Shown here piece after piece: positions 1-64,000 of a stretch of 64,000 nt of DNA (within the stretch, counting starts at the first letter, position 1; each line of letters opens with the position of its first letter). The notes under the pieces were generated by a model. The model was given only the letters and a program-made list of their open reading frames with translations, ran no database searches and was not told the origin of the DNA. This DNA is from Oscillospiraceae bacterium. Lineage in GTDB: Bacteria > Bacillota > Clostridia > Oscillospirales > Oscillospiraceae. The stretch lies in NCBI GenBank assembly GCA_015067435.1, contig SVMM01000001.1, positions 62,001 to 126,000 on the forward strand, in the 5' to 3' direction. Made by a program: the position numbers and the translations under genes.

Positions 1-504
<504 letters not shown>

Positions 505-570
505 TCCGCATCGCGCGAAAACCAACTCTATTCTTTTGCGCCGGCAGGCGCGAAATTCGGGGGGTCTGAC

Positions 571-2085
571 ATGAAAAAATCCCCAACCACATTGATTATC
601 ATGGACGGTTTCGGCATGAGCGACGCCATGGAGGGCAACGCCGTTCGCGCGGCGAACACGCCCGTGCTCGACAGGCTCTTTATCGAGTACGCCCATACGA
701 CGCTCTCGGCGTCCGGTCTGGACGTCGGGCTTCCCGACGGGCAGATGGGCAACAGCGAGGTCGGCCACACCAACATCGGCGGCGGCCGCGTCGTGTATCA
801 GGATCTGCCGCGCATCACCCGCGCGATCGAGGACGGCACGTTCTTTGAAAACCCCGCCTACAACGCGGCGATGGACGCGTGTCTGGAAAAGGGCTCGTCG
901 CTGCATCTGATGGGGCTTCACTCCGACGGCGGCGTCCACTCGACGCTGGAGCATCTCTATGCGCTTTTGAAGATGGCGAGCATCAAGGGGCTCAAGCGCG
1001 TGTATATCCACTGCTTCCTCGACGGGCGCGACGTCTCCCCCACCAGCGGGCGGGACTACGTCGCCCAGACGGTGAAAAAATGCGCCGAGCTGGGCGTCGG
1101 CAGGATCGCGACGGTCATGGGGCGCTACTACGCCATGGACCGCGACAAGCGCTGGGACCGCGTCGAGGCGGCGTATGACGCGCTGGTCTACGGCGAGGGC
1201 GCGCAGAACCCCGACCCCGTCGCGGCGATCGCCGCGAGCTACGCCGCGGGCGTGACGGACGAGTTCGTCGAGCCGGTGGTCTGCGACAAAAACGGCATGG
1301 TTGGCGACAACGACAGCATCATCTTCTTCAACTTCCGCCCCGACCGCGCCCGCGAGATCACCCGCGCCTTTGTCGATCCGGGCTTCGACGGCTTCAAGCG
1401 CGAGCGCTTCCCCGTCACCTACGTGTGCAACACCGAGTACGACGCGACCATGCCCAACGTGCTTGTCGCGTTCCCGCGCATGGCGGTGAAGAACAATCTC
1501 GGCGAGTACCTCTCCCGCATGGGCATGACGCAGCTGCGCATCGCCGAGACGGAGAAGTACGCCCATGTCACGTTCTTCTTCAACGGCGGCGTCGAGCGCC
1601 AGTACGAGGGCGAGGATCGCGTGCTCGTGCCCTCTCCCAAGGTGGCGACCTACGACCTCCAGCCGGAGATGAGCGCGTGGGAGGTCACGGAGAAGTGCGT
1701 CGAGCGCATCCTCTCCGGCGAGTACGACGTCGTCATCCTCAACTTCGCCAACTGTGACATGGTCGGCCACACCGGCGTGTTCGACGCGGCGGTCAAGGCG
1801 GTGGAAACCGTGGATACCTGCGTGGGCAAGGTCGTGGGGGCAACCATGCAGATGGGCGGCATCGCCATGGTGACGGCGGATCACGGCAATGCCGAGCAGA
1901 TGCTCCAGGAGGACGGAAAAAGCCCCATGACGGCGCACACGACCAATCCCGTTCCCTTCATTCTCTGCGGCGCGGGCACGGTGCTGCGCCACGGGCGTCT
2001 GGCGGACATCGCGCCGACCATCCTCGACGTGCTGGGGCTGGAGCTTCCGCCGGAGATGGACGGAAAAACGCTCATTGTGAAATAG
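571..2085 (+). CDS. gpmI: 2,3-bisphosphoglycerate-independent phosphoglycerate mutase
   Basis: Interconverts 3- and 2-phosphoglycerate through a phosphoserine intermediate, using two Mn ions. The 504 residues match the usual family length. The alkaline-phosphatase-like metal sites are visible: TLIIMDGFG near the N terminus, the nucleophile serine in GQMGNSEVGH, and VTADHGNAEQ near the C terminus. The start ATG follows a GGGGG-type ribosome binding site (gggggtctgac). It lies downstream of tpiA in a glycolytic pair. The last codons and the stop form the left arm of a long hairpin (2073-2107), described separately. Confidence 0.97.
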   Translation: MKKSPTTLIIMDGFGMSDAMEGNAVRAANTPVLDRLFIEYAHTTLSASGLDVGLPDGQMGNSEVGHTNIGGGRVVYQDLPRITRAIEDGTFFENPAYNAAMDACLEKGSSLHLMGLHSDGGVHSTLEHLYALLKMASIKGLKRVYIHCFLDGRDVSPTSGRDYVAQTVKKCAELGVGRIATVMGRYYAMDRDKRWDRVEAAYDALVYGEGAQNPDPVAAIAASYAAGVTDEFVEPVVCDKNGMVGDNDSIIFFNFRPDRAREITRAFVDPGFDGFKRERFPVTYVCNTEYDATMPNVLVAFPRMAVKNNLGEYLSRMGMTQLRIAETEKYAHVTFFFNGGVERQYEGEDRVLVPSPKVATYDLQPEMSAWEVTEKCVERILSGEYDVVILNFANCDMVGHTGVFDAAVKAVETVDTCVGKVVGATMQMGGIAMVTADHGNAEQMLQEDGKSPMTAHTTNPVPFILCGAGTVLRHGRLADIAPTILDVLGLELPPEMDGKTLIVK

Positions 2086-2107
2086 CGCTTTGCGCCATTT
2101 CACAATG
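2073..2107 (+). repeat. Inverted repeat whose left arm is the 3-prime end of gpmI
   Basis: CATTGTGAAAT (2073-2083, the last gpmI codons into the stop) is repeated inverted as ATTTCACAATG (2097-2107). Between the arms lies a short GCGC-TTT-GCGC extension, so the whole folds into one hairpin with a single mismatch. No T-run follows, so it is not a standard terminator. It is followed closely by dispersed hairpin copy A. A similar inverted copy of the gene end follows xth. Confidence 0.7.
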
Positions 2108-2122
2108 GCGAAATGATCGCCG

Positions 2123-2154
2123 TTTCGCTCGCCGCTTGCGCGGCAACCGCGAAA
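2123..2154 (+). repeat. Dispersed hairpin element, copy A
   Basis: Core reads TTTCGC (2123-2128), TC, GCCGC (2131-2135), loop TTGC, GCGGC (2140-2144), AACC, GCGAAA (2149-2154). Two perfect stems are separated by an asymmetric internal loop TC/AACC. GCC (2119-2121) and GGC (2159-2161) extend it with a bulge. It is nearly identical to copy B 170 bp downstream and lies between gpmI and the SpoIIQ-like gene. A GTTCCGCC-CGC-GGCGGAAC hairpin (2165-2183) follows. Confidence 0.8.
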
Positions 2155-2221
2155 ACATGGCTGTGTTCCGCCCGCGGCGGAACGTAGATTGTCAAATAAA
2201 ATTATCTGCTCATGTATACGA

Positions 2222-2261
2222 ATCGCTTCGGCGGGACACAATACCCGTCGAAGCGATTTTT
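2222..2261 (+). terminator. Rho-independent terminator after gpmI
   Basis: ATCGCTTCG-GCGGG (2222-2235) pairs with CCCGT-CGAAGCGAT (2244-2257) around an 8-nt loop, one G-T wobble, and is followed by TTTTT. It is correctly placed to end the tpiA-gpmI transcript. Confidence 0.8.
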
Positions 2262-2280
2262 ACGGCTTTCGCCGCAAAAA

Positions 2281-2337
2281 CGAGAGATGCCATTTCGCTC
2301 GCCGCTTGCGCGGCAACCGCGAAATATGACGCTCTCG
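2281..2337 (+). repeat. Dispersed hairpin element, copy B
   Basis: The core (TTTCGC 2293-2298, TC, GCCGC, TTGC, GCGGC, AACC, GCGAAA 2319-2324) is identical to copy A. The outer stem differs: CGAGAG (2281-2286) pairs with CTCTCG (2332-2337). It sits just upstream of the SpoIIQ-like gene, in the probable 5-prime leader. Confidence 0.8.
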
Positions 2338-2380
2338 CGCTTCGCGCGATCCATTTATTTCATCTTGTTCGGAGGTAAAC

Positions 2381-3118
2381 ATGAGCACAACAAACGGCCG
2401 CGGCTCGCGGCACCTATTTGACGGGACGGGCGTCTACATAGCCCTGTTCCTCATTGTGACGGCGCTTGCCGTCGCGGGCTATTGGACGCTGATCCCCCAC
2501 ACCCCCGCCGAATCCCCCGCCGTACCGGAGACGCCTGCCGTCACCGTGCCGGCGCCCGCCGTCAAACCGGAGACGGCTGCCGTTCCCGCGCCGGAGCCCG
2601 AGCCGGAGCCGGCCGCGCCGCAGCGCGCGCAGGCGCCCGCGCTTCCCGCGCAGAGCGCCGTCACCATCACGCTGCCGGAGACCGTGTCCCCCGACCTGAC
2701 GCCGGAGCCGCCCGCGCTGGTGGTGCCGCCGCTCATCGGCGAGATCGTGACCGCCTTTTCCATGGAAGAGCTGCTCTACAGCGAGACCATGGGCGACTGG
2801 CGCACGCATGACGGCGTGGACTTCGCCGCCGAGCCGGGCACGCCCGTGTGCGCCGTCAGCGCCGGAACGGTGACGGACGTGCGCGACGACGACATGATGG
2901 GCACCACCGTGGTGATCGCCCATAAGGACGGCTATGACACGATCTACGCCAACTTGCAGGGCGTCCCCTCCGTCAGCCTGGGCGACTCCGTCTCCGCCGG
3001 ACAGATCATCGGCGCGGTGGGCCGCACCGCGCTGAGCGAGACGCGGCTGCCCTCGCACCTGCATTTCGGCGTGATGAAGGACGGCGCGTTCATCGACCCC
3101 GCGGAATATCTGAACTGA
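2381..3118 (+). CDS. SpoIIQ-like membrane-anchored M23 (LytM) metallopeptidase
   Basis: Predicted membrane-anchored peptidoglycan endopeptidase of the SpoIIQ type, which in spore formers acts at the mother cell/forespore interface. The 245 residues comprise a short cytoplasmic N terminus, one transmembrane helix (about 18-38), a Pro/Ala/Glu-rich linker (about 40-120) and a C-terminal LytM domain. The zinc ligands appear intact: THDGVDFAA gives HxxxD and SHLHFGV gives HxH. The B. subtilis SpoIIQ domain is degenerate, so this copy may be catalytically active. RBS cggaggtaaac precedes the ATG. Assignment as SpoIIQ itself is inference from GDWRTHDGVDFAA; it could be another envelope M23 protein. 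Confidence 0.8.
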   Translation: MSTTNGRGSRHLFDGTGVYIALFLIVTALAVAGYWTLIPHTPAESPAVPETPAVTVPAPAVKPETAAVPAPEPEPEPAAPQRAQAPALPAQSAVTITLPETVSPDLTPEPPALVVPPLIGEIVTAFSMEELLYSETMGDWRTHDGVDFAAEPGTPVCAVSAGTVTDVRDDDMMGTTVVIAHKDGYDTIYANLQGVPSVSLGDSVSAGQIIGAVGRTALSETRLPSHLHFGVMKDGAFIDPAEYLN

Positions 3119-3121
3119 CCG

Positions 3122-3160
3122 AAACCGCGCGCCGCGGTGTGCCCCGCGGCGCGCGGTTTT
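3122..3160 (+). terminator. Terminator after the M23 gene
   Basis: A 16-bp GC-rich stem, AAACCGCGCGCCGCGG (3122-3137) with its complement (3144-3159), and a 6-nt loop, begins 4 bp after the stop and ends in TTTT. Confidence 0.85.
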
Positions 3161-3229
3161 CCGTGCTGTTTCGGTAAAGTGATAAAGTCCGCTGCCTGAA
3201 GACGTTGAATCTTTGGTCACTTTTGACCG

Positions 3230-3259
3230 TTGACAAGCACGCGGTTCAGATGCTATACT
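3230..3259 (+). promoter_or_regulatory. Sigma-A promoter of the Trp T-box/trpB transcript
   Basis: TTGACA (3230-3235), 18-bp spacer, TATACT (3254-3259), just upstream of the T-box leader. Confidence 0.8.
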
Positions 3260-3265
3260 CCACCC

Positions 3266-3636
3266 AAACCGATGAGGAAGAGTGAGTAGACGCAGCCTCT
3301 TTTCCCAAAGCGAGCCGCCGGCGGTGGAAGGGCGGCGGAAAACGCGGCGTCGAATGGGCTTCCGAGGGCAAGCGGAAAGGATGCTCGCATCCGAGTATGT
3401 GCGCCGGGGCAAGGCTCCCCGTCAACAAAGGCCGGCGTATGGTCGTACGCGCCGACGGCGCTTCGTCCGCACGCAAAAAGTGGGCGCGCAAGCGTCAAGC
3501 CGGGTGGCACCGCAGGATGTATCGCAAGCGATACGATATAATCGCCGTTTCTCTCGCCGCTGACGCGGCAACCGAGAAAGATGGCTGTTATACAATCCTG
3601 TCCCAGCAAAAAATTTGCGGGGACAGGATTTATTTT
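3266..3636 (+). promoter_or_regulatory. Tryptophan-specific T-box riboswitch with an enlarged antiterminator loop
   Basis: The leader carries Stem I marks (GAGTGAGTAGACGC, AGCGAGCCG, GGCGGTGGAAG). A specifier context CGAA-TGG-G places codon UGG (Trp) at 3355-3357. The T-box sequence GGGTGGCACCGC lies at 3502-3513. The antiterminator is GGG, 7-nt bulge TGGCACC, GCAGGAT (to 3518) pairing with ATCCTGT-CCC (3595-3604). The competing terminator is AATCCTGTCCC (3594-3604) with GGGACAGGATT (3620-3630), then a T-rich tail. Uncharged tRNA-Trp should therefore raise trpB expression. About 76 nt (3519-3594) carrying two extra hairpins sit in the antiterminator loop. Confidence 0.88.
3548..3579 (+). repeat. 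Dispersed hairpin element, copy C (inside the Trp T-box)
   Basis: TTTCTC (3548-3553), TC, GCCGC, loop TGAC, GCGGC, AACC, GAGAAA (3574-3579). Compared with copies A and B, the outer stem changes on both sides (CGC/GCG to CTC/GAG), so pairing is kept, as are the TC/AACC internal loop and the flanking GCC/GGC. It lies between the T-box sequence and the terminator. Confidence 0.8.
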
Positions 3637-3669
3637 ATGCCTGTCCCGAAAGAAAGGAAGGCTACCATC

Positions 3670-5043
3670 ATGGCAAACCAGAACAACATCCCCTACAAGA
3701 TCTACCTCGAAGAATCGGAGATGCCGAAGTATTGGTACAACGTCCGCGCGGACATGAAGAACAAGCCCGCGCCCCTGCTCAACCCCGGCACGCACGAGCC
3801 CATGACCGCGCAGGAGCTCGCGGGCGTCTTCTGCGACGAGCTGATCGCGCAGGAGCTGGACAACGACACCCGCGAGTACCCCATCCCGCGGGAGATTGCC
3901 GATTTCTACAAGATGTACCGCCCCTCCCCGCTGGTGCGCGCCTACTGTCTGGAGGAAAAGCTTCAGACCCCGGCGAAGATCTACTACAAGTTCGAGGGCA
4001 ACAACACCTCCGGCAGCCACAAGCTCAACTCCGCCATCGCGCAGGCATACTACGCGAAGAAGCAGGGCCTCAAGGGCGTCACGACCGAGACCGGCGCGGG
4101 CCAGTGGGGCACGGCGCTGAGCATGGCGTGCTCGTACTTCGATCTGGACTGCAAGGTGTTCATGGTCAAGGTCAGCTACGAGCAGAAGCCCTTCCGCCGC
4201 GAGGTCATGCGCACCTACGGCGCGTCCGTCACGCCGTCGCCGTCCGACACGACCGAGGTCGGGCGCAAGATCCTCGCCGAGCATCCCGGCACCACCGGCT
4301 CCCTCGGCTGCGCGATTTCCGAGGCGGTGGAGGTCGCGGTCACGAACCCCGGCTACCGTTACGTGCTCGGCAGCGTGCTCAATCAGGTGCTGCTGCACCA
4401 GAGCGTCATCGGCATGGAGACGAAGATCGCGCTCGACAAGTACGGCGTCAGGCCCGACATCATCATCGGCTGCGCGGGCGGCGGCTCCAACCTCGGCGGC
4501 CTGATCGCGCCGTTCATGGGCGAGAAGCTGCGCGGCGAGGCGGATTACCGCATCATCGCGGTCGAGCCGTCCTCCTGCCCCAGCTTCACCCGCGGCGTCT
4601 ACGCCTACGACTTCTGCGACACGGGCATGATCTGCCCGCTGGCGAAGATGTACACGCTCGGCAGCAACTTCATCCCCGCGCCGAACCACGCCGGCGGCCT
4701 GCGCTACCACGGCATGAGCCCGATCCTCTCCCAGCTCTACGACGACGGCTATATGGAGGCGGTCAGCGTGCCGCAGACGAAGGTCTTCGAGGCGGCGGAG
4801 CAGTTCGCCCGCGTCGAGGGCATCCTCCCCGCGCCGGAGAGCAGCCACGCCATCCGCGTCGCCATCGACGAGGCGCTCAAGTGCAAGGAGACCGGCGAGG
4901 AGAAGACCATCATCTTCGGCCTGACCGGCACGGGCTACTTCGACATGGTCGCCTATGAGAAGTACCACGAGGGCAAGATGGACGACTATATCCCCACCGA
5001 CGAGGAACTGGCGAAGTTTGCCGCCACGCTGCCCAAATTCTGA
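3670..5043 (+). CDS. trpB: TrpB2-type tryptophan synthase beta chain (stand-alone)
   Basis: PLP enzyme that condenses indole with serine to give tryptophan. It has 457 residues, longer than canonical TrpB (about 400), with an N-terminal extension typical of the TrpB2 group. The PLP lysine is in GSHKLNSAIAQAY, and the phosphate loop GCAGGGSNLGG and the ETGAGQWG signature are present. The ATG at 3670 was chosen because AGAAAGGAAGG precedes it at good spacing; upstream in-frame starts fall within the T-box terminator. No trpA or other trp gene adjoins it, so indole salvage is plausible. Its Trp-specific T-box independently supports the role. Confidence 0.93.
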   Translation: MANQNNIPYKIYLEESEMPKYWYNVRADMKNKPAPLLNPGTHEPMTAQELAGVFCDELIAQELDNDTREYPIPREIADFYKMYRPSPLVRAYCLEEKLQTPAKIYYKFEGNNTSGSHKLNSAIAQAYYAKKQGLKGVTTETGAGQWGTALSMACSYFDLDCKVFMVKVSYEQKPFRREVMRTYGASVTPSPSDTTEVGRKILAEHPGTTGSLGCAISEAVEVAVTNPGYRYVLGSVLNQVLLHQSVIGMETKIALDKYGVRPDIIIGCAGGGSNLGGLIAPFMGEKLRGEADYRIIAVEPSSCPSFTRGVYAYDFCDTGMICPLAKMYTLGSNFIPAPNHAGGLRYHGMSPILSQLYDDGYMEAVSVPQTKVFEAAEQFARVEGILPAPESSHAIRVAIDEALKCKETGEEKTIIFGLTGTGYFDMVAYEKYHEGKMDDYIPTDEELAKFAATLPKF

Positions 5044-5049
5044 CTTGAT

Positions 5050-5068
5050 AAAAGCGCAAGCGCTTTTT
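5050..5068 (+). terminator. Small terminator hairpin after trpB
   Basis: AAAAGCGC-AA-GCGCTTTT followed by T, 6 bp after the trpB stop. Confidence 0.6.
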
Positions 5069-5087
5069 GAGAGGGCTCCGGACAAAA

Positions 5088-5124
5088 AGCCTCCCGCGCC
5101 AAAAAATGGTGCGGGAGGCTCGTT
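5088..5124. terminator. Bidirectional terminator between trpB and the GNAT gene
   Basis: AGCCTCCCGCGCC (5088-5100) pairs with GGTGCGGGAGGCT (5108-5120). An A-run precedes it and a TTTT follows, so it can serve the convergent genes on both sides. Confidence 0.8.
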
Positions 5125-5130
5125 TTACAG

Positions 5131-5724
5131 TCACAGTTCCTTGGCGTAGAGACGCACTTCGTCCATGCGATAACAGTACTCCGCCACCTCGCTTTTGCGC
5201 GAGAGCGTCGTCTCGAAGATCATCTCTTCCACGCCGTAGATCTCGCCGACGTTCTCCCGGTTCAAAAACCAGTCCGTCTTCGACGGACGGGCATAGCAGC
5301 GCAGCCAGTTGTGCTCCTGCAGGTTGCGAAAGCCCTGCGACCGGTAAAACCGGTTCGCGGGCTCGTCCTCCTGCGTCCAGACCTCGCAGCGGGCGACGCC
5401 TCTTTGCCGCAGCTCGGCCAGCGCGCGCTCCATCAGCGCCGCCGCCACGCCTTTTCTGCGGTATTCCGGCAGCACGGCCAAATGCCAGATGACCGCGCCC
5501 GTCCGATCCCCAGCGACGCACAGCGAATGGGGCTTGATCTCGATCTCCGCGTCGATCAGGCCGACGATCCTCCCGTCCTCCACGGCGACCAGACAGACGG
5601 CATCGTTTTCATACGGCTCTTTTTTGGTGACGACGTCGTTGTAGTACGAGCAGTCCAGAAACGAGACGACCCGGCATCTCAGCCACTCCCGTTTGTCCGC
5701 GGCGCAGTATTCCCGAACGATCAT
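5131..5724 (-). CDS. GNAT-family N-acetyltransferase
   Basis: Acetyl-CoA-dependent acetyltransferase of unknown substrate, 197 residues. The GNAT core spans about residues 1-140, with the acetyl-CoA pyrophosphate loop in VLPEYRRKGVAAALMERAL and the following ARCEVWTQEDEPANRFYRSQGF (motif B, split here at about residues 110-131). A C-terminal extension of about 55 residues contains several aromatic residues and no domain I recognise. It starts 3 bp after the MATE stop, so the two are almost certainly co-transcribed; modification plus export of a toxic compound is conceivable but not shown. Confidence 0.85.
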   Translation of the reverse strand: MIVREYCAADKREWLRCRVVSFLDCSYYNDVVTKKEPYENDAVCLVAVEDGRIVGLIDAEIEIKPHSLCVAGDRTGAVIWHLAVLPEYRRKGVAAALMERALAELRQRGVARCEVWTQEDEPANRFYRSQGFRNLQEHNWLRCYARPSKTDWFLNRENVGEIYGVEEMIFETTLSRKSEVAEYCYRMDEVRLYAKEL

Positions 5725-5727
5725 GCC

Positions 5728-7083
5728 CTAGTCCCCGATCTGCTCATGCATCCGGCGCATCGTCCGGCGCAGGAAGTACACGGACAGCGTCAGCGACACC
5801 AGCTCCGCGATCGGAAACGCGAGCCAGACCAGCTCCAGCCGCCGCGTCAGGCTCAGCAGGTACGCCGCGGGCAGCAGCGCCACCATCTGGCGGCACACCG
5901 AGATCAGCAGCGAGTGAATCGGGTTGCCGATCGCCTGGCAGACCGAGCCGGCGATGATGCAGAAGCCCGCCAGCACGAAGTGCGTCGCGATGATGCGCAG
6001 CGCCGGGATGCCCTGCGCGAGCATTTCGCCGTCGGCGTTGAAAATGCGCATCAGCTGCGCGGGGAACAGCTCGAAAATCAGCAGACCCGCCGCCATGATC
6101 GACATCGCCGTGACAACGGAGAGGCGGATGGTCTTGTTCACGCGGTCCGGACGGTGCGCGCCGAAGTTGTAGGAGATAATGGGGATCATGCCGTTGTTCA
6201 GGCCGAACACGGGCATGAAGATAAAGCTTTGCAGCTTGAAGTACGCGCCGTAGACCGCCGTCGCGACGGTGGAGAACGTCAGCAGGATCTGGTTGAGGCT
6301 GAACACCAGCAGCGAGCTGACCGACTGCATCAAAATCGACGGGAAACCGATCTTGTAGACCTCCTTCACGATCCCGCCGTGCCAGCGCATCTCCGAAAGC
6401 CGCAGATGGATCTCCGGATTCTTCCGCAGGTTCATGAAAAGCCCCATGAGCGCCGCGACGATCTGGCCGAACACCGTGGCGATCGCCGCGCCGCGCACGC
6501 CCATCGCCGGAAAGCCCAGAAGCCCGAAGATCAGGACCGGGTCGAGGATCATGTTGATCAGCGCGCCCGTGACCTGCGTAATCATGGACAGCGAGGTGCG
6601 CCCCGTCGCCTGCAAAAACCGCTCGAAGCAGAACTGGAAGAAAATGCCGAACGAGCAGCCGATGCAGATCGTGCAGTATGTCGTGCCCGCCTCGATGATG
6701 GCGGGGACGTCGGTCTGCGCGCGGAAGAACGGCTCCGAGACCGTGAGTCCCAGCACGGCGAACAGCGCGCCGCACAGCGCGAAGAGCACCACGCCCGTGT
6801 TCGCCACGCGGTCCGCGAGGTCCTGCCGCCGCTCGCCCAGCGAGCGGGCGATCAGCGCGTTGACGCCGAGGCCTGTGCCGCCGCCGAGGCCGATAATCAG
6901 CGCCTGGAGCGGAAACGCCAGCGACAGCGCGGTGAACGCGTCCTGCGATACGCGTGAGACGAAGTAGCTGTCCACCACGTTGTAGAGCGCCTGAAAGAGC
7001 ATGGAGAACATCATCGGCACCGCCATCGTTGCCAGCAGCCTGCCCTCCGGCATCACGCCCATTTTGTTTTCTTTGGTTTCCAT
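5728..7083 (-). CDS. MATE-family multidrug efflux transporter
   Basis: Cation-coupled drug exporter of the inner membrane. Its 451 residues carry about 12 hydrophobic segments in two homologous halves. Family marks include the N-terminal LATMAVPMMFSMLFQALYN stretch and QATGRTSLSM, with an equivalent QAIGNPIHS in the second half. It is first in a two-gene minus-strand unit with the GNAT gene. It starts close to the prfB terminator, and its own promoter was not identified. Substrate cannot be read from sequence. Confidence 0.92.
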   Translation of the reverse strand: METKENKMGVMPEGRLLATMAVPMMFSMLFQALYNVVDSYFVSRVSQDAFTALSLAFPLQALIIGLGGGTGLGVNALIARSLGERRQDLADRVANTGVVLFALCGALFAVLGLTVSEPFFRAQTDVPAIIEAGTTYCTICIGCSFGIFFQFCFERFLQATGRTSLSMITQVTGALINMILDPVLIFGLLGFPAMGVRGAAIATVFGQIVAALMGLFMNLRKNPEIHLRLSEMRWHGGIVKEVYKIGFPSILMQSVSSLLVFSLNQILLTFSTVATAVYGAYFKLQSFIFMPVFGLNNGMIPIISYNFGAHRPDRVNKTIRLSVVTAMSIMAAGLLIFELFPAQLMRIFNADGEMLAQGIPALRIIATHFVLAGFCIIAGSVCQAIGNPIHSLLISVCRQMVALLPAAYLLSLTRRLELVWLAFPIAELVSLTLSVYFLRRTMRRMHEQIGD

Positions 7084-7099
7084 ATCTCACCCCAATATT

Positions 7100-7130
7100 G
7101 AAAAAATAACGGCTGAGCCGTTATTTTTTC
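7100..7130 (-). terminator. prfB terminator overlapping its stop codon
   Basis: GAAAAAATAACGGC (7100-7113), loop TGA, and GCCGTTATTTTTTC (7117-7130) form a perfect 14-bp stem. The prfB stop (7121-7123) lies inside the upstream arm on the minus strand, so gene end and terminator overlap. Confidence 0.8.
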
Positions 7131-8245
7131 AATTCTCCATTCGCCGCCTTCGTCAGATACGCGTTGATGAAGCCGTCGAGGTCGCCGTCCATGACCGCCT
7201 GGATATTGCCGGTCTCAAAGTCGGTGCGCAGGTCCTTCACCAGCTGATAGGGCATGAACACGTAGGAGCGGATCTGGCTGCCCCACTCGATCTTGAGCTG
7301 CACGCCCTTTAAGTCGCTGATCTTCTCCGCGTGCTGCTGCAATTTGAGCTGCACCAGCTTGGCTTTCAGCATTTCCATGGCGTAGTCGCGGTTCTGGAAC
7401 TGCGAGCGCTGCGTCTGGCACGCCGTCACAATGCCCGTGGGCTTGTGGATGAGGCGCACGGCGGAAGAAGTCTTGTTGATGTGCTGGCCGCCCGCGCCGG
7501 ACGAGCGGTAGACCTGCATCTCGATGTCCTCGGGGCGAATCTCGACCTCGATGTCCTGCGGCAGCTCCGGCATGACCTCCAGCGCCGCGAACGAGGTCTG
7601 GCGGCGGGCGTTCGCGTCGAACGGCGACACGCGCACCAGACGGTGCACGCCGTGCTCGCCCTTGAGGTAGCCGTAGGCGTTCTCGCCCTTGATCATCACG
7701 GTCGCGCTCTTGAGCCCCGCCTCGTCGCCGTCGAGATAGTCCATCATCTCAAACTCGAAGCCGTGCTTGTTCGCCCACTGCATGTACATGCGGTAGAGCA
7801 TTTCCGCCCAGTCCTGCGCCTCGGTGCCGCCCGCGCCGGGGTGGAACTCCAGAATGGCGTTGCAGTGGTCGTACTCGCCGGAGAGCAGCGTCGTCATCCG
7901 CGCCGCCTCCATCTTCTCCTCCAGCGCGCCGTAGCCCTCCTCCAGCTCCGGCAGCAGGCTGTCGTCGTCCATCTCCGTGCCCATGTCCACCAGCGCCAGC
8001 AGATCGTCGCGCTCGGAGATCAGCTTTTCATAGCGCTGTACCTTGGTTTGCAGCTGCTTGAGCAGGGTCTGGTTCTTCTGTGAACGCTCCACGTCGTTCC
8101 AGAAGCCCTCCTCCTCCGCCTCGGCGAGCAGACGCTCGATCTCGTGGCGGGAGGTCTCGATCTCCAGCGCCTTGCCGAGGTTGTCCAGCGTCTCGTCCAT
8201 CGCGCGGAGCTTCTGCTTGTACCCGTCGTATTCAATCACTGCCAT
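7121..8245 (-). CDS. prfB: Peptide chain release factor 2, single frame without programmed frameshift
   Basis: Recognises UGA and UAA stop codons and triggers peptide release. The 374 residues show the RF2 stop-codon tripeptide SPF (VSPFDANARRQTSF) and the catalytic GGQ in SSGAGGQHINKTSSA. Many prfB genes carry an in-frame UGA near codon 25 that needs a +1 frameshift for autoregulation. Here the whole protein reads in one frame from ATG, so that control is absent. The start MAVIEYDGYK lies behind a usable RBS (aggagatta). Confidence 0.96.
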   Translation of the reverse strand: MAVIEYDGYKQKLRAMDETLDNLGKALEIETSRHEIERLLAEAEEEGFWNDVERSQKNQTLLKQLQTKVQRYEKLISERDDLLALVDMGTEMDDDSLLPELEEGYGALEEKMEAARMTTLLSGEYDHCNAILEFHPGAGGTEAQDWAEMLYRMYMQWANKHGFEFEMMDYLDGDEAGLKSATVMIKGENAYGYLKGEHGVHRLVRVSPFDANARRQTSFAALEVMPELPQDIEVEIRPEDIEMQVYRSSGAGGQHINKTSSAVRLIHKPTGIVTACQTQRSQFQNRDYAMEMLKAKLVQLKLQQHAEKISDLKGVQLKIEWGSQIRSYVFMPYQLVKDLRTDFETGNIQAVMDGDLDGFINAYLTKAANGELKK

Positions 8246-8395
8246 GGCAATAATCTCCTATTCTAACTTCATTAACCTGAAAAGTGTATCATATCTATAT
8301 ATAAAAGGCAAGCAAAAGACGCAATTCGGCGCGTTTTTTTCATTGTCCGCCCCGCGGCGGCGGGAAAAATGCCGAATTTTGTCGAAAAAACAAAA

Positions 8396-8424
8396 AGGCC
8401 ACGCTCACAAAAGCGTGGTTCCTG
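8396..8424 (-). terminator. Terminator after the 25-aa ORF
   Basis: On the minus strand CCACGCT-TTTGTG-AGCGTGG is followed by CCTTTTTGTTTTTT. It ends the transcript of the small ORF at 8431-8508. Confidence 0.75.
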
Positions 8425-8430
8425 CGATCC

Positions 8431-8508
8431 TCAGCGCTCGCTGACGATCTGTTCCGCACTCTCGAAGATCATGTCGTCGACGTCGGAACCGGTGAACTTG
8501 TACGTCAT
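8431..8508 (-). CDS. Candidate 25-aa acidic small protein
   Basis: ATG at 8508, stop at 8431. The peptide begins MTYKFTGSDVDD and ends EQIVSER; it is acidic and soluble, with no membrane segment or cysteines. Support for translation is a strong RBS (AAGGAAGGAG, 15-24 nt upstream) and a Rho-independent terminator 7-35 bp after the stop, so it looks like a complete monocistronic unit upstream of prfB on the same strand. I do not recognise a family. It could instead be the leader region of a small RNA. Confidence 0.5.
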   Translation of the reverse strand: MTYKFTGSDVDDMIFESAEQIVSER

Positions 8509-8702
8509 GTTACGTTCTCACGCTCCTTCCTTTTTCGGATGATTTTACAGTTTACCACGCGTTTTTCCGCTCTGCAAGGCGAAAGTCTCATGATTTTGCA
8601 CAAGCCGTTTTCGGTTTCTTTGTGCGGTTGGCACAGTCTCGCTGCTTTTTGGCAATTTTAATGCTTGTTCGTCCGCGGGTTCCTGTGATAAAATATAGAA
8701 TT

Positions 8703-9554
8703 ATGAAAAAATTACTCCGTCTTCTGATCGTTCCGCTCATTCTCGCGCTGCTCGCGCTCGCCGTGTGGCTGGGCAACAACACGCTGCAAACCGACGAATA
8801 CGCGTTCACCTCGGCGCACCTGCCCGACGCGTTCGACGGCTTTCGCGTCGTGCAGCTCTCCGACCTGCACGGCAAGCAGTTCGGCGAGGGCAACGCGCGG
8901 CTGATCGCCGCCGTCGAGGCCGCAAAACCCGATCTCATCGCCCTCACCGGCGATTTTGTCGACAAAGGCTCCGCCGTGGACGACGTCGTCCCGCTCATCA
9001 AGGGGCTCGTCGCGCTCGCGCCCGTCTATTACGTCACGGGCAACCACGAGTGGGGCAGCGGACAGGCGCAGGCGATGCTGCAAACGCTCGGCGCGCTGGG
9101 CGTGACCTGCCTCGACAACCGGTTCGTCCCCGTCGAGCGCGACGGCGCGCGCATCCTGATCGCCGGTGTCGCCGACCCGAACGGCTTCGCCGACCAGAAA
9201 ACGCCGGAGGCGCTCGCCGCGGAGCTCTACGCCTCCGAGCAGAACCCGTTCTGGCTGCTGCTGGCGCACCGGAACAGCCTCTTCAACGGCGGATACTGCC
9301 GCCTCGGCGCCGATCTGACGCTCTGCGGCCACGCGCACGGCGGCATCTGGCGCTTCCCGTTCACGGACGGGCTGATCGACTCCGAAATGCGCCCCCTGCC
9401 CACATTCACAAGCGGATTCTATCAATGTACCGACGACGGGCGGCACGAGCGCGCGACGGTCTTCGTCTCCCGCGGGCTCGGCAACTCGCCCCGCGCGGTG
9501 CCGCGGCTGTTCAACCACCCGCAGATCGCGGTCATCACCCTGCGCGCCGCCTGA
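8703..9554 (+). CDS. Membrane-anchored calcineurin-like metallophosphoesterase
   Basis: Two-metal phosphoesterase of the YkuE/YaeI type; the natural substrate is unknown. It has 283 residues with an N-terminal signal-anchor (about 5-20). Metal motifs in order are QLSDLHG (DxH), ALTGDFVD (GDxxD), VTGNHEWG (GNHE), LAHRN and CGHAHGG (GHxH). The ATG at 8703 is preferred over upstream starts because the hydrophobic anchor then lies at the N terminus. It is on the opposite strand to prfB; mnmG follows after 31 bp on the same strand. Confidence 0.9.
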
Positions 9555-9585
9555 GCGGCCGCGCGCATCACACAGGATATTCATT

Positions 9586-11454
9586 ATGCACGAATTTTGC
9601 GCCGGACAATTCGATATCGCTGTCATCGGCGCGGGGCACGCAGGCATTGAGGCCGCGCTTGCCGCCGCGCGTCTCGGCATGAAAACCATCTGCTTCACCA
9701 TCAACCTCGACGCCGTGGGCAACATGCCCTGCAACCCCGCCATCGGCGGCACGGGCAAGGGCCACCTCGTGCGCGAGCTGGACGCCCTCGGCGGCGAGAT
9801 GGCGAAGGCGGCGGATCGGGCGTGCATCCAGTACCGCCTGTTGAACCGCGGCAAGGGCCCCGCGGTGTGGTCGCTGCGCGCGCAGGCGGACCGGCGGCGC
9901 TATCAGGAGATCATGAAGCACACGCTGGAACAGCAGGAAAACTTGCTCGTGCGGCAGGCGGAGGTCGTGGACCTCCGCGTCGCGGACGGCGCGGTGCAAA
10001 GCGTCGTCACCGCCACCGGCGGCGTCTACGGGGTGCGCGCCGTCGTGATCTGCACCGGCACCTTCCTCGCCGGACGCACCATCGTCGGCGAGTGCGTGGA
10101 GGAGAGCGGCCCCGACGGGCTGCACGCCTCGACGGCGCTCGCGCCGAAGCTCGCCGCGCTGGGCCTGCCCCTGCGCCGCTTCAAGACCGGCACGCCGCCG
10201 CGCGTCAACGCCCGCAGCGTCGACTTCTCACAATTAGAGCGGCAGGACGGCGATGTCGTACCCGTTCCGTTCTCGTTCAGCACCACCGAACCGCCGTGCA
10301 ACGAAGCGGTGTGCTGGCTGACCTACACCAACGCGGAGACGCACCGCATCATCCGCGAGAATCTCGACCGCAGCCCGATCTATTCCGGCGTGATCGAGGG
10401 TATCGGCCCGCGCTATTGCCCGTCGATCGAGACGAAGATCGTGCGCTTCCCCGACAAGTCGCGCCACCAGCTGTTCATCGAGCCGATGGGCCGCAACACG
10501 GAAGAGCTGTACATCCAGGGCTTCTCGTCCTCCATGCCGGAGGACGTGCAGCTCGCGATGCTGCACACGCTGCCGGGCTTAGAGCACGCCGAGATGACGC
10601 GCCCCGCCTACGCCATCGAGTACGACTGCGTCGACCCGACGGCGCTGCTGCCGACGCTGGAGGTCAAGGCGATCCGCGGCCTCTACGGCGCGGGGCAGTT
10701 CAACGGCTCGTCCGGCTACGAGGAGGCGGCGGCGCAGGGCTTCGTCGCGGGCGTCAACGCCGCGCTCAGGCTCAAGGGCGAGGAGCCGCTGATCCTCGGG
10801 CGCGAGCAGAGCTACATCGGCACGCTGATCGACGACCTCGTGACCAAGGGCACGAACGAGCCGTACCGCATGATGACCTCGCGCAGCGAATACCGCCTGC
10901 TGCTGCGGCAGGACAACGCCGACGAGCGCCTGACCGCGATCGGGCACCGCATCGGGCTCGTGAGTGCGGAGCGCCTTGCCGCCGTCGAGGCAAAATACGC
11001 CGCCGTGGCGCGCGAGATCGATCGCCTGACGCACGCGGGCGTCCCCGCGTCGGACGCGCTGAACGCGCTGCTGCGCGAGCGCGGCACCGCCGAGGTGCAC
11101 GACGGCGCGACGCTGCTCTCGCTCCTGCGCCGCCCGCAGCTCAGCTACGACGACCTGCGCGCGTTCGACGAGACTTGCGCCGCCTTCCCCGCCGCGCTTG
11201 CCGAGAGCGTGGAGATCGCGGTCAAGTACGAGGGCTACATCAGGCGCCAGAAGGCGGAGGTCGCGGAGTTCGCGCGCTTAGAGCGCAAAACGCTGCCGGA
11301 CGGCATCGACTACGCCGCCATTGAGGGCCTGCGCCTCGAAGCGCGGGAAAAGCTCGCGGCGATCCGCCCGCGCAGTCTCGGGCAGGCGAGCCGCATCTCG
11401 GGCGTCAGCCCCGCGGACATCGCGGCGCTGATGATATTCCTTGATAAAAAATAG
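9586..11454 (+). CDS. mnmG: tRNA uridine-5-carboxymethylaminomethyl modification enzyme MnmG (GidA)
   Basis: FAD enzyme that, with MnmE, installs the cmnm5 group at wobble U34 of several tRNAs. The 622 residues are the usual length. The N terminus has the FAD Rossmann motif [19 protein letters not shown], then [20 protein letters not shown] and the conserved [19 protein letters not shown], with the MnmE/tRNA-binding helical C-terminal domain after about residue 450. Its usual partner mnmE is not in this window, and mnmG is not next to the jag/yidC cluster as in many Firmicutes. Confidence 0.97.
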
Positions 11455-11464
11455 GGAGCGTTTC

Positions 11465-11532
11465 CTGAAACCAGTTCTTTCCTTTTCGAGAAAAGGAAAG
11501 AACCGTTTTCAGACTTCCAAAGAAAGGAAAAG
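11465..11532 (+). repeat. Polypurine mirror-repeat hairpin, copy 1
   Basis: The pyrimidine arm TTCTTTCCTTTTC (11475-11487) pairs with GAAAAGGAAAGAA (11490-11502). CTGAAA/TTTCAG extend the base of the stem. After AGACTTCC comes AAGAAAGGAAAAG (11520-11532), the exact mirror (same bases read backwards) of the purine arm. That arrangement permits a purine third strand antiparallel to the hairpin purine arm. It directly follows the mnmG stop. Confidence 0.75.
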
Positions 11533-11566
11533 CCTGTCGCGCCGCCGGTCATGCCTTTGTGACCGG

Positions 11567-11785
11567 TCGGCGCGATTGTTGTCGATACCGATATTCCCTC
11601 TTTCCGCTGTCGCTGCGCTTCTCCGTGCGGAGCGTTGTGTGTCGCCGCCCCGCGCGCCTCGTTGGGGATAAATCTTCCGGTTTAAGATAAAGTAGGCGCC
11701 GCCGCGAAGACGCACGATGCCGCGCATTGATGAACGAGCGCGACAGCGCAAACAGAGAAGTGACGTATCGTCATGGATGCGCCGG
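11567..11785 (+). repeat. Long intergenic repeat, first copy
   Basis: Resembles 49145-49361 over about 220 bp, with a block of 31 identical bases at 11686-11716 and other shared stretches such as GCGCGATTGTTGTCGATAC and GATGAACGAGCGCG. Between the conserved blocks are variable hairpins. The 548-bp gap between mnmG and hrcA thus holds this repeat, the two mirror hairpins and the hrcA promoter; I find no convincing gene. Its minus strand is open over part of its length in both copies. Confidence 0.75.
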
Positions 11786-11821
11786 ATATAGACGTGTGCC
11801 CTGCCACATTCGGCAAGGCGA

Positions 11822-11882
11822 TTTTCTTCTTTGTCGGGCGACACCGTTTCTTCTTTTCAAGAAAAAGAAGAAATGGGGTCGC
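11822..11882 (-). repeat. Polypurine mirror-repeat hairpin, copy 4 (inverted)
   Basis: Read on the minus strand: stem GCGACCCC / GGTGTCGC, pyrimidine arm TTTCTTCTTTT, purine arm AAAAGAAGAAA, then after a short spacer AAAGAAGAAAA (plus-strand 11822-11832), the exact 11-nt mirror of the purine arm. The sequence differs from copy 1 but the three-strand relation is the same. With copy 1 it brackets the long repeat in inverted orientation. Confidence 0.7.
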
Positions 11883-11929
11883 ATTCGTTCTCATATTTCA
11901 AGTTCACAAATCATTTACACGAAAATCTA

Positions 11930-11958
11930 TTGACATTGGCAAACTCCGGTGCTACACT
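11930..11958 (+). promoter_or_regulatory. Sigma-A promoter of the hrcA operon
   Basis: TTGACA (11930-11935), 17-bp spacer, TACACT (11953-11958), immediately upstream of the CIRCE operator. Confidence 0.85.
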
Positions 11959-11962
11959 CCGT

Positions 11963-11989
11963 TTAGCACTCAAGGAAAAGGAGTGCTAA
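11963..11989 (+). promoter_or_regulatory. CIRCE operator (HrcA binding site)
   Basis: TTAGCACTC, 9-bp spacer, GAGTGCTAA: a perfect match to the CIRCE inverted repeat. It overlaps the likely transcription start, so HrcA should repress hrcA-grpE-dnaK-dnaJ until heat or unfolded protein sequesters GroEL. Confidence 0.97.
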
Positions 11990-12002
11990 CAGGGAGACAG
12001 CG

Positions 12003-13046
12003 ATGGAATTGAGCGAGCGCAAAAAGCAAATACTGAAGGCGGTCGTCGAGCATTACATCGATTCCGCGGAGCCGGTCGGCTCCAAGATGCTCTCGCAGGA
12101 GCTGGGTGTTTCGTCCGCCACCGTGCGCAACGAGCTGGCGGAGCTGTGCGACCTCGGCTATCTGGAGCAGCCGCACACCTCGGCGGGGCGCGTGCCGTCG
12201 CCGCAGGGCTATCGGCTGTACGTCAACGAGTTGATGGAGCGTCGCAATGTCTCCCCGGAGGAGGCCGCCGGCATCGACGAGACGCTGCGCGGCAAGCTGG
12301 AGGGTATGGGCGGCGCGATGACCAACGCGGGACAGCTGGTCTCGTCCATCGTCAACTACCCCGCCTACAGCGTGACGAGCGGCAACGCTGCGCTGACGGT
12401 GGAGCGTTTCGAGCTTCTCCCCGTCGACGCGACGAGCTTCATCACCGTCGTGATGACCAGCGACAAGAGCGTGAAGAGCCAGCTGCAAAGCGCGGCGCTC
12501 GCCTTTGACGCCGCCCGTCTGGGCGATCTCAAGAACCTGCTGAACACGCATTTCACCGGCAAGAGCCGCGCCGAAATGAGCACGCGCCTGATGAGCGTGG
12601 GTGAGCAGCTCTCCCCCGAGCTGTTCCTCGTCCTCTCCAAGACCGTCGAGTACGCCTCCGGTATTCTGGACGAGGCGTCGCGGCGCGACGTGGAGACCAC
12701 CGGCGCGAGCCGCATCCTCAAGATGCCTGAATACCGCGACGTGGACCGCGCGCACGAGCTGATGACCTTCCTCGTGGACAACAAGGAGAACCTGCCCGTG
12801 CCGGACGACGGCGCGCCGCTCAAGATCCTCATCGGTCCGGAGAACGTCAGCGAGGCGCTGCGCGACACCAGCGTCGTCGTCGCCAGCTACGACATCGGCG
12901 ACGGGATGCGCGGGCTGGTGGGCGTCGTTGGCCCGACGCGCATGGACTACGCCACCGTCACCGCGCGGCTTTCCTACTTTGCCGAGAGCATGGCGAAGAT
13001 GTTCGGAAAGAACGAGCTGCCCCCGGCGGAGAAATCAGACACGTAA
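12003..13046 (+). CDS. hrcA: Heat-inducible transcription repressor HrcA
   Basis: Represses class I heat-shock genes by binding CIRCE, with GroEL as co-factor. The 347 residues have an N-terminal winged helix (ERKKQILKAVVEHYIDSAEP, then SSATVRNELAELCDLGYLEQ), a GAF-like middle and the conserved C-terminal GLVGVVGPTRMDY. The start ATG lies 13 bp after the CIRCE half-site, behind gggagacagcg. First gene of the hrcA-grpE-dnaK-dnaJ operon and autoregulated. Confidence 0.97.
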   Translation: MELSERKKQILKAVVEHYIDSAEPVGSKMLSQELGVSSATVRNELAELCDLGYLEQPHTSAGRVPSPQGYRLYVNELMERRNVSPEEAAGIDETLRGKLEGMGGAMTNAGQLVSSIVNYPAYSVTSGNAALTVERFELLPVDATSFITVVMTSDKSVKSQLQSAALAFDAARLGDLKNLLNTHFTGKSRAEMSTRLMSVGEQLSPELFLVLSKTVEYASGILDEASRRDVETTGASRILKMPEYRDVDRAHELMTFLVDNKENLPVPDDGAPLKILIGPENVSEALRDTSVVVASYDIGDGMRGLVGVVGPTRMDYATVTARLSYFAESMAKMFGKNELPPAEKSDT

Positions 13047-13072
13047 GCAACATCCCAAAGGAGTCGAGATAT

Positions 13073-13708
13073 ATGGCAAAGGAACCGGAAGAAAAGAAAA
13101 TGGACGCGCCGGCGGAGACGCCGGACGTCGAGGAGACCGCAAAGGCGGAAGCCGCCGCGGAGCAGCCCGGGGCGGTTGAGCCGCAGGAGACAGCGGACGC
13201 GGCAAAGGAGCCGGACGCCGCAAAGGAGCCGGAGACCTTCACCGTCACCGCGGAGCAGATGGAGAAGATGGAGGCGCTGGCACAGCAGCTCTCGGAGCAG
13301 CAGGACAAATTCCTGCGCCTCGCCGCGGAGTACGACAACTACCGCAAGCGCACCGCGAAGGAGAAGGAGAACATCTACGCCGACGCGAAGATTGAAACGC
13401 TGACCGCGATGCTCCCCGTCTACGACAATCTGGAGCGCGGGCTCGCGCAGTTCAAGAACGAGGACGAGGATTCCCCGCACCGCAAGGGGCTGGAGATGAT
13501 CTTCTCGCAGTTCAGGGAAAGCCTCGCCAAGCTGGGCGTCACCACGATCGACGCCGTGGGCAAGCCCTTTGACCCGGAAAAGCACAACGCCGTGATGCAC
13601 GTGGAGGACGAGACCGTCGGCGAAAACACAGTGGTCGAGGTTTTGCAGCAGGGCTTCCTGCTGGGCGACAGGGTGCTGCGCTTTGCCATCGTCAAGGTCG
13701 CGAACTGA
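13073..13708 (+). CDS. grpE: Nucleotide exchange factor GrpE
   Basis: Releases ADP from DnaK. The 211 residues begin with a low-complexity Glu/Ala/Pro-rich segment (about 1-65), followed by the dimerising long helix (QDKFLRLAAEYDNYRKRTAKE) and the C-terminal beta domain ending in GVTTIDAVGKPFDPEKHNAV and QGFLLGDRVLRFAIVKVAN. Start supported by ccaaaggagtcg. It lies between hrcA and dnaK; a parS-like site follows in the gap before dnaK. Confidence 0.96.
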   Translation: MAKEPEEKKMDAPAETPDVEETAKAEAAAEQPGAVEPQETADAAKEPDAAKEPETFTVTAEQMEKMEALAQQLSEQQDKFLRLAAEYDNYRKRTAKEKENIYADAKIETLTAMLPVYDNLERGLAQFKNEDEDSPHRKGLEMIFSQFRESLAKLGVTTIDAVGKPFDPEKHNAVMHVEDETVGENTVVEVLQQGFLLGDRVLRFAIVKVAN

Positions 13709-13719
13709 ATTCGACAAAA

Positions 13720-13735
13720 TGTTTCACATGAAACA
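13720..13735. promoter_or_regulatory. parS-like site between grpE and dnaK
   Basis: TGTTTCACATGAAACA differs from the Firmicutes parS consensus TGTTTCACGTGAAACA at one central position. It is a near-perfect palindrome about 24 kb from the origin-proximal site at 37607. Confidence 0.6.
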
Positions 13736-13785
13736 ATCCACAACCGTCAACAAATAAAATTGAGATATACGAGGAGGCAATTATC

Positions 13786-15654
<1,869 letters not shown>

Positions 15655-15672
15655 CAGGCAAAAACCACCGCG

Positions 15673-15697
15673 GGGACAGCTCCCAGTGAGCTGCCCC
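15673..15697 (+). other. Hairpin in the dnaK-dnaJ gap
   Basis: GGGGACAGCTC and GAGCTGCCCC pair over 10 bp with one bulged A and a short loop. No T-run follows, so a role in mRNA processing or stability between dnaK and dnaJ is more likely than termination. Confidence 0.5.
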
Positions 15698-15725
15698 CGA
15701 ATGTGGCGTTTTAAGGAGATTTTCC

Positions 15726-16862
15726 ATGGCTGACAAACGTGATTACTACGAGGTACTGGGCCTGCAAAAGGGCGCCTCGGAGGAAGAGATCAAAAAAGCC
15801 TACAAGAAGCTCGCGCGCAAGTACCATCCGGACATGAACCCCGGCGACAAGACCGCCGAGGAGAAGTTCAAGGAGGTCAACGAGGCGAACGAGATCCTCT
15901 CCGACCCGCAGAAGAAGGCGCGCTACGACCAGTTTGGCTTCGCCGGCGTTGACCCGAGCTACGGCGCGGGCACCGGCGGCTACGGCGGCGGCATGGACTT
16001 CGACTTCGGCGATCTGGGCGACCTGTTCGGCAGCTTTTTCGGCGGCGGCTTCGGCGGCTCCTCCCGCGCGAACCCCAACGCGCCGACGCGCGGCGAGAGC
16101 CTGCGCACCAGCGTCAACATCACGTTCGAGGAGGCTTGCTTCGGCTGCGAGAAGGACGTCATTATCGAGCGCGTGGAGCAGTGCGAGACCTGCAAGGGCT
16201 CCGGCTGCGAGGCGGGCACCACCGCCGAGATCTGCCCGGACTGCAAAGGCCGCGGCATGGTGCAGCAGCGCCACCAGACGCCGCTGGGCTTCATGTCCAC
16301 CTCGGCGCCCTGTTCGCGCTGCGGCGGGCGCGGCAAGATCATCCACAAGCCCTGCAAGACCTGCGGCGGGCGCGGCATGGCGCGCAAGCGCAAGACGCTC
16401 AAGGTCAGCATCCCTGCCGGCATCGACAACGGGCAGACGATCTCGCTGCGCGGCCAGGGCAACGCCGGCAAGAACGGCGGCCCGGCGGGCGACCTGCTGA
16501 TCGTCATCTCGGTGCGTCAGCATGAGATCTTCCGCCGCGAGGGCACGAGCATCCTCTGCGAGGCGCCGATCACCTTCGCGCAGGCGGCGCTCGGCGCGGA
16601 GCTGGAGATCCCGACCATCGACGGCAAGGTGAAGTATGCCATCCCGGAGGGCACGCAGTCCGGCGACGTGTTCCGCCTCAAGGGCAAGGGCGTGCCGGGC
16701 CTAGGCGGCCGCGCGCGCGGCGACCAGTACGTCACCGTGTACATCGAGACGCCGCGCAACCTGAACAAGGAGCAAAAGGCTGCGCTGAAGAAGTTCAGCG
16801 AGCTGCTGGGCGAGAAAAACTACGAGGAGAGCAAGAGCTTCTTCGGCAAGTTCAAAAAATGA
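15726..16862 (+). CDS. dnaJ: Chaperone DnaJ (Hsp40, type I)
   Basis: Co-chaperone that stimulates DnaK ATPase. The 378 residues have the J domain with HPD ([11 protein letters not shown]), a Gly/Phe-rich linker (about 75-125), the zinc-binding region with four repeats [32 protein letters not shown], and the C-terminal substrate-binding domains. RBS taaggagattttcc. Last classic gene of the heat-shock operon; the next ORF starts 8 bp downstream and may be co-transcribed. Confidence 0.98.
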
Positions 16863-16870
16863 GGGTCTGA

Positions 16871-17944
16871 GTGTTTATGCGTAATACCGGAACGCGGGGC
16901 TATCTGGGCTACCGCGGGCGGCGGAGCGCCGGCAGGAAGTGGATCGTCTTCGCGCTGGTGCTGATCCTGCTGGCAGCCGCCGCATTTCTGCTCGCGCAGC
17001 AGTACATCGTCTACGACATGGACGGCTCTTATCACTTCGAGCTGCCCTGGTCGCACCACGGCGGCACGCAGCAGACGTCGCACCACGGCGGAAGACAGGA
17101 TCTGGAGATCATCATCGAGCGGCCCGAGGAACCGGAGCCGGAGAAGATCCCGCTCCACGCGCAGGAGCTGGACGCCTCCGCCCTGACGGCGGACAAGATG
17201 AACGCGGCGCTCGCCGCTCTGCCGGAGGGCGTGAACAGCGTCGCCGTCCGTCTCAAGACGGTGAAGGGCGAGCTGCTCTACCCCTCGCAGCTCGCCGACG
17301 CGGCGGAGGCGAAGGCGGTCGCGGGCAAGGACGAGGCGCGCGCCGCCATCGAAACGCTGACGGCGTCGGGCCGCTATACCATCGCGCGGCTCGCCATGCT
17401 GCACGACAGCCGCTATTCCTTCGCGCACATGGTCGAGGCGTCCATTTTGCAGCGCAACTACAAGAACTACGTCTGGTACGCGCCGGACAGCAGCTTCTAC
17501 CTCGCGCCCGAGAAGGAGATGGCGCGGCAGTACCTGTGCAACATCGCCGCGGAGGTCGCGTCGATGGGCTTTGACGAGCTGCTGCTCGACGAGTTCGGCT
17601 ATCCCACGAAGGGGCGGCTGAGCAACATCTTCACCGACGACCGCGAGATGACGATGGAGGCGGCGCTGGCGCTGCTGGCGGACAATCTGCGCGAGACCGT
17701 CTCCGAGTACGGCGTCAAGCTCTCGCTGACGATGGACGAAAAGACCGTGCTGAACGGCTCGGACGAAAAATCCGGACAGAATCTCGCGGATCTCGCCATC
17801 CGCTTTGACCGCATCTATGTTCCCACCACGGCGGACAAGATCCCCGCGCTGGAGGAGGCGCTCGCCCCCTACAGCGCCGAGCTGGTGCCGATCCTCAAGA
17901 CCGCGCCCGCCGAGGGCGATTACCTGCTGACGCAAGGAGGCTGA
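16871..17944 (+). CDS. Membrane-anchored glycoside hydrolase-like protein (DUF4015 type)
   Basis: Probable envelope protein with a TIM-barrel glycosidase-like domain of unknown substrate. 357 residues from GTG 16871 (spacing to GAGGG favours it; ATG 16877 is the alternative). It has an N-terminal basic stretch, one transmembrane segment (about 26-48), a His/Gln/Glu/Pro-rich linker, then a barrel domain with FDELLLDEFGYPTKGRLSNI, resembling the acidic strand-end motif of putative glycosyl hydrolases. Family assignment is by resemblance only. It lies between dnaJ and xth, 2 bp before xth, so it is translationally linked to the repair gene. Confidence 0.65.
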   Translation: MFMRNTGTRGYLGYRGRRSAGRKWIVFALVLILLAAAAFLLAQQYIVYDMDGSYHFELPWSHHGGTQQTSHHGGRQDLEIIIERPEEPEPEKIPLHAQELDASALTADKMNAALAALPEGVNSVAVRLKTVKGELLYPSQLADAAEAKAVAGKDEARAAIETLTASGRYTIARLAMLHDSRYSFAHMVEASILQRNYKNYVWYAPDSSFYLAPEKEMARQYLCNIAAEVASMGFDELLLDEFGYPTKGRLSNIFTDDREMTMEAALALLADNLRETVSEYGVKLSLTMDEKTVLNGSDEKSGQNLADLAIRFDRIYVPTTADKIPALEEALAPYSAELVPILKTAPAEGDYLLTQGG

Positions 17945-17946
17945 CC

Positions 17947-18699
17947 ATGCGCCTGATCTCATGGAACGTCAACGGGCTGCGCGCCTGTTTGAACAAGGGC
18001 TTTCTCGATTCGATCGCGGCGATTGATCCGGATGTGATCTGTTTGCAGGAGACGAAGCTCCAGGAGCATCAGGTCAGCTTCGACCTGCCCGGCTATCACC
18101 GCTACTGGAATTGCGCCGACAAGGCGGGCTACTCCGGCACGGCGGTCTTCACCAAGACGGAGCCGCTGTCCGTCGCGCTCGACTTCGGCGAGGACATCCA
18201 CCGCCACGAGGGGCGCGTCATCACCGCGGAATACCCCGATTTCTACCTCGTTTGCTGCTACACGCCGAACGCGCAGGACGAGCTGCGGCGTCTGGACTAC
18301 CGGATGCAGTGGGAGGACGACCTGCGCGGCTACCTCTGCCAGCTCGATTTGGTCAAGCCCGTGGTCTACTGCGGCGACCTGAACGTGGCGCACGAGGAGA
18401 TCGACCTCAAGAACCCTAAGACGAACCACTTCAACCCCGGCTTCTCCGACGAGGAGCGCGGCAAGATGACCGAGCTGCTCGGCGCCGGGTTCATCGACAC
18501 CTTCCGCACGCTGCACCCCGACGCGCGCGACGCCTATTCCTGGTGGAGCTACCGCGCGCAGTCGCGCGCGCGGAACGTGGGCTGGCGCATCGACTATTTC
18601 ATCGTCTCCGCGCGGCTGCGCGACCGCGTTGAGACGGCGTCCATCCTGCCGGAGGTCACGGGCAGCGACCACTGCCCCGTTTTACTGGAATTATCGTGA
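17947..18699 (+). CDS. xth: Exodeoxyribonuclease III (AP endonuclease)
   Basis: Cuts at abasic sites and degrades DNA 3-prime ends in base-excision repair. The 250 residues carry all EEP-family motifs: ISWNVNGLRA, CLQETKLQ (catalytic Glu), YCGDLNVAHEEIDL (Asp/Asn), and the closing GSDHCPV with the catalytic His. The TRP-region SWWSYRAQSRARNVGWRIDY is present. It starts 2 bp after the upstream gene. Its last codons form one arm of an 18-bp inverted repeat that continues past the stop. Confidence 0.97.
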   Translation: MRLISWNVNGLRACLNKGFLDSIAAIDPDVICLQETKLQEHQVSFDLPGYHRYWNCADKAGYSGTAVFTKTEPLSVALDFGEDIHRHEGRVITAEYPDFYLVCCYTPNAQDELRRLDYRMQWEDDLRGYLCQLDLVKPVVYCGDLNVAHEEIDLKNPKTNHFNPGFSDEERGKMTELLGAGFIDTFRTLHPDARDAYSWWSYRAQSRARNVGWRIDYFIVSARLRDRVETASILPEVTGSDHCPVLLELS

Positions 18700-18715
18700 T
18701 AATTCCGGTAAAACG
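18678..18715 (+). repeat. Inverted repeat whose left arm is the 3-prime end of xth
   Basis: CGTTTTACTGGAATTATC (18678-18695, coding) is followed after 2 nt by GATAATTCCGGTAAAACG (18698-18715), its complement with one G-T wobble. The xth stop lies in the turn. No proper T-run follows. Dispersed hairpin copy D begins 14 bp later. Same layout as at the gpmI end. Confidence 0.75.
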
Positions 18716-18723
18716 GATTTTAT

Positions 18724-18766
18724 GTCGGTTTCGCTCGCCGTTTGTGCGGCAACCGCGAAGCATGAC
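18724..18766 (+). repeat. Dispersed hairpin element, copy D
   Basis: TTTCGC (18729-18734), TC, GCCGT, loop TTGT, GCGGC, AACC, GCGAAG (18755-18760). The flanking GTC (18724-18726) and GAC (18764-18766) replace the GCC/GGC of copies A, C and E with pairing kept. It lies in the 3-prime region of xth. Confidence 0.75.
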
Positions 18767-18767
18767 G

Positions 18768-18793
18768 AAAATCCCGCTATATTGCGGGATTTT
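18768..18793 (+). terminator. Terminator after xth
   Basis: AAAATCCCGC (18768-18777) pairs with GCGGGATTTT (18784-18793); it closes the hrcA-to-xth plus-strand block. Confidence 0.7.
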
Positions 18794-18830
18794 GTCTTTC
18801 GCCGTCCGCAGACGGACCAAATCACATTAA

Positions 18831-18864
18831 AAGAGCCTCCCGCGGTTCGTGAACCGCGGGAGGC
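18831..18864 (-). terminator. Terminator of the SLH-domain gene
   Basis: GCCTCCCGCGGTTC (18835-18848), loop GT, GAACCGCGGGAGGC (18851-18864): a perfect 14-bp stem. On the minus strand it is followed by TCTTTT. Confidence 0.8.
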
Positions 18865-18881
18865 TTGTATTATTGTTTCTG

Positions 18882-19511
18882 TCAGCGGCCCGTCGTGCGC
18901 GTCACGGCGCCGGAGGCCTCCAGCGCCTGAAGCAGCGTGCGGTTCTGCCCCTTGAGTTTCGCATCCAGCGCCGCCGCAGAGATGATCGCCGCGTCGCCGC
19001 GGGTAAATTCGTACGTGTCCGCGTTGTAACGCCCGTCGGTGATGCCCAGCTTGTCGGACAGCTCCCACGACTGATACCATTTGAAGTCGGTATCGCTGCT
19101 GTAGCCCAGCGCGCGCAGCACAAACGTGATATACTGCGCGGCGGACACGGCGGTCCCGCCGCTGTAGATCGTCCTGCCCGTGCCGTTGGTCAGCTTATTG
19201 GCGTAAGCATAGCCCACATAGGGCTTCGCCCAATCGGTGAGATCGGTGAACGGCGTTGTCCACTTTCCGGTGATCGCCTCGTTTTCCTTTCCCAGGAGGC
19301 GCACGAGCATCGTCACCGCCTCGTTGCGGGTGGGTGTGCGTTCGAGGCTGAAGATCGGCGTGCCGTCCGGATTGGTTCCCGTGCCGCGGAACAGCCCCAG
19401 CTCGTAGAGCCTCTGTGCAGCGTTTTCCGCCTCCGACCCCGCGGCGCGGGAGGTCGGACAGACGCACAGCAGCATCGTCAGCGCCAGCGCAAGGCAAATG
19501 AGTCTTTTCAT
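18882..19511 (-). CDS. Secreted protein with S-layer homology (SLH) domains
   Basis: Predicted exported cell-surface protein. From ATG 19511 (AGGAGG upstream: aaaggaggaaaacgacc) it has 209 residues. A signal peptide MKRLICLALALTMLLCVCPT with processing near SRAAG comes first, then about three SLH-like repeats marked by AAQRLYELGLFRG, TRNEAVTMLVRLLGKE, FTDLTDWAKPYVGYAYANKL and ISAAALDAKLKGQ. SLH domains bind pyruvylated or other secondary wall polymers. No other domain follows, so it may be a small anchor or a remnant of a larger surface protein. Confidence 0.85.
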   Translation of the reverse strand: MKRLICLALALTMLLCVCPTSRAAGSEAENAAQRLYELGLFRGTGTNPDGTPIFSLERTPTRNEAVTMLVRLLGKENEAITGKWTTPFTDLTDWAKPYVGYAYANKLTNGTGRTIYSGGTAVSAAQYITFVLRALGYSSDTDFKWYQSWELSDKLGITDGRYNADTYEFTRGDAAIISAAALDAKLKGQNRTLLQALEASGAVTRTTGR

Positions 19512-19544
19512 GGTCGTTTTCCTCCTTTTTTGATCCGCTTCTGC

Positions 19545-19583
19545 AAAAAAGGGCACAGCGGGACTATCGGTCCGCTGTCGCCC
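19545..19583 (-). terminator. Terminator of mreB
   Basis: On the minus strand GGGC(G)ACAGCGG pairs with CCGCTGTGCCC across a 9-10 nt loop and runs into TTTTTT. Confidence 0.75.
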
Positions 19584-19595
19584 TTTCGTTTCTTT

Positions 19596-20621
19596 TCAGT
19601 TGATCTGCTTGCGGCGGCTGAGGTTCATCGTGCCGTCCTGCATGTCGCTGAGGCTGTCGAGACTCTGGCCCGTGCCCTTGGCGACGCACTGGATGGCGTT
19701 CTCGGCGATGATCGTCGGGATGCCTGTGCGCGCCGTGACCAGCTTGTCGAAGCCCTTGACGAGGCTGCCGCCGCCGGTCATCACGATGCCGTTGGTCGAG
19801 ATATCCGCCACCAGCTCCGGCGGCGTGCGCTCGAGCACCTGATGGACCGCCTCCATGATGCGCTCCACCGGCTCCTCGAACGCGTCCATCATCTCCGTGG
19901 ACGTGACCGTCACCATCTTGGGAAGGCCCGTGAGCAGGCAGCGGCCCTTGACCTCCATGGTGCTCTCCTCCTCCGGCGGGAAGACGCAGCCGATCTGCAT
20001 CTTCATCTCCTCGCCCGTGCGCTCGCCGATAAGCAGGTTGTGCGTGCGGCGCATGTATTTCACGACCGCCTCGTTGAACTGGTCGCCCGCGACCTTGATG
20101 GACGCCGACTCCACCACGCCGGAGAGCGAGATGACCGCGATGTCCGTCGTGCCGCCGCCGATGTCGATGACAAAGTTGCCATCGGGCTGCGTGATGTCGA
20201 TGCCCGCGCCGATGGCGGCGGCAACCGGCTCCTCGATCAGATAGACGCGGCGCGCGCCCGCCTGAATGCCCGCGTCGATGACCGCGCGCTCCTCGACCTC
20301 GGTGATGCCGGAGGGCACGCAGATGATGATGCGCGGCTTGAAGAACTGGAAGCCCGCGACCTTGTGGATAAACTCCTTAATCATGCGCTCCGTCACCTCG
20401 TAATCGGAGATGACGCCCTCGCGCAGCGGACGGATGGCGATGATGTTGCCCGGCGTACGGCCCAGCATGGCCTGCGCGTCCGCGCCGACCTTCAGCAGCT
20501 TGCCGGTGTTTTTGTCAATGGCGACGACCGACGGCTCGTTGAGCACGATGCCCTTGCCCTTGATGTAGATCAATACGGAAGCGGTACCGAGGTCGATACC
20601 GATATCTTTTCCCATTGCCAT
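19596..20621 (-). CDS. mreB: Rod-shape determining actin homologue MreB/Mbl
   Basis: Forms membrane-bound filaments that guide lateral cell-wall synthesis. The 341 residues carry the actin-fold motifs GIDLGTASVLIYIKGKGIVL (phosphate 1), FVIDIGGGTTDIAVISLSG (phosphate 2) and GIVMTGGGSLVKGFDKL (adenosine). It could be the Mbl or MreBH paralogue; sequence alone does not settle this. It is alone here, whereas mreC and mreD lie near 59-60 kb. A good sigma-A promoter precedes it and a terminator follows, so it forms a single-gene transcript. Confidence 0.95.
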   Translation of the reverse strand: MAMGKDIGIDLGTASVLIYIKGKGIVLNEPSVVAIDKNTGKLLKVGADAQAMLGRTPGNIIAIRPLREGVISDYEVTERMIKEFIHKVAGFQFFKPRIIICVPSGITEVEERAVIDAGIQAGARRVYLIEEPVAAAIGAGIDITQPDGNFVIDIGGGTTDIAVISLSGVVESASIKVAGDQFNEAVVKYMRRTHNLLIGERTGEEMKMQIGCVFPPEEESTMEVKGRCLLTGLPKMVTVTSTEMMDAFEEPVERIMEAVHQVLERTPPELVADISTNGIVMTGGGSLVKGFDKLVTARTGIPTIIAENAIQCVAKGTGQSLDSLSDMQDGTMNLSRRKQIN

Positions 20622-20673
20622 AGTTATACCTCTTATTTCAAACGAAATTCTCGTGTATATGCCCAGTATTACT

Positions 20674-20702
20674 ATTATATCCGCTCATCCGCCGGTTTGC
20701 AA
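20674..20702 (-). promoter_or_regulatory. Promoter of mreB
   Basis: On the minus strand TTGCAA (20697-20702), 17-bp spacer, TATAAT (20674-20679), about 50 bp upstream of the mreB start. Confidence 0.75.
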
Positions 20703-20846
20703 TATTGTTTGCGACAAAAGTTTGCCGTTTTCGTGGCTTTTTTCTCGCCAATTCGCCCGCTTTCGGCGCTCCGGCGTCCGTTTGCGCGCCATTTTCCAGT
20801 TTTCCGCCGGCGCGGCGGTTCTATGTACGCGCGCCGCCGCCAAAAA

Positions 20847-21500
20847 CTACCGTGCCGTGTGCGTTTCGAGACTCGCCTCCGCCGCGCAGGCGCACACAAC
20901 GCCCGCCGCTCCCGCGTCGCGCAGCACCCGCGCGCACTCCGAGAGCGTCGAGCCCGTCGTCAGAATATCGTCGATCAGCAAAATGCGCGCGTTTCGGATC
21001 TTGTCCCCGTTTCGCGCGCGGTATGCGCCCACGACGTTGCCCCGCCGCTCCGCCGCGCCGAGGCCCGACTGCGGCGGGTTGTCGCGGATCTTTTCGAGCA
21101 GCGCGGCCGGCTCGGTCCCCCATGCCTTCGCGCACGCCTTCGCGAGCAGATAAGACTGGTCGTAGCCGCGCTCGGCGAGCCGCTTTTTCGACACGGGCGC
21201 CCACGTGACCACGTCGAATTCCCCGCCCAGCTCCTCCGCGGCGCATTGCGCGAGCAGCTGTCCGAAGCCCTCCGCCGCGCTTTGCGCGCCGCGGAACTTG
21301 AAGCGCAGCAGCGCCTCGCGCACCGTGCCCTCATAGCGCAGGGGCACGGCGCATTTTCCGAAGCCCGCGCTCTCGCGCAGCGGCTTTGCCGTGCGCGGCA
21401 GGCTCTTTTCGCACTTCCCGCAGACGCCGCGCACGCCGCCGCGTCCGCAGACGGCGCACTTCGGCGGAAAGATCAGGTCGAGTATCGCCGTTTTCCACAT
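20847..21500 (-). CDS. comF: ComF-family phosphoribosyltransferase-like protein
   Basis: Competence-associated PRTase-fold protein thought to act with DNA uptake and helicase functions. The 217 residues have an N-terminal zinc-finger segment (CAVCGRGG...CGKCEKSL), the RGYDQSYLLAKA motif and the PRPP loop LLIDDILTTGSTLSECA. It starts 7 bp downstream of the SpoVK-like gene on the same strand. A comM homologue lies 7 kb away. Partner comFA is absent here. Confidence 0.9.
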   Translation of the reverse strand: MWKTAILDLIFPPKCAVCGRGGVRGVCGKCEKSLPRTAKPLRESAGFGKCAVPLRYEGTVREALLRFKFRGAQSAAEGFGQLLAQCAAEELGGEFDVVTWAPVSKKRLAERGYDQSYLLAKACAKAWGTEPAALLEKIRDNPPQSGLGAAERRGNVVGAYRARNGDKIRNARILLIDDILTTGSTLSECARVLRDAGAAGVVCACAAEASLETHTAR

Positions 21501-21507
21501 GGCGCGC

Positions 21508-22617
21508 TCAGCTCTCCGCTTTCTCCGCCGCGCCCTTTTCCGCGCCGTTCTCCGCCGGGACGGGCATCGGGGCGTCGTAATCCATGCCCCTCGCGTGCCA
21601 CACGTCGTCCTGCTTGATCGTCATGAGGTCGTCCTTGGTAAAGTCGTCCATCGCCGCGAGGCGGTTCGCCTGCTCGGTGAGGATCTGCTCGAAGATGTTG
21701 CGCACGCCGCGCGCGTTGCCGAAGGTGATGCCGCCGGCGTCGTTCGCCTCGTCGATGAACTCGCGGATCTCCTCCTCCGCGCCCTCGGCGAGCTGATAGC
21801 TGCCCTTCTTGCACTGGAGCTTGAAGATGTCCACCATCTCGTCCGTGGTGTAGTCGTCGAAGTGCAGATAGCGGTTGAAGCGGGATTCGAGGCCCGGATT
21901 CGAGTGGATGAACTTGTCCATCAGCTCGTCGTAGCCCGCCACGATGACCACGAGGTCGTCGCGGTGATCCTCCATCGCCTTGAGGATGGTGTCGATCGCC
22001 TCCTGGCCGAAGTCGTTCTCGCTCCTGCCGTTGAGGGCGTACGCCTCGTCGATGAACAGCACGCCGCCGAGCGCCTTCTGGATCTGCTGCTGCGTCTTGA
22101 TCGCCGTCTGGCCGACATAGCCCGCGACGAGGCCGCTGCGGTCTACCTCGACCAGCTGGCCCTTGGACAGAATGCCCAGCGAGCGGTAGATGCGCGCCAT
22201 CAGGCGGGCGATCATCGTCTTGCCCGTGCCGGGATTGCCGGTGAACACCATGTGCAGCGAGAAGTCCGTCGTCGGCAGCTCCGCCTCCTGGCGGCGCTTG
22301 AACACCGTCGCCATGTTGATGAGGTTGTTGACCTCCTTCTTGATCTCGGCAAGGCCGATGTAGCTGTCCAGCTCCGCCTTGAGGTCCTCGATCTTCTCCG
22401 GCGGCGGCAGCTCCTCTTCCTTCTTCTCGCCGCCGTCGCCGCCGCTGGTCGCCGTGGGCGGCTGCTTGTTGTCCGTCTTCGCGGCGTCGCTCCCCTTCGT
22501 ATCAAACGGGGATTTCGGCGCGCCCCAGAAGTCCTCGTTCATGCGGTTGAGGCTGCTCTCCGACATGCTGCGGATCACGTCGAGCTGGCGCAGGATGATT
22601 TCGTCTTTCTTGTCCAT
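21508..22617 (-). CDS. spoVK: AAA ATPase of the CbxX/CfxQ-SpoVK type
   Basis: Probable hexameric AAA+ remodeller; SpoVK is needed for spore maturation in B. subtilis. 369 residues from ATG 22617, chosen for gaaggagcaaact upstream. The N-terminal helical region and a Lys/Glu/Pro linker (about 1-90) precede one AAA module: Walker A GNPGTGKTMIARLM, Walker B GGVLFIDEAYAL, sensor region VVIVAGY and arginine-finger area NPGLESRFNRYLHFDDY. It sits between comF and the Gx-transporter gene. The exact cellular target is unknown. Confidence 0.85.
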   Translation of the reverse strand: MDKKDEIILRQLDVIRSMSESSLNRMNEDFWGAPKSPFDTKGSDAAKTDNKQPPTATSGGDGGEKKEEELPPPEKIEDLKAELDSYIGLAEIKKEVNNLINMATVFKRRQEAELPTTDFSLHMVFTGNPGTGKTMIARLMARIYRSLGILSKGQLVEVDRSGLVAGYVGQTAIKTQQQIQKALGGVLFIDEAYALNGRSENDFGQEAIDTILKAMEDHRDDLVVIVAGYDELMDKFIHSNPGLESRFNRYLHFDDYTTDEMVDIFKLQCKKGSYQLAEGAEEEIREFIDEANDAGGITFGNARGVRNIFEQILTEQANRLAAMDDFTKDDLMTIKQDDVWHARGMDYDAPMPVPAENGAEKGAAEKAES

Positions 22618-22691
22618 AGTTTGCTCCTTCCCCAAAAGAGAATATCGATTTCTCCGAATTTCCATGTTTTTTCTTTCCCTCCGGCGTTTTT

Positions 22692-23195
22692 TCACGTCAG
22701 CTTGAGCCGCTGCGCCGCGCCCAGCAGCAGCGCGGCGATCAGCCCCGTCAGCGCGCCGGTGAAGAGCGACACGACCAGCAGCACCGGCAGATACGCCAGC
22801 GGCGCGGCGGAGGTGAGCGTCAGCATCGCGGCGCAGACCTGACCGATGTTGTGCGCCGCCGCCCCGCCGACCGACACGCCGTAGACCGAGAGCCGCCGGC
22901 TGCGCGCGAGCAGCGCCATCGCAAAGAGCGCCGCGAGCGCGCCGAGCAGCGAATACAGCAGCGCCGAGGCGTTGCCCGCGAACATCGCGCCCAGCAGCAC
23001 GCGCGTGAGCAAAATCAGCAGCGCATAGCGCGCGCCGAGGGCGTAGAGCGCGAAAACCGTCACCAGATTCGCAAGCCCCAGCTTGAAGCCGGGCAGCGGC
23101 ACGGGCGGCGGGAACATCCCCTCCACGTACGAGAGCGCCAGCGCCAGCGACGCGAGCACGGCGCAGCGCGTGAGCTGTTTTGTCGTCATCCGCAC
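22692..23195 (-). CDS. Gx transporter family membrane protein (EetB-like)
   Basis: Small integral membrane protein of the group annotated as Gx transporter or heptaprenyl diphosphate synthase component I, related in fold to ECF S components. About 167 residues, 5-6 hydrophobic helices, with the family stretch GMFPPPVPLPGFKLGLANLV. GTG 23195 is preferred because AGGAGG lies 6 nt upstream; ATG 23189 is possible. It is 10 bp downstream of the NusG_II gene. The same pair is EetB/EetA of Listeria flavin-based extracellular electron transfer, but direct evidence of that role here is lacking. Confidence 0.85.
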   Translation of the reverse strand: MRMTTKQLTRCAVLASLALALSYVEGMFPPPVPLPGFKLGLANLVTVFALYALGARYALLILLTRVLLGAMFAGNASALLYSLLGALAALFAMALLARSRRLSVYGVSVGGAAAHNIGQVCAAMLTLTSAAPLAYLPVLLVVSLFTGALTGLIAALLLGAAQRLKLT

Positions 23196-23205
23196 GCCGC
23201 GCCTC

Positions 23206-23595
23206 CTATCCCGCCACCGCGTCGTATCCGGCGTCCGCCGCGCCGCCGGCGACGGAGACGACGATGCGCGCGGGCAGGCAGACAATGCTCTGCCCCGGGC
23301 GCGAGATCGTGCCGGTTTTCACGCAGTCCTGCGTCGGGCAGTCCGCGTGCTCGACGCAGACGCCTTCCGCGGTGACGCGGATGTGTACGGTATAGCCGTT
23401 GTTTTTATAATCACGTTCCGCATCGTCGAACGGCAGCCGGTCCGTCTTCGCGCCGTTGATGGAGATGACGACGCTGCGCGCGGCGTCGGACGGCGCGAAC
23501 CAGAACCGCGCGGCGCACAGCGCCGCCAGCGCCAGCACCGCCAGCACGACGAGCGCGTCGTACTTCGTCGGCTTCAGCTCAGGAGACCTTTTCAT
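23206..23595 (-). CDS. NusG domain II protein, membrane anchored (EetA-like)
   Basis: 129 residues: an N-terminal transmembrane helix (about 13-33) followed by an extracytoplasmic beta-rich NusG_II domain with the Cys pair EHADCPTQDCVKTGTIS and the end SIVCLPARIVVSV. Despite its name this domain is not a transcription factor; in Firmicutes it travels with Gx transporters and flavin-transfer proteins. Its start overlaps the apbE 3-prime end by 17 bp, showing tight coupling in the trio apbE, this gene and the Gx transporter. Confidence 0.88.
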   Translation of the reverse strand: MKRSPELKPTKYDALVVLAVLALAALCAARFWFAPSDAARSVVISINGAKTDRLPFDDAERDYKNNGYTVHIRVTAEGVCVEHADCPTQDCVKTGTISRPGQSIVCLPARIVVSVAGGAADAGYDAVAG

Positions 23596-24595
23596 AGGTA
23601 TATCCGTTCCCGGCTTCGGGCGTGAAGCCGTCGCAGGTGTAGAGCACGCGGCCGTCGCCGGTGACGAGGATCAGCTCGAACGGCGTCTCGTTCGCGAGGC
23701 GGGCACGCAGGGCAAGCGAAGCGTCCGCGCCCACGACGCAGCACGCCGTCGCCAGCGCGTCCGCCCAGATGCCGTCGCCGCAGACGACGGTCGCGCTGAC
23801 GATCCCGCTCTCGGCGGGGCAGCCCGTGCGCGGGTCGATGATGTGGTGATAGCGCACGCCGTTTTCCTCAAAGTACCGCTCGTACACGCCGGAGGTCATG
23901 ACAAAGCGGCCGCCGTCCGTCGCCAGCACGCCGAGATACGCGCCGCCGTCGGCGGGGTCCTTGACCGCGACGCGCCAGTTTGAGCCGTCGGGCTTCGTCC
24001 CCAGCAGCGCCACATCTCCGCCGAGATCGAGGACCGCGCCGGTCGCGCCCGCCGCCTCAAGCTTCTGCTTCACGCACAGCGCCGCGTAGCCCTTGGCGAT
24101 GCCGCCGAGGTCGATCTGCGCGGGCAGGTCGAGCGTCACATGGTCGGTATCGCCGTCTGTATGCAGGCGCGCCGCGCCGACGTGCGCCAGTGCCTCCGCA
24201 AGCTCCGCCTCAGTGGGGACGCGGTGCTCCCCCGCCCCGCTGCCGAAGCCCCACAGCTCCAGCACGGGCGCGACGGTGACGTCAAATGCCCCGTCCGTCG
24301 CCTCGGAGATCGCCAGCGCGCTGCGCACGAGATACGCCAGCTCCGTCCCCGCGGCGGTGCCGTCTCGGTTGAGCGCGTAGACCGCGCTGCCCTCCGTGCC
24401 CCGCGCCAGCGCGGCGTCGAGCCGGTGCAGCTCCTGCTCCGCGGCGTTGAGCTGCGTGTCGTTCCCGCCGTAGACGGTCAGGTTCATCACCGTGTCCATG
24501 GCGAAGACGGTGCGCGCGTTCGCGCGCGGCGCGGTCTCGCCGCATCCGGCGAGCAGCAGGCATATGAGAATGAGGGCGACAGCGCGCTTTTTCAT
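23579..24595 (-). CDS. apbE: FAD:protein FMN transferase lipoprotein
   Basis: Covalently attaches FMN to threonine or serine of exported flavoproteins, using FAD and Mg. 338 residues from ATG 24595 (RBS cggaggggcc). Lipoprotein signal with lipobox LLLAGC at residues 13-18, then ApbE motifs VFAMDTVMNLTVYGG, LDLGGIAKGYA, VLDLGGDVALLG, HIIDPRTGCPAESG and the Mg-binding WADALATACCVVG. First of the trio with the NusG_II and Gx-transporter genes, which suggests a membrane electron-transfer system; the FMN-accepting protein is not in the window. Confidence 0.95.
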   Translation of the reverse strand: MKKRAVALILICLLLAGCGETAPRANARTVFAMDTVMNLTVYGGNDTQLNAAEQELHRLDAALARGTEGSAVYALNRDGTAAGTELAYLVRSALAISEATDGAFDVTVAPVLELWGFGSGAGEHRVPTEAELAEALAHVGAARLHTDGDTDHVTLDLPAQIDLGGIAKGYAALCVKQKLEAAGATGAVLDLGGDVALLGTKPDGSNWRVAVKDPADGGAYLGVLATDGGRFVMTSGVYERYFEENGVRYHHIIDPRTGCPAESGIVSATVVCGDGIWADALATACCVVGADASLALRARLANETPFELILVTGDGRVLYTCDGFTPEAGNGYTYEKVS

Positions 24596-24635
24596 GGCCC
24601 CTCCGAAACGCAAAATGATACGTTTATAATATAGC

Positions 24636-24666
24636 AAAAAGAAAGACGGCTGTAAAGCCGTCTTTC
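24636..24666 (-). terminator. Terminator of nifJ
   Basis: GAAAGACGGCT (24641-24651), loop GTAA, AGCCGTCTTTC (24656-24666). On the minus strand it is followed by TTTTTG. It separates nifJ from apbE. Confidence 0.85.
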
Positions 24667-24683
24667 CTTTTGCCGTGAGAAAT

Positions 24684-28340
<3,657 letters not shown>

Positions 28341-28430
28341 AGTCAATGAAACCTCCTGTTTGTTTTGCCGCCTCCGGCGGCATTCGGTACAGATTACCGC
28401 GCGACGGATCGCGCAGAACACAGCGGATAT

Positions 28431-28459
28431 AATATAGCACGATTTTTTTCGGGTGTAAA
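28431..28459 (-). promoter_or_regulatory. Promoter of nifJ
   Basis: Minus strand TTTACA (28454-28459), 17-bp spacer, TATATT (28431-28436), about 95 bp upstream of the nifJ start. Confidence 0.7.
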
Positions 28460-28488
28460 CGGATATCGTGCAACTTATTTCATAATTT

Positions 28489-28516
28489 ATGCAACGGTTG
28501 ATGCATTGCGTTGCAT
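28489..28516. promoter_or_regulatory. Inverted repeat upstream of the nifJ promoter, possible operator
   Basis: ATGCAACG (28489-28496) and CGTTGCAT (28509-28516) are exact inverted half-sites separated by 12 bp. Further TGCAAC and GATGCA fragments occur in the same 60 bp. It lies 30 bp upstream of the -35 box of nifJ, a position suited to an activator. I do not recognise the regulator. Confidence 0.4.
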
Positions 28517-28656
28517 CATTCGTCATCTTTTGCATTTTTTCGGTCTTTTCTCCGTTTTAGGATTTGCTTTCGCGCCGATTCGTGGTATCATGGACAAAAG
28601 TGTCGGCGGCGGTTAATCGCGCGCCGGAACGGTTGAAAAAACGCAGGAGGCGCGCT

Positions 28657-30177
<1,521 letters not shown>

Positions 30178-30214
30178 TGGGGGTTCGCCGGTGCTCCCCG
30201 GCGGGGAACGATTT

Positions 30215-30282
30215 CTGAAACCAGTTCTTTCCTTTTCGGGAAAAGGAAAGAACCGTTTTCAGACTTCCAAAGAAAGGAAAAG
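30215..30282 (+). repeat. Polypurine mirror-repeat hairpin, copy 2
   Basis: TTCTTTCCTTTTC (30225-30237) pairs with GAAAAGGAAAGAA (30240-30252), inside the CTGAAA/TTTCAG stem, and is followed by the exact mirror AAGAAAGGAAAAG (30270-30282). It is nearly identical to copy 1 but lacks the long repeat. Its third-strand segment doubles as the ribosome-binding region of thiI (start 30288). Confidence 0.75.
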
Positions 30283-30287
30283 ACAAA

Positions 30288-31457
30288 ATGGAAATGATAC
30301 TCTGCAAGCTCGGCGAGGTTGTATTGAAGGGCCTCAACCGCCGCAGCTTTGAGGATAAGCTCCTCTCCAACCTCCGCCGCCGCGTGGCGAAGTGCGGCAG
30401 CTTCCGCGTCTACTCCAAGCAGTCCACCATCTACGTCGAGCCGACGGCGGAGGGCTGCGATCTCGACGCCGCGTTCGACGCCTGCCGGCAGGTGTTCGGC
30501 GTCGTCGCCGTATCGCGCGCGCTGCCCTGCGACAAGGACGTGCAGGCGATCGTCGCCACGGCAAAGACCTATCTGCACGACGAGTTATCCACAGCGAGGT
30601 CGTTTAAGGTGGAGAGCAAGCGCGCCGACAAGTCGTTTCCCCTGACGTCGATCCAGCTCTCGCAGCAGGTCGGCGGCGCACTGCATCAGGCGTTTCCGCA
30701 GCTCGAAGTCGACGTCCACAGCCCGGAGCTGACGATCTTCCTCGAAATCCGCGACGACGCGGCGTTCGTCCACGGCCCCGCGGTGTCCGGCGCGGGCGGG
30801 CTGCCGCTCGGCATGGGCGGCACGGCGGTGACGCTTCTCTCCGGCGGCATCGACTCCCCCGTCGCGTCGTGGATGATGGCGAAACGCGGCGTCGCGCTGG
30901 AGCCCGTGCACTTCTTCTCCCCGCCCTACACCTCCGACGCGGCGAAGGAGAAGGTCGTGGAGCTCGCGCGCGAGCTCGCGCCGTGGTGCGGCCGGATGCG
31001 GCTGCAAATCGTCCCGTTCACCGAGATCCAGGAGGAGATCCGCCGCAAGGTGCCGGAGGACTTTTTCACGCTCATCATGCGCCGCTTCATGATGCGCCTC
31101 GCCGAACGCTGCGCCGAGGAGGCGGGCGCGCGCGCCATCGTCACCGGCGAGTGCCTCGGTCAGGTCGCGAGCCAGACCATGGAGGCGCTGCGCTGCACGG
31201 AGGATGTGGTTTCCCTGCCCGTGCTGCGCCCGCTCATCGGCATGGACAAGGAGGAGATCGTCCGCGTTTCGCGCAAGATCGGCACCTTCGACACGTCGAT
31301 CCTGCCCTACGAGGACTGCTGTACCGTGTTCACGCCGCGCCACCCCAAGACCAAGCCGCACCTCGACGAGGTGCGCGAGGTCGAAGCCGCGCTCGATGTT
31401 TCGACGCTGTGCGACAAGGCGATGGCGGGCCGCGAGTTCCTGCGCATCAAACCGTGA
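30288..31457 (+). CDS. thiI: tRNA uracil-4-sulfurtransferase ThiI
   Basis: Forms 4-thiouridine at tRNA position 8 and can supply sulfur for thiazole synthesis. The 389 residues have an N-terminal ferredoxin-like and THUMP region (about 1-170), then the PP-loop ATP pyrophosphatase with LLSGGIDSPVASWMMAKRG and CLGQVASQTMEAL. It lacks the C-terminal rhodanese domain of E. coli ThiI, as is usual in Firmicutes; a cysteine desulfurase partner is not adjacent. The RBS lies within mirror-hairpin copy 2. A consensus DnaA box TTATCCACA (30585-30593) lies inside the gene, probably by chance. Confidence 0.96.
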   Translation: MEMILCKLGEVVLKGLNRRSFEDKLLSNLRRRVAKCGSFRVYSKQSTIYVEPTAEGCDLDAAFDACRQVFGVVAVSRALPCDKDVQAIVATAKTYLHDELSTARSFKVESKRADKSFPLTSIQLSQQVGGALHQAFPQLEVDVHSPELTIFLEIRDDAAFVHGPAVSGAGGLPLGMGGTAVTLLSGGIDSPVASWMMAKRGVALEPVHFFSPPYTSDAAKEKVVELARELAPWCGRMRLQIVPFTEIQEEIRRKVPEDFFTLIMRRFMMRLAERCAEEAGARAIVTGECLGQVASQTMEALRCTEDVVSLPVLRPLIGMDKEEIVRVSRKIGTFDTSILPYEDCCTVFTPRHPKTKPHLDEVREVEAALDVSTLCDKAMAGREFLRIKP

Positions 31458-31520
31458 TTCCGTATTGTCGAATCTATAATAACAATTATTCTGCTATACA
31501 AATCATCAGGAGGCTCCATC

Positions 31521-31658
31521 ATGAAAAAAATGAACACCGCGCACTTTGTTCTCGCCTGCGTACTGCTTGCAACCAACGTGGCGGGCTTTTCCATCGCCAT
31601 CGCGAACTACGTGATCTCGCTCATTGCGTATCTCAAGGATAAGAAGGGGCAGGCATAA
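31521..31658 (+). CDS. 45-aa membrane peptide overlapping cinA start
   Basis: ATG 31521 behind a strong RBS (tcaggaggctccatc), stop TAA at 31656-31658. The peptide MKKMNTAHFVLACVLLATNV continues with one long hydrophobic stretch (about 8-37) and ends in a basic tail LKDKKGQA, so one transmembrane helix is expected. Its stop shares a base with the cinA start (TAATG), indicating translational coupling. A TATAAT-like box (31474-31479 region) lies upstream. No family recognised; it may serve as a coupling leader or a small membrane regulator. Confidence 0.7.
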   Translation: MKKMNTAHFVLACVLLATNVAGFSIAIANYVISLIAYLKDKKGQA

Positions 31659-32896
31659 TGGCGCACAGAGCGGAGCTGATCGCCGTCGGCACCGAGATCC
31701 TGCTGGGCAACATCGCCAACACGGACGCGCAGATGCTCTCGGAAAAGCTGGCGGAGCTGGGCGTCGACGTGCTCTACCACACGGTCGTCGGCGACAATCC
31801 CGGGCGGCTGCGCGCGGCGCTGGAGCTGGCGCGCACGCGGGTCGACGTCATCATCACGACCGGCGGGCTGGGTCCCACGTATGACGACCTCACCAAGCAG
31901 ACCATCTGCGAGACCTTCGGCCGGAAGAACGTGCTGCACCCGGAGCTGGAGGCGTGGCTGCGCGAGTGGTTCGCCCAGCGGGGCCGCACGATGACGGAGA
32001 ACAACCTCCGGCAGGCGTATCTGCCGGAAAACTGCACCATTTTCCACAACCACAACGGCACCGCGCCCGGCTGCGCGTTCTGCGAGGGCGGGGTGCATGT
32101 GCTGATGCTCCCCGGCCCGCCGCACGAGTGCTCGCTGATGTTCGAGACGGGCGCGGCGGACTATCTGCGCGCGCTTTCGCACGACGTCATCGCCTCCCAC
32201 ACCCTGCGCATCTACGGCAAGGGCGAGAGCGAGGTCGAAATGCTGCTGCACGACCGGATCGCGGCGATGACGAACCCAACCGTCGCGCCCTATGCCAAGC
32301 CGGACGAGTGCATGCTGCGCGTGACGGCGAAGGCGGCGAGCCGCGAGGAGGCGGAGCGCCTGCTGGGGCCCGCCGTCGACGAGGTGATGGGCGTCGTGGG
32401 CGAATGGGTCTACGGCGTCGACGTGGACAACCTCGAATCCGTCTGTGTCGCGGCGCTCAAGGCGCGCGGCGCGACCCTTTCGGCGGCGGAGAGCTGCACC
32501 GGCGGGCTGATCGCCAAGCGCATCACCGACGTGCCCGGCGCCAGCGCGGTGTTTCTCGGCGGCGTTGTGAGCTATACGAACGGCGTAAAAGCGCACGTGA
32601 TCAACGTTCCGGAAGCGCTTCTGGACGAGTTCGGCGCGGTTTCGGAGCCGGTCGCCCGCGCGATGGCGGAGGGCGTGCGCGCCGTGACCGGCTCGGACTA
32701 CGCGCTCGCCGTCACAGGGCTCGCGGGTCCGGACGGCGACGACCGCGGCAACCCGGTGGGGCTGGTGTATGTGGCGCTCGCCTCCCCCGACGGAACGGTC
32801 GTGCGCGAGTGCCGCTTCGGCAGGCGCACGCGCGAACACATCCGCCAGCAGGCGGCAAACACCGCGCTCGACATGCTGCGGAGGAAATTGCAATAG
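31658..32896 (+). CDS. cinA: Competence/damage-inducible protein CinA (NMN amidohydrolase family)
   Basis: CinA couples a molybdopterin-binding-like N-terminal domain, linked to ADP-ribose pyrophosphatase activity, to a nicotinamide-nucleotide amidase C-terminal domain that recycles NMN. The 412 residues show AVGTEILLGNIANTDAQMLS, the MocF signature ITTGGLGPTYDDLTKQ, and the amidase motif SAAESCTGGLIAKRITDVPG with TGLAGPDGD near the end. No recA follows, unlike in many Gram-positives. Translation appears coupled to the 45-aa peptide upstream. Confidence 0.95.
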   Translation: MAHRAELIAVGTEILLGNIANTDAQMLSEKLAELGVDVLYHTVVGDNPGRLRAALELARTRVDVIITTGGLGPTYDDLTKQTICETFGRKNVLHPELEAWLREWFAQRGRTMTENNLRQAYLPENCTIFHNHNGTAPGCAFCEGGVHVLMLPGPPHECSLMFETGAADYLRALSHDVIASHTLRIYGKGESEVEMLLHDRIAAMTNPTVAPYAKPDECMLRVTAKAASREEAERLLGPAVDEVMGVVGEWVYGVDVDNLESVCVAALKARGATLSAAESCTGGLIAKRITDVPGASAVFLGGVVSYTNGVKAHVINVPEALLDEFGAVSEPVARAMAEGVRAVTGSDYALAVTGLAGPDGDDRGNPVGLVYVALASPDGTVVRECRFGRRTREHIRQQAANTALDMLRRKLQ

Positions 32897-32916
32897 TCTT
32901 TGCAGACATGGATAAC

Positions 32917-32945
32917 AAAAAGGACGGTTTCCACCGTCCTTTTTT
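32917..32945. terminator. Bidirectional terminator between cinA and jag
   Basis: AAAAAGGACGGT, loop TTCC, ACCGTCCTTTTT: a perfect 12-bp stem with A- and T-runs, placed between convergent genes. Confidence 0.9.
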
Positions 32946-32961
32946 GCTGTAAATTCAAGAA

Positions 32962-33903
32962 TTACTTGGTCTCCTTGTTCCGGTCGTACGCAACGACCAC
33001 GCGGCGGTTCGGCTCGGTGCCGATGGAGAAGGTCGAAATGTCCTTCGCATCCTGCAGCGCCGTGTGGATCACATGGCGCTCGTAGGCGTTCATCGGCTCC
33101 AGCGTCACGTTGCGGCGGTACTTCGTCACCTTCGCGGCGACCTTCTCCGCCAGACGCTCCAGACTTTGCTCGCGCTTCTCGCGGTAGTTCTCCGCGTCGA
33201 CCTGGATGCGGGCGCGGTTCTTCTCACCGCTGCGGTTGACCGCATAGCTGGCGAGCTGCTGGATCGCGTCGAGGGTCTCACCGCGGCGGCCAATCAGCGC
33301 GCCGAGCTTGTCCCCTTCCAGAATGACCTTGTAGCGGTTCTTCTCGACCTCGTAGACCTTGACCTCCGCCTCGCTCTCCATGTGGCGCAGCAGGCCGGTC
33401 AGGAAGGTGCGGATCTGTTCTGACTTCTCGTCGTGGACCTCCTCGCCCAGCTCGACCTTCGGCGCTTTTGCCTTGGACTCATGCTTCGGCTTTTCCTCGC
33501 GCGCGGGCTTTTCGGGCTTCTCCTGCTTCTTGCCGCCATCCTTGTTCTGCAGGACCTCCGGCTGGAAATCCTTGGGCAGCTCGACCTTCGGCGCGTTCTT
33601 CTTCGCTTCCGCCGCCTTGCGCTCCTTCTCGGCCTTGCGCTCCGCCTCCTCGCGCTCGCGCTCCTCCTTGCTCTTGCGCTGCTCCGGCTGGAACACCTCC
33701 GGCGCCGCCGGCTTGGGTTCCGCCTTGCCGTCGTCATAGCTGACGCGGACGGTGGCGGGCGTTGCGCCGATACCGAGGAAGCCCGCCTTCGCGCGCTCCA
33801 AAATCTCAACGGAAACCTCGTCGCGGTCCATCGAAAGCTGAGCGAGCGCCTTTTCGATGGCTTCCTCCTCCGTCTTGCCCGTAACGTCGATGTACTGTGT
33901 CAT
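32962..33903 (-). CDS. jag: SpoIIIJ-associated RNA-binding protein Jag (KhpB/EloR)
   Basis: RNA-binding protein linked to cell elongation and, in B. subtilis, sporulation. The 313 residues comprise an N-terminal Jag_N domain (VTGKTEEEAIEKALAQL), a long charged Lys/Glu/Pro linker (about 65-155), a KH domain with LGALIGRRGETLDAIQQL, and a C-terminal R3H domain with NAYERHVIHTAL. It is the last gene of rpmH-rnpA-yidD-yidC-jag on the minus strand; mnmE, often next, is replaced by convergent cinA. Confidence 0.95.
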   Translation of the reverse strand: MTQYIDVTGKTEEEAIEKALAQLSMDRDEVSVEILERAKAGFLGIGATPATVRVSYDDGKAEPKPAAPEVFQPEQRKSKEEREREEAERKAEKERKAAEAKKNAPKVELPKDFQPEVLQNKDGGKKQEKPEKPAREEKPKHESKAKAPKVELGEEVHDEKSEQIRTFLTGLLRHMESEAEVKVYEVEKNRYKVILEGDKLGALIGRRGETLDAIQQLASYAVNRSGEKNRARIQVDAENYREKREQSLERLAEKVAAKVTKYRRNVTLEPMNAYERHVIHTALQDAKDISTFSIGTEPNRRVVVAYDRNKETK

Positions 33904-33930
33904 GATAAGGTATACTCCTTGTTGTTTTGT

Positions 33931-35055
33931 TTATTCGCCGTAATGCTCGGGATCGTAGGCCCTGCCGCGGGCATAGGGACGGTCGCCGATGCGGCCCGCC
34001 TCGCTGGTGGAGGTGCCCTTCTTCTCGGGCTTCTTCTCCTTCTCCTGCTTCTTCTGCGCCGGCTTTCCGGTCTTGCCGCGGTTGGCAACAGCCTCCTGAT
34101 ACTGGCGCTGCTGCTCACGTGCCGCCATCATCTTGGCGACGCGCTCCTCGCGCTTCTTGCGCTCCTTCTCGGTCTCCTCCCGCTCCATGCGCTCGGAGAA
34201 GAACTTGTTGAGAATGACGTCCTGAATGGTCTGGAACACGCTGTTCGCGATCCAGTAGACGCCCAGCGCCGCCGGCAGCGTAAAGCCGATCCACAGCGAC
34301 ATGACGGGCATCATCAGCATCATCGTGCGGGACGAACGCGCCGCGGCGTCGTTCTTGTCGCCCTGTCCGTTGCCCGCCATGGCAACCTTGGACTGGAAAA
34401 AGCTCAGCGCGGCGGAGATGATTGGGATCAGCACCAGGCCGATGACCGGCCAGCCGCCGGAGAAGAACTGCTTGAGGACGTTCTGCGGGATGGTGGTCAA
34501 GTCGAGGCCGAGAAAGCTGTAATCCATCCGGATCAGGCCCTTGATGTCGGCAAAGCTCTCGATCTTGTCGTGGACGAACTGGGCAAGCTGGATCTCCTCA
34601 TAGAAGGAGGCGCGCCCGTTGGTGGTTTCGGCAACGTAGCCGAGGCCGGTCGCGATCTCGCGGACCCTTTCGATGGTCTCGCCGGACAGCAGCATAAAGC
34701 GGCTGAGCGGCTGGCGGATGATGGAATACAGCGCGATGATGATGGGGAACGGCAGCAGCGACCACAGACAGCCGCTCATAGGGTTGATGCCCTCCTGCGC
34801 GTACAGGAGCTGCAGCTCCTCGTTCATCTTCTGCTGGTTGTTCGCGTATTTCTCCTGGATCTCCTTCATCTTGGGCTGGAACTTGTTCATGCGGATCATG
34901 CTCTTTTTGCTCTTGAGCTGGAAGGGCAGCAGAACGAGCTTGACCACGAGCGTGAACAGCACCAGCGCCCAGCCGTAGGAACCGGTCAGGTTATAGAAGG
35001 CGCGCAGGATCCACGCGAACGGGATACAAATGTAGTAGCCGATCGTTGAAAACAT
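33931..35055 (-). CDS. yidC: Membrane protein insertase YidC (OxaA/SpoIIIJ)
   Basis: Inserts and folds proteins in the cytoplasmic membrane; the SpoIIIJ paralogue is needed for forespore development. The 374 residues have about five or six transmembrane helices, the YSWALV-type entry helix (TGSYGWALVLFTLVVKLVLL), a basic cytoplasmic loop, and a long hydrophilic insert (about 150-215) between helices. No lipobox is seen at the N terminus (MFSTIGYYICIPFAWILRAF). The C-terminal tail is very rich in Lys, Glu and Arg and may contact the ribosome. Confidence 0.95.
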   Translation of the reverse strand: MFSTIGYYICIPFAWILRAFYNLTGSYGWALVLFTLVVKLVLLPFQLKSKKSMIRMNKFQPKMKEIQEKYANNQQKMNEELQLLYAQEGINPMSGCLWSLLPFPIIIALYSIIRQPLSRFMLLSGETIERVREIATGLGYVAETTNGRASFYEEIQLAQFVHDKIESFADIKGLIRMDYSFLGLDLTTIPQNVLKQFFSGGWPVIGLVLIPIISAALSFFQSKVAMAGNGQGDKNDAAARSSRTMMLMMPVMSLWIGFTLPAALGVYWIANSVFQTIQDVILNKFFSERMEREETEKERKKREERVAKMMAAREQQRQYQEAVANRGKTGKPAQKKQEKEKKPEKKGTSTSEAGRIGDRPYARGRAYDPEHYGE

Positions 35056-35121
35056 CTTGTGTTTCCTCCAAAAATGGGAAAATGCAGATTTTTCGCTTTT
35101 TTAGAAAACGGAAAATATGCC

Positions 35122-35337
35122 TCAGGGAACCGGATCGTAGATTTTATTGCCTTGGTAGAAAGGATGACAGCGCAGAAGACGCTTCAGCGCGAGCCAGCCG
35201 CCCTTGATTGCGCCGTACTTCTCGATGGCCTCCAGCGCATACTCCGAGCAGGTTGGGATAAAGCGGCAGCAGGGCGCGCGCAGCGGCGAGATGTTTCTCC
35301 GGTAAAACCGGACGCACCACAGCATAAGCGCCTTCAT
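35122..35337 (-). CDS. yidD: Membrane protein insertion efficiency factor YidD
   Basis: Small membrane-associated protein that helps YidC. 71 residues with the family pattern [39 protein letters not shown] and RLLRCHPF; the conserved Cys residues are present. Its start overlaps the rnpA stop by 4 bp (ATGA), giving coupled translation. Confidence 0.95.
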
Positions 35338-35678
35338 ATGTCCTTCTCCATGAGCTCCAGCTTTTCACAGCAGCGGCCAAACGCGCGGTCGAGCTCCCGA
35401 TACGCCGCGGTGACGGCGCGGGTGCGCGCGACGAGCACAACGTCGTAGCCCTGCTTCATCCGCGGCTGGTTGAGCCGGTAGATTTCGCGCAGGCGACGGC
35501 GCACGCGGTTGCGCACCACCGCCTTGCCGAGCTTGGTGCCGACGGTGATGCCAAGGCGGTTTCGAGCGCTGTGGTTCGGTCTTGCATATACGACGAGAAA
35601 TGACGAAACGCCGGACTTTCCTCTGTTGTAGACCCGGCGGAATTCGTAATTCTCTTTCAGCGTGGTCGCTCGCTTCAT
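35334..35678 (-). CDS. rnpA: Ribonuclease P protein component
   Basis: Protein subunit of the tRNA 5-prime processing ribozyme. 114 residues, basic, with the family motif [17 protein letters not shown] and the N-terminal [19 protein letters not shown] substrate-binding face. It lies between rpmH and yidD in the canonical order. Confidence 0.96.
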
Positions 35679-35790
35679 CCTAGCCTTTCAGGGACGGCGC
35701 AAACGTTTTCCGTTTCTGCGTCCGTCCCCTGTATCATCCGATCATGGTTTCCTGTTTGCGCCATGGGCGCGGTTTGCCCTTTTGCCCGGA

Positions 35791-35931
35791 TCAGTGGGTG
35801 AGGCGGGCGCGGCCTCTGGAGCGGCGGCGGGCGAGAACCTTGCGGCCGTTCGCGGTCTTCATGCGCTTGCGGAAGCCGTGCTCCTTGGAGCGCTGGAGCT
35901 TCTTGGGCTGATAGGTGCGTTTGGTTGCCAT
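35791..35931 (-). CDS. rpmH: Ribosomal protein L34
   Basis: 46-residue basic ribosomal protein: starts [20 protein letters not shown], then [20 protein letters not shown] and ends RARLTH, matching L34 over its whole length. RBS ggaggaacgaaac precedes the ATG. First gene of the rpmH operon, divergent from dnaA across 346 bp. Confidence 0.98.
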
Positions 35932-36104
35932 GTTTCGTTCCTCCTTTTTTTAATACCGGCGGCTTTTTGCAAAACCGCACTTACCCGACACGAAAACACT
36001 GTTTTCGCGCAGTTGACATTCTCATGCGCCGACGTTTTTCCTGTCTCGCCGAAGCGTCGCCGCTATTGCGTTCTCCGGCGTTTTCTGAAAGCGGCGCAGC
36101 CGAT

Positions 36105-36133
36105 ATTATATAGGATGGTCTTTTTTCTGTCAA
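36105..36133 (-). promoter_or_regulatory. Promoter of the rpmH-jag operon
   Basis: Minus strand TTGACA (36128-36133), 17-bp spacer, TATAAT (36105-36110): a consensus sigma-A promoter about 175 bp upstream of rpmH. Confidence 0.85.
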
Positions 36134-36207
36134 CCATAATTTTGCACCGAAAGCCCATCTTTTTTCCGGCGCGTCGATGCTTTATATTTAGAATATGTAG
36201 AAAAGCG

Positions 36208-36236
36208 TTGCAATCCGTCTCACTTTCTGTTATAAT
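36208..36236 (+). promoter_or_regulatory. Promoter of dnaA
   Basis: TTGCAA (36208-36213), 17-bp spacer, TATAAT (36231-36236), about 40 bp upstream of the dnaA start. Confidence 0.8.
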
Positions 36237-36277
36237 AATCGAGTTGAATATAAAATAGCGGAAGGTGGGTGTCCTGC

Positions 36278-37573
36278 TTGAATTCCATAGCCGATATTTG
36301 GGAAATCGTTTTGGAACGACTGCGTCAGGAGCTTTCGGAGACGACCATCAACACGTGGTTCGACGAGGTCGAGGACGTGGACCTGCGGGAGAAGACCTTT
36401 GTCATCGTCTGCCCGAACAAATTCAAGCGGGATATGATCTCCAACCGCTTTTCCGACCAGATCAAGGCGGCGCTGCACGATATTTTCTCCGACGACTTCA
36501 CCCTGCACCTCACGGAGAAAAAGGAAAACGAGGCGAAAAAGGCTGTCTCCCTCTTCGAGCGGGATGATTTCACCTTTGACACCTTCGTCGTCGGCGAGTC
36601 CAACAAGCTGGCGCACGCGGCGGCGCGCGCGGTGGCGGACGGCGCCAGCGCCCACTATAACCCTCTTTTTATCTACGGAGACTCCGGCCTCGGCAAGACG
36701 CATCTGATCTACGCCATTTCCCACCAGTTCCGCAAGCGCCTGCCCGACGCGAAGATCGTCTACATCAAGGGCGACGATTTTCTCAACGACTTTATCAGCC
36801 TCGTGCGCGCGAACCGCGGCGAGGAATTCCGCGCGAAATACCGCGACGCCGATCTGCTGCTGGTGGACGACGTGCAGTTCGTCGCCGGCAAGGAGCAGTC
36901 TCAGAACGAATTTTTCCACACCTTCAACACGCTTTACGAATCCGGCAAGCAGATCGTGCTGACCTCGGATCGCCTGCCGTCGGAAATGACGCTGCTGGAC
37001 GACCGGCTGCGCACGCGCTTTGAATGGGGCCTGACCGTCGACGTACAGGCGCCGGATTATGAGACGCGCATCGCCATCATCAAAAACAAGGCTAACCAGC
37101 GCGGCTTTGTCATCGACGACAAGAGCGCGGACTACATCGCGCGCAACGTCACGGCAAACGTGCGGCAGATCGAGGGCGTCATCAACATGATTAACGCCCA
37201 CCGGGAGCTGAAAAAGAAGGACATGAGCGACGCCGAGATCGAAGAGATCGTCAAGGAGGCCGTGCGCAAAAACAACGAGGCGATCCCCACGCCGGACGCC
37301 ATCATCGCCGAGGTGGCGCGCTTCTTCGGCTACGACGAGTCCGTCATCCGCGGACCGGGACGCAGCCGTCAGGTCGTCAACGCGCGCAACATCGCCATGT
37401 ACCTGATCCGCAACATCACAGGCCTTTCCACCATCGAGATCGGCAAGATATTCGACCGCGACCACTCCACCGCCGTTCACTCGCTCGACCAGGTGGACGC
37501 GCGCCTGCAATCCGATCCCTCTTATTCGCAGACCATCAAGGACATCACGCTGAACATCAACTACAAGCGCTGA
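36278..37573 (+). CDS. dnaA: Chromosomal replication initiator DnaA
   Basis: Binds DnaA boxes and melts oriC. 431 residues from TTG 36278, chosen because GGAAGGTGGG ends 9 nt upstream, while GTG 36269 would have no spacing. Domain I (NSIADIWEIVLERLRQELSE), short domain II, AAA+ domain III with Walker A GDSGLGKTHL and Walker B LLLVDDVQF, and domain IV with the DNA-binding signature FDRDHSTAVHSLDQV. First gene of dnaA-dnaN-yaaA-recF-remB-gyrB-gyrA. Confidence 0.97.
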   Translation: MNSIADIWEIVLERLRQELSETTINTWFDEVEDVDLREKTFVIVCPNKFKRDMISNRFSDQIKAALHDIFSDDFTLHLTEKKENEAKKAVSLFERDDFTFDTFVVGESNKLAHAAARAVADGASAHYNPLFIYGDSGLGKTHLIYAISHQFRKRLPDAKIVYIKGDDFLNDFISLVRANRGEEFRAKYRDADLLLVDDVQFVAGKEQSQNEFFHTFNTLYESGKQIVLTSDRLPSEMTLLDDRLRTRFEWGLTVDVQAPDYETRIAIIKNKANQRGFVIDDKSADYIARNVTANVRQIEGVINMINAHRELKKKDMSDAEIEEIVKEAVRKNNEAIPTPDAIIAEVARFFGYDESVIRGPGRSRQVVNARNIAMYLIRNITGLSTIEIGKIFDRDHSTAVHSLDQVDARLQSDPSYSQTIKDITLNINYKR

Positions 37574-37586
37574 CGTTTCCCGCGGG

Positions 37587-37733
37587 TTTTCCACACAATT
37601 CACAATTGTTTCACGTGAAACCCTGTGCGTTTTCCATTGCCCGCTGAAATGCGTGCAAAAGCCCCTTTGTTTTCCACCGTTTACCAAACGGCGCGCGGCT
37701 TCTCATTTTCGCCGTTTCCTGCGGTTTTCCACA
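37587..37733. other. Candidate oriC: cluster of DnaA-box-like sites between dnaA and dnaN
   Basis: TTTTCCACA at 37587-37595 and 37725-37733 and TTTTCCACC at 37670-37678 each resemble the DnaA box TTATCCACA with one or two changes, all in the same orientation. A parS site lies among them, and an AT-rich stretch (about 37750-37790) precedes dnaN. Location and repeats fit an origin; no perfect box is present. Confidence 0.55.
37607..37622. promoter_or_regulatory. parS site (ParB/Spo0J binding)
   Basis: TGTTTCACGTGAAACC matches 15 of 16 bases of TGTTTCACGTGAAACA, with the full CACGTG core. Its place beside dnaA fits origin segregation. parA and parB are not in the window. Confidence 0.85.
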
Positions 37734-37803
37734 ATTTCCCGCCCTCTACTGCGTCTACTTTATAGATTGATCTTTTTCTAATCAGACGGAAAGGAAGAAC
37801 GAT

Positions 37804-38916
37804 ATGAAATTCTCCTGCGAAAAGCTCACTCTGCAAAACGCGATCGGCACCGCCTCCCGCGCCGTGGCGAGCAAAAGCTCCATTCCGGCTCTGGAGGGTC
37901 TGCTTCTTGTCTGCTCGGGAGAAACGCTGACCGTAACGGGCTACAACATGCAGCTCGGCATCCGCACCTGCTTTGCCTGCAATGTAGAGGAGGAGGGACA
38001 GCTCGTGCTCAACGCGCGGCTGTTCGGCGACATTGTGCGCCGGATGCCGGACGATACGCTGACGCTGGTGTCGGACGAAAAGCAGACGGTCAAGGTGACG
38101 TGCGGAGACGCGGATTTTGACATTGTCGGCCTTCCCGCGGGAGATTTTCCGGAGCTGCCGGAGGTGGAGGAAAAAAACGCCTTCTCCCTGCCGGAAAAGA
38201 CGCTGCGCGCGATGATCCAGCAGACGATCTTCGCCGTTTCCACCAACGAGGCGCGGCCCGTGCACATGGGCTCGCTGTTCGAGGTCGGCGTCGACGCGCT
38301 GACGCTGGTGTCGGTGGACGGCTTCCGGCTGGCGCTGCGGCGGGAGAAGCTGGAACAGAACGCCGGCGGAGAATTCTCCTTTGTCGCGCCCGGTTCGGCG
38401 CTGAACGAGGTGGAAAAGGTCTGCGAGGACGTGGAGGAGCCGGTCAAGATCACGCTGGGCGACCGACACATTCTTTTTGAGGTCGGCGGCACGGAGCTGA
38501 TCTGCCGTCGTCTGGAGGGCGAATTTCTCGACTACAAGAACGCCATCCCGCGCAAAAACCCCATCAAGCTGCTGGTGGATACCAAGGTGGTCATGGAGAG
38601 TCTGGATCGCGTCGGCGTCGTCATCAGCGAAAAGCTGAAAAGCCCCGTGCGCTGCCTGTTCTCGCAGGACAAGGTGTTCTTCTCCGCGAAGACCGCGAAC
38701 GGCGACGCCAAGGACGTCTGCCGCATCGAGGGCGACGGCAGGGATCTGGAGATCGGCTTCAACAACCGCTATCTGTCCGAGGCGCTGCGCTATGCGCCGG
38801 CGGATTCCGTGAAGATGGAGCTCAACAGCAGCATTTCCCCTGCCATTATCGTTCCGGTGGACGATTCCGACGAATCCTTCCTCTATATGGTGCTGCCCGT
38901 GCGGCTGAAGGCTTGA
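37804..38916 (+). CDS. dnaN: DNA polymerase III beta subunit (sliding clamp)
   Basis: Ring-shaped processivity clamp. The 370 residues have three repeated clamp folds: an N-terminal MKFSCEKLTLQNAIGTASRA, a middle with LPEKTLRAMIQQTIFAVS and SVDGFRLALRR, and a C-terminal end YMVLPVRLKA resembling the conserved peptide-pocket MPMRL. RBS gaaaggaagaacgat. Directly downstream of the candidate oriC. Confidence 0.97.
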   Translation: MKFSCEKLTLQNAIGTASRAVASKSSIPALEGLLLVCSGETLTVTGYNMQLGIRTCFACNVEEEGQLVLNARLFGDIVRRMPDDTLTLVSDEKQTVKVTCGDADFDIVGLPAGDFPELPEVEEKNAFSLPEKTLRAMIQQTIFAVSTNEARPVHMGSLFEVGVDALTLVSVDGFRLALRREKLEQNAGGEFSFVAPGSALNEVEKVCEDVEEPVKITLGDRHILFEVGGTELICRRLEGEFLDYKNAIPRKNPIKLLVDTKVVMESLDRVGVVISEKLKSPVRCLFSQDKVFFSAKTANGDAKDVCRIEGDGRDLEIGFNNRYLSEALRYAPADSVKMELNSSISPAIIVPVDDSDESFLYMVLPVRLKA

Positions 38917-38920
38917 GAAT

Positions 38921-39136
38921 ATGGAAACAATTACAATTACGACAGAGTACATCAAATTACAGGACCTGTTGAAGCTCGCCTCTCTGGTTTCGACCGGCGG
39001 CGAAGCGAAGCTGGCCGTCGTCAACGAAGAGGTGACGGTCAACGGTGAGGTCTGCACGCAGCGCGGCAGGAAAATCAGGCCCGGCGACGCGGTTTCGTTT
39101 CGCGGCCGGGAGTTGACTGTTCGGTATGAGGATTGA
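38921..39136 (+). CDS. yaaA: S4-domain RNA-binding protein YaaA (RlbA)
   Basis: 71-residue S4-like protein conserved between dnaN and recF in Firmicutes, linked to ribosome assembly in B. subtilis. The S4 core LQDLLKLASLVSTGGEAK, VNEEVTVNGEVCTQRGRKIR and PGDAVSFRG is clear. It starts 4 bp after dnaN and overlaps recF by 11 bp. Confidence 0.93.
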   Translation: METITITTEYIKLQDLLKLASLVSTGGEAKLAVVNEEVTVNGEVCTQRGRKIRPGDAVSFRGRELTVRYED

Positions 39137-40229
39137 CCGCCTGACGCTGCAAAATTTCCGGAACTATACGGAGCAGAGCGTCGAATTCGCGCCGGACAGC
39201 AACGTCATCGTCGGCGAAAACGCGCAGGGAAAGACAAACCTGCTGGAAGCGGTCGTCTTTCTTTCCTGCGCCCGCTCCGCCCGCGCCCGCGTCGACCGGG
39301 AGATGATCCGCTTCGGCGATACGGCGGCGCGCATCCAGGGCGAGATTTTCTCGCGCGAGCGAGAATTTGACGTCGACGTCGAGCTCTTTGCCGGAAAACG
39401 AAGAAAAATATCGATCAACAAGGTGCCCGCAAAGCGAGCAGGCGACCTGTCCGGCGTGCTGGGCACGGTCTTTTTCTGCCCGGAGGATCTCATGCTGATC
39501 CGCGAAGGCGCGGCTGCGCGGCGCCGGTTCATGGACCAGTCGCTGTGCCAGCTGCGGCCCCGGTACGCGGCGGCGCTGACGGAGTATAACCGCCTCTACG
39601 AGCACAAGACCCGCATTTTGCGGGACGGTGCCGAGCATCCCGCCCTGCTGGACACGCTGCCGGAGTTCAATGCGCGCATGGCGGCGGCGGGCGCGGTGCT
39701 GATCCATTACCGCGCGCGTTTCTGCGGCAGGCTCGCGGAATACGCCGCCGCCGCGCACAGCGAGTGCTCCGGCGGAAAGGAAACGCTGACGCTGCGGTAT
39801 CAGACGGTGAAGAGCGTCGAAGACCCCTTTGCGGAGCAGGGCGTGCTCGTCGAACAGCTGCTTGCGCACCAGCGGGAACACGCGCAGGCGGAGCTTGCCT
39901 CGCGATTGTGCCTGTCCGGCCCGCACAAGGACGATATCGAGGTCGAGATCGGCGGCGAGAACGCGCGGCAGTTTTCCTCGCAGGGGCAGACGCGCACGGC
40001 GGCGCTGGCGTTCAAGCTCGCCGAGCGTGATATCTATAAGGAGATCACCGGACAATCGCCGGTGCTGCTGCTGGACGACGTACTCAGCGAGCTGGACCCG
40101 CGGCGGCAGGAGTTTGTTCTCAACCGCATCGGCGGCGGGCAGGTGTTCATCACCTGCTGCGAGGAGGACCGCCTCGGCACGCTGACCGCTGGCAGGGTGC
40201 TGCACGTGGAGAACGGAGAGGTGCGCTAG
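39126..40229 (+). CDS. recF: DNA replication and repair protein RecF
   Basis: ABC-type ATPase that loads RecA at single-strand gaps with RecO and RecR. The 367 residues have Walker A GENAQGKTNLLEAV, the ABC signature region FSSQGQTRTAALAFKLAE and Walker B PVLLLDDVLSELD. Overlaps yaaA and abuts remB exactly, as in a tightly packed operon. Confidence 0.96.
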   Translation: MRIDRLTLQNFRNYTEQSVEFAPDSNVIVGENAQGKTNLLEAVVFLSCARSARARVDREMIRFGDTAARIQGEIFSREREFDVDVELFAGKRRKISINKVPAKRAGDLSGVLGTVFFCPEDLMLIREGAAARRRFMDQSLCQLRPRYAAALTEYNRLYEHKTRILRDGAEHPALLDTLPEFNARMAAAGAVLIHYRARFCGRLAEYAAAAHSECSGGKETLTLRYQTVKSVEDPFAEQGVLVEQLLAHQREHAQAELASRLCLSGPHKDDIEVEIGGENARQFSSQGQTRTAALAFKLAERDIYKEITGQSPVLLLDDVLSELDPRRQEFVLNRIGGGQVFITCCEEDRLGTLTAGRVLHVENGEVR

Positions 40230-40492
40230 ATGTATCTGCACATCGGCAACAACCAGATGCTCAGCGAGCGGCGCATCATCGGCATTTTTGACCTTGAGAT
40301 CACGTCGCAGTCGAAGATCACCTCCGCCTTTTTGAAAAACGCGGAGCAAGAGGGCGTGGTCATCGACGTCTGCGAGGACATTCCCAAAAGCTTTCTGGTC
40401 TGCGACCACCCGTATCACAGGCAGATCGTCTATTTGTCACAGTTAAACAGCCGCACCCTGATGGGCCGCGCTGAGAAACAGGAGAAGAACGT

Positions 40493-40496
<4 letters not shown>
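40230..40496 (+). CDS. remB: RemB-like DUF370 protein
   Basis: 88-residue member of the DUF370/Rem family, positioned as B. subtilis yaaB/remB between recF and gyrB. Rem proteins are DNA-binding regulators of matrix genes. The N-terminal [20 protein letters not shown] and the pattern [20 protein letters not shown] fit the family. Its ATG directly follows the recF stop, and its stop overlaps the gyrB start (ATGA). Confidence 0.88.
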
Positions 40497-42439
<1,943 letters not shown>

Positions 42440-42457
42440 GAAAGGAGGTATCTATCG

Positions 42458-44971
<2,514 letters not shown>

Positions 44972-45008
44972 TTATTCCGTATCACAGTAAGAAAGCGAAG
45001 CAAACGCA

Positions 45009-45512
45009 ATGAACGATGAATTGACCAGAGTGGACGTCGAGAAAATGAAGGCGGAGCTGGAGGACCGGCGTCTCAACATCCGCCCGAAGCTGATCGAGGA
45101 TGTGCAGACGGCGCGCGCCCACGGCGATCTGAGCGAGAATTACGAGTACAAGGTCGCCAAGCAGGAACAGCGCCGCAACGACAGCCGGATGCGCTATCTG
45201 GAAAAGATGATCGCCACGGCGAAGATCATCGACGTGAAGGACACGGGCGACGCGGTGGGTCTGTTCAGCAAGGTCGTGATGTTCAACGAAAAGCTGGGCA
45301 GGGAGCAGACGATCCGCATCGTCACAACGCTGCGGCAGGACGCGCTCAAGGGCCTCATCAGCAAGGAATCGCCCGTGGCGAAGGCGCTGATGGGACACAG
45401 GCCGGGCGAGCGCGTGGAGATCGCGGTCAGTCCGGAGATGAAGTACACGGTGGAGATCCGCTCCGTCGAGCCGGGAACGGACGACGCGAGTCTGGAGATC
45501 AGCAGCTTTTGA
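45009..45512 (+). CDS. greA: Transcription elongation factor GreA/GreB family
   Basis: Rescues backtracked RNA polymerase by stimulating transcript cleavage. 167 residues: N-terminal antiparallel coiled coil with the acidic tip AHGDLSENYEYKVAKQEQ, and a C-terminal FKBP-like domain with TLRQDALKGLISKESPVAKA, ALMGHRPGERVEI. The central segment is a little more divergent than typical GreA, so it could be a paralogue. It follows gyrA on the same strand, with only a weak RBS visible. Confidence 0.88.
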   Translation: MNDELTRVDVEKMKAELEDRRLNIRPKLIEDVQTARAHGDLSENYEYKVAKQEQRRNDSRMRYLEKMIATAKIIDVKDTGDAVGLFSKVVMFNEKLGREQTIRIVTTLRQDALKGLISKESPVAKALMGHRPGERVEIAVSPEMKYTVEIRSVEPGTDDASLEISSF

Positions 45513-45525
45513 GGGGGGACGCGAT

Positions 45526-45900
45526 ATGAAGGGACTGATCGTGGTTCTTGTGGTCATCATCTCGCTGTTGGACGCCATTGTCACAAACAAGAAGAAGGCG
45601 GAGAAAAACCGCACGAAGTCCGCGGAGAAGCTTGCGGAGATGGCGTCGCCGCTCACGCCCGGGAACCAGACGCGCCGCGGTCAAAAGCGCATGCAGATGG
45701 CGCAAAGGGAGCTGTGGCGTGAGGCGAAGACGCAGCAGGACGACGCGGGACAGGTGCATTCCATCCATATGGACTCCTGCGAAAGCCGGCTCGAAAGCCT
45801 GCGCGTGCTGTACGACGCGGGTATCCTCGACCGTGAGGAGTACGCCCAGCGCGTCGCGCGCGTGAAGGCGAAGCACGCATACGGTGCGGACGACGAATGA
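45526..45900 (+). CDS. Small membrane protein with SHOCT-like C terminus
   Basis: 124 residues: an N-terminal transmembrane helix ([20 protein letters not shown]), a basic Lys/Arg-rich middle (about 22-75), and a C-terminal SHOCT-like helix pair ([20 protein letters not shown]). SHOCT domains often tether membrane proteins to oligomers. RBS gagggggga. The stop overlaps ATG 45897 of the duplicated rnhA start (ATGA). Function unknown. Confidence 0.75.
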
Positions 45901-46022
45901 AAACTGTCACAATTTACACAGACGGCGGATTTGCTTCGCAAATCCGAGATGCCCTTTCGCTCGCCGCGCTCGCGGCAACCGCGAAAGATGGCGGCAAGCG
46001 CCGTCTGACGAAATGCCTATGA
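45897..46022 (+). CDS. Duplicated rnhA start carrying a hairpin element; 41-aa leader ORF
   Basis: ATG 45897 overlaps the previous stop (ATGA) and encodes [10 protein letters not shown], identical to the first ten residues of RNase H. The frame then runs through dispersed hairpin copy E ([20 protein letters not shown]) without a stop. It ends at TGA 46020-46022, which overlaps the ATG of intact rnhA (46019). The two ten-codon starts differ at four third positions, all silent. It may act as a coupling leader or be a broken first copy. Confidence 0.6.
45951..45992 (+). repeat. Dispersed hairpin element, copy E
   Basis: GCC (45951-45953), TTTCGC (45955-45960), TC, GCCGC, loop GCTC, GCGGC, AACC, GCGAAA (45981-45986), AT, GGC (45990-45992). 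A GATTTG-CTTCG-CAAATC hairpin precedes it. The outer flanks AGACGGCG (in the first rnhA start) and CGCCGTCT can pair, closing a larger fold. Confidence 0.8.
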
Positions 46023-46462
46023 AGACTGTAACGATTTATACAGACGGCGCTTGCAGCGGCAATCCCGGGCCGGGAGGCTGGGGCGCGGTGCTCCGGTACG
46101 GCGCGCACGAGAAGGAGCTCTCCGGCGGCGCGGCGCAGACCACGAACAACCGCATGGAGCTCACCGGCGTGATCGAGGCGCTGCGGCTGTTGAAGGAGCC
46201 GTGCATCGTCGAGCTGTATTCCGACTCCAAGTACGTCATCGACGCGCTCTCCAAGGGCTGGGTGTACGGCTGGCGGAAAAAGGGCTGGATCAAGAGCGAC
46301 AAGAAGCCCGCGCTCAACGTCGACCTGTGGGAGACGCTGCTGCCGCTCATCGAGACGCACGACGTCCGCTACCACTGGGTCAAGGGCCACGCGGAGAATG
46401 AATTCAACAACCGCTGCGACGCGATGGCCGTGGCGGAGAGCCGAAAGTACCGGCAGGATTGA
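46019..46462 (+). CDS. rnhA: Ribonuclease HI
   Basis: Degrades RNA in RNA-DNA hybrids. The 147 residues have all four catalytic acids: [16 protein letters not shown] (Asp), [12 protein letters not shown] (Glu), [12 protein letters not shown] (Asp) and NNRCDAMA (Asp). No canonical RBS precedes ATG 46019; instead it overlaps the stop of the upstream 41-aa ORF (ATGA), so reinitiation is the likely way it is translated. Confidence 0.96.
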
Positions 46463-46583
46463 AAAATCGGCTTGTTTACAGTTTGTTTACAAGCGATTCA
46501 AGAATCCGCCATAATTATCGGGTATCTTATACTTGCAAAGGGGCAACACCCCGATGTGATTTTCTCCCTCCTAAAATACACAC

Positions 46584-46635
46584 ACAACACACAGCAGCAC
46601 ACCCTGCGAGAGCAGGGTGTGCTGCTGTGTGTTGT
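46584..46635 (+). repeat. Perfect 23-bp hairpin downstream of rnhA
   Basis: Arms 46584-46606 and 46613-46635 are exact complements, made of AC- and GCA-rich sequence, with loop CGAGAG. The following bases are TGCGCG rather than T-rich; a second hairpin (GCGCGC-TGC-GCGCGC) and then TTTGATTTT come next. It may end rnhA transcription or protect the mRNA from nucleases. The remaining 46463-46720 gap shows no gene. Confidence 0.6.
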
Positions 46636-46720
46636 TGCGCGCTGCGCGCGCTTTGATTTTAATACGCGCTGACGCGCGGCTCCCCCGCCTTCGCTCGGTC
46701 GCGCCGCGGGGCAACCGCAC

Positions 46721-47494
46721 TTACTTATAGTAGTCGGTTTCGTCTTCGAGCGCCATGGGGAGGCCGTTGTGGTACACAGGGAGCGTCTGGAACTTGAAGC
46801 GGCTGGCGCGGTGCTTCGCGTCGATCTGCTCCTTGATCGCCGGGTCGCAGACGCCGCGGCGGATGTACTCGTTCACCGCGTGATAGGTGAAGCCGAGGTT
46901 GTCCTCGTCCGTCAGGCCCGTCAGCCCGTCGGACGGAGGCTTGACGAGGAAGCGCTCCGGCAGCCCCAGCTCCGCGCCGAGGGCGATGACCTCCTCGGTG
47001 GTGTACATGCCGATGGGTGAGAACGCGCCCGCGCTGTCGCCGTAGATGGTGCAGTAGCCCACCCAGTCCTCCGAGAGATTGGACGTGTTGACGACGATGC
47101 CGCTCTCCACGCTCTGCGCGACTGCGTAGAGCGTCGTCATGCGGATGCGGGACGGCAGGTTGACGGTGGTTTGGCGCGTCGGCTCGATGCCGTTGCGCTC
47201 CATCTCGTCCAGCACGCCGCGCACGGCGGCATGGATGTTGATGGTGTGGCTGCGGATGCCGAGGTGCTCCACCAGCCCGTTGGAGTAGTCGATGTCCGGC
47301 TGCACGCCGTCCGGCATCAGCACGCCGACGACGTTCTCCTTGCCGTACGCCTCGCAGCACAGCGCGGCGATGACGCTGGAATCCTTGCCGCCGGAGATAC
47401 CGACGACCGCGGTCTTGCCGCGGCAGTTCTGCATCTGCGCGCGCATCCAGTCCAAAAGGCCGGGCAGCTGCGCCTTCGCGTTGAATTCATTCAT
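46721..47494 (-). CDS. nadE: NH3-dependent NAD synthetase
   Basis: Amidates nicotinic acid adenine dinucleotide to NAD, using ammonia. 257 residues from ATG 47494 (RBS aaaaggaggcgagaccc). PP-loop GISGGKDSSVIAALC at residues 32-46, then VNTSNLSEDWVGY and the deamido-NAD pocket KPPSDGLTGLTDEDNLGF. No glutaminase domain, so ammonia is the donor. It lies downstream of gpr on the minus strand. Confidence 0.95.
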   Translation of the reverse strand: MNEFNAKAQLPGLLDWMRAQMQNCRGKTAVVGISGGKDSSVIAALCCEAYGKENVVGVLMPDGVQPDIDYSNGLVEHLGIRSHTINIHAAVRGVLDEMERNGIEPTRQTTVNLPSRIRMTTLYAVAQSVESGIVVNTSNLSEDWVGYCTIYGDSAGAFSPIGMYTTEEVIALGAELGLPERFLVKPPSDGLTGLTDEDNLGFTYHAVNEYIRRGVCDPAIKEQIDAKHRASRFKFQTLPVYHNGLPMALEDETDYYK

Positions 47495-47553
47495 GGGTCT
47501 CGCCTCCTTTTCTGCGGAGTATTGTACAACATCCGCGCGAAAATGGCAATCCC

Positions 47554-48444
47554 CTACCCCATCAGCGCGCACAGCTCCGCGAATGAGAGCGGCTGGAGCG
47601 CGAGGTCGATGCCGTAGCCCACGATACGCCCCAGCTCGCGGATCTGTGCGTCGATGTCCCGCGGCGTGACCATGACCTCCGCGCCGACGCCGCGCAGCGC
47701 GGACGCTTTCGGCGCCGGCACGCCCGCCTCCTCCAGCACGTCCAGCGCCAGCGTGCGCGCGTCCACCACCGTCGGCACGCCCACGGCGACGACCGGCACG
47801 CCCAGCGACGCGCGATCGAGTGCCCTGCGCCGGTTGCCGACGCCGGAGCCGGGCGCGATGCCCGTGTCGGTGAGCTGCACCGTGGCGCACACGCGCGAAA
47901 GCGACCGCGAGGCAAGCGCGTCCACGGCGATGAGCACGTCGGGCTTCACCGTGCGCACGGCGCCGCGGACGAGCTCCGCCGTCTCCATGCCCGTGCGCCC
48001 CAGCACGCCCGGCGTCAGCACGCTGACCGGCGTGAGCGAGGCAAACGACGCTTCGCGCGTCAGGTGCCGCGTCACCAGCACGTGCTCCGCCGCCTGCGGG
48101 CCGATGGCGTCCGGCGTCATGGCGTCGTTGCCGAGCCCCGCGACCAGCGCCGACTTCACCCCCGCCGCGCCGAGCAGCGCGCGCAGCTCCGCCGCCACCG
48201 CGCCCGCCGCGCGCTCCAGCGAATCCGCGCCGCCGAGGACGCCGCGCAGATCCAGCGTGACGTAGACGCCCATGGGTTTTCCCAGCGCCTTTGCCGCCGC
48301 GCTGTCCGTGACCTCCACCACCGTCGCGCCGCAGCCGCCGGTTTGGTGCTCGTGGGTGACGACGCCGTGCAGATCCTCCCCACCAGCCGCGTTTTTCCGC
48401 AGCTCGTGTGCCTCCAGCGCCAGATCGGTCCGTTTTGCGAACAT
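47554..48444 (-). CDS. gpr: Spore germination protease GPR
   Basis: Aspartic-like protease that degrades small acid-soluble spore proteins at germination. The 296 residues begin RTDLALEAHEL, the usual propeptide boundary, and contain the family motifs LVAGLGNDAMTPDAIGPQA and APGSGVGNRR with VVAVGVPTVVDA. Its presence is a strong marker of endospore formation. A forespore-type promoter candidate lies upstream. Confidence 0.94.
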   Translation of the reverse strand: MFAKRTDLALEAHELRKNAAGGEDLHGVVTHEHQTGGCGATVVEVTDSAAAKALGKPMGVYVTLDLRGVLGGADSLERAAGAVAAELRALLGAAGVKSALVAGLGNDAMTPDAIGPQAAEHVLVTRHLTREASFASLTPVSVLTPGVLGRTGMETAELVRGAVRTVKPDVLIAVDALASRSLSRVCATVQLTDTGIAPGSGVGNRRRALDRASLGVPVVAVGVPTVVDARTLALDVLEEAGVPAPKASALRGVGAEVMVTPRDIDAQIRELGRIVGYGIDLALQPLSFAELCALMG

Positions 48445-48484
48445 TTCTCCCGCCTCGATTCCACAAAATGTAGTGCATCGGCAT

Positions 48485-48513
48485 TAGTATCGCCACCAAG
48501 ATTTGTTTCATAC
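48485..48513 (-). promoter_or_regulatory. Candidate forespore sigma (F/G) promoter of gpr
   Basis: Minus strand GTATG (48509-48513), 17-bp spacer, GATACTA (48485-48491), resembling sigma-G/F elements; gpr is under these factors in B. subtilis. Several positions deviate. Confidence 0.35.
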
Positions 48514-48544
48514 AAAAAAAGCGTGTAAATCCGCAAAAAAAAGC

Positions 48545-48573
48545 TTGCATTTCGATGGATTCTTTGCTAAAAT
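48545..48573 (+). promoter_or_regulatory. Promoter of rpsT
   Basis: TTGCAT (48545-48550), 17-bp spacer, TAAAAT (48568-48573), about 125 bp upstream of rpsT, leaving a structured leader with hairpin copy F. Confidence 0.65.
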
Positions 48574-48615
48574 ACCAATCTGCACGGTGGGAGTTTGCCT
48601 TGCAAACTTATTTGA

Positions 48616-48660
48616 TGCGCATTGTCCTCACCCTTGCGGGGCAACCGGGCAAAATGCGCA
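48616..48660 (+). repeat. Dispersed hairpin element, copy F (rpsT leader)
   Basis: Outer stem TGCGCATT (48616-48623) / AATGCGCA (48653-48660), then GTCC/GGGC, the conserved TC, ACCC-TTGC-GGGG, and CAACC. It is the most diverged copy, yet pairing and the TC/AACC loop are preserved. It sits in the rpsT 5-prime leader. Confidence 0.65.
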
Positions 48661-48697
48661 GATACATCGTAGAACGTATTCGGAGGAGGTGTTTGGT

Positions 48698-48961
48698 TTG
48701 CCGAATATCAAGTCTGCCAAGAAGCGCGTGCAGCTTTCCGAGGTTCGCAACGCCCGCAACAAGGCGGAGCGCAGCGCGCTGAAGACCGCGCTCAAGAAGT
48801 TTGACGCTGCTGCCGCTGAGGGCAATCGCACCGAGGCCGAGGGCGCTTACAAGGTCGCGGTCAAGACCGTGGACAAGGCTGTGGCGAAGGGCATTCTGCA
48901 CAAGAACAACGCCGCGCACAAGAAGAGCGCGCTGACGCTGAAGCTCAACGGCCTGAACTGA
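48698..48961 (+). CDS. rpsT: Ribosomal protein S20 (TTG start)
   Basis: 87-residue basic 30S protein. Starts PNIKSAKKRVQLSEVRNARN after the initiator and ends KKSALTLKLNGLN, matching S20. The only start consistent with the RBS GGAGGAGG (8-nt spacing) and the family N terminus is TTG 48698. Non-ATG starts are a known route of S20 autogenous control in E. coli. Confidence 0.96.
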   Translation: MPNIKSAKKRVQLSEVRNARNKAERSALKTALKKFDAAAAEGNRTEAEGAYKVAVKTVDKAVAKGILHKNNAAHKKSALTLKLNGLN

Positions 48962-48972
48962 TGGCAACACAC

Positions 48973-49009
48973 AAAGGCATCGCCGCATGGCGATGCCTTT
49001 TCGTTTTTC
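48973..49009 (+). terminator. Terminator of rpsT
   Basis: AAAGGCATCGCC (48973-48984), loop GCAT, GGCGATGCCTTT (48989-49000), then TTCGTTTTT. Confidence 0.85.
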
Positions 49010-49038
49010 CGCCGTACCCGCGGCGGGGGGAACGGTTC

Positions 49039-49107
49039 CTGAAACCGCCTTTTCTCTTTCTCTTGCGAAAGAGAAAACACGGTTTCAGACTTCCCCAAAA
49101 GAGAAAG
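49039..49107 (+). repeat. Polypurine mirror-repeat hairpin, copy 3
   Basis: Outer stem CTGAAACCG / CGGTTTCAG (49039-49047, 49080-49088). The pyrimidine arm TTTTCTCTTTC (49050-49060) pairs with GAAAGAGAAAA (49067-49077). The third segment AAAAGAGAAAG (49097-49107) is the exact mirror. All three segments differ from copies 1 and 2, but the same relation holds. Confidence 0.75.
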
Positions 49108-49144
49108 ACGCTGTCGCCCTGCCATGTGTGCCGCGCAAATCCGC

Positions 49145-49361
49145 TCGGCGCGATTGTTGTCGATACGGGTATTCCCTGTTTCCGCTGTCGCTGCGTTTCT
49201 CCGCGCGTTGCATTTTTTGCCTTCGCAACGCGCGCCTCGGAGGGATATGTCTTCCGATTAGAGATAAAGTAGGCGCCGCCGCGAAGACGCACGTAACCGC
49301 GCCTCGATGAACGAGCGCGTCAGCGCAAGGAGAGACGCAACGTATTGACATGGAGCGCCGG
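49145..49361 (+). repeat. Long intergenic repeat, second copy
   Basis: Counterpart of 11567-11785, with 31 identical bases at 49262-49292. The variable part contains a GCGCGTTGC...GCAACGCGC hairpin absent from the first copy. The 873-bp gap between rpsT and glyS is otherwise the rpsT terminator, mirror hairpin copy 3, GC-rich palindromes (49395-49520), and the glyS promoter and T-box. No supported gene is seen. Confidence 0.75.
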
Positions 49362-49531
49362 ACGGCGGCCATCGATGCCGACAATCGGAAAGGGATTCCA
49401 AAACCGCAGGTTTTGGCGGCTTTTTGGCGATTTTTTCGGCGGCGAAAAAGTCACTCCGCCCGCAGGCGGAAAAATTCCCGCCGCCGGGGCCGGCGGAAAA
49501 AGCGCCGGGGCACGGCGGCAAAACACCCCAC

Positions 49532-49560
49532 TTGACAACCGGCAGCATCTGCATTATAAT
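49532..49560 (+). promoter_or_regulatory. Sigma-A promoter of glyS
   Basis: TTGACA (49532-49537), 17-bp spacer, TATAAT (49555-49560): consensus. Confidence 0.9.
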
Positions 49561-49566
49561 GCCCCC

Positions 49567-49801
49567 AACGCGTTGACAGGGAACAGTAGCCCCCTCTCCC
49601 CGATGCAGAGAACAGGCGGTCGGTGCAAGCCTTGACGGGAGGACGGCGAAGGCGCCCTTGAGCGGCGGCGCGGAAATGCGCCGACGGCCCCCGCCGTTAC
49701 CGGGACAGAGTGCGCGTCAGCCAGACGCGAATTCAGGTGGAACCACGGACAAAGCAATTTGTTCGCCCTGAGCCGATCAAAACCGGCTCGGGGCGTTTTT
49801 T
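49567..49801 (+). promoter_or_regulatory. Glycine-specific T-box riboswitch
   Basis: Leader with Stem I features (GGGAACAGTAG; GCAGAGAACAGG; GGTGCAAGCC). The specifier context GAA-GGC-G gives codon GGC (Gly) at 49651-49653, the same placement as the Trp codon in the other leader. T-box sequence AGGTGGAACCACGG (49735-49748). Terminator CGCCCTGAGCC (49764-49774) / GGCTCGGGGCG (49785-49795) then T-run. Uncharged tRNA-Gly should allow glyS read-through. Confidence 0.92.
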
Positions 49802-49834
49802 CGTTCGGGCCGCATCCAGAAAGGAGCATTTTCC

Positions 49835-51259
49835 ATGGAACAGAGCAAAAAGAATTTCGAATCCATCGTCAACCTCTGCAAGAACCGCGGCTTCATCTTC
49901 GCCGGCAGCGAGATCTACGGCGGCCTCGCGAACAGCTGGGACTACGGCCCGCTGGGCGTGGAGTTCAAGAACAACGTCAAGAAGGCATGGCTCAAGAAGT
50001 TCGTGCAGGAGTCGCCCTATAACGTCGGCCTCGATGCGGCGATCATTATGAACCCGCAGACGTGGATCACGACGGGGCATGTGTCCAGCTTCTCCGATCC
50101 CCTGCTGGACTGCAAGGCGTGCAAGGCGCGCCACCGCGCCGACAAGCTCATCGGCGAGGAGTTCCCCGACGTCAACACCGACGCCATGACCTTCGACGAG
50201 ATGGACGCGTTCATTGCGGAGCACGAGAAGGTCGTCTGCCCCGTGTGCGGCAAGCACGACTTCACGCCCATCCGCAAGTTCAACCTCATGTTCAAGACCG
50301 CCATCGGCGTGACCGAGGACTCCTCCTCCACCGTGTACCTCCGTCCGGAGACGGCGCAGGGCATCTTCGTCAACTTCGCGAACGTCGCGCGCACGACGCG
50401 CAAAAAGCTGCCGTTCGGCGTCTGCCAGGTGGGCAAGGCGTTCCGCAACGAGATCACGCCCGGCAACTTCACCTTCCGCACGCGCGAGTTCGAGCAGATG
50501 GAGTGCGAGTTCTTCTGCAAGCCCGGCACCGACCTTGAGTGGTTCGCCTACTGGAAGGAGACCTGCGTGAACTGGCTGACGAGCCTGGGCATCAACAAGG
50601 AGCACCTGCGTCTGCGCGACCACGAGCCGGCGGAGCTCGCGTTCTACTCCCGCGCGACGACCGACATCGAGTACGCTTTCCCGTTCACCGACTGGGGCGA
50701 GCTGTGGGGCATCGCCGACCGGACGGACTACGACCTCGGCCGCCATCAGGAGGCGAGCGGCAAGGATCTGACCTACTTCGATCCCGAGACGAACGAGCAC
50801 TATATCCCCTACGTCATCGAGCCGTCGCTCGGCTGCGACCGCGTGGCGCTGGCGTTCCTCTGCGACGCGTACGACGAGGAGGTCGTCGGGCAGGACAAGA
50901 ACGGCAAGGACGACGTCCGCACCGTGCTGCACCTGCACCCCTACCTCGCGCCGTTCAAGGCGGCGGTGCTGCCGCTGTCAAAGAAGGATGTGCTCGCGGG
51001 TCCGGCGATGGAGCTGTATCAGGAGCTTGCGAAGGACTTCATGATCGACTACGACGAGACCGGCTCCATCGGCAAGCGCTATCGCCGTCAGGACGAGATC
51101 GGCACGCCGTACTGCATCACGCTGGACTTCGAGACCGTCGGCGACGACAAGACGCCCGCCGACCACTGCGTCACGATCCGCGAGCGCGACACGATGCAGC
51201 AGGTGCGCATCCCCATGACGGAGGTCAAGAGCTACCTCGCCGAGCGCGTTGGCTTCTAA
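49835..51259 (+). CDS. glyS: Glycyl-tRNA synthetase, single-chain class II
   Basis: Charges tRNA-Gly. The 474 residues are the homodimeric alpha2 type rather than the alpha2beta2 form. Class II motifs are visible: [20 protein letters not shown] at the N terminus, [14 protein letters not shown] and [20 protein letters not shown] (motif 2), [13 protein letters not shown] (motif 3), and the C-terminal anticodon-binding domain. A zinc-type segment [12 protein letters not shown] with CPVCGKHD is present. RBS gaaaggagcattttcc. Regulated by the Gly T-box upstream. Confidence 0.97.
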
Positions 51260-51273
51260 TTTGCACACATCAA

Positions 51274-51319
51274 CACAAAAACAGCAGGCACTTCCGACGA
51301 AGTGCCTGCTGTTTTTGTG
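51274..51319 (+). terminator. Terminator of glyS
   Basis: A 20-bp stem CACAAAAACAGCAGGCACTT with its complement ending GCTGTTTTTGTG, and a short loop; A-rich and T-rich flanks make it bidirectional. Confidence 0.85.
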
Positions 51320-51374
51320 ACGATCTTTGAATCATGCGTATTTCGCTTTCGATGGATCCAGCCGCGGAGTCCGA

Positions 51375-51938
51375 TTAATCAAGAGGAATCGTGATGCAGT
51401 ATTTGGGATTATTTGTTGAAGCTTGTCCGCCGACATAGTTGGTATTTCCTTTGTTATTCTTCCAATACACATCCACACGGGCCGGAGTTGCATACGGGTA
51501 GATCGCAACCATGACAACCGCGTTTCTGTAATCCTCGACGGCACTATAGGCGCCGGTAGGATTTCCCATGATAAACGTTGTTCCCCCATTGACAGGGGTT
51601 CCCTTGCCATATGTTTTGATTTCCTTGGGCAGAGCATCTCTGCTGGGATAAAACGTGCCGCTCCCGGGATCATAGGCGCCATATGCGTTATTGCTGGCGC
51701 GCCCCCCGGCAGACGACCAGCTTAATCCTGCTTCGGCTGCGCTTTCCCGATCCGTTACGCCTGCGTAGACCAGCTCGACTGCTGCCGAAGCGGCTGCGCG
51801 CATGGTATAGACATCATATGCCTCCCGGGACTTTTCCAGAACGCGGTTATAGGTTGGAATCGCAATCGCAATCAGTACGCTGATGATTGCGACGACGATC
51901 AGCATTTCTGCCAGCGTAAAGCCTGAACGTCTGCGCAT
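51375..51938 (-). CDS. Type IV prepilin-like protein
   Basis: Exported pilin or pseudopilin. 187 residues from ATG 51938 (gaggtgg RBS). Class III signal with the prepilin peptidase site RRRSGFTLAEMLIVVAIISV (cleavage before Phe, Glu at +5), followed by the hydrophobic helix. The C-terminal domain is Gly/Asn/Tyr-rich. No pilus ATPase or peptidase adjoins it. Its codons are visibly less GC-rich than neighbouring genes, which hints at recent acquisition. Role unknown; surface fibre or DNA uptake are possible. Confidence 0.85.
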   Translation of the reverse strand: MRRRSGFTLAEMLIVVAIISVLIAIAIPTYNRVLEKSREAYDVYTMRAAASAAVELVYAGVTDRESAAEAGLSWSSAGGRASNNAYGAYDPGSGTFYPSRDALPKEIKTYGKGTPVNGGTTFIMGNPTGAYSAVEDYRNAVVMVAIYPYATPARVDVYWKNNKGNTNYVGGQASTNNPKYCITIPLD

Positions 51939-52011
51939 CGGAACCACCTCGATCTATCCAATGAAACGATACCTTTCATACTGTTTAAAATAACACGATT
52001 ACCTGAATTTT

Positions 52012-53889
52012 TCAACCGTTTGTAAGTCCTCTTGTCTCGCGCCAGTATTCGACGCAGCGGTACTGCCGGTAGAACGCGTCCGCCTCCGGAGAGAGCGTTT
52101 CGGTCAGCACGCCGTTTTCGAGGAACAGGCCCTGATCGTGGAGCATCGGCGTGTACGCGCGCATTTCGCGCTGCATCGCCATGAACGCCGGCCCGTCCCA
52201 AGAGCAGAGGTCGAACAGCTCGGACATCAGGAAGCAGGGCGAGAAGTCGCCGCCGCTGCCGGTGAAGTCGCCGCCCAGCACGTCCTTCGCCGCGCTGTTC
52301 GCCCAGATGAGATAGGGCGTGGAGTAGTAGTTGTACAGCCCCTCGACCGTGTCCGGCTCCAGCGAAACGCCCAGCTCGTTGTACACCGAGTTGTTGTTGC
52401 CGAGCCATGGCTTGTGGTCGCCGTAGACCACGAACACCACGGGGATGTCCCGCTTCTCCAGCTCGTCGGTAAAGCGGCGCAGCTCGGAGATCGTGTCCGC
52501 GACGCCGGTGAGATAGTGGTCGAGAATGCCGCAGCTCTCCTCCGACCACGGCACGCCCGCGTCGATGACGGGCGTGTCCGTGCGCGTCGCGTCGTAGGGG
52601 CCGTGGTTCTGGTATGACATGGCGAAGTCGAAGAGCGGCGCGCTCTCCGCCGTGCGCGCGTCCAGATCGCGCAGCAGGAAGTCGAAGAGCTGCTTGTCCG
52701 AGTGCCACGGCGCGCTCTCGATCTTGACGTAGTCTCCGAAGCCGTTTTCGGTGAACACGCTCTCGTCGAAGCCGAGGAAGCGGTTGACGTTCTCGCGGTT
52801 GTAGAACCAGCTGTAGCCCGGGTGGCGATAGTACGTGTCGTAGCCCTGCGCGTTAAAATATCGCACGTAGGAGTCCACGCCGGCGCGGAACTCGTCGTGG
52901 TGGGAGTAGCCGGAGAGGAAGCCCCATTCGCTGTCCACCGTGCCGCCGGCGAAGATGTTGGTCAGCAGATCGCCGGAGACGCTCCGCGATTCCAGCTCGT
53001 GCAGCGGCTCGTAGACCGCCGAGACGCCGTCCAAGTCCGCGAGCATCGGATAGTCGCTCAGGTCGGAGAACGCCTCCAGCATGACGGCGACGACGTTGAC
53101 CTTTCTTTCCGGGGAAATGTCCGCGGCGGCGTAGCGCGCGAGCGTGCTCTCCGCCTCGCGGACGTTGTAGCCCTTCGGAACGGAGGGCAGCGCGTTCTTC
53201 ATGCTGCGCACGAAGGGATACCAGAACCCGCGGCAGACATAGTTGTCCAGCTCCGACCACTCGTTGCCGCCGAGCTCGTCGTTGAACGTGCCGTTGTAGA
53301 TCGTCTCGTTCTGGTACAGCCCCGCGTAGAGCAGCGGCATCAGCGCGAGGCACGCGAGCGCGCCGCCGACGCGGAGCTTTTTGCCGCCGGGGCCGTTCGG
53401 CATGAAAACCAGCGTGAAGATCAGCAGCGCGGCGAAGATGATCATGGTGTAGATGACGATCAGCGTCAAATCGAGCGTATAGCTGCCGATGATGCCGCGC
53501 GCCGTGCGCACGAGCCGCAGGTCGGTGGCGAGGAACGGGTCGCCGCGCAGCTGGATTTTATAGTGGTTGACCACGGCGGGCAGCAGGCCCACGACGGCGC
53601 AGAGCAGGTACGCCGCCCAGGCGCGGCGGAACAGGAAGTATCCCAGCCAGATCAGCAGCACCGGCGGCAGCAGGTTGAGCACCACGACGAGCGGGAAGCG
53701 GAAATAGCTCAAAAACACGTCGCCGTAGTCCTTCCCCGTGAGCGAGCACGCGGAGATCGCCAGCGCGAGCAGCCCGACGCCGACGCCGATGAGCGTGAGA
53801 AAGAACGCGAAATAGATGCTGTGCAGACGGGCTTCGAGCGGGCTTGCCCCCTCGCCGCCCCGGATAACGTTTCGGATGTGCCGGATCAT
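52012..53889 (-). CDS. LTA synthase-family (sulfatase fold) membrane phosphotransferase
   Basis: Likely transfers phosphoglycerol or phosphoethanolamine groups to an envelope polymer. The 625 residues have about five N-terminal transmembrane helices (about 25-185), then an extracellular alkaline-phosphatase-like domain. The metal Glu is in VVAVMLEAFSDLSDY, the nucleophile Thr in AGGTVDSEWGFLSGY, with YRHPGYSWFYNRENV and VVYGDHKPWLG further on. It overlaps dnaI by 4 bp. Whether it makes lipoteichoic acid itself is not shown. Confidence 0.9.
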   Translation of the reverse strand: MIRHIRNVIRGGEGASPLEARLHSIYFAFFLTLIGVGVGLLALAISACSLTGKDYGDVFLSYFRFPLVVVLNLLPPVLLIWLGYFLFRRAWAAYLLCAVVGLLPAVVNHYKIQLRGDPFLATDLRLVRTARGIIGSYTLDLTLIVIYTMIIFAALLIFTLVFMPNGPGGKKLRVGGALACLALMPLLYAGLYQNETIYNGTFNDELGGNEWSELDNYVCRGFWYPFVRSMKNALPSVPKGYNVREAESTLARYAAADISPERKVNVVAVMLEAFSDLSDYPMLADLDGVSAVYEPLHELESRSVSGDLLTNIFAGGTVDSEWGFLSGYSHHDEFRAGVDSYVRYFNAQGYDTYYRHPGYSWFYNRENVNRFLGFDESVFTENGFGDYVKIESAPWHSDKQLFDFLLRDLDARTAESAPLFDFAMSYQNHGPYDATRTDTPVIDAGVPWSEESCGILDHYLTGVADTISELRRFTDELEKRDIPVVFVVYGDHKPWLGNNNSVYNELGVSLEPDTVEGLYNYYSTPYLIWANSAAKDVLGGDFTGSGGDFSPCFLMSELFDLCSWDGPAFMAMQREMRAYTPMLHDQGLFLENGVLTETLSPEADAFYRQYRCVEYWRETRGLTNG

Positions 53890-54884
53890 TTTTTCTTCAA
53901 CCTTCTGATGTCCTCGCCGAAGAACGGCAGGATGCGGTATTCGCCCATGATGCGCGAGAGGATCGCGGCGCCGTAGCGCGCGCCCAGGTCATCGGGATTG
54001 AGATTGGTGGATATGATGGTCTTGCGCCCCGACGTGAGGCGGGAGTTGACGATCTGATAGAGCGTGCTCTGGACGAAGCTCGTGGTCATCTCCGTGCCGA
54101 GGTCGTCGATAATCAGCAGATCGCACTTGAGATAGCGCGCGGTGTCGGCGTCCGCGTCGTCTCCTTCCTCCCCGTTGTCGCGGTTGAACTTCTTCGCCTC
54201 GAAGCGGGAGAAAATATGGCTCGCCGTGTCGTAGACCACGGAGTGCCCCGCGTCGCTGACGACGCGCGCGATGCTGGCGGAGAGGAACGTCTTGCCCAGC
54301 CCCGGGTCGCCGGAGAGCAGCAGATTGCCGCTTTTGGGCGAAAACTCGTAGGCGTAGTCGCGGCAGGCGTCGTAATTCTTCTCCATGCGCTGATAGGGCG
54401 AGAGATTCTGCTCGTAGTCCGGCACGCGGGAATAATAGTCGAAGCGGAACGTCTCAAAGCTCTGCGTGCCGAGATCAAGCATCCGCGAAAGCTCCTTGTT
54501 CTGCTCGCTGGCGTAGTAGCCGCGCAGGCACGCGCACATTTTGTTGCCGACCCAGCCCGTGTCGCCGCACTGCTCGCAGGCGGGCTTGTCCTCCAGATAG
54601 TCGGCGGGATAGCCCATCGCGGTCAGCAGCTCGCCGCGCTCGCGTTGCAGGGCGAGGTTTTCCTCCCGCAGCGCCGCGATGGCGGAGCGAGGGTCCGTGC
54701 CGCGGCGAAAGCCGGAGGCGATGATCTTCCCCATGGTGTGCGCAAGCTCGCGGTCGATCTCCTCGATGCGCGGCGAGCTTGCGTAGCAGCTGCGTTTGCG
54801 CGCGCGAAGCTGCTCGGCACGGCGCTGCTTTTCCTCGTCGTAGCGCGCCACGGCGCGCCGCAGCACTTTTCCGTCGTATGCCAT
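53886..54884 (-). CDS. dnaI: DnaC/DnaI-like helicase loader ATPase
   Basis: Loads the replicative helicase. The 332 residues have an N-terminal coiled region, a zinc module CEQCGDTGWVGNKMCAC (about 102-118), then a AAA+ core with Walker A SGDPGLGKTFLSASIA and Walker B CDLLIIDDLGTEM and sensor STNLNPDDL. Next to the DnaD gene (13 bp gap), as expected for helicase loading partners. Confidence 0.93.
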   Translation of the reverse strand: MAYDGKVLRRAVARYDEEKQRRAEQLRARKRSCYASSPRIEEIDRELAHTMGKIIASGFRRGTDPRSAIAALREENLALQRERGELLTAMGYPADYLEDKPACEQCGDTGWVGNKMCACLRGYYASEQNKELSRMLDLGTQSFETFRFDYYSRVPDYEQNLSPYQRMEKNYDACRDYAYEFSPKSGNLLLSGDPGLGKTFLSASIARVVSDAGHSVVYDTASHIFSRFEAKKFNRDNGEEGDDADADTARYLKCDLLIIDDLGTEMTTSFVQSTLYQIVNSRLTSGRKTIISTNLNPDDLGARYGAAILSRIMGEYRILPFFGEDIRRLKKK

Positions 54885-54897
54885 AGCTTCCCTCTCC

Positions 54898-55860
54898 CTA
54901 ATCGTAGTCCTTCATCCACGCGTTGCGGCTGCCGCCCTTCTTCGGCGGATTTGCGCGGGCGCTGTTCTCCGCGCGCACCTCGTCCGGCATGTGCAGGCCC
55001 GCCTCGTGCCAGCGCTTTAGAATACCGTTGCAGTACGGCCACTTGAACTCGCCGCAGTTGAGTATGGTCTTGTCGTAGGCGACGGCGACCGTCTCCGGCG
55101 GAAAGCCCATTTCGACCCATGCGCCGAGGTAGCGTTCCTCGCTGGGAACGGGCGCGCGGCCGCCGAGGCGCAGCGCCTCCATGTACGCGGGAAACTGCAC
55201 GCGCCGTTTGCGCTCGCTCTGGATATAGGCGTCCGCGGCGGTGATGGAAAACAGCTCCCGCCGCGCCCATTCGTAGCCGACCTTTTCGATCTCGCGCATG
55301 GTGGGCGGCTTTTCGGCGCCGAACTGCTCGGCCTTGCGCTCGGCGCAGTAGCTGACCAGCAGATAGATGACCTCCGCGGGCAGGCCGAGATAGTCGTACA
55401 GCCCCAGCAGTTTTTTGAGCGACGGATCGCTGAGCTTGCCGAGCTTGCGCTCCACCTCGACGAGCAGCGACGAGAACGACTTGTCGCTCTCCAGCCGGTC
55501 CATCACGTCGTCGCGGGTATAGTCGGGGATGGCGGTCTCCGGCGCGGGAGGCGGCGCGGCTTCCGCGCCGCGGGGCGTATCGGGACGCGCTTCGGAGCGC
55601 GGATCGGGGCGCGCGGACGGCGCGGCGGCGGGCGCGCTGACCAGCCCCAGCGAGCAGAGCGTCCGTTCGGCGGCGGCAAACTTCGCCTCGCTCCAGCGAA
55701 GCTCCGCGCGCAGCTTCTCCGGCTCCGACGCGCCGCGGCGCGCGAGGCACAGATACAGAAGCGCCGCGTCGCCGCTGCCGCTTTCGATCAGGCGGCGCAC
55801 CGCGCCAGCGCCGAGGACCACGTTCTCCTCCTGCGTCAGATGCAGCTGGTATCCGCTCAT
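54898..55860 (-). CDS. DnaD-domain replication protein
   Basis: Primosomal protein of the DnaD/DnaB family. The 320 residues have a winged-helix-like N terminus, a low-complexity Ala/Pro linker (about 78-118), then two C-terminal DnaB_2-type domains marked by LSDPSLKKLLGLYDYLGLPA, and by the YNCNGILKRW-type motif (KWPYCNGILKRWHEAGL). The end GGSRNAWMKDYD is basic and probably binds DNA. Operon with dnaI and the LtaS-like gene. Confidence 0.9.
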   Translation of the reverse strand: MSGYQLHLTQEENVVLGAGAVRRLIESGSGDAALLYLCLARRGASEPEKLRAELRWSEAKFAAAERTLCSLGLVSAPAAAPSARPDPRSEARPDTPRGAEAAPPPAPETAIPDYTRDDVMDRLESDKSFSSLLVEVERKLGKLSDPSLKKLLGLYDYLGLPAEVIYLLVSYCAERKAEQFGAEKPPTMREIEKVGYEWARRELFSITAADAYIQSERKRRVQFPAYMEALRLGGRAPVPSEERYLGAWVEMGFPPETVAVAYDKTILNCGEFKWPYCNGILKRWHEAGLHMPDEVRAENSARANPPKKGGSRNAWMKDYD

Positions 55861-56034
55861 GCGCCCGCCCCCCTTCTTTCTGTAACTTTCTTATTCTACA
55901 ATATTCGCGCCCATTCGTAAACAGGAAATTTTCCGCGCCGCACCCCTTTTCAGGAACACAGGATTGTGCTATAATATCGTGAATCATTGGGTGGATCGGC
56001 ACCTTCAATCAAGTACGAAAGGACGGAAGCCATC

Positions 56035-56349
56035 ATGGAAAATCGAGTCACCGTCAGTATCTGCGGCGAGGAATACACCCTTGTCGCCGAGGAAGCGCCC
56101 TCTTATATGCAAAAGGTCGGCGGCTATGTCGACACCAAGATGGGCGAGCTGATCGAATCGGCAAAGGTGGGGCGCACGGACGCCGCCGTGCTCACGGCGG
56201 TCAACATCGCCGACGAACTGTTCAAGGAGCGCGAGGCGGCGGAGACGCTGCGCACGCAGGTCAAGGAGTACGTGGACGAGGCGGCGCGCGCCCGCAACGA
56301 GGTGTCCGAGCTCAAGCGCGAGCTGTTCAAGCTGCAAAACAAGAAGTAA
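56035..56349 (+). CDS. zapA: Cell division protein ZapA
   Basis: Bundles FtsZ filaments at the Z ring. 104 residues from ATG 56035 (RBS gaaaggacggaagcc). N-terminal ZapA fold (VTVSICGEEYTLVAEEAPSY, MQKVGGYVDTKM) and a C-terminal coiled coil (about 60-104) ending in Lys. Downstream of a probable promoter with TATAAT near 55970. Begins a plus-strand cluster for division and wall growth. Confidence 0.93.
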   Translation: MENRVTVSICGEEYTLVAEEAPSYMQKVGGYVDTKMGELIESAKVGRTDAAVLTAVNIADELFKEREAAETLRTQVKEYVDEAARARNEVSELKRELFKLQNKK

Positions 56350-56377
56350 CCAATCCTACAGAAGAAGTGAAGGTTTC

Positions 56378-58414
56378 ATGACGGAATTGCTGGCCCCCGC
56401 GGGCTCCAAGGAAGCGCTGGTCGCCGCCGTGCAGAACGGCGCGGACGCGGTATATCTGGGCGTTGACGAGTTCAACGCCCGCCGCGGCGCGCGCAATTTT
56501 TCGCCGGAGGAGCTGCGTCACGCCGTGGCGTACTGCCATCTGCGCGGCGTGCGCGTCTATCTCACGCTCAACACGCTCATCACCGACCGGGAGCTCCACG
56601 CCCTCGCGTCCACGGCGCGCGTCGCCGCCGAGGCGGGCGTGGACGCCGTGCTCGTGCAGGACTGGGGCGTGCTGGACACGCTGCGCCGTGTTGTGCCCGA
56701 CCTGCCGCTCCACGCCAGTACGCAGATGAGCGTCCACACGCTCTCCGGCGTGCGCGAGGCGGCGCGCCTCGGCATCTCGCGCGTGGTGCTCGCCCGCGAG
56801 CTCAACCGCACCGAGATCGCGGAGCTGTGCCGGGAGAGCCCCATCGAGCTGGAGGTCTTCGTCCACGGCGCGCTGTGCATGTGCTATTCCGGCCAGTGCG
56901 CCATGAGCGCGATCATCGGCCAGCGCAGCGGAAACCGCGGCCTTTGCGCCCAGCCCTGCCGCCTGCCCTACAACGGCGGCCACCCGCTGAGCCTGCGCGA
57001 CAACTGCCTCGCGGATTACATTCCGGAGCTGATGGACATGGGCGTCGCCTGCGTCAAGCTCGAAGGGCGGATGAAGCGTCCGGAGTACGTCGCCGCGGTG
57101 ACGGGCATCTACGCGCGGCTCCTGCGCGAGCACCGGACGCCGACGGACGAGGAGCGCGCGCAGCTCGCGGAGGCGTTCTCCCGCGACGGGTTCACCGACG
57201 GATACTACACCAACCGCAAGGGCGACGCCATGTTCGGCGTCCGTCCCCCGAACGCGCGCTGGCCGGAGGAGTGGTTCTCGGCGCTGCGCGCGGAATATGA
57301 GCGCGGCGACCGCCGCATGGTGCCCGTGCGCTTTGCCGCGAAGATCGTGTCGGAGGAGCCGATCGCCCTGCTCGCCGCCGACGGGGACGACCATCTGGTC
57401 ACGGTGACGGGTGTGAAGCCGGAGCCGGCGCGCACCCACAGCGTCACCGCCGAGGAGGCGGAGCAGCGCCTGCGCAAGACCGGCGGGACCGCCTTCCGCG
57501 TCGAGGAGTGCATCGTGCGCGTCGGCGAGGGGCTGTCCGTATCCGCCGCCGCGCTCAACGCGCTGCGGCGGGATGCGCTCACGGCGCTGGAGGCGGCGCG
57601 CACCGCCGTGCCGGAGCAGCGCTTCGGCGCCTATACCGCGCCGGAGAGCGCGGAGAACCCCACGGAGCCGCCGCGCCTGACCGTGTCGCTGCTGCGCGCC
57701 GCGCAGCTCACCGACGCGCTCGCCGACGAGCGTCCGGAGGTGGTCTATCTCCCCATCGGAGAGCTTGCGCGCATGGAGCTGAAGCCATGGCTCGACCGCA
57801 CGCGCATCTGCGCGGTGCTGCCGCGCATCTATCGCAGCGCGGACGACGCGCCGCTGCGCGCCCAGCTTGCCGACCTGTGCCGCCGGGGACTGAGCGCCGT
57901 GGCGCTGGGCAATCTGGGGCATTTTGCCATTGCGCGCGATTACGAATTGGAAAAACGCGGAGATTTATCGCTGAACGTATTCAACTCTGCCGCGCTGCAA
58001 TTGCTGCGCGAGATGGGGCTGGACACGGCGGCGGTCTCCTTTGAATTGCGGCGGGAGCAGGTGCGCGATCTGCAAAAACTGCTGCCCTGCGAGGCGGTCA
58101 TCTACGGCAGACTGCCGCTGATGATCACCGAAAACCGCATCAAGACTGACAATGATAATACCTTGACAGACCGCAGAGGAGAGCGTTTTCCCGTCCTCAC
58201 CGTCACGGGCGGACGCAGCGAGATCGAAAACGCGAAGACGCTCTATCTCGCCGACCATGACGACTGGCGGAACGTCGGCCTCGCCTTCGCGCGCCTGCGT
58301 TTTACGACGGAGACGCCGGAGGAGTGCGCCGCGATCCTCCACGCGCACAACGTCGGCGAGGACTGCGCGCCGGAGGAGCTGACGCGCGGCCTGTTCTACC
58401 GCGGCGTCGAGTGA
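56378..58414 (+). CDS. Peptidase U32 family protein (RlhA/YdcP type)
   Basis: 678 residues; an N-terminal U32 domain (LLAPAGSKEALVAAVQNGAD; FVHGALCMCYSGQCAMSAII; NRGLCAQPCRLPY with the conserved Cys set) and a DUF3656-type middle and C terminus. Homologues include collagenase-like peptidases and the 23S rRNA C2501 hydroxylase RlhA of E. coli; the Cys-rich motif favours the RNA-modification branch, but this is inference. RBS agaagtgaaggtttc. It follows zapA by 28 bp. Confidence 0.9.
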   Translation: MTELLAPAGSKEALVAAVQNGADAVYLGVDEFNARRGARNFSPEELRHAVAYCHLRGVRVYLTLNTLITDRELHALASTARVAAEAGVDAVLVQDWGVLDTLRRVVPDLPLHASTQMSVHTLSGVREAARLGISRVVLARELNRTEIAELCRESPIELEVFVHGALCMCYSGQCAMSAIIGQRSGNRGLCAQPCRLPYNGGHPLSLRDNCLADYIPELMDMGVACVKLEGRMKRPEYVAAVTGIYARLLREHRTPTDEERAQLAEAFSRDGFTDGYYTNRKGDAMFGVRPPNARWPEEWFSALRAEYERGDRRMVPVRFAAKIVSEEPIALLAADGDDHLVTVTGVKPEPARTHSVTAEEAEQRLRKTGGTAFRVEECIVRVGEGLSVSAAALNALRRDALTALEAARTAVPEQRFGAYTAPESAENPTEPPRLTVSLLRAAQLTDALADERPEVVYLPIGELARMELKPWLDRTRICAVLPRIYRSADDAPLRAQLADLCRRGLSAVALGNLGHFAIARDYELEKRGDLSLNVFNSAALQLLREMGLDTAAVSFELRREQVRDLQKLLPCEAVIYGRLPLMITENRIKTDNDNTLTDRRGERFPVLTVTGGRSEIENAKTLYLADHDDWRNVGLAFARLRFTTETPEECAAILHAHNVGEDCAPEELTRGLFYRGVE

Positions 58415-58456
58415 CCTGTATCAGTAAGCGTGTATCAACAGAAGGTAATATTTGCG

Positions 58457-59044
58457 ATGGATAATACAAAGCATCATATTGTTTTGGCGTCCGGTTCCCC
58501 GCGGCGGCAGGAGCTGCTGCGCCGCATCGGGATCACGGATTTCGACATCGTCGTCCCCCACGCGGACGAGACCTATCCCGCCGGACTGTCCGCGCGGGAC
58601 ACGGTCGCCCATATCGCGCGGCGGAAGGCGGAGGCGGCGCGGGAGCTGACCGCCGACACCGATCTGGTCATCACGGCGGACACGATGGTGTTCCTCGGCG
58701 ACGAGCGGCTCGGCAAGCCGCGCGACGAAGCGGACGCGCTGCGGATGCTCACGGAGCTTGCGGGCAGCCGCCACACGGTCTGCACCGGCGTCACCGTGCG
58801 GATGGGTGACAGGCTGAACTGCTTTACAGTTGCGACGGATGTGTACTTCCGCCGCGCTTCGGAGGAGGAGCTTCGCGCCTATGTCCGCAGCGGCGAGCCG
58901 ATGGACAAGGCGGGCGCCTACGGGATCCAGGGGCTCGGCGCGCTGCTGGTGGAGCGCATCGACGGCGACTTCTACAACGTCATGGGCCTGCCGCTGCTCC
59001 CGCTCGCGGACGCGCTGCGCGAATTCGGCGTCCGGCTGCTATGA
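58457..59044 (+). CDS. maf: Maf-family nucleoside triphosphate pyrophosphatase
   Basis: House-cleaning pyrophosphatase acting on noncanonical or pyrimidine NTPs. 195 residues from ATG 58457; the in-frame ATG 58430 lacks a clear RBS. Motifs: IVLASGSPRRQELL, VITADTMVFLGDERLGKP and the substrate-binding KAGAYGIQGLGALLVERIDG. It precedes mreC, as in many Firmicutes. Confidence 0.95.
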   Translation: MDNTKHHIVLASGSPRRQELLRRIGITDFDIVVPHADETYPAGLSARDTVAHIARRKAEAARELTADTDLVITADTMVFLGDERLGKPRDEADALRMLTELAGSRHTVCTGVTVRMGDRLNCFTVATDVYFRRASEEELRAYVRSGEPMDKAGAYGIQGLGALLVERIDGDFYNVMGLPLLPLADALREFGVRLL

Positions 59045-59105
59045 CCGGCGGCGAACCGGCCGTGCCGCGCGGCGCGGCAGTCCCACAGGAAGGTACTATT
59101 GATCG

Positions 59106-59945
59106 ATGAAGAATTTCTTATCCCGCTACGGCGTCTGGATCCTTGCCGTCGCCGCGGTGGCAGCGGTGGGGTTGAGCGTGGTGTCGTACTTCACCTCGAC
59201 CTCCTCCATATTGGAAAACACAGCGGGGGTTCTGACCTCGCCGTTTCGCTATGCCGCGGAGTCGGTGAGCGAATGGGTCGACGACAAGCGCCACTATTAC
59301 CAGAGCTTCAACGAGCTGCTGGCGGAAAACGCGCAGCTGCGAGCGGAGGTGGCGGAGCTGCGCGCCAACGCGCGGCAGGCGGACCGCGACCGCGAGGAGA
59401 ACGCCCGCTTCCGCGAGCTGCTCGGCCTGCGCGAGCAGCGCCGCGATCTGGAGTTTGAGTCGGCGATGGTCGTCGAGCGCAGCTCGAGCAACTGGACGCG
59501 CACGCTGACGCTCAACGAGGGCACGAAACACGGCGTCGCGGTTAACAACGTCGTCGTCAGCAGCGAGGGATATCTGATCGGCGTGGTGACGGAGGTGGGC
59601 CTCAACTGGTGCACGGTGCAGACCATCATCGACACCGACACCGAGCTGGGCGCCCTGCTGTTCCGCACGGGCGACGTCGTGATCGCCGAGGGTGACTTCG
59701 CGCTCATGCGCGAAAAGCGGCTGCGCGTGAGCTACCTCCCCGCCGATACGGCGCTGCTGGTCGGCGACTACATCGTCACCTCCGGTCTCGGCGGCTACTA
59801 CCCGTCCAACATCGTCATCGGTACGGTGGAGAGCGTGGAGACGGATGACAACGGCCTCGCCCAGTACGCGATCCTCACGCCGATGTGTGATTTCGACACG
59901 CAGACCGAGGTCTTCATCATCAAGAGCTTCGATATTGTAGAATAA
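59106..59945 (+). CDS. mreC: Rod-shape determining protein MreC
   Basis: Bitopic scaffold of the elongasome. 279 residues: short cytoplasmic tail, one transmembrane helix (about 10-30), a coiled coil (about 66-110), then the periplasmic-side beta domains with RSSSNWTRTLTLNEGTKHGV and GVVTEVGLNWCTVQTIIDTD. In operon with maf and mreD; mreB is encoded elsewhere (19.6 kb). Confidence 0.95.
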   Translation: MKNFLSRYGVWILAVAAVAAVGLSVVSYFTSTSSILENTAGVLTSPFRYAAESVSEWVDDKRHYYQSFNELLAENAQLRAEVAELRANARQADRDREENARFRELLGLREQRRDLEFESAMVVERSSSNWTRTLTLNEGTKHGVAVNNVVVSSEGYLIGVVTEVGLNWCTVQTIIDTDTELGALLFRTGDVVIAEGDFALMREKRLRVSYLPADTALLVGDYIVTSGLGGYYPSNIVIGTVESVETDDNGLAQYAILTPMCDFDTQTEVFIIKSFDIVE

Positions 59946-59979
59946 CGCGCGGACAGCAGCTTCGGGAAAGGAGGACGCC

Positions 59980-60486
59980 ATGCTGACAAGACGCGACATC
60001 ATCGTCAAGTGGTCGAGCTACGCCGTGGCGTCGCTCGTGCTGCTGTTTCTCTTCGCGCTGACGCTGCGCGACGTGAAGGTGCTCGGCGTCAGCATGTTCC
60101 TGCCGCCGCTGCTGGTGGGCGTGCTCGCCTCGGTAGAGGATACGCGCGCGTCGGTCATTTTCGGCCTTGTGTGCGGCGTGCTGTGCGACCTGACCGTCGC
60201 GGGCACCTTCCCCTGCCTCTACACGCTCGCGTTCACGGGGGCGGCGCTGTGCTGCTCGCTGCTCGCCAAGAGCGTGCTGCAGCCGGGCCTGATCTGCTCC
60301 CTCTCCGTGACGGTGCTGACGTTTCTCTTCGTCGACGCGCTGAACATGCTGGCGCTGTTTTTCAAGTGCCGCGCGCCCTTCGGCGCGATGGCATCCGTCG
60401 CGATCCGCGAGACGGCGGCGTCCTGCCTGCTGCTGCTCGTGTGCCATCCGGTGCTGCTGGGGCTGCACCGGAAATTCACGCTGTAG
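59980..60486 (+). CDS. mreD: Rod-shape determining protein MreD
   Basis: Polytopic membrane protein of the elongasome, 168 residues with about five helices. MreD-like features include the SMFLPPLLVGVLASVEDTRA segment and VIFGLVCGVLCDLTVAGTF. RBS gaaaggaggacgcc. Between mreC and two GNAT genes. Confidence 0.92.
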   Translation: MLTRRDIIVKWSSYAVASLVLLFLFALTLRDVKVLGVSMFLPPLLVGVLASVEDTRASVIFGLVCGVLCDLTVAGTFPCLYTLAFTGAALCCSLLAKSVLQPGLICSLSVTVLTFLFVDALNMLALFFKCRAPFGAMASVAIRETAASCLLLLVCHPVLLGLHRKFTL

Positions 60487-60488
60487 CC

Positions 60489-60992
60489 GTGGTGCGCCTT
60501 CGACTGGCGGAGCGCGGCGACGAGCCGCGCCTTTTCGCCGCGATGCAGGACTACCTGCGCGAGATGGCACCGCTCTACGGGGACGAGCCGGACGAAAACG
60601 GCGTCTACCCCTACCCGTGGCTGCCGTACTATTTTGAAGAGCCGCGGCGCCTCCCCTACCTTATATATAATGACGACGAATGGGCGGGCTTTGCGCTGGT
60701 CAACGACCACACGTTCCGCGACGATCCGGCGGACCACACGATCGCGGAGTTTACGATTTTCCCCGCGCGGCGCTGCGCGGGACTGGGGCTTGCGGCGGTG
60801 CGGGCGCTGTTTGATCTGCACCCCGGACGCTGGCAGCTCAAATTCTCCGTGCGCAACGAATCGGGGATGCGCTTCTGGGAGAAGGCGACGGCGCCGTACG
60901 CCCCGTCGGTGCGGGAGCTGAACGAGCACGAGCGCCGGCTGACGTTCAACGTGGCGCCCCGGACAGACGACAAAGGAGATCACAGAACATGA
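60489..60992 (+). CDS. GNAT-family N-acetyltransferase inserted in the mre-pbp cluster
   Basis: 167 residues from GTG 60489, 2 bp after the mreD stop. GNAT core with FTIFPARRCAGLGLAAVRAL (acetyl-CoA loop, slightly altered from RxxGxG/A) and LKFSVRNESGMRFWEKAT. An N-terminal stretch YPYPWLPYYF is unusual and aromatic. Substrate unknown. The stop overlaps the next start (ATGA), and both sit where pbp2 would normally follow mreD. Confidence 0.82.
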   Translation: MVRLRLAERGDEPRLFAAMQDYLREMAPLYGDEPDENGVYPYPWLPYYFEEPRRLPYLIYNDDEWAGFALVNDHTFRDDPADHTIAEFTIFPARRCAGLGLAAVRALFDLHPGRWQLKFSVRNESGMRFWEKATAPYAPSVRELNEHERRLTFNVAPRTDDKGDHRT

Positions 60993-61537
60993 AGCTGGAA
61001 CCGAGAGAGATCACCTGCAAAAACGGCAAGACGCTGACGCTGCGCTCCCCCGAACCCGACGACGCGGAGGCGATGCTCGATTATCTGCGCCGGACCGCCG
61101 GAGAGACGCACTTCCTCACCGCCTATCCGGAGGAGCAGACCCACACGGTGGAGTGGGAGCGCGATTTCCTGACGGAAATGCTCGCGGACGAGCGCCGCGT
61201 CATGCTGACGCTTTTCGACGGCGCGTGCCCCGTGGGCAGCTGCTCGTTTCAGGCAATCAGCCCGCGGGAGAAGATGCGCCACCGCGCGGGACTGGGCATC
61301 GCGATCATCCGGGAATACTGGGGACAGGGCCTCGGACGGATGCTGCTGCGCGAGGCGGCGGCGCACGCGAAGGCCGCGGGCTTCGTGCAGCTGGAGCTGG
61401 GCGTCTACGCCGACAACGAGCGCGCCTTCGCGCTCTACGAGTCCGAGGGCTACCGGCAGTATGGGCGCATCCCCGGCGCGTTCCGCCTGCGGGACGGCAG
61501 CATGATCGACGAGCTGCTGATGTTCAAGCCGCTCTGA
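60989..61537 (+). CDS. GNAT-family N-acetyltransferase (RimL-like)
   Basis: 182 residues with TLRSPEPDDAEAMLDYLRRT at the start and a well-preserved acetyl-CoA loop IREYWGQGLGRMLLREAAAH, then LELGVYADNERAFALYESEG. It resembles the spermidine/protein acetyltransferase branch. Start overlaps the preceding GNAT by 4 bp, so the pair is co-translated. Unknown substrate. Confidence 0.87.
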   Translation: MKLEPREITCKNGKTLTLRSPEPDDAEAMLDYLRRTAGETHFLTAYPEEQTHTVEWERDFLTEMLADERRVMLTLFDGACPVGSCSFQAISPREKMRHRAGLGIAIIREYWGQGLGRMLLREAAAHAKAAGFVQLELGVYADNERAFALYESEGYRQYGRIPGAFRLRDGSMIDELLMFKPL

Positions 61538-61581
61538 CGCGCTAACGCGATAAAGCGAATCTGACGAAAGGAGCCTTCGGG

Positions 61582-63624
61582 ATGGACGAAAACAAAAAGA
61601 AGCTGCGCTATCGCCTGATGACGCTGTGCCTTCTGTTCATGGCGGGGCTCGTGCTGTTTTTTGCCACCATGTTCGACGCGCAGATCGTCCACGGCGCGGA
61701 CTACCGCGCGATGTCCGTGAGCACGAACACCAGCGTCGAGCAGGTGGACGCGTCCCGCGGCGTCATCACCGACCGCAACGGCAAGGTGCTCGTGAGCAAC
61801 CACGCGGTCTATACGCTGACCTTCGACCCCTCGCTCGTGGAGAAGGACGCGCTCAACGACGAGCTGCTGCGCCTGATCGCGCTGCTGCGCCGCGAGGGCG
61901 TGACCTGGTTCGACGAGCTGCCGCTCACCGACGGCGCGCCCTACGCCTATGACTACGGCGTCAACCGCTCCGGCATGCTGGTGAAGTATCTCGCGGGCAA
62001 AAAGTGGATCGAGGACGGCATGACCTCCGACGAGCTGCGCGACGGCGTGTCGCCGCAGAAGATCTTCGATTTGATGTGCGGTGACTTCGGCGTGGACGAC
62101 GCGCTGAGCGCGACGCAGAAGCGCGCGCTCGTGGGCCTGCGCTATTCGCTGGAGACCGCGAAGCTGGACGGCGACGGCACGTTCCTCTTCGCGCGCGACG
62201 TGGACGTGGCGCTCATCTCGCTTTTGAAGGACGGCGATTACGGCGGCGTGCGTGTCGGCACCTCCGCCGTGCGCGAGTACCAGACCGAGGCGGCGGCGCA
62301 TATCCTCGGCCACATCGGCAAGATCCAGAACTGGGACGACTACAAGGACAAAGAGGGCTACAAGTGGAACGACTTCGTCGGCATCGACGGCGTCGAGCTG
62401 GCGTTTGAGGAGTATCTCCGCGGCACGGACGGCAAGCGCGTCGTCACCTCCAACGCCGACGGCAAGGTCATCTCCGAGCTGTACTCCGTCGAGCCGGAGC
62501 CGGGCAAAAACGTGACGCTGACGCTGGACATCGATTTTCAGGAGCAGGTGGAGAAGATCCTTGCCGACACCGTGACCGCGATGACGGCGCAGGACGAGGT
62601 GGAGCGCGGCGCGGCCGCCGCGGTGGTGCAGGTCGGAACGGGCGAGGTGCTGGCGCTCGCCTCCTACCCCACCTTCTCGCGCGCCACCTTCAATCAGGAC
62701 TACAACCGGCTGTCGGAGGATCCGCTCAAGCCGCTGTTCAACCGCGCGACGATGGGCCTCTATCCCCCCGGCTCCACCTTTAAGCCCGTGTCTGCGGTGG
62801 CGGCGCTGGAGAGCGGCACCATCACGACGGATACAAAGATCCGCGACCTCGGCGTCTACAAGTTTTTTGACCTGAACCTCAAATGCTGGATCTACCCCGG
62901 CAACCACGGCCTCGTCAACGTGACGGACGCGATCAAGGTCTCCTGCAACTACTTTTTCTATGAGGTCGGCAAGCTCACCGGCATCGCGACGCTGGAGCAG
63001 TACGCCCGCGCCTTCGGACTCGGCGAGCCCACCGGCATCGAGATCCCGGAGTACGTCGGCACGATGACCTCGCCGGAGTACGTCAACTCCCTCAAGGATC
63101 AGCACTGGACGGAGGGCTTTACGCTGCAGGCGGCGATCGGCCAGGCGTACAATCTGTTCACGCCGCTGCAGCTGGCGAACTACATCGCCACGCTCTCCGA
63201 CGGCGGCGTCCGCCGTCCCGCCCACCTTTTGAAGGACGTCAGCTCCTATGACAGTCCCGTGCCCGTCTATCTCTACGACGAGACGCCCGTCGAGATCGTC
63301 CCCATCGGCGAGGAGAATTTGCAGGCGGTGCTCACCGGTATGCGTTTGCTCGTCACGGACGGCAGCGTGCGCAAGCAGTTTGAGAACTGCGTCGTCGACG
63401 CCGCCGCCAAGACCGGTACGGCGCAGACCGGCGGCAAGGGCTCGATCAGCAACGGCGTGTTCGTCGCCTTCGCCCCCTACGACGACCCGCAGATCGCGAT
63501 CGCGATCGTCATCGAAAAGGGCGACACCGGCGGCGCGCTGGCGGAATCCGCGGTGGAAATCCTCAACGCCTATTTCACCGCCGCCGACCCCAACATGATC
63601 GGCGAAAACGTGCTCCTCAAATAA
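61582..63624 (+). CDS. mrdA: Class B penicillin-binding protein (PBP2/PbpA type)
   Basis: Peptidoglycan transpeptidase of lateral growth. 680 residues: N-terminal transmembrane anchor (about 10-32), dimerisation domain (ASRGVITDRNGKVLVSNHAV; HILGHIGKI; DGVELAFEEYLRGTDGKR), and transpeptidase with SxxK STFK at about 398, SxN SCN at about 454, and KTG at about 610. A 50-70-residue insert after residue 110 is longer than in E. coli PBP2. It follows mreC-mreD and the GNAT pair, without rodA nearby. Confidence 0.95.
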   Translation: MDENKKKLRYRLMTLCLLFMAGLVLFFATMFDAQIVHGADYRAMSVSTNTSVEQVDASRGVITDRNGKVLVSNHAVYTLTFDPSLVEKDALNDELLRLIALLRREGVTWFDELPLTDGAPYAYDYGVNRSGMLVKYLAGKKWIEDGMTSDELRDGVSPQKIFDLMCGDFGVDDALSATQKRALVGLRYSLETAKLDGDGTFLFARDVDVALISLLKDGDYGGVRVGTSAVREYQTEAAAHILGHIGKIQNWDDYKDKEGYKWNDFVGIDGVELAFEEYLRGTDGKRVVTSNADGKVISELYSVEPEPGKNVTLTLDIDFQEQVEKILADTVTAMTAQDEVERGAAAAVVQVGTGEVLALASYPTFSRATFNQDYNRLSEDPLKPLFNRATMGLYPPGSTFKPVSAVAALESGTITTDTKIRDLGVYKFFDLNLKCWIYPGNHGLVNVTDAIKVSCNYFFYEVGKLTGIATLEQYARAFGLGEPTGIEIPEYVGTMTSPEYVNSLKDQHWTEGFTLQAAIGQAYNLFTPLQLANYIATLSDGGVRRPAHLLKDVSSYDSPVPVYLYDETPVEIVPIGEENLQAVLTGMRLLVTDGSVRKQFENCVVDAAAKTGTAQTGGKGSISNGVFVAFAPYDDPQIAIAIVIEKGDTGGALAESAVEILNAYFTAADPNMIGENVLLK

Positions 63625-63653
63625 AGCGAACGCTCAGATGCGGAGGTATCGCC

Positions 63654-64000
63654 ATGTATTTTGATTCCAAGGACATTCGCTGCAAATCGCCCTACGGCGC
63701 GGTTCCCTGCGGCACGCAGATCACGCTCTCCGTCTATCCGGAGCGCGGCGAGGCGGTGGATCACGTGGTGCTGGTCGCCCACGCCGAGTTTGCCGACACA
63801 TGGGAGGAGCTGGAGCTCCCGCCCCTGCGTCTGGACGGCCGCGTCGTCTATCGCGGCGTCTATACCGCCCCGGCGGAGGGCGAGCTGGTGTGGTATCACT
63901 TCCGCATCTTCTGGGCGACGGGCGGCGAGTGCTGCTTCGGCAAGAACGGCCTGCGCCAGTGGGACGACCTCGCGACCTGGCAGCTGACCGTCTACGACGG
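63654..64000 (+). CDS. Glycoside hydrolase family 13 enzyme, N-terminal fragment (runs off the window)
   Basis: 115 complete codons from ATG 63654 (RBS cggaggtatcgcc) to the window edge. The beta-sandwich segment with VYTAPAEGELVWYHFRIFWA and the end WDDLATWQLTVYDG matches the N-terminal domain before the catalytic barrel in Firmicutes amylase/pullulanase-type GH13 proteins. The catalytic domain is not visible, so the substrate is unknown. It starts 29 bp after the PBP gene. Confidence 0.75.
   Translation, partial: MYFDSKDIRCKSPYGAVPCGTQITLSVYPERGEAVDHVVLVAHAEFADTWEELELPPLRLDGRVVYRGVYTAPAEGELVWYHFRIFWATGGECCFGKNGLRQWDDLATWQLTVYD

Follow-up and report, generated by a model that had tools for sequence, protein, structure and literature searches.

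Dispersed repeats of gut Clostridia carry hairpin and mirror-strand modules that were probably selected for intramolecular triplex formation

Whether cells use intrastrand triplexes is an old question, for which the best studied bacterial candidate, TM_ECO/BoxC, being essentially one sequence, offers no evolutionary test. The present analysis concerns a 64 kb window (the whole stretch of DNA analysed, from an Oscillospiraceae genome), in which an earlier note had pointed to four places, each with a pyrimidine arm, a complementary purine arm and then a purine segment mirroring the latter exactly (13, 13, 11 and 11 nt). The hairpins and their mirrors are there, and the coordinates hold (Table 1). 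The first and fourth places are the two ends of a single element, which matches its reverse complement at 63.6% identity over 472 columns and in which the outer stem P1 of the right module is unlike that of the left. Element 2 (95% identity to element 1 over 79 columns) lies between a Mg-chelatase ChlI-type gene and thiI, and element 3 is 77% identical to element 1 over 337 columns. The window places are thus ends or parts of dispersed repeats, the pattern of which has 21 exact copies in the genome itself. Each module contains, in order, the outer stem P1 of 8-9 bp, a homopyrimidine/homopurine hairpin P2 of about 10-13 bp, a six-base linker and a purine third strand.

Table 1. Positions of the three elements and of their module parts in the window (Y, pyrimidine arm; R, purine arm)
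Feature	Position	Strand	Remarks
Element 1	11449-11898		whole imperfect palindrome, mnmG/gidA–hrcA intergenic, candidate triplex module at both ends
Element 1 left module, outer stem P1 5' arm	11465-11473	+	CTGAAACC plus mismatch-tolerant pair 9
Element 1 left module, pyrimidine arm	11475-11487	+	TTCTTTCCTTTTC, 13 nt
Element 1 left module, purine arm	11490-11502	+	GAAAAGGAAAGAA, 13 nt
Element 1 left module, outer stem P1 3' arm	11505-11512	+	
Element 1 left module, six-base linker	11513-11518	+	ACTTCC
Element 1 left module, third strand	11520-11532	+	AAGAAAGGAAAAG, mirrors the purine arm exactly, 13 nt
Element 1 right module	11822-11882	-	P1 GCGACCCC/GGTGTCGC; Y 11873-11863, R 11857-11847, third strand 11832-11822 (11 nt)
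Element 2, module alone	30204-30282	+	Y 30225-30237, R 30240-30252, third strand 30270-30282 (13 nt)
Element 3, left module and arm of related element	49028-49362	+	between rpsT and T-box/aminoacyl-tRNA synthetase gene
Element 3 module	49039-49107	+	P1 49039-49046, Y 49050-49060, R 49067-49077 (11 nt)
Element 3 module, 3' half	P1 3' arm 49080-49088, linker 49089-49094, third strand 49097-49107	+	third strand 11 nt

Both strands of the window were scanned for hairpins with arms of 7, 8 or 9 nt and loops of 2-10, a mirror being sought at most 58 nt away. Four homopurine hairpins of 9 bp or more were present, each with an exact mirror of its purine arm nearby, whereas 150 dinucleotide-preserving shuffles (arms of 7) yielded no mirror for 50 hairpin counts; shuffled sequence thus does not produce such mirrors equally often. 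Two of the three window sequences compared in the earlier note are nearly mirror-symmetric internally, and the strong evidence is that of a wider module set.

This set was collected with a search model containing the hairpin only, from which the third segment had been excluded. The model matched 15 of 18 genomes of the genus, and dozens of copies with hairpin and third strand were found in these gut bacteria. From a selection of its listed matches, 113 of 124 oriented modules were used and collapsed into 83 distinct ones; 14 ambiguous contexts were excluded, and 11 modules were left out because their linker similarity fell short of 5 of 6 (by eye, these include non-modules but also some with a third strand, such as L236, L301 and right-end modules). 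At one fixed register the third strand agrees with the stem at 777 of 820 positions (94.8%), compared with 68.4% (sd 1.6, maximum 73.5) when tails were swapped, although the modules are related, so that permutation counts exaggerate their independence, and gene conversion could overwrite whole modules with other copies. With one module per stem core, agreement is 92.4% vs 64.8% in the control. The third strand has A opposite T.A in 582 of 594 cases and G opposite C.G in 215 of 227, and its base is no longer fixed where the purine tract is interrupted. Among 16 stem cores compared, it matches 12 exactly, three at 8/9 positions and one not; the core CCGTTTTTC, without a third strand, was retained among the 16. 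The linker reads ACTTCC in 72 of the 83 modules, and the third strand has been lost in one of 34 copies examined (L027). The stem itself covaries, 11 of 22 pairs being changed on both sides (49 cells, vs 17.9 shuffled and 3-10 slid), and at one orthologous site in two species, with flanks alike, the Y arm, the R arm and the third strand each differ by 3 nt in length. The third segment thus follows stem changes in further genomic copies, as had been claimed from the window, and the comparison of the 83 modules supports the view that the three strands change together as an antiparallel purine triplex would require. An extra small stem, P0 (GCG..CGC), lying outside P1 and after the third strand, is weakly conserved; it would clash with the geometry of a full triplex.

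Alternatively, there may be no triplex at all, the third segment being a purine tract of low complexity, a directly repeated R arm or a Watson-Crick partner of the Y arm that looks like a mirror by chance. The arms are A/G-rich, many cores are nearly mirror-symmetric, and direct matches of at least 8 nt are common among the copies; at the 14 mirror loci found outside the genus, a direct match is equally long in four and one base shorter in four more. However, a direct-repeat model reaches 66.6% at its best register over all modules, well below the mirror agreement that swapped tails fail to give, register and linker are fixed, and the third-strand preference disappears at purine-tract interruptions. 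Within the genus this explanation is already contradicted, and overall we consider it highly improbable.

The third strand obeys A·A.T and G·G.C rules (antiparallel, class II) in a fixed register, with triads beginning at stem pair 10 or 12. We know of no copying process that produces a mirror sequence, and selection for the triads is therefore the best reading. The third strand is 71% A and the triads are about 71% A·A.T. The purine motif is driven by G-G-C triplets, according to the parts consulted of PMC4666352, and its A-rich triplexes should be weak. The complementary strand encodes a pyrimidine-motif triplex (T·A.T, C+·G.C; class IV), which the A-rich composition fits at least as well, and the pyrimidine version on this other strand may therefore be the real one. 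The earlier note had left open DNA or RNA; the purine motif reportedly does not form in RNA (PMC4666352, in part), which for the purine strand leaves DNA.

For the complementary strand, RNA could be the working molecule: a U-rich third strand followed by the hairpin would give a major-groove triple helix of U.A-U and C+.G-C triads, of the kind protecting RNA 3' ends, and a transcript entering a full element from either side would carry one such module. Pyrimidine triplexes form in RNA (PMC4666352, in the parts consulted), and the T.A-rich composition would suit them. A stop codon lies 6-22 nt ahead of the stem in 34 of 82 modules, whereas seven control positions, each shifted, gave 2-9%, and in 33 of 42 cases the ORF flanking on the outer side points at the module. 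Stem mismatches over pairs 1-22 are G.T 33 and A.C 34, nearly equal and hence no strong sign of RNA, and pairs 12-20 have hardly any wobble, either G.T or A.C. Without pair 9 they are G.T 2 and A.C 15 (7 at pair 10, 3 at pair 1; few events), and since A.C is G.T on the complementary strand, this is a weak hint of RNA there; it lowers very slightly our confidence in DNA, which stays the probable molecule, and raises by as little that in RNA. On the other hand, lone modules such as element 2 would appear in transcripts of the upstream gene as the purine version, said not to fold in RNA, and Rfam gave nothing at gathering score for nine loci (sub-threshold matches, nearly all to microRNA models) and only the T-box in the window. 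An RNA role is judged unlikely.

The same position behind genes would suit a transcription-linked DNA device, in which the displaced coding strand after a stop codon folds into the purine triplex, halts or slows RNA polymerase and insulates convergent genes. Stop-codon adjacency and the orientation of the flanking ORFs agree with it, as does the small number of intrinsic terminator-like sites inside the element (14 of 81 within 160 nt; upstream, over at most 180 nt, 8 of 81). However, element 3 already stands behind a good terminator-like hairpin (48973-49000) after rpsT, nine of 42 ends face gene starts, and BoxC/PIT elements are described as without terminator activity in the parts consulted of PMC4666352; such a device seems decidedly doubtful. 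Intrinsic termination as the main role is disfavoured by the hairpin ahead of element 3 and by the site counts.

The arrangement of the copies is that of dispersed repeats. Neighbouring hairpins at most 1600 bp apart are convergent in 19 of 31 pairs, some modules terminate palindromes of 0.4-0.75 kb, and inverted end modules on a short non-coding element are a MITE-like trait, some elements nevertheless containing small ORFs. Inspection by eye of the flanks of the 31 pairs revealed no target-site duplication. Five inner ORFs were tested, comprising two HTH regulators, one weak below-cut-off match to a membrane protein and two without a family; no transposase was among them, and a parent transposon was not found. 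A REP/RAYT system was rejected, as Y1_Tnp (PF01797) has no match in the genome itself and, among 18 genomes of the genus, just one, a partial one. The thiI upstream region has no such hairpin in 16 of 16 relatives (one with 226 nt read).

P1 is alike among modules within the genus, where the search model favours it, and differs in other genera, in which a mirror accompanies other stems at 14 of 17 loci. From the 24 order loci (L318-L341), 16 were used, the rest being one of the own genus, four near-duplicates and three incomplete ones. The exact outer stem was found in 2 of 300 genomes of the family, both of the own genus (three genomes with a reversed-pattern control), and a search of the class gave 2 of 391 genomes, of which the one from beyond the order (G947, L342) lacks a third strand. 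A scan of genome contigs with the outer-stem pattern gave at least 116 stretches, by eye nearly all chance; useful among the matches listed were the genus members L105 and L138 and a Planctomycetota MAG, J132 (L083, L099, L130, L159). The latter matches a 40-nt version with identical outer bases 86 times, and it was rejected as covariation evidence, its A5 third segment being invariant in the 22 copies (20 loci) examined.

Taken together, these are probably dispersed REP/MITE-like DNA repeats whose modules were selected for the ability to form an intramolecular triplex. The linker would bring the third strand back across P1 into the P2 groove, and folding would occur when negative supercoiling extrudes the strand or when the strand is single, be it in replication, in a transcription bubble or R-loop, or in a mobility intermediate. 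P1 may be the address for a putative trans-acting protein spreading the elements, the triplex would keep the element end in a defined shape, and insertion directly after stop codons could be tolerated or targeted. Somewhat short of an even chance, in our estimate, is the broader proposal that a selected natural triplex serves as the folded end signal of palindromic mobile elements that recur, with differing P1 addresses, across several genera and families within a single order of gut Clostridia. The module set offers the sort of comparative evidence by which RNA secondary structures were established, and the natural modules supply ready-made compensatory variants.

Several known systems share part of this design. 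Like REP/BIME and MITE, the elements are short, palindromic, extragenic and dispersed, often near gene ends, with inverted end modules; they differ in the added third strand, in the missing PF01797 match in the genome and in the want of a target-site duplication visible by eye. As in H-DNA, a homopurine mirror repeat is present, its halves (the R arm and the third strand) standing 17-19 nt apart. H-DNA requires neither a pyrimidine arm on the same strand nor an outer stem, whereas both are conserved here and one strand alone could fold. The complementary strand would give U.A-U triads as in the ENE, MALAT1 and telomerase RNA triple helices, but with the order third strand, stem, Y, R and with mixed C+.G-C.

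The closest known relatives are the intrastrand triplex repeats, namely class II PIT elements, BoxC and TM_ECO, as described in the parts consulted of Holder et al. (2015, PMC4666352), on which the following comparison draws. The order of Y arm, R arm and mirror purine third strand is shared, as are the intergenic, multicopy occurrence, sometimes as inverted pairs, and the patchy distribution among close relatives. PIT elements are defined by 6-7 or more triads and no more than one mismatch, and the present modules have 11-13 exact ones in the window and 94.8% agreement over the 83 modules. TM_ECO, whose loops measure 3-6 and 3 nt, is G/C-rich and essentially one sequence; DMS probing in vivo did not support a stable triplex for this E. 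coli repeat. In contrast, about 71% of the triads are A·A.T here, the third strand tracks 15 of 16 stem cores, and the A-rich arms and other outer sequence depart from the BoxC/TM_ECO consensus CCCTCNCCC..GGGNGAGGG..GGGNGAGGG. The second loop, of 17 nt (19 in element 3), holds the 3' arm of the separate stem P1 and exceeds the PIT loop limits of 1-6 nt (ITxF) and 0-10 nt (Hoyne, as quoted there); the 1-6 nt limit of the published finder would miss the modules, which thus reveal a class with a stem between hairpin and third strand. In the literature covered, with few subscription papers, no report of the element or of three-strand covariation was found besides PMC4666352 on relatives. New relative to PIT/BoxC are the three-strand covariation, the inserted stem and the A-rich triads.

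All four places in the window (GC content 63.5%) named in the earlier note hold a hairpin whose 5′ arm is pyrimidine and whose 3′ arm is purine, and after each comes a segment that exactly mirrors the purine arm. The hairpins stood place by place and their arm lengths had to be revised upwards, as an outer stem, P1, formed by CTGAAACC paired with GTTTTCAG or GGTTTCAG, sits beneath the pyrimidine/purine stem, P2 (Y arm and R arm), and a six-base linker, ACTTCC, separates P1 from the third segment. These four places are the only homopurine hairpins of at least 9 bp (loop 2–10) in the 64 kb, and the mirror is found in 4/4; 150 dinucleotide shuffles yielded 50 hairpin counts at an arm length of 7, none with a mirror, an outcome that favours the reading of that note. 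A CTTG loop is often kept as the arms vary, the loop being TCTTGC in 25/83 and TCTTG in 16/83 of the distinct modules.

Modules, elements and neighbouring features in window coordinates
Feature	Position	Description	Flanks
Element 1	11449-11898	Imperfect palindrome; places one (11465) and four (minus strand, 11882-11822) are its two ends	mnmG/gidA and hrcA
Element 2	30204-30282	Place two (30215), a stand-alone module	Mg-chelatase ChlI-type gene and thiI
Element 3	49028-49362	Related to element 1; place three (49039) is its left end	rpsT and aminoacyl-tRNA synthetase gene preceded by T-box
Stretch with the third strand of element 2, AAGAAAGGAAAAG	30270-30290	Third strand directly 5′ of the thiI start codon; could act as its ribosome-binding site	
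Inverted repeat TTAGCACTC-N9-GAGTGCTAA	11963-11989	5′ of hrcA; presumably a CIRCE-type operator	
T-box leader, Rfam RF00230	49564-49773	3′ of element 3; precedes class II aminoacyl-tRNA synthetase gene	
Separate dispersed repeat TTTCGCTCGCCGC..GCGGCAACCGCGAAA	2114, 2284, 3539, 18720, 45946, 48612	Six listed copies; the one at 48612 merely 60% alike	

Adding 77 stretches around listed model matches to the loci already collected, a finder that uses the hairpin only gave 124 oriented modules; the linker filter kept 113, which collapse to 83 distinct ones. All were read in a single register, with third-strand position p facing stem pair 10+p, and a position was scored as fitting when it held A on T.A, G on C.G, or a base otherwise complementary to the Y base. 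The third strand fitted at 777/820 positions (p2 to p11), compared with 68.4% when tails were swapped among modules (sd 1.6, maximum 73.5%, 2000 trials) and 43–55% in eight alternative registers; the third segment thus does track stem changes, as had been proposed from the window alone. When each of the 16 stem cores was represented by a single module, 12 were exact, three agreed at 8 of 9 positions and one missed, an agreement of 92.4% versus 64.8% after swapping (sd 3.5, maximum 78.5%, 20000 trials). An earlier test on 34 exact-pattern copies, one of which (L027) has lost its third strand, was in agreement (sum 369 vs 246.9, sd 11.4, maximum 293). The rival relation, a direct repeat of the R arm, reached at best 66.6%.

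Over p2 to p12, A lies on T.A in 582/594 cases and G on C.G in 215/227. Opposite inverted G.C pairs in the same interval the third strand is G 16, A 13, C 4 and T 3 times, and the rule ends where a purine triplex must end. Positions p0 and p1 are instead G and T in many modules (38 and 37 of 83), and the triads therefore begin at pair 10 or pair 12. Pair 9, just under the triplex, is a conserved mismatch-tolerant junction (G.T 31, G.C 30, A.C 19 and A.T 3 among the 83 distinct modules), and its A.C form also occurs in three loci of two further genomes (L318 in G094; L319 and L331 in G364).

The source genome (3.34 Mb, 36 contigs) holds 21 exact matches to the outer-stem pattern and none to the reversed control, and the pattern was found in 8/18 genus genomes. 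In an alignment of 18 copies, built together with a covariance model from which the third segment was left out, 11/22 stem pairs changed on both sides, with 49 both-side-change cells observed versus 17.9 after shuffling and 3 to 10 when slid. At a cut-off of E <= 0.01 the model matched 15/18 genus genomes and gave 61 matches within the source genome; in these counts one hairpin can match both strands and low-match genomes are included on model match alone. At one orthologous locus of two genomes (L036 in G006, L039 in G016; 92.7% identical over 1928 columns), there is a three-base length difference in the Y arm, in the R arm and in the third strand alike; the L036 R arm carries one mismatch, and the third strand of L036 matches Y. 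Conversion may have replaced the module as a whole, since G006 holds a module with the L039 core elsewhere, at the right end of L031. By conversion or not, the three strands move as one unit.

Beyond the genus, the third-strand-blind model matched 14/295 genomes of the order (8/148 genera). Seventeen loci were tested, namely 16/24 order loci (one own-genus, four near-duplicate and three end-incomplete loci being set aside) and one class locus. A mirror of at least 8 nt occurred in 14/17, on the 3′ side or on the 5′ side as read on the other strand, and was absent in L326, L333 and L342; the best run averaged 10 versus 7.76 with swapped flanks (sd 0.31, 0/3000). The loci with a mirror represent nine genomes, six genera and four families. 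Counting against the mirror reading, direct matches equalled the mirror in length in 4/14 of these loci and were one base shorter in 4 more, because those eight sequences are almost symmetric. G094, from another genus of the source genome's family, carries elements of ~0.75 kb in which the modules are inverted and P1 has another sequence (CCAGGACC/GGTCCTGG). The class-level search matched one genome outside the order, and that match was without the third strand. J132, a Planctomycetota MAG (G954; L083, L099, L130, L159), gave 86 matches to a short hairpin that shares the outer bases TTCCTGAAACC..TTTCAGACTTCC with the modules and has an A5 tract, for which shared origin and misbinning are both candidates.

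In 34/82 modules the stem begins 6–22 nt after the stop of an ORF that is 60 codons or longer, versus 2–9% at seven shifted positions, and the automatically chosen outer flanking ORF points towards the module in 33 of 43 loci (away in 9, undetermined in 1). Among 31 neighbouring hairpin pairs at most 1600 bp apart, 19 are convergent, the remainder including non-modules and unoriented hairpins. Small genes may sit between modules; none of the five inner ORFs tested was a transposase. Two loci from two species (L243, L253) encode, between their modules, small proteins (93 and 101 aa) which resemble each other on visual comparison and have no Pfam or NCBIfam match. At the end of L022 (G003), the module is followed by a sequence whose motif resembles the 5′ terminus of group II introns. 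A 9-bp homopurine hairpin was absent upstream of thiI in 16/16 relatives read there (600 nt scanned, 226 nt only at one locus) and upstream of hrcA in 16/16 read there (600 nt, 106 nt only at one locus), minus-strand gene starts being set from an assumed gene length. Because the thiI site lacks the hairpin in relatives, and in eight of these the preceding gene stops no more than about 25 nt from thiI, element 2 would most simply be an insertion in the source lineage. The hrcA site offers no clean empty site, because its upstream gene varies among relatives.

To our knowledge, such arbitrary letter matching can be maintained only by base pairing, and we know of no copying process that produces a mirror. 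Antiparallel A*A.T and G*G.C triads constitute the purine motif; the complementary strand carries the T*A.T and C+*G.C triads of the pyrimidine motif, and the covariation fits both alike. Because the third strand is 71% A, the putative pyrimidine version deserves weight equal to the purine one. Over all pairs, stem mismatches are G.T 33 and A.C 34, mostly at pair 9, and because the two are nearly equal there is no strong RNA signature; outside pair 9 they are G.T 2 and A.C 15, few events, and the lean to the complementary strand is weak. DNA is the better guess than RNA as the working molecule. The repeat would move or be moved, with P1 possibly serving as its address and the triplex as the shape of the element's end. 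A REP transposase as the mover was excluded for the source genome, judged on PF01797 alone.

According to PMC4666352, purine triplexes depend on G-G-C triplets and those of the pyrimidine kind on T-A-T, RNA forms no purine triplexes, and class II intrastrand triplex repeats are already known as PIT, BoxC and TM_ECO. The present modules differ from these in lying outside the published limits, with a second loop of 17–19 nt that holds a stem arm and with A-rich triads. As far as searches show, three features are new, with no report in the literature searched: covariation of all three strands, the stem that is inserted, and occurrence across several genera. Judging from their sequence, the modules would function like class II intrastrand triplex repeats.
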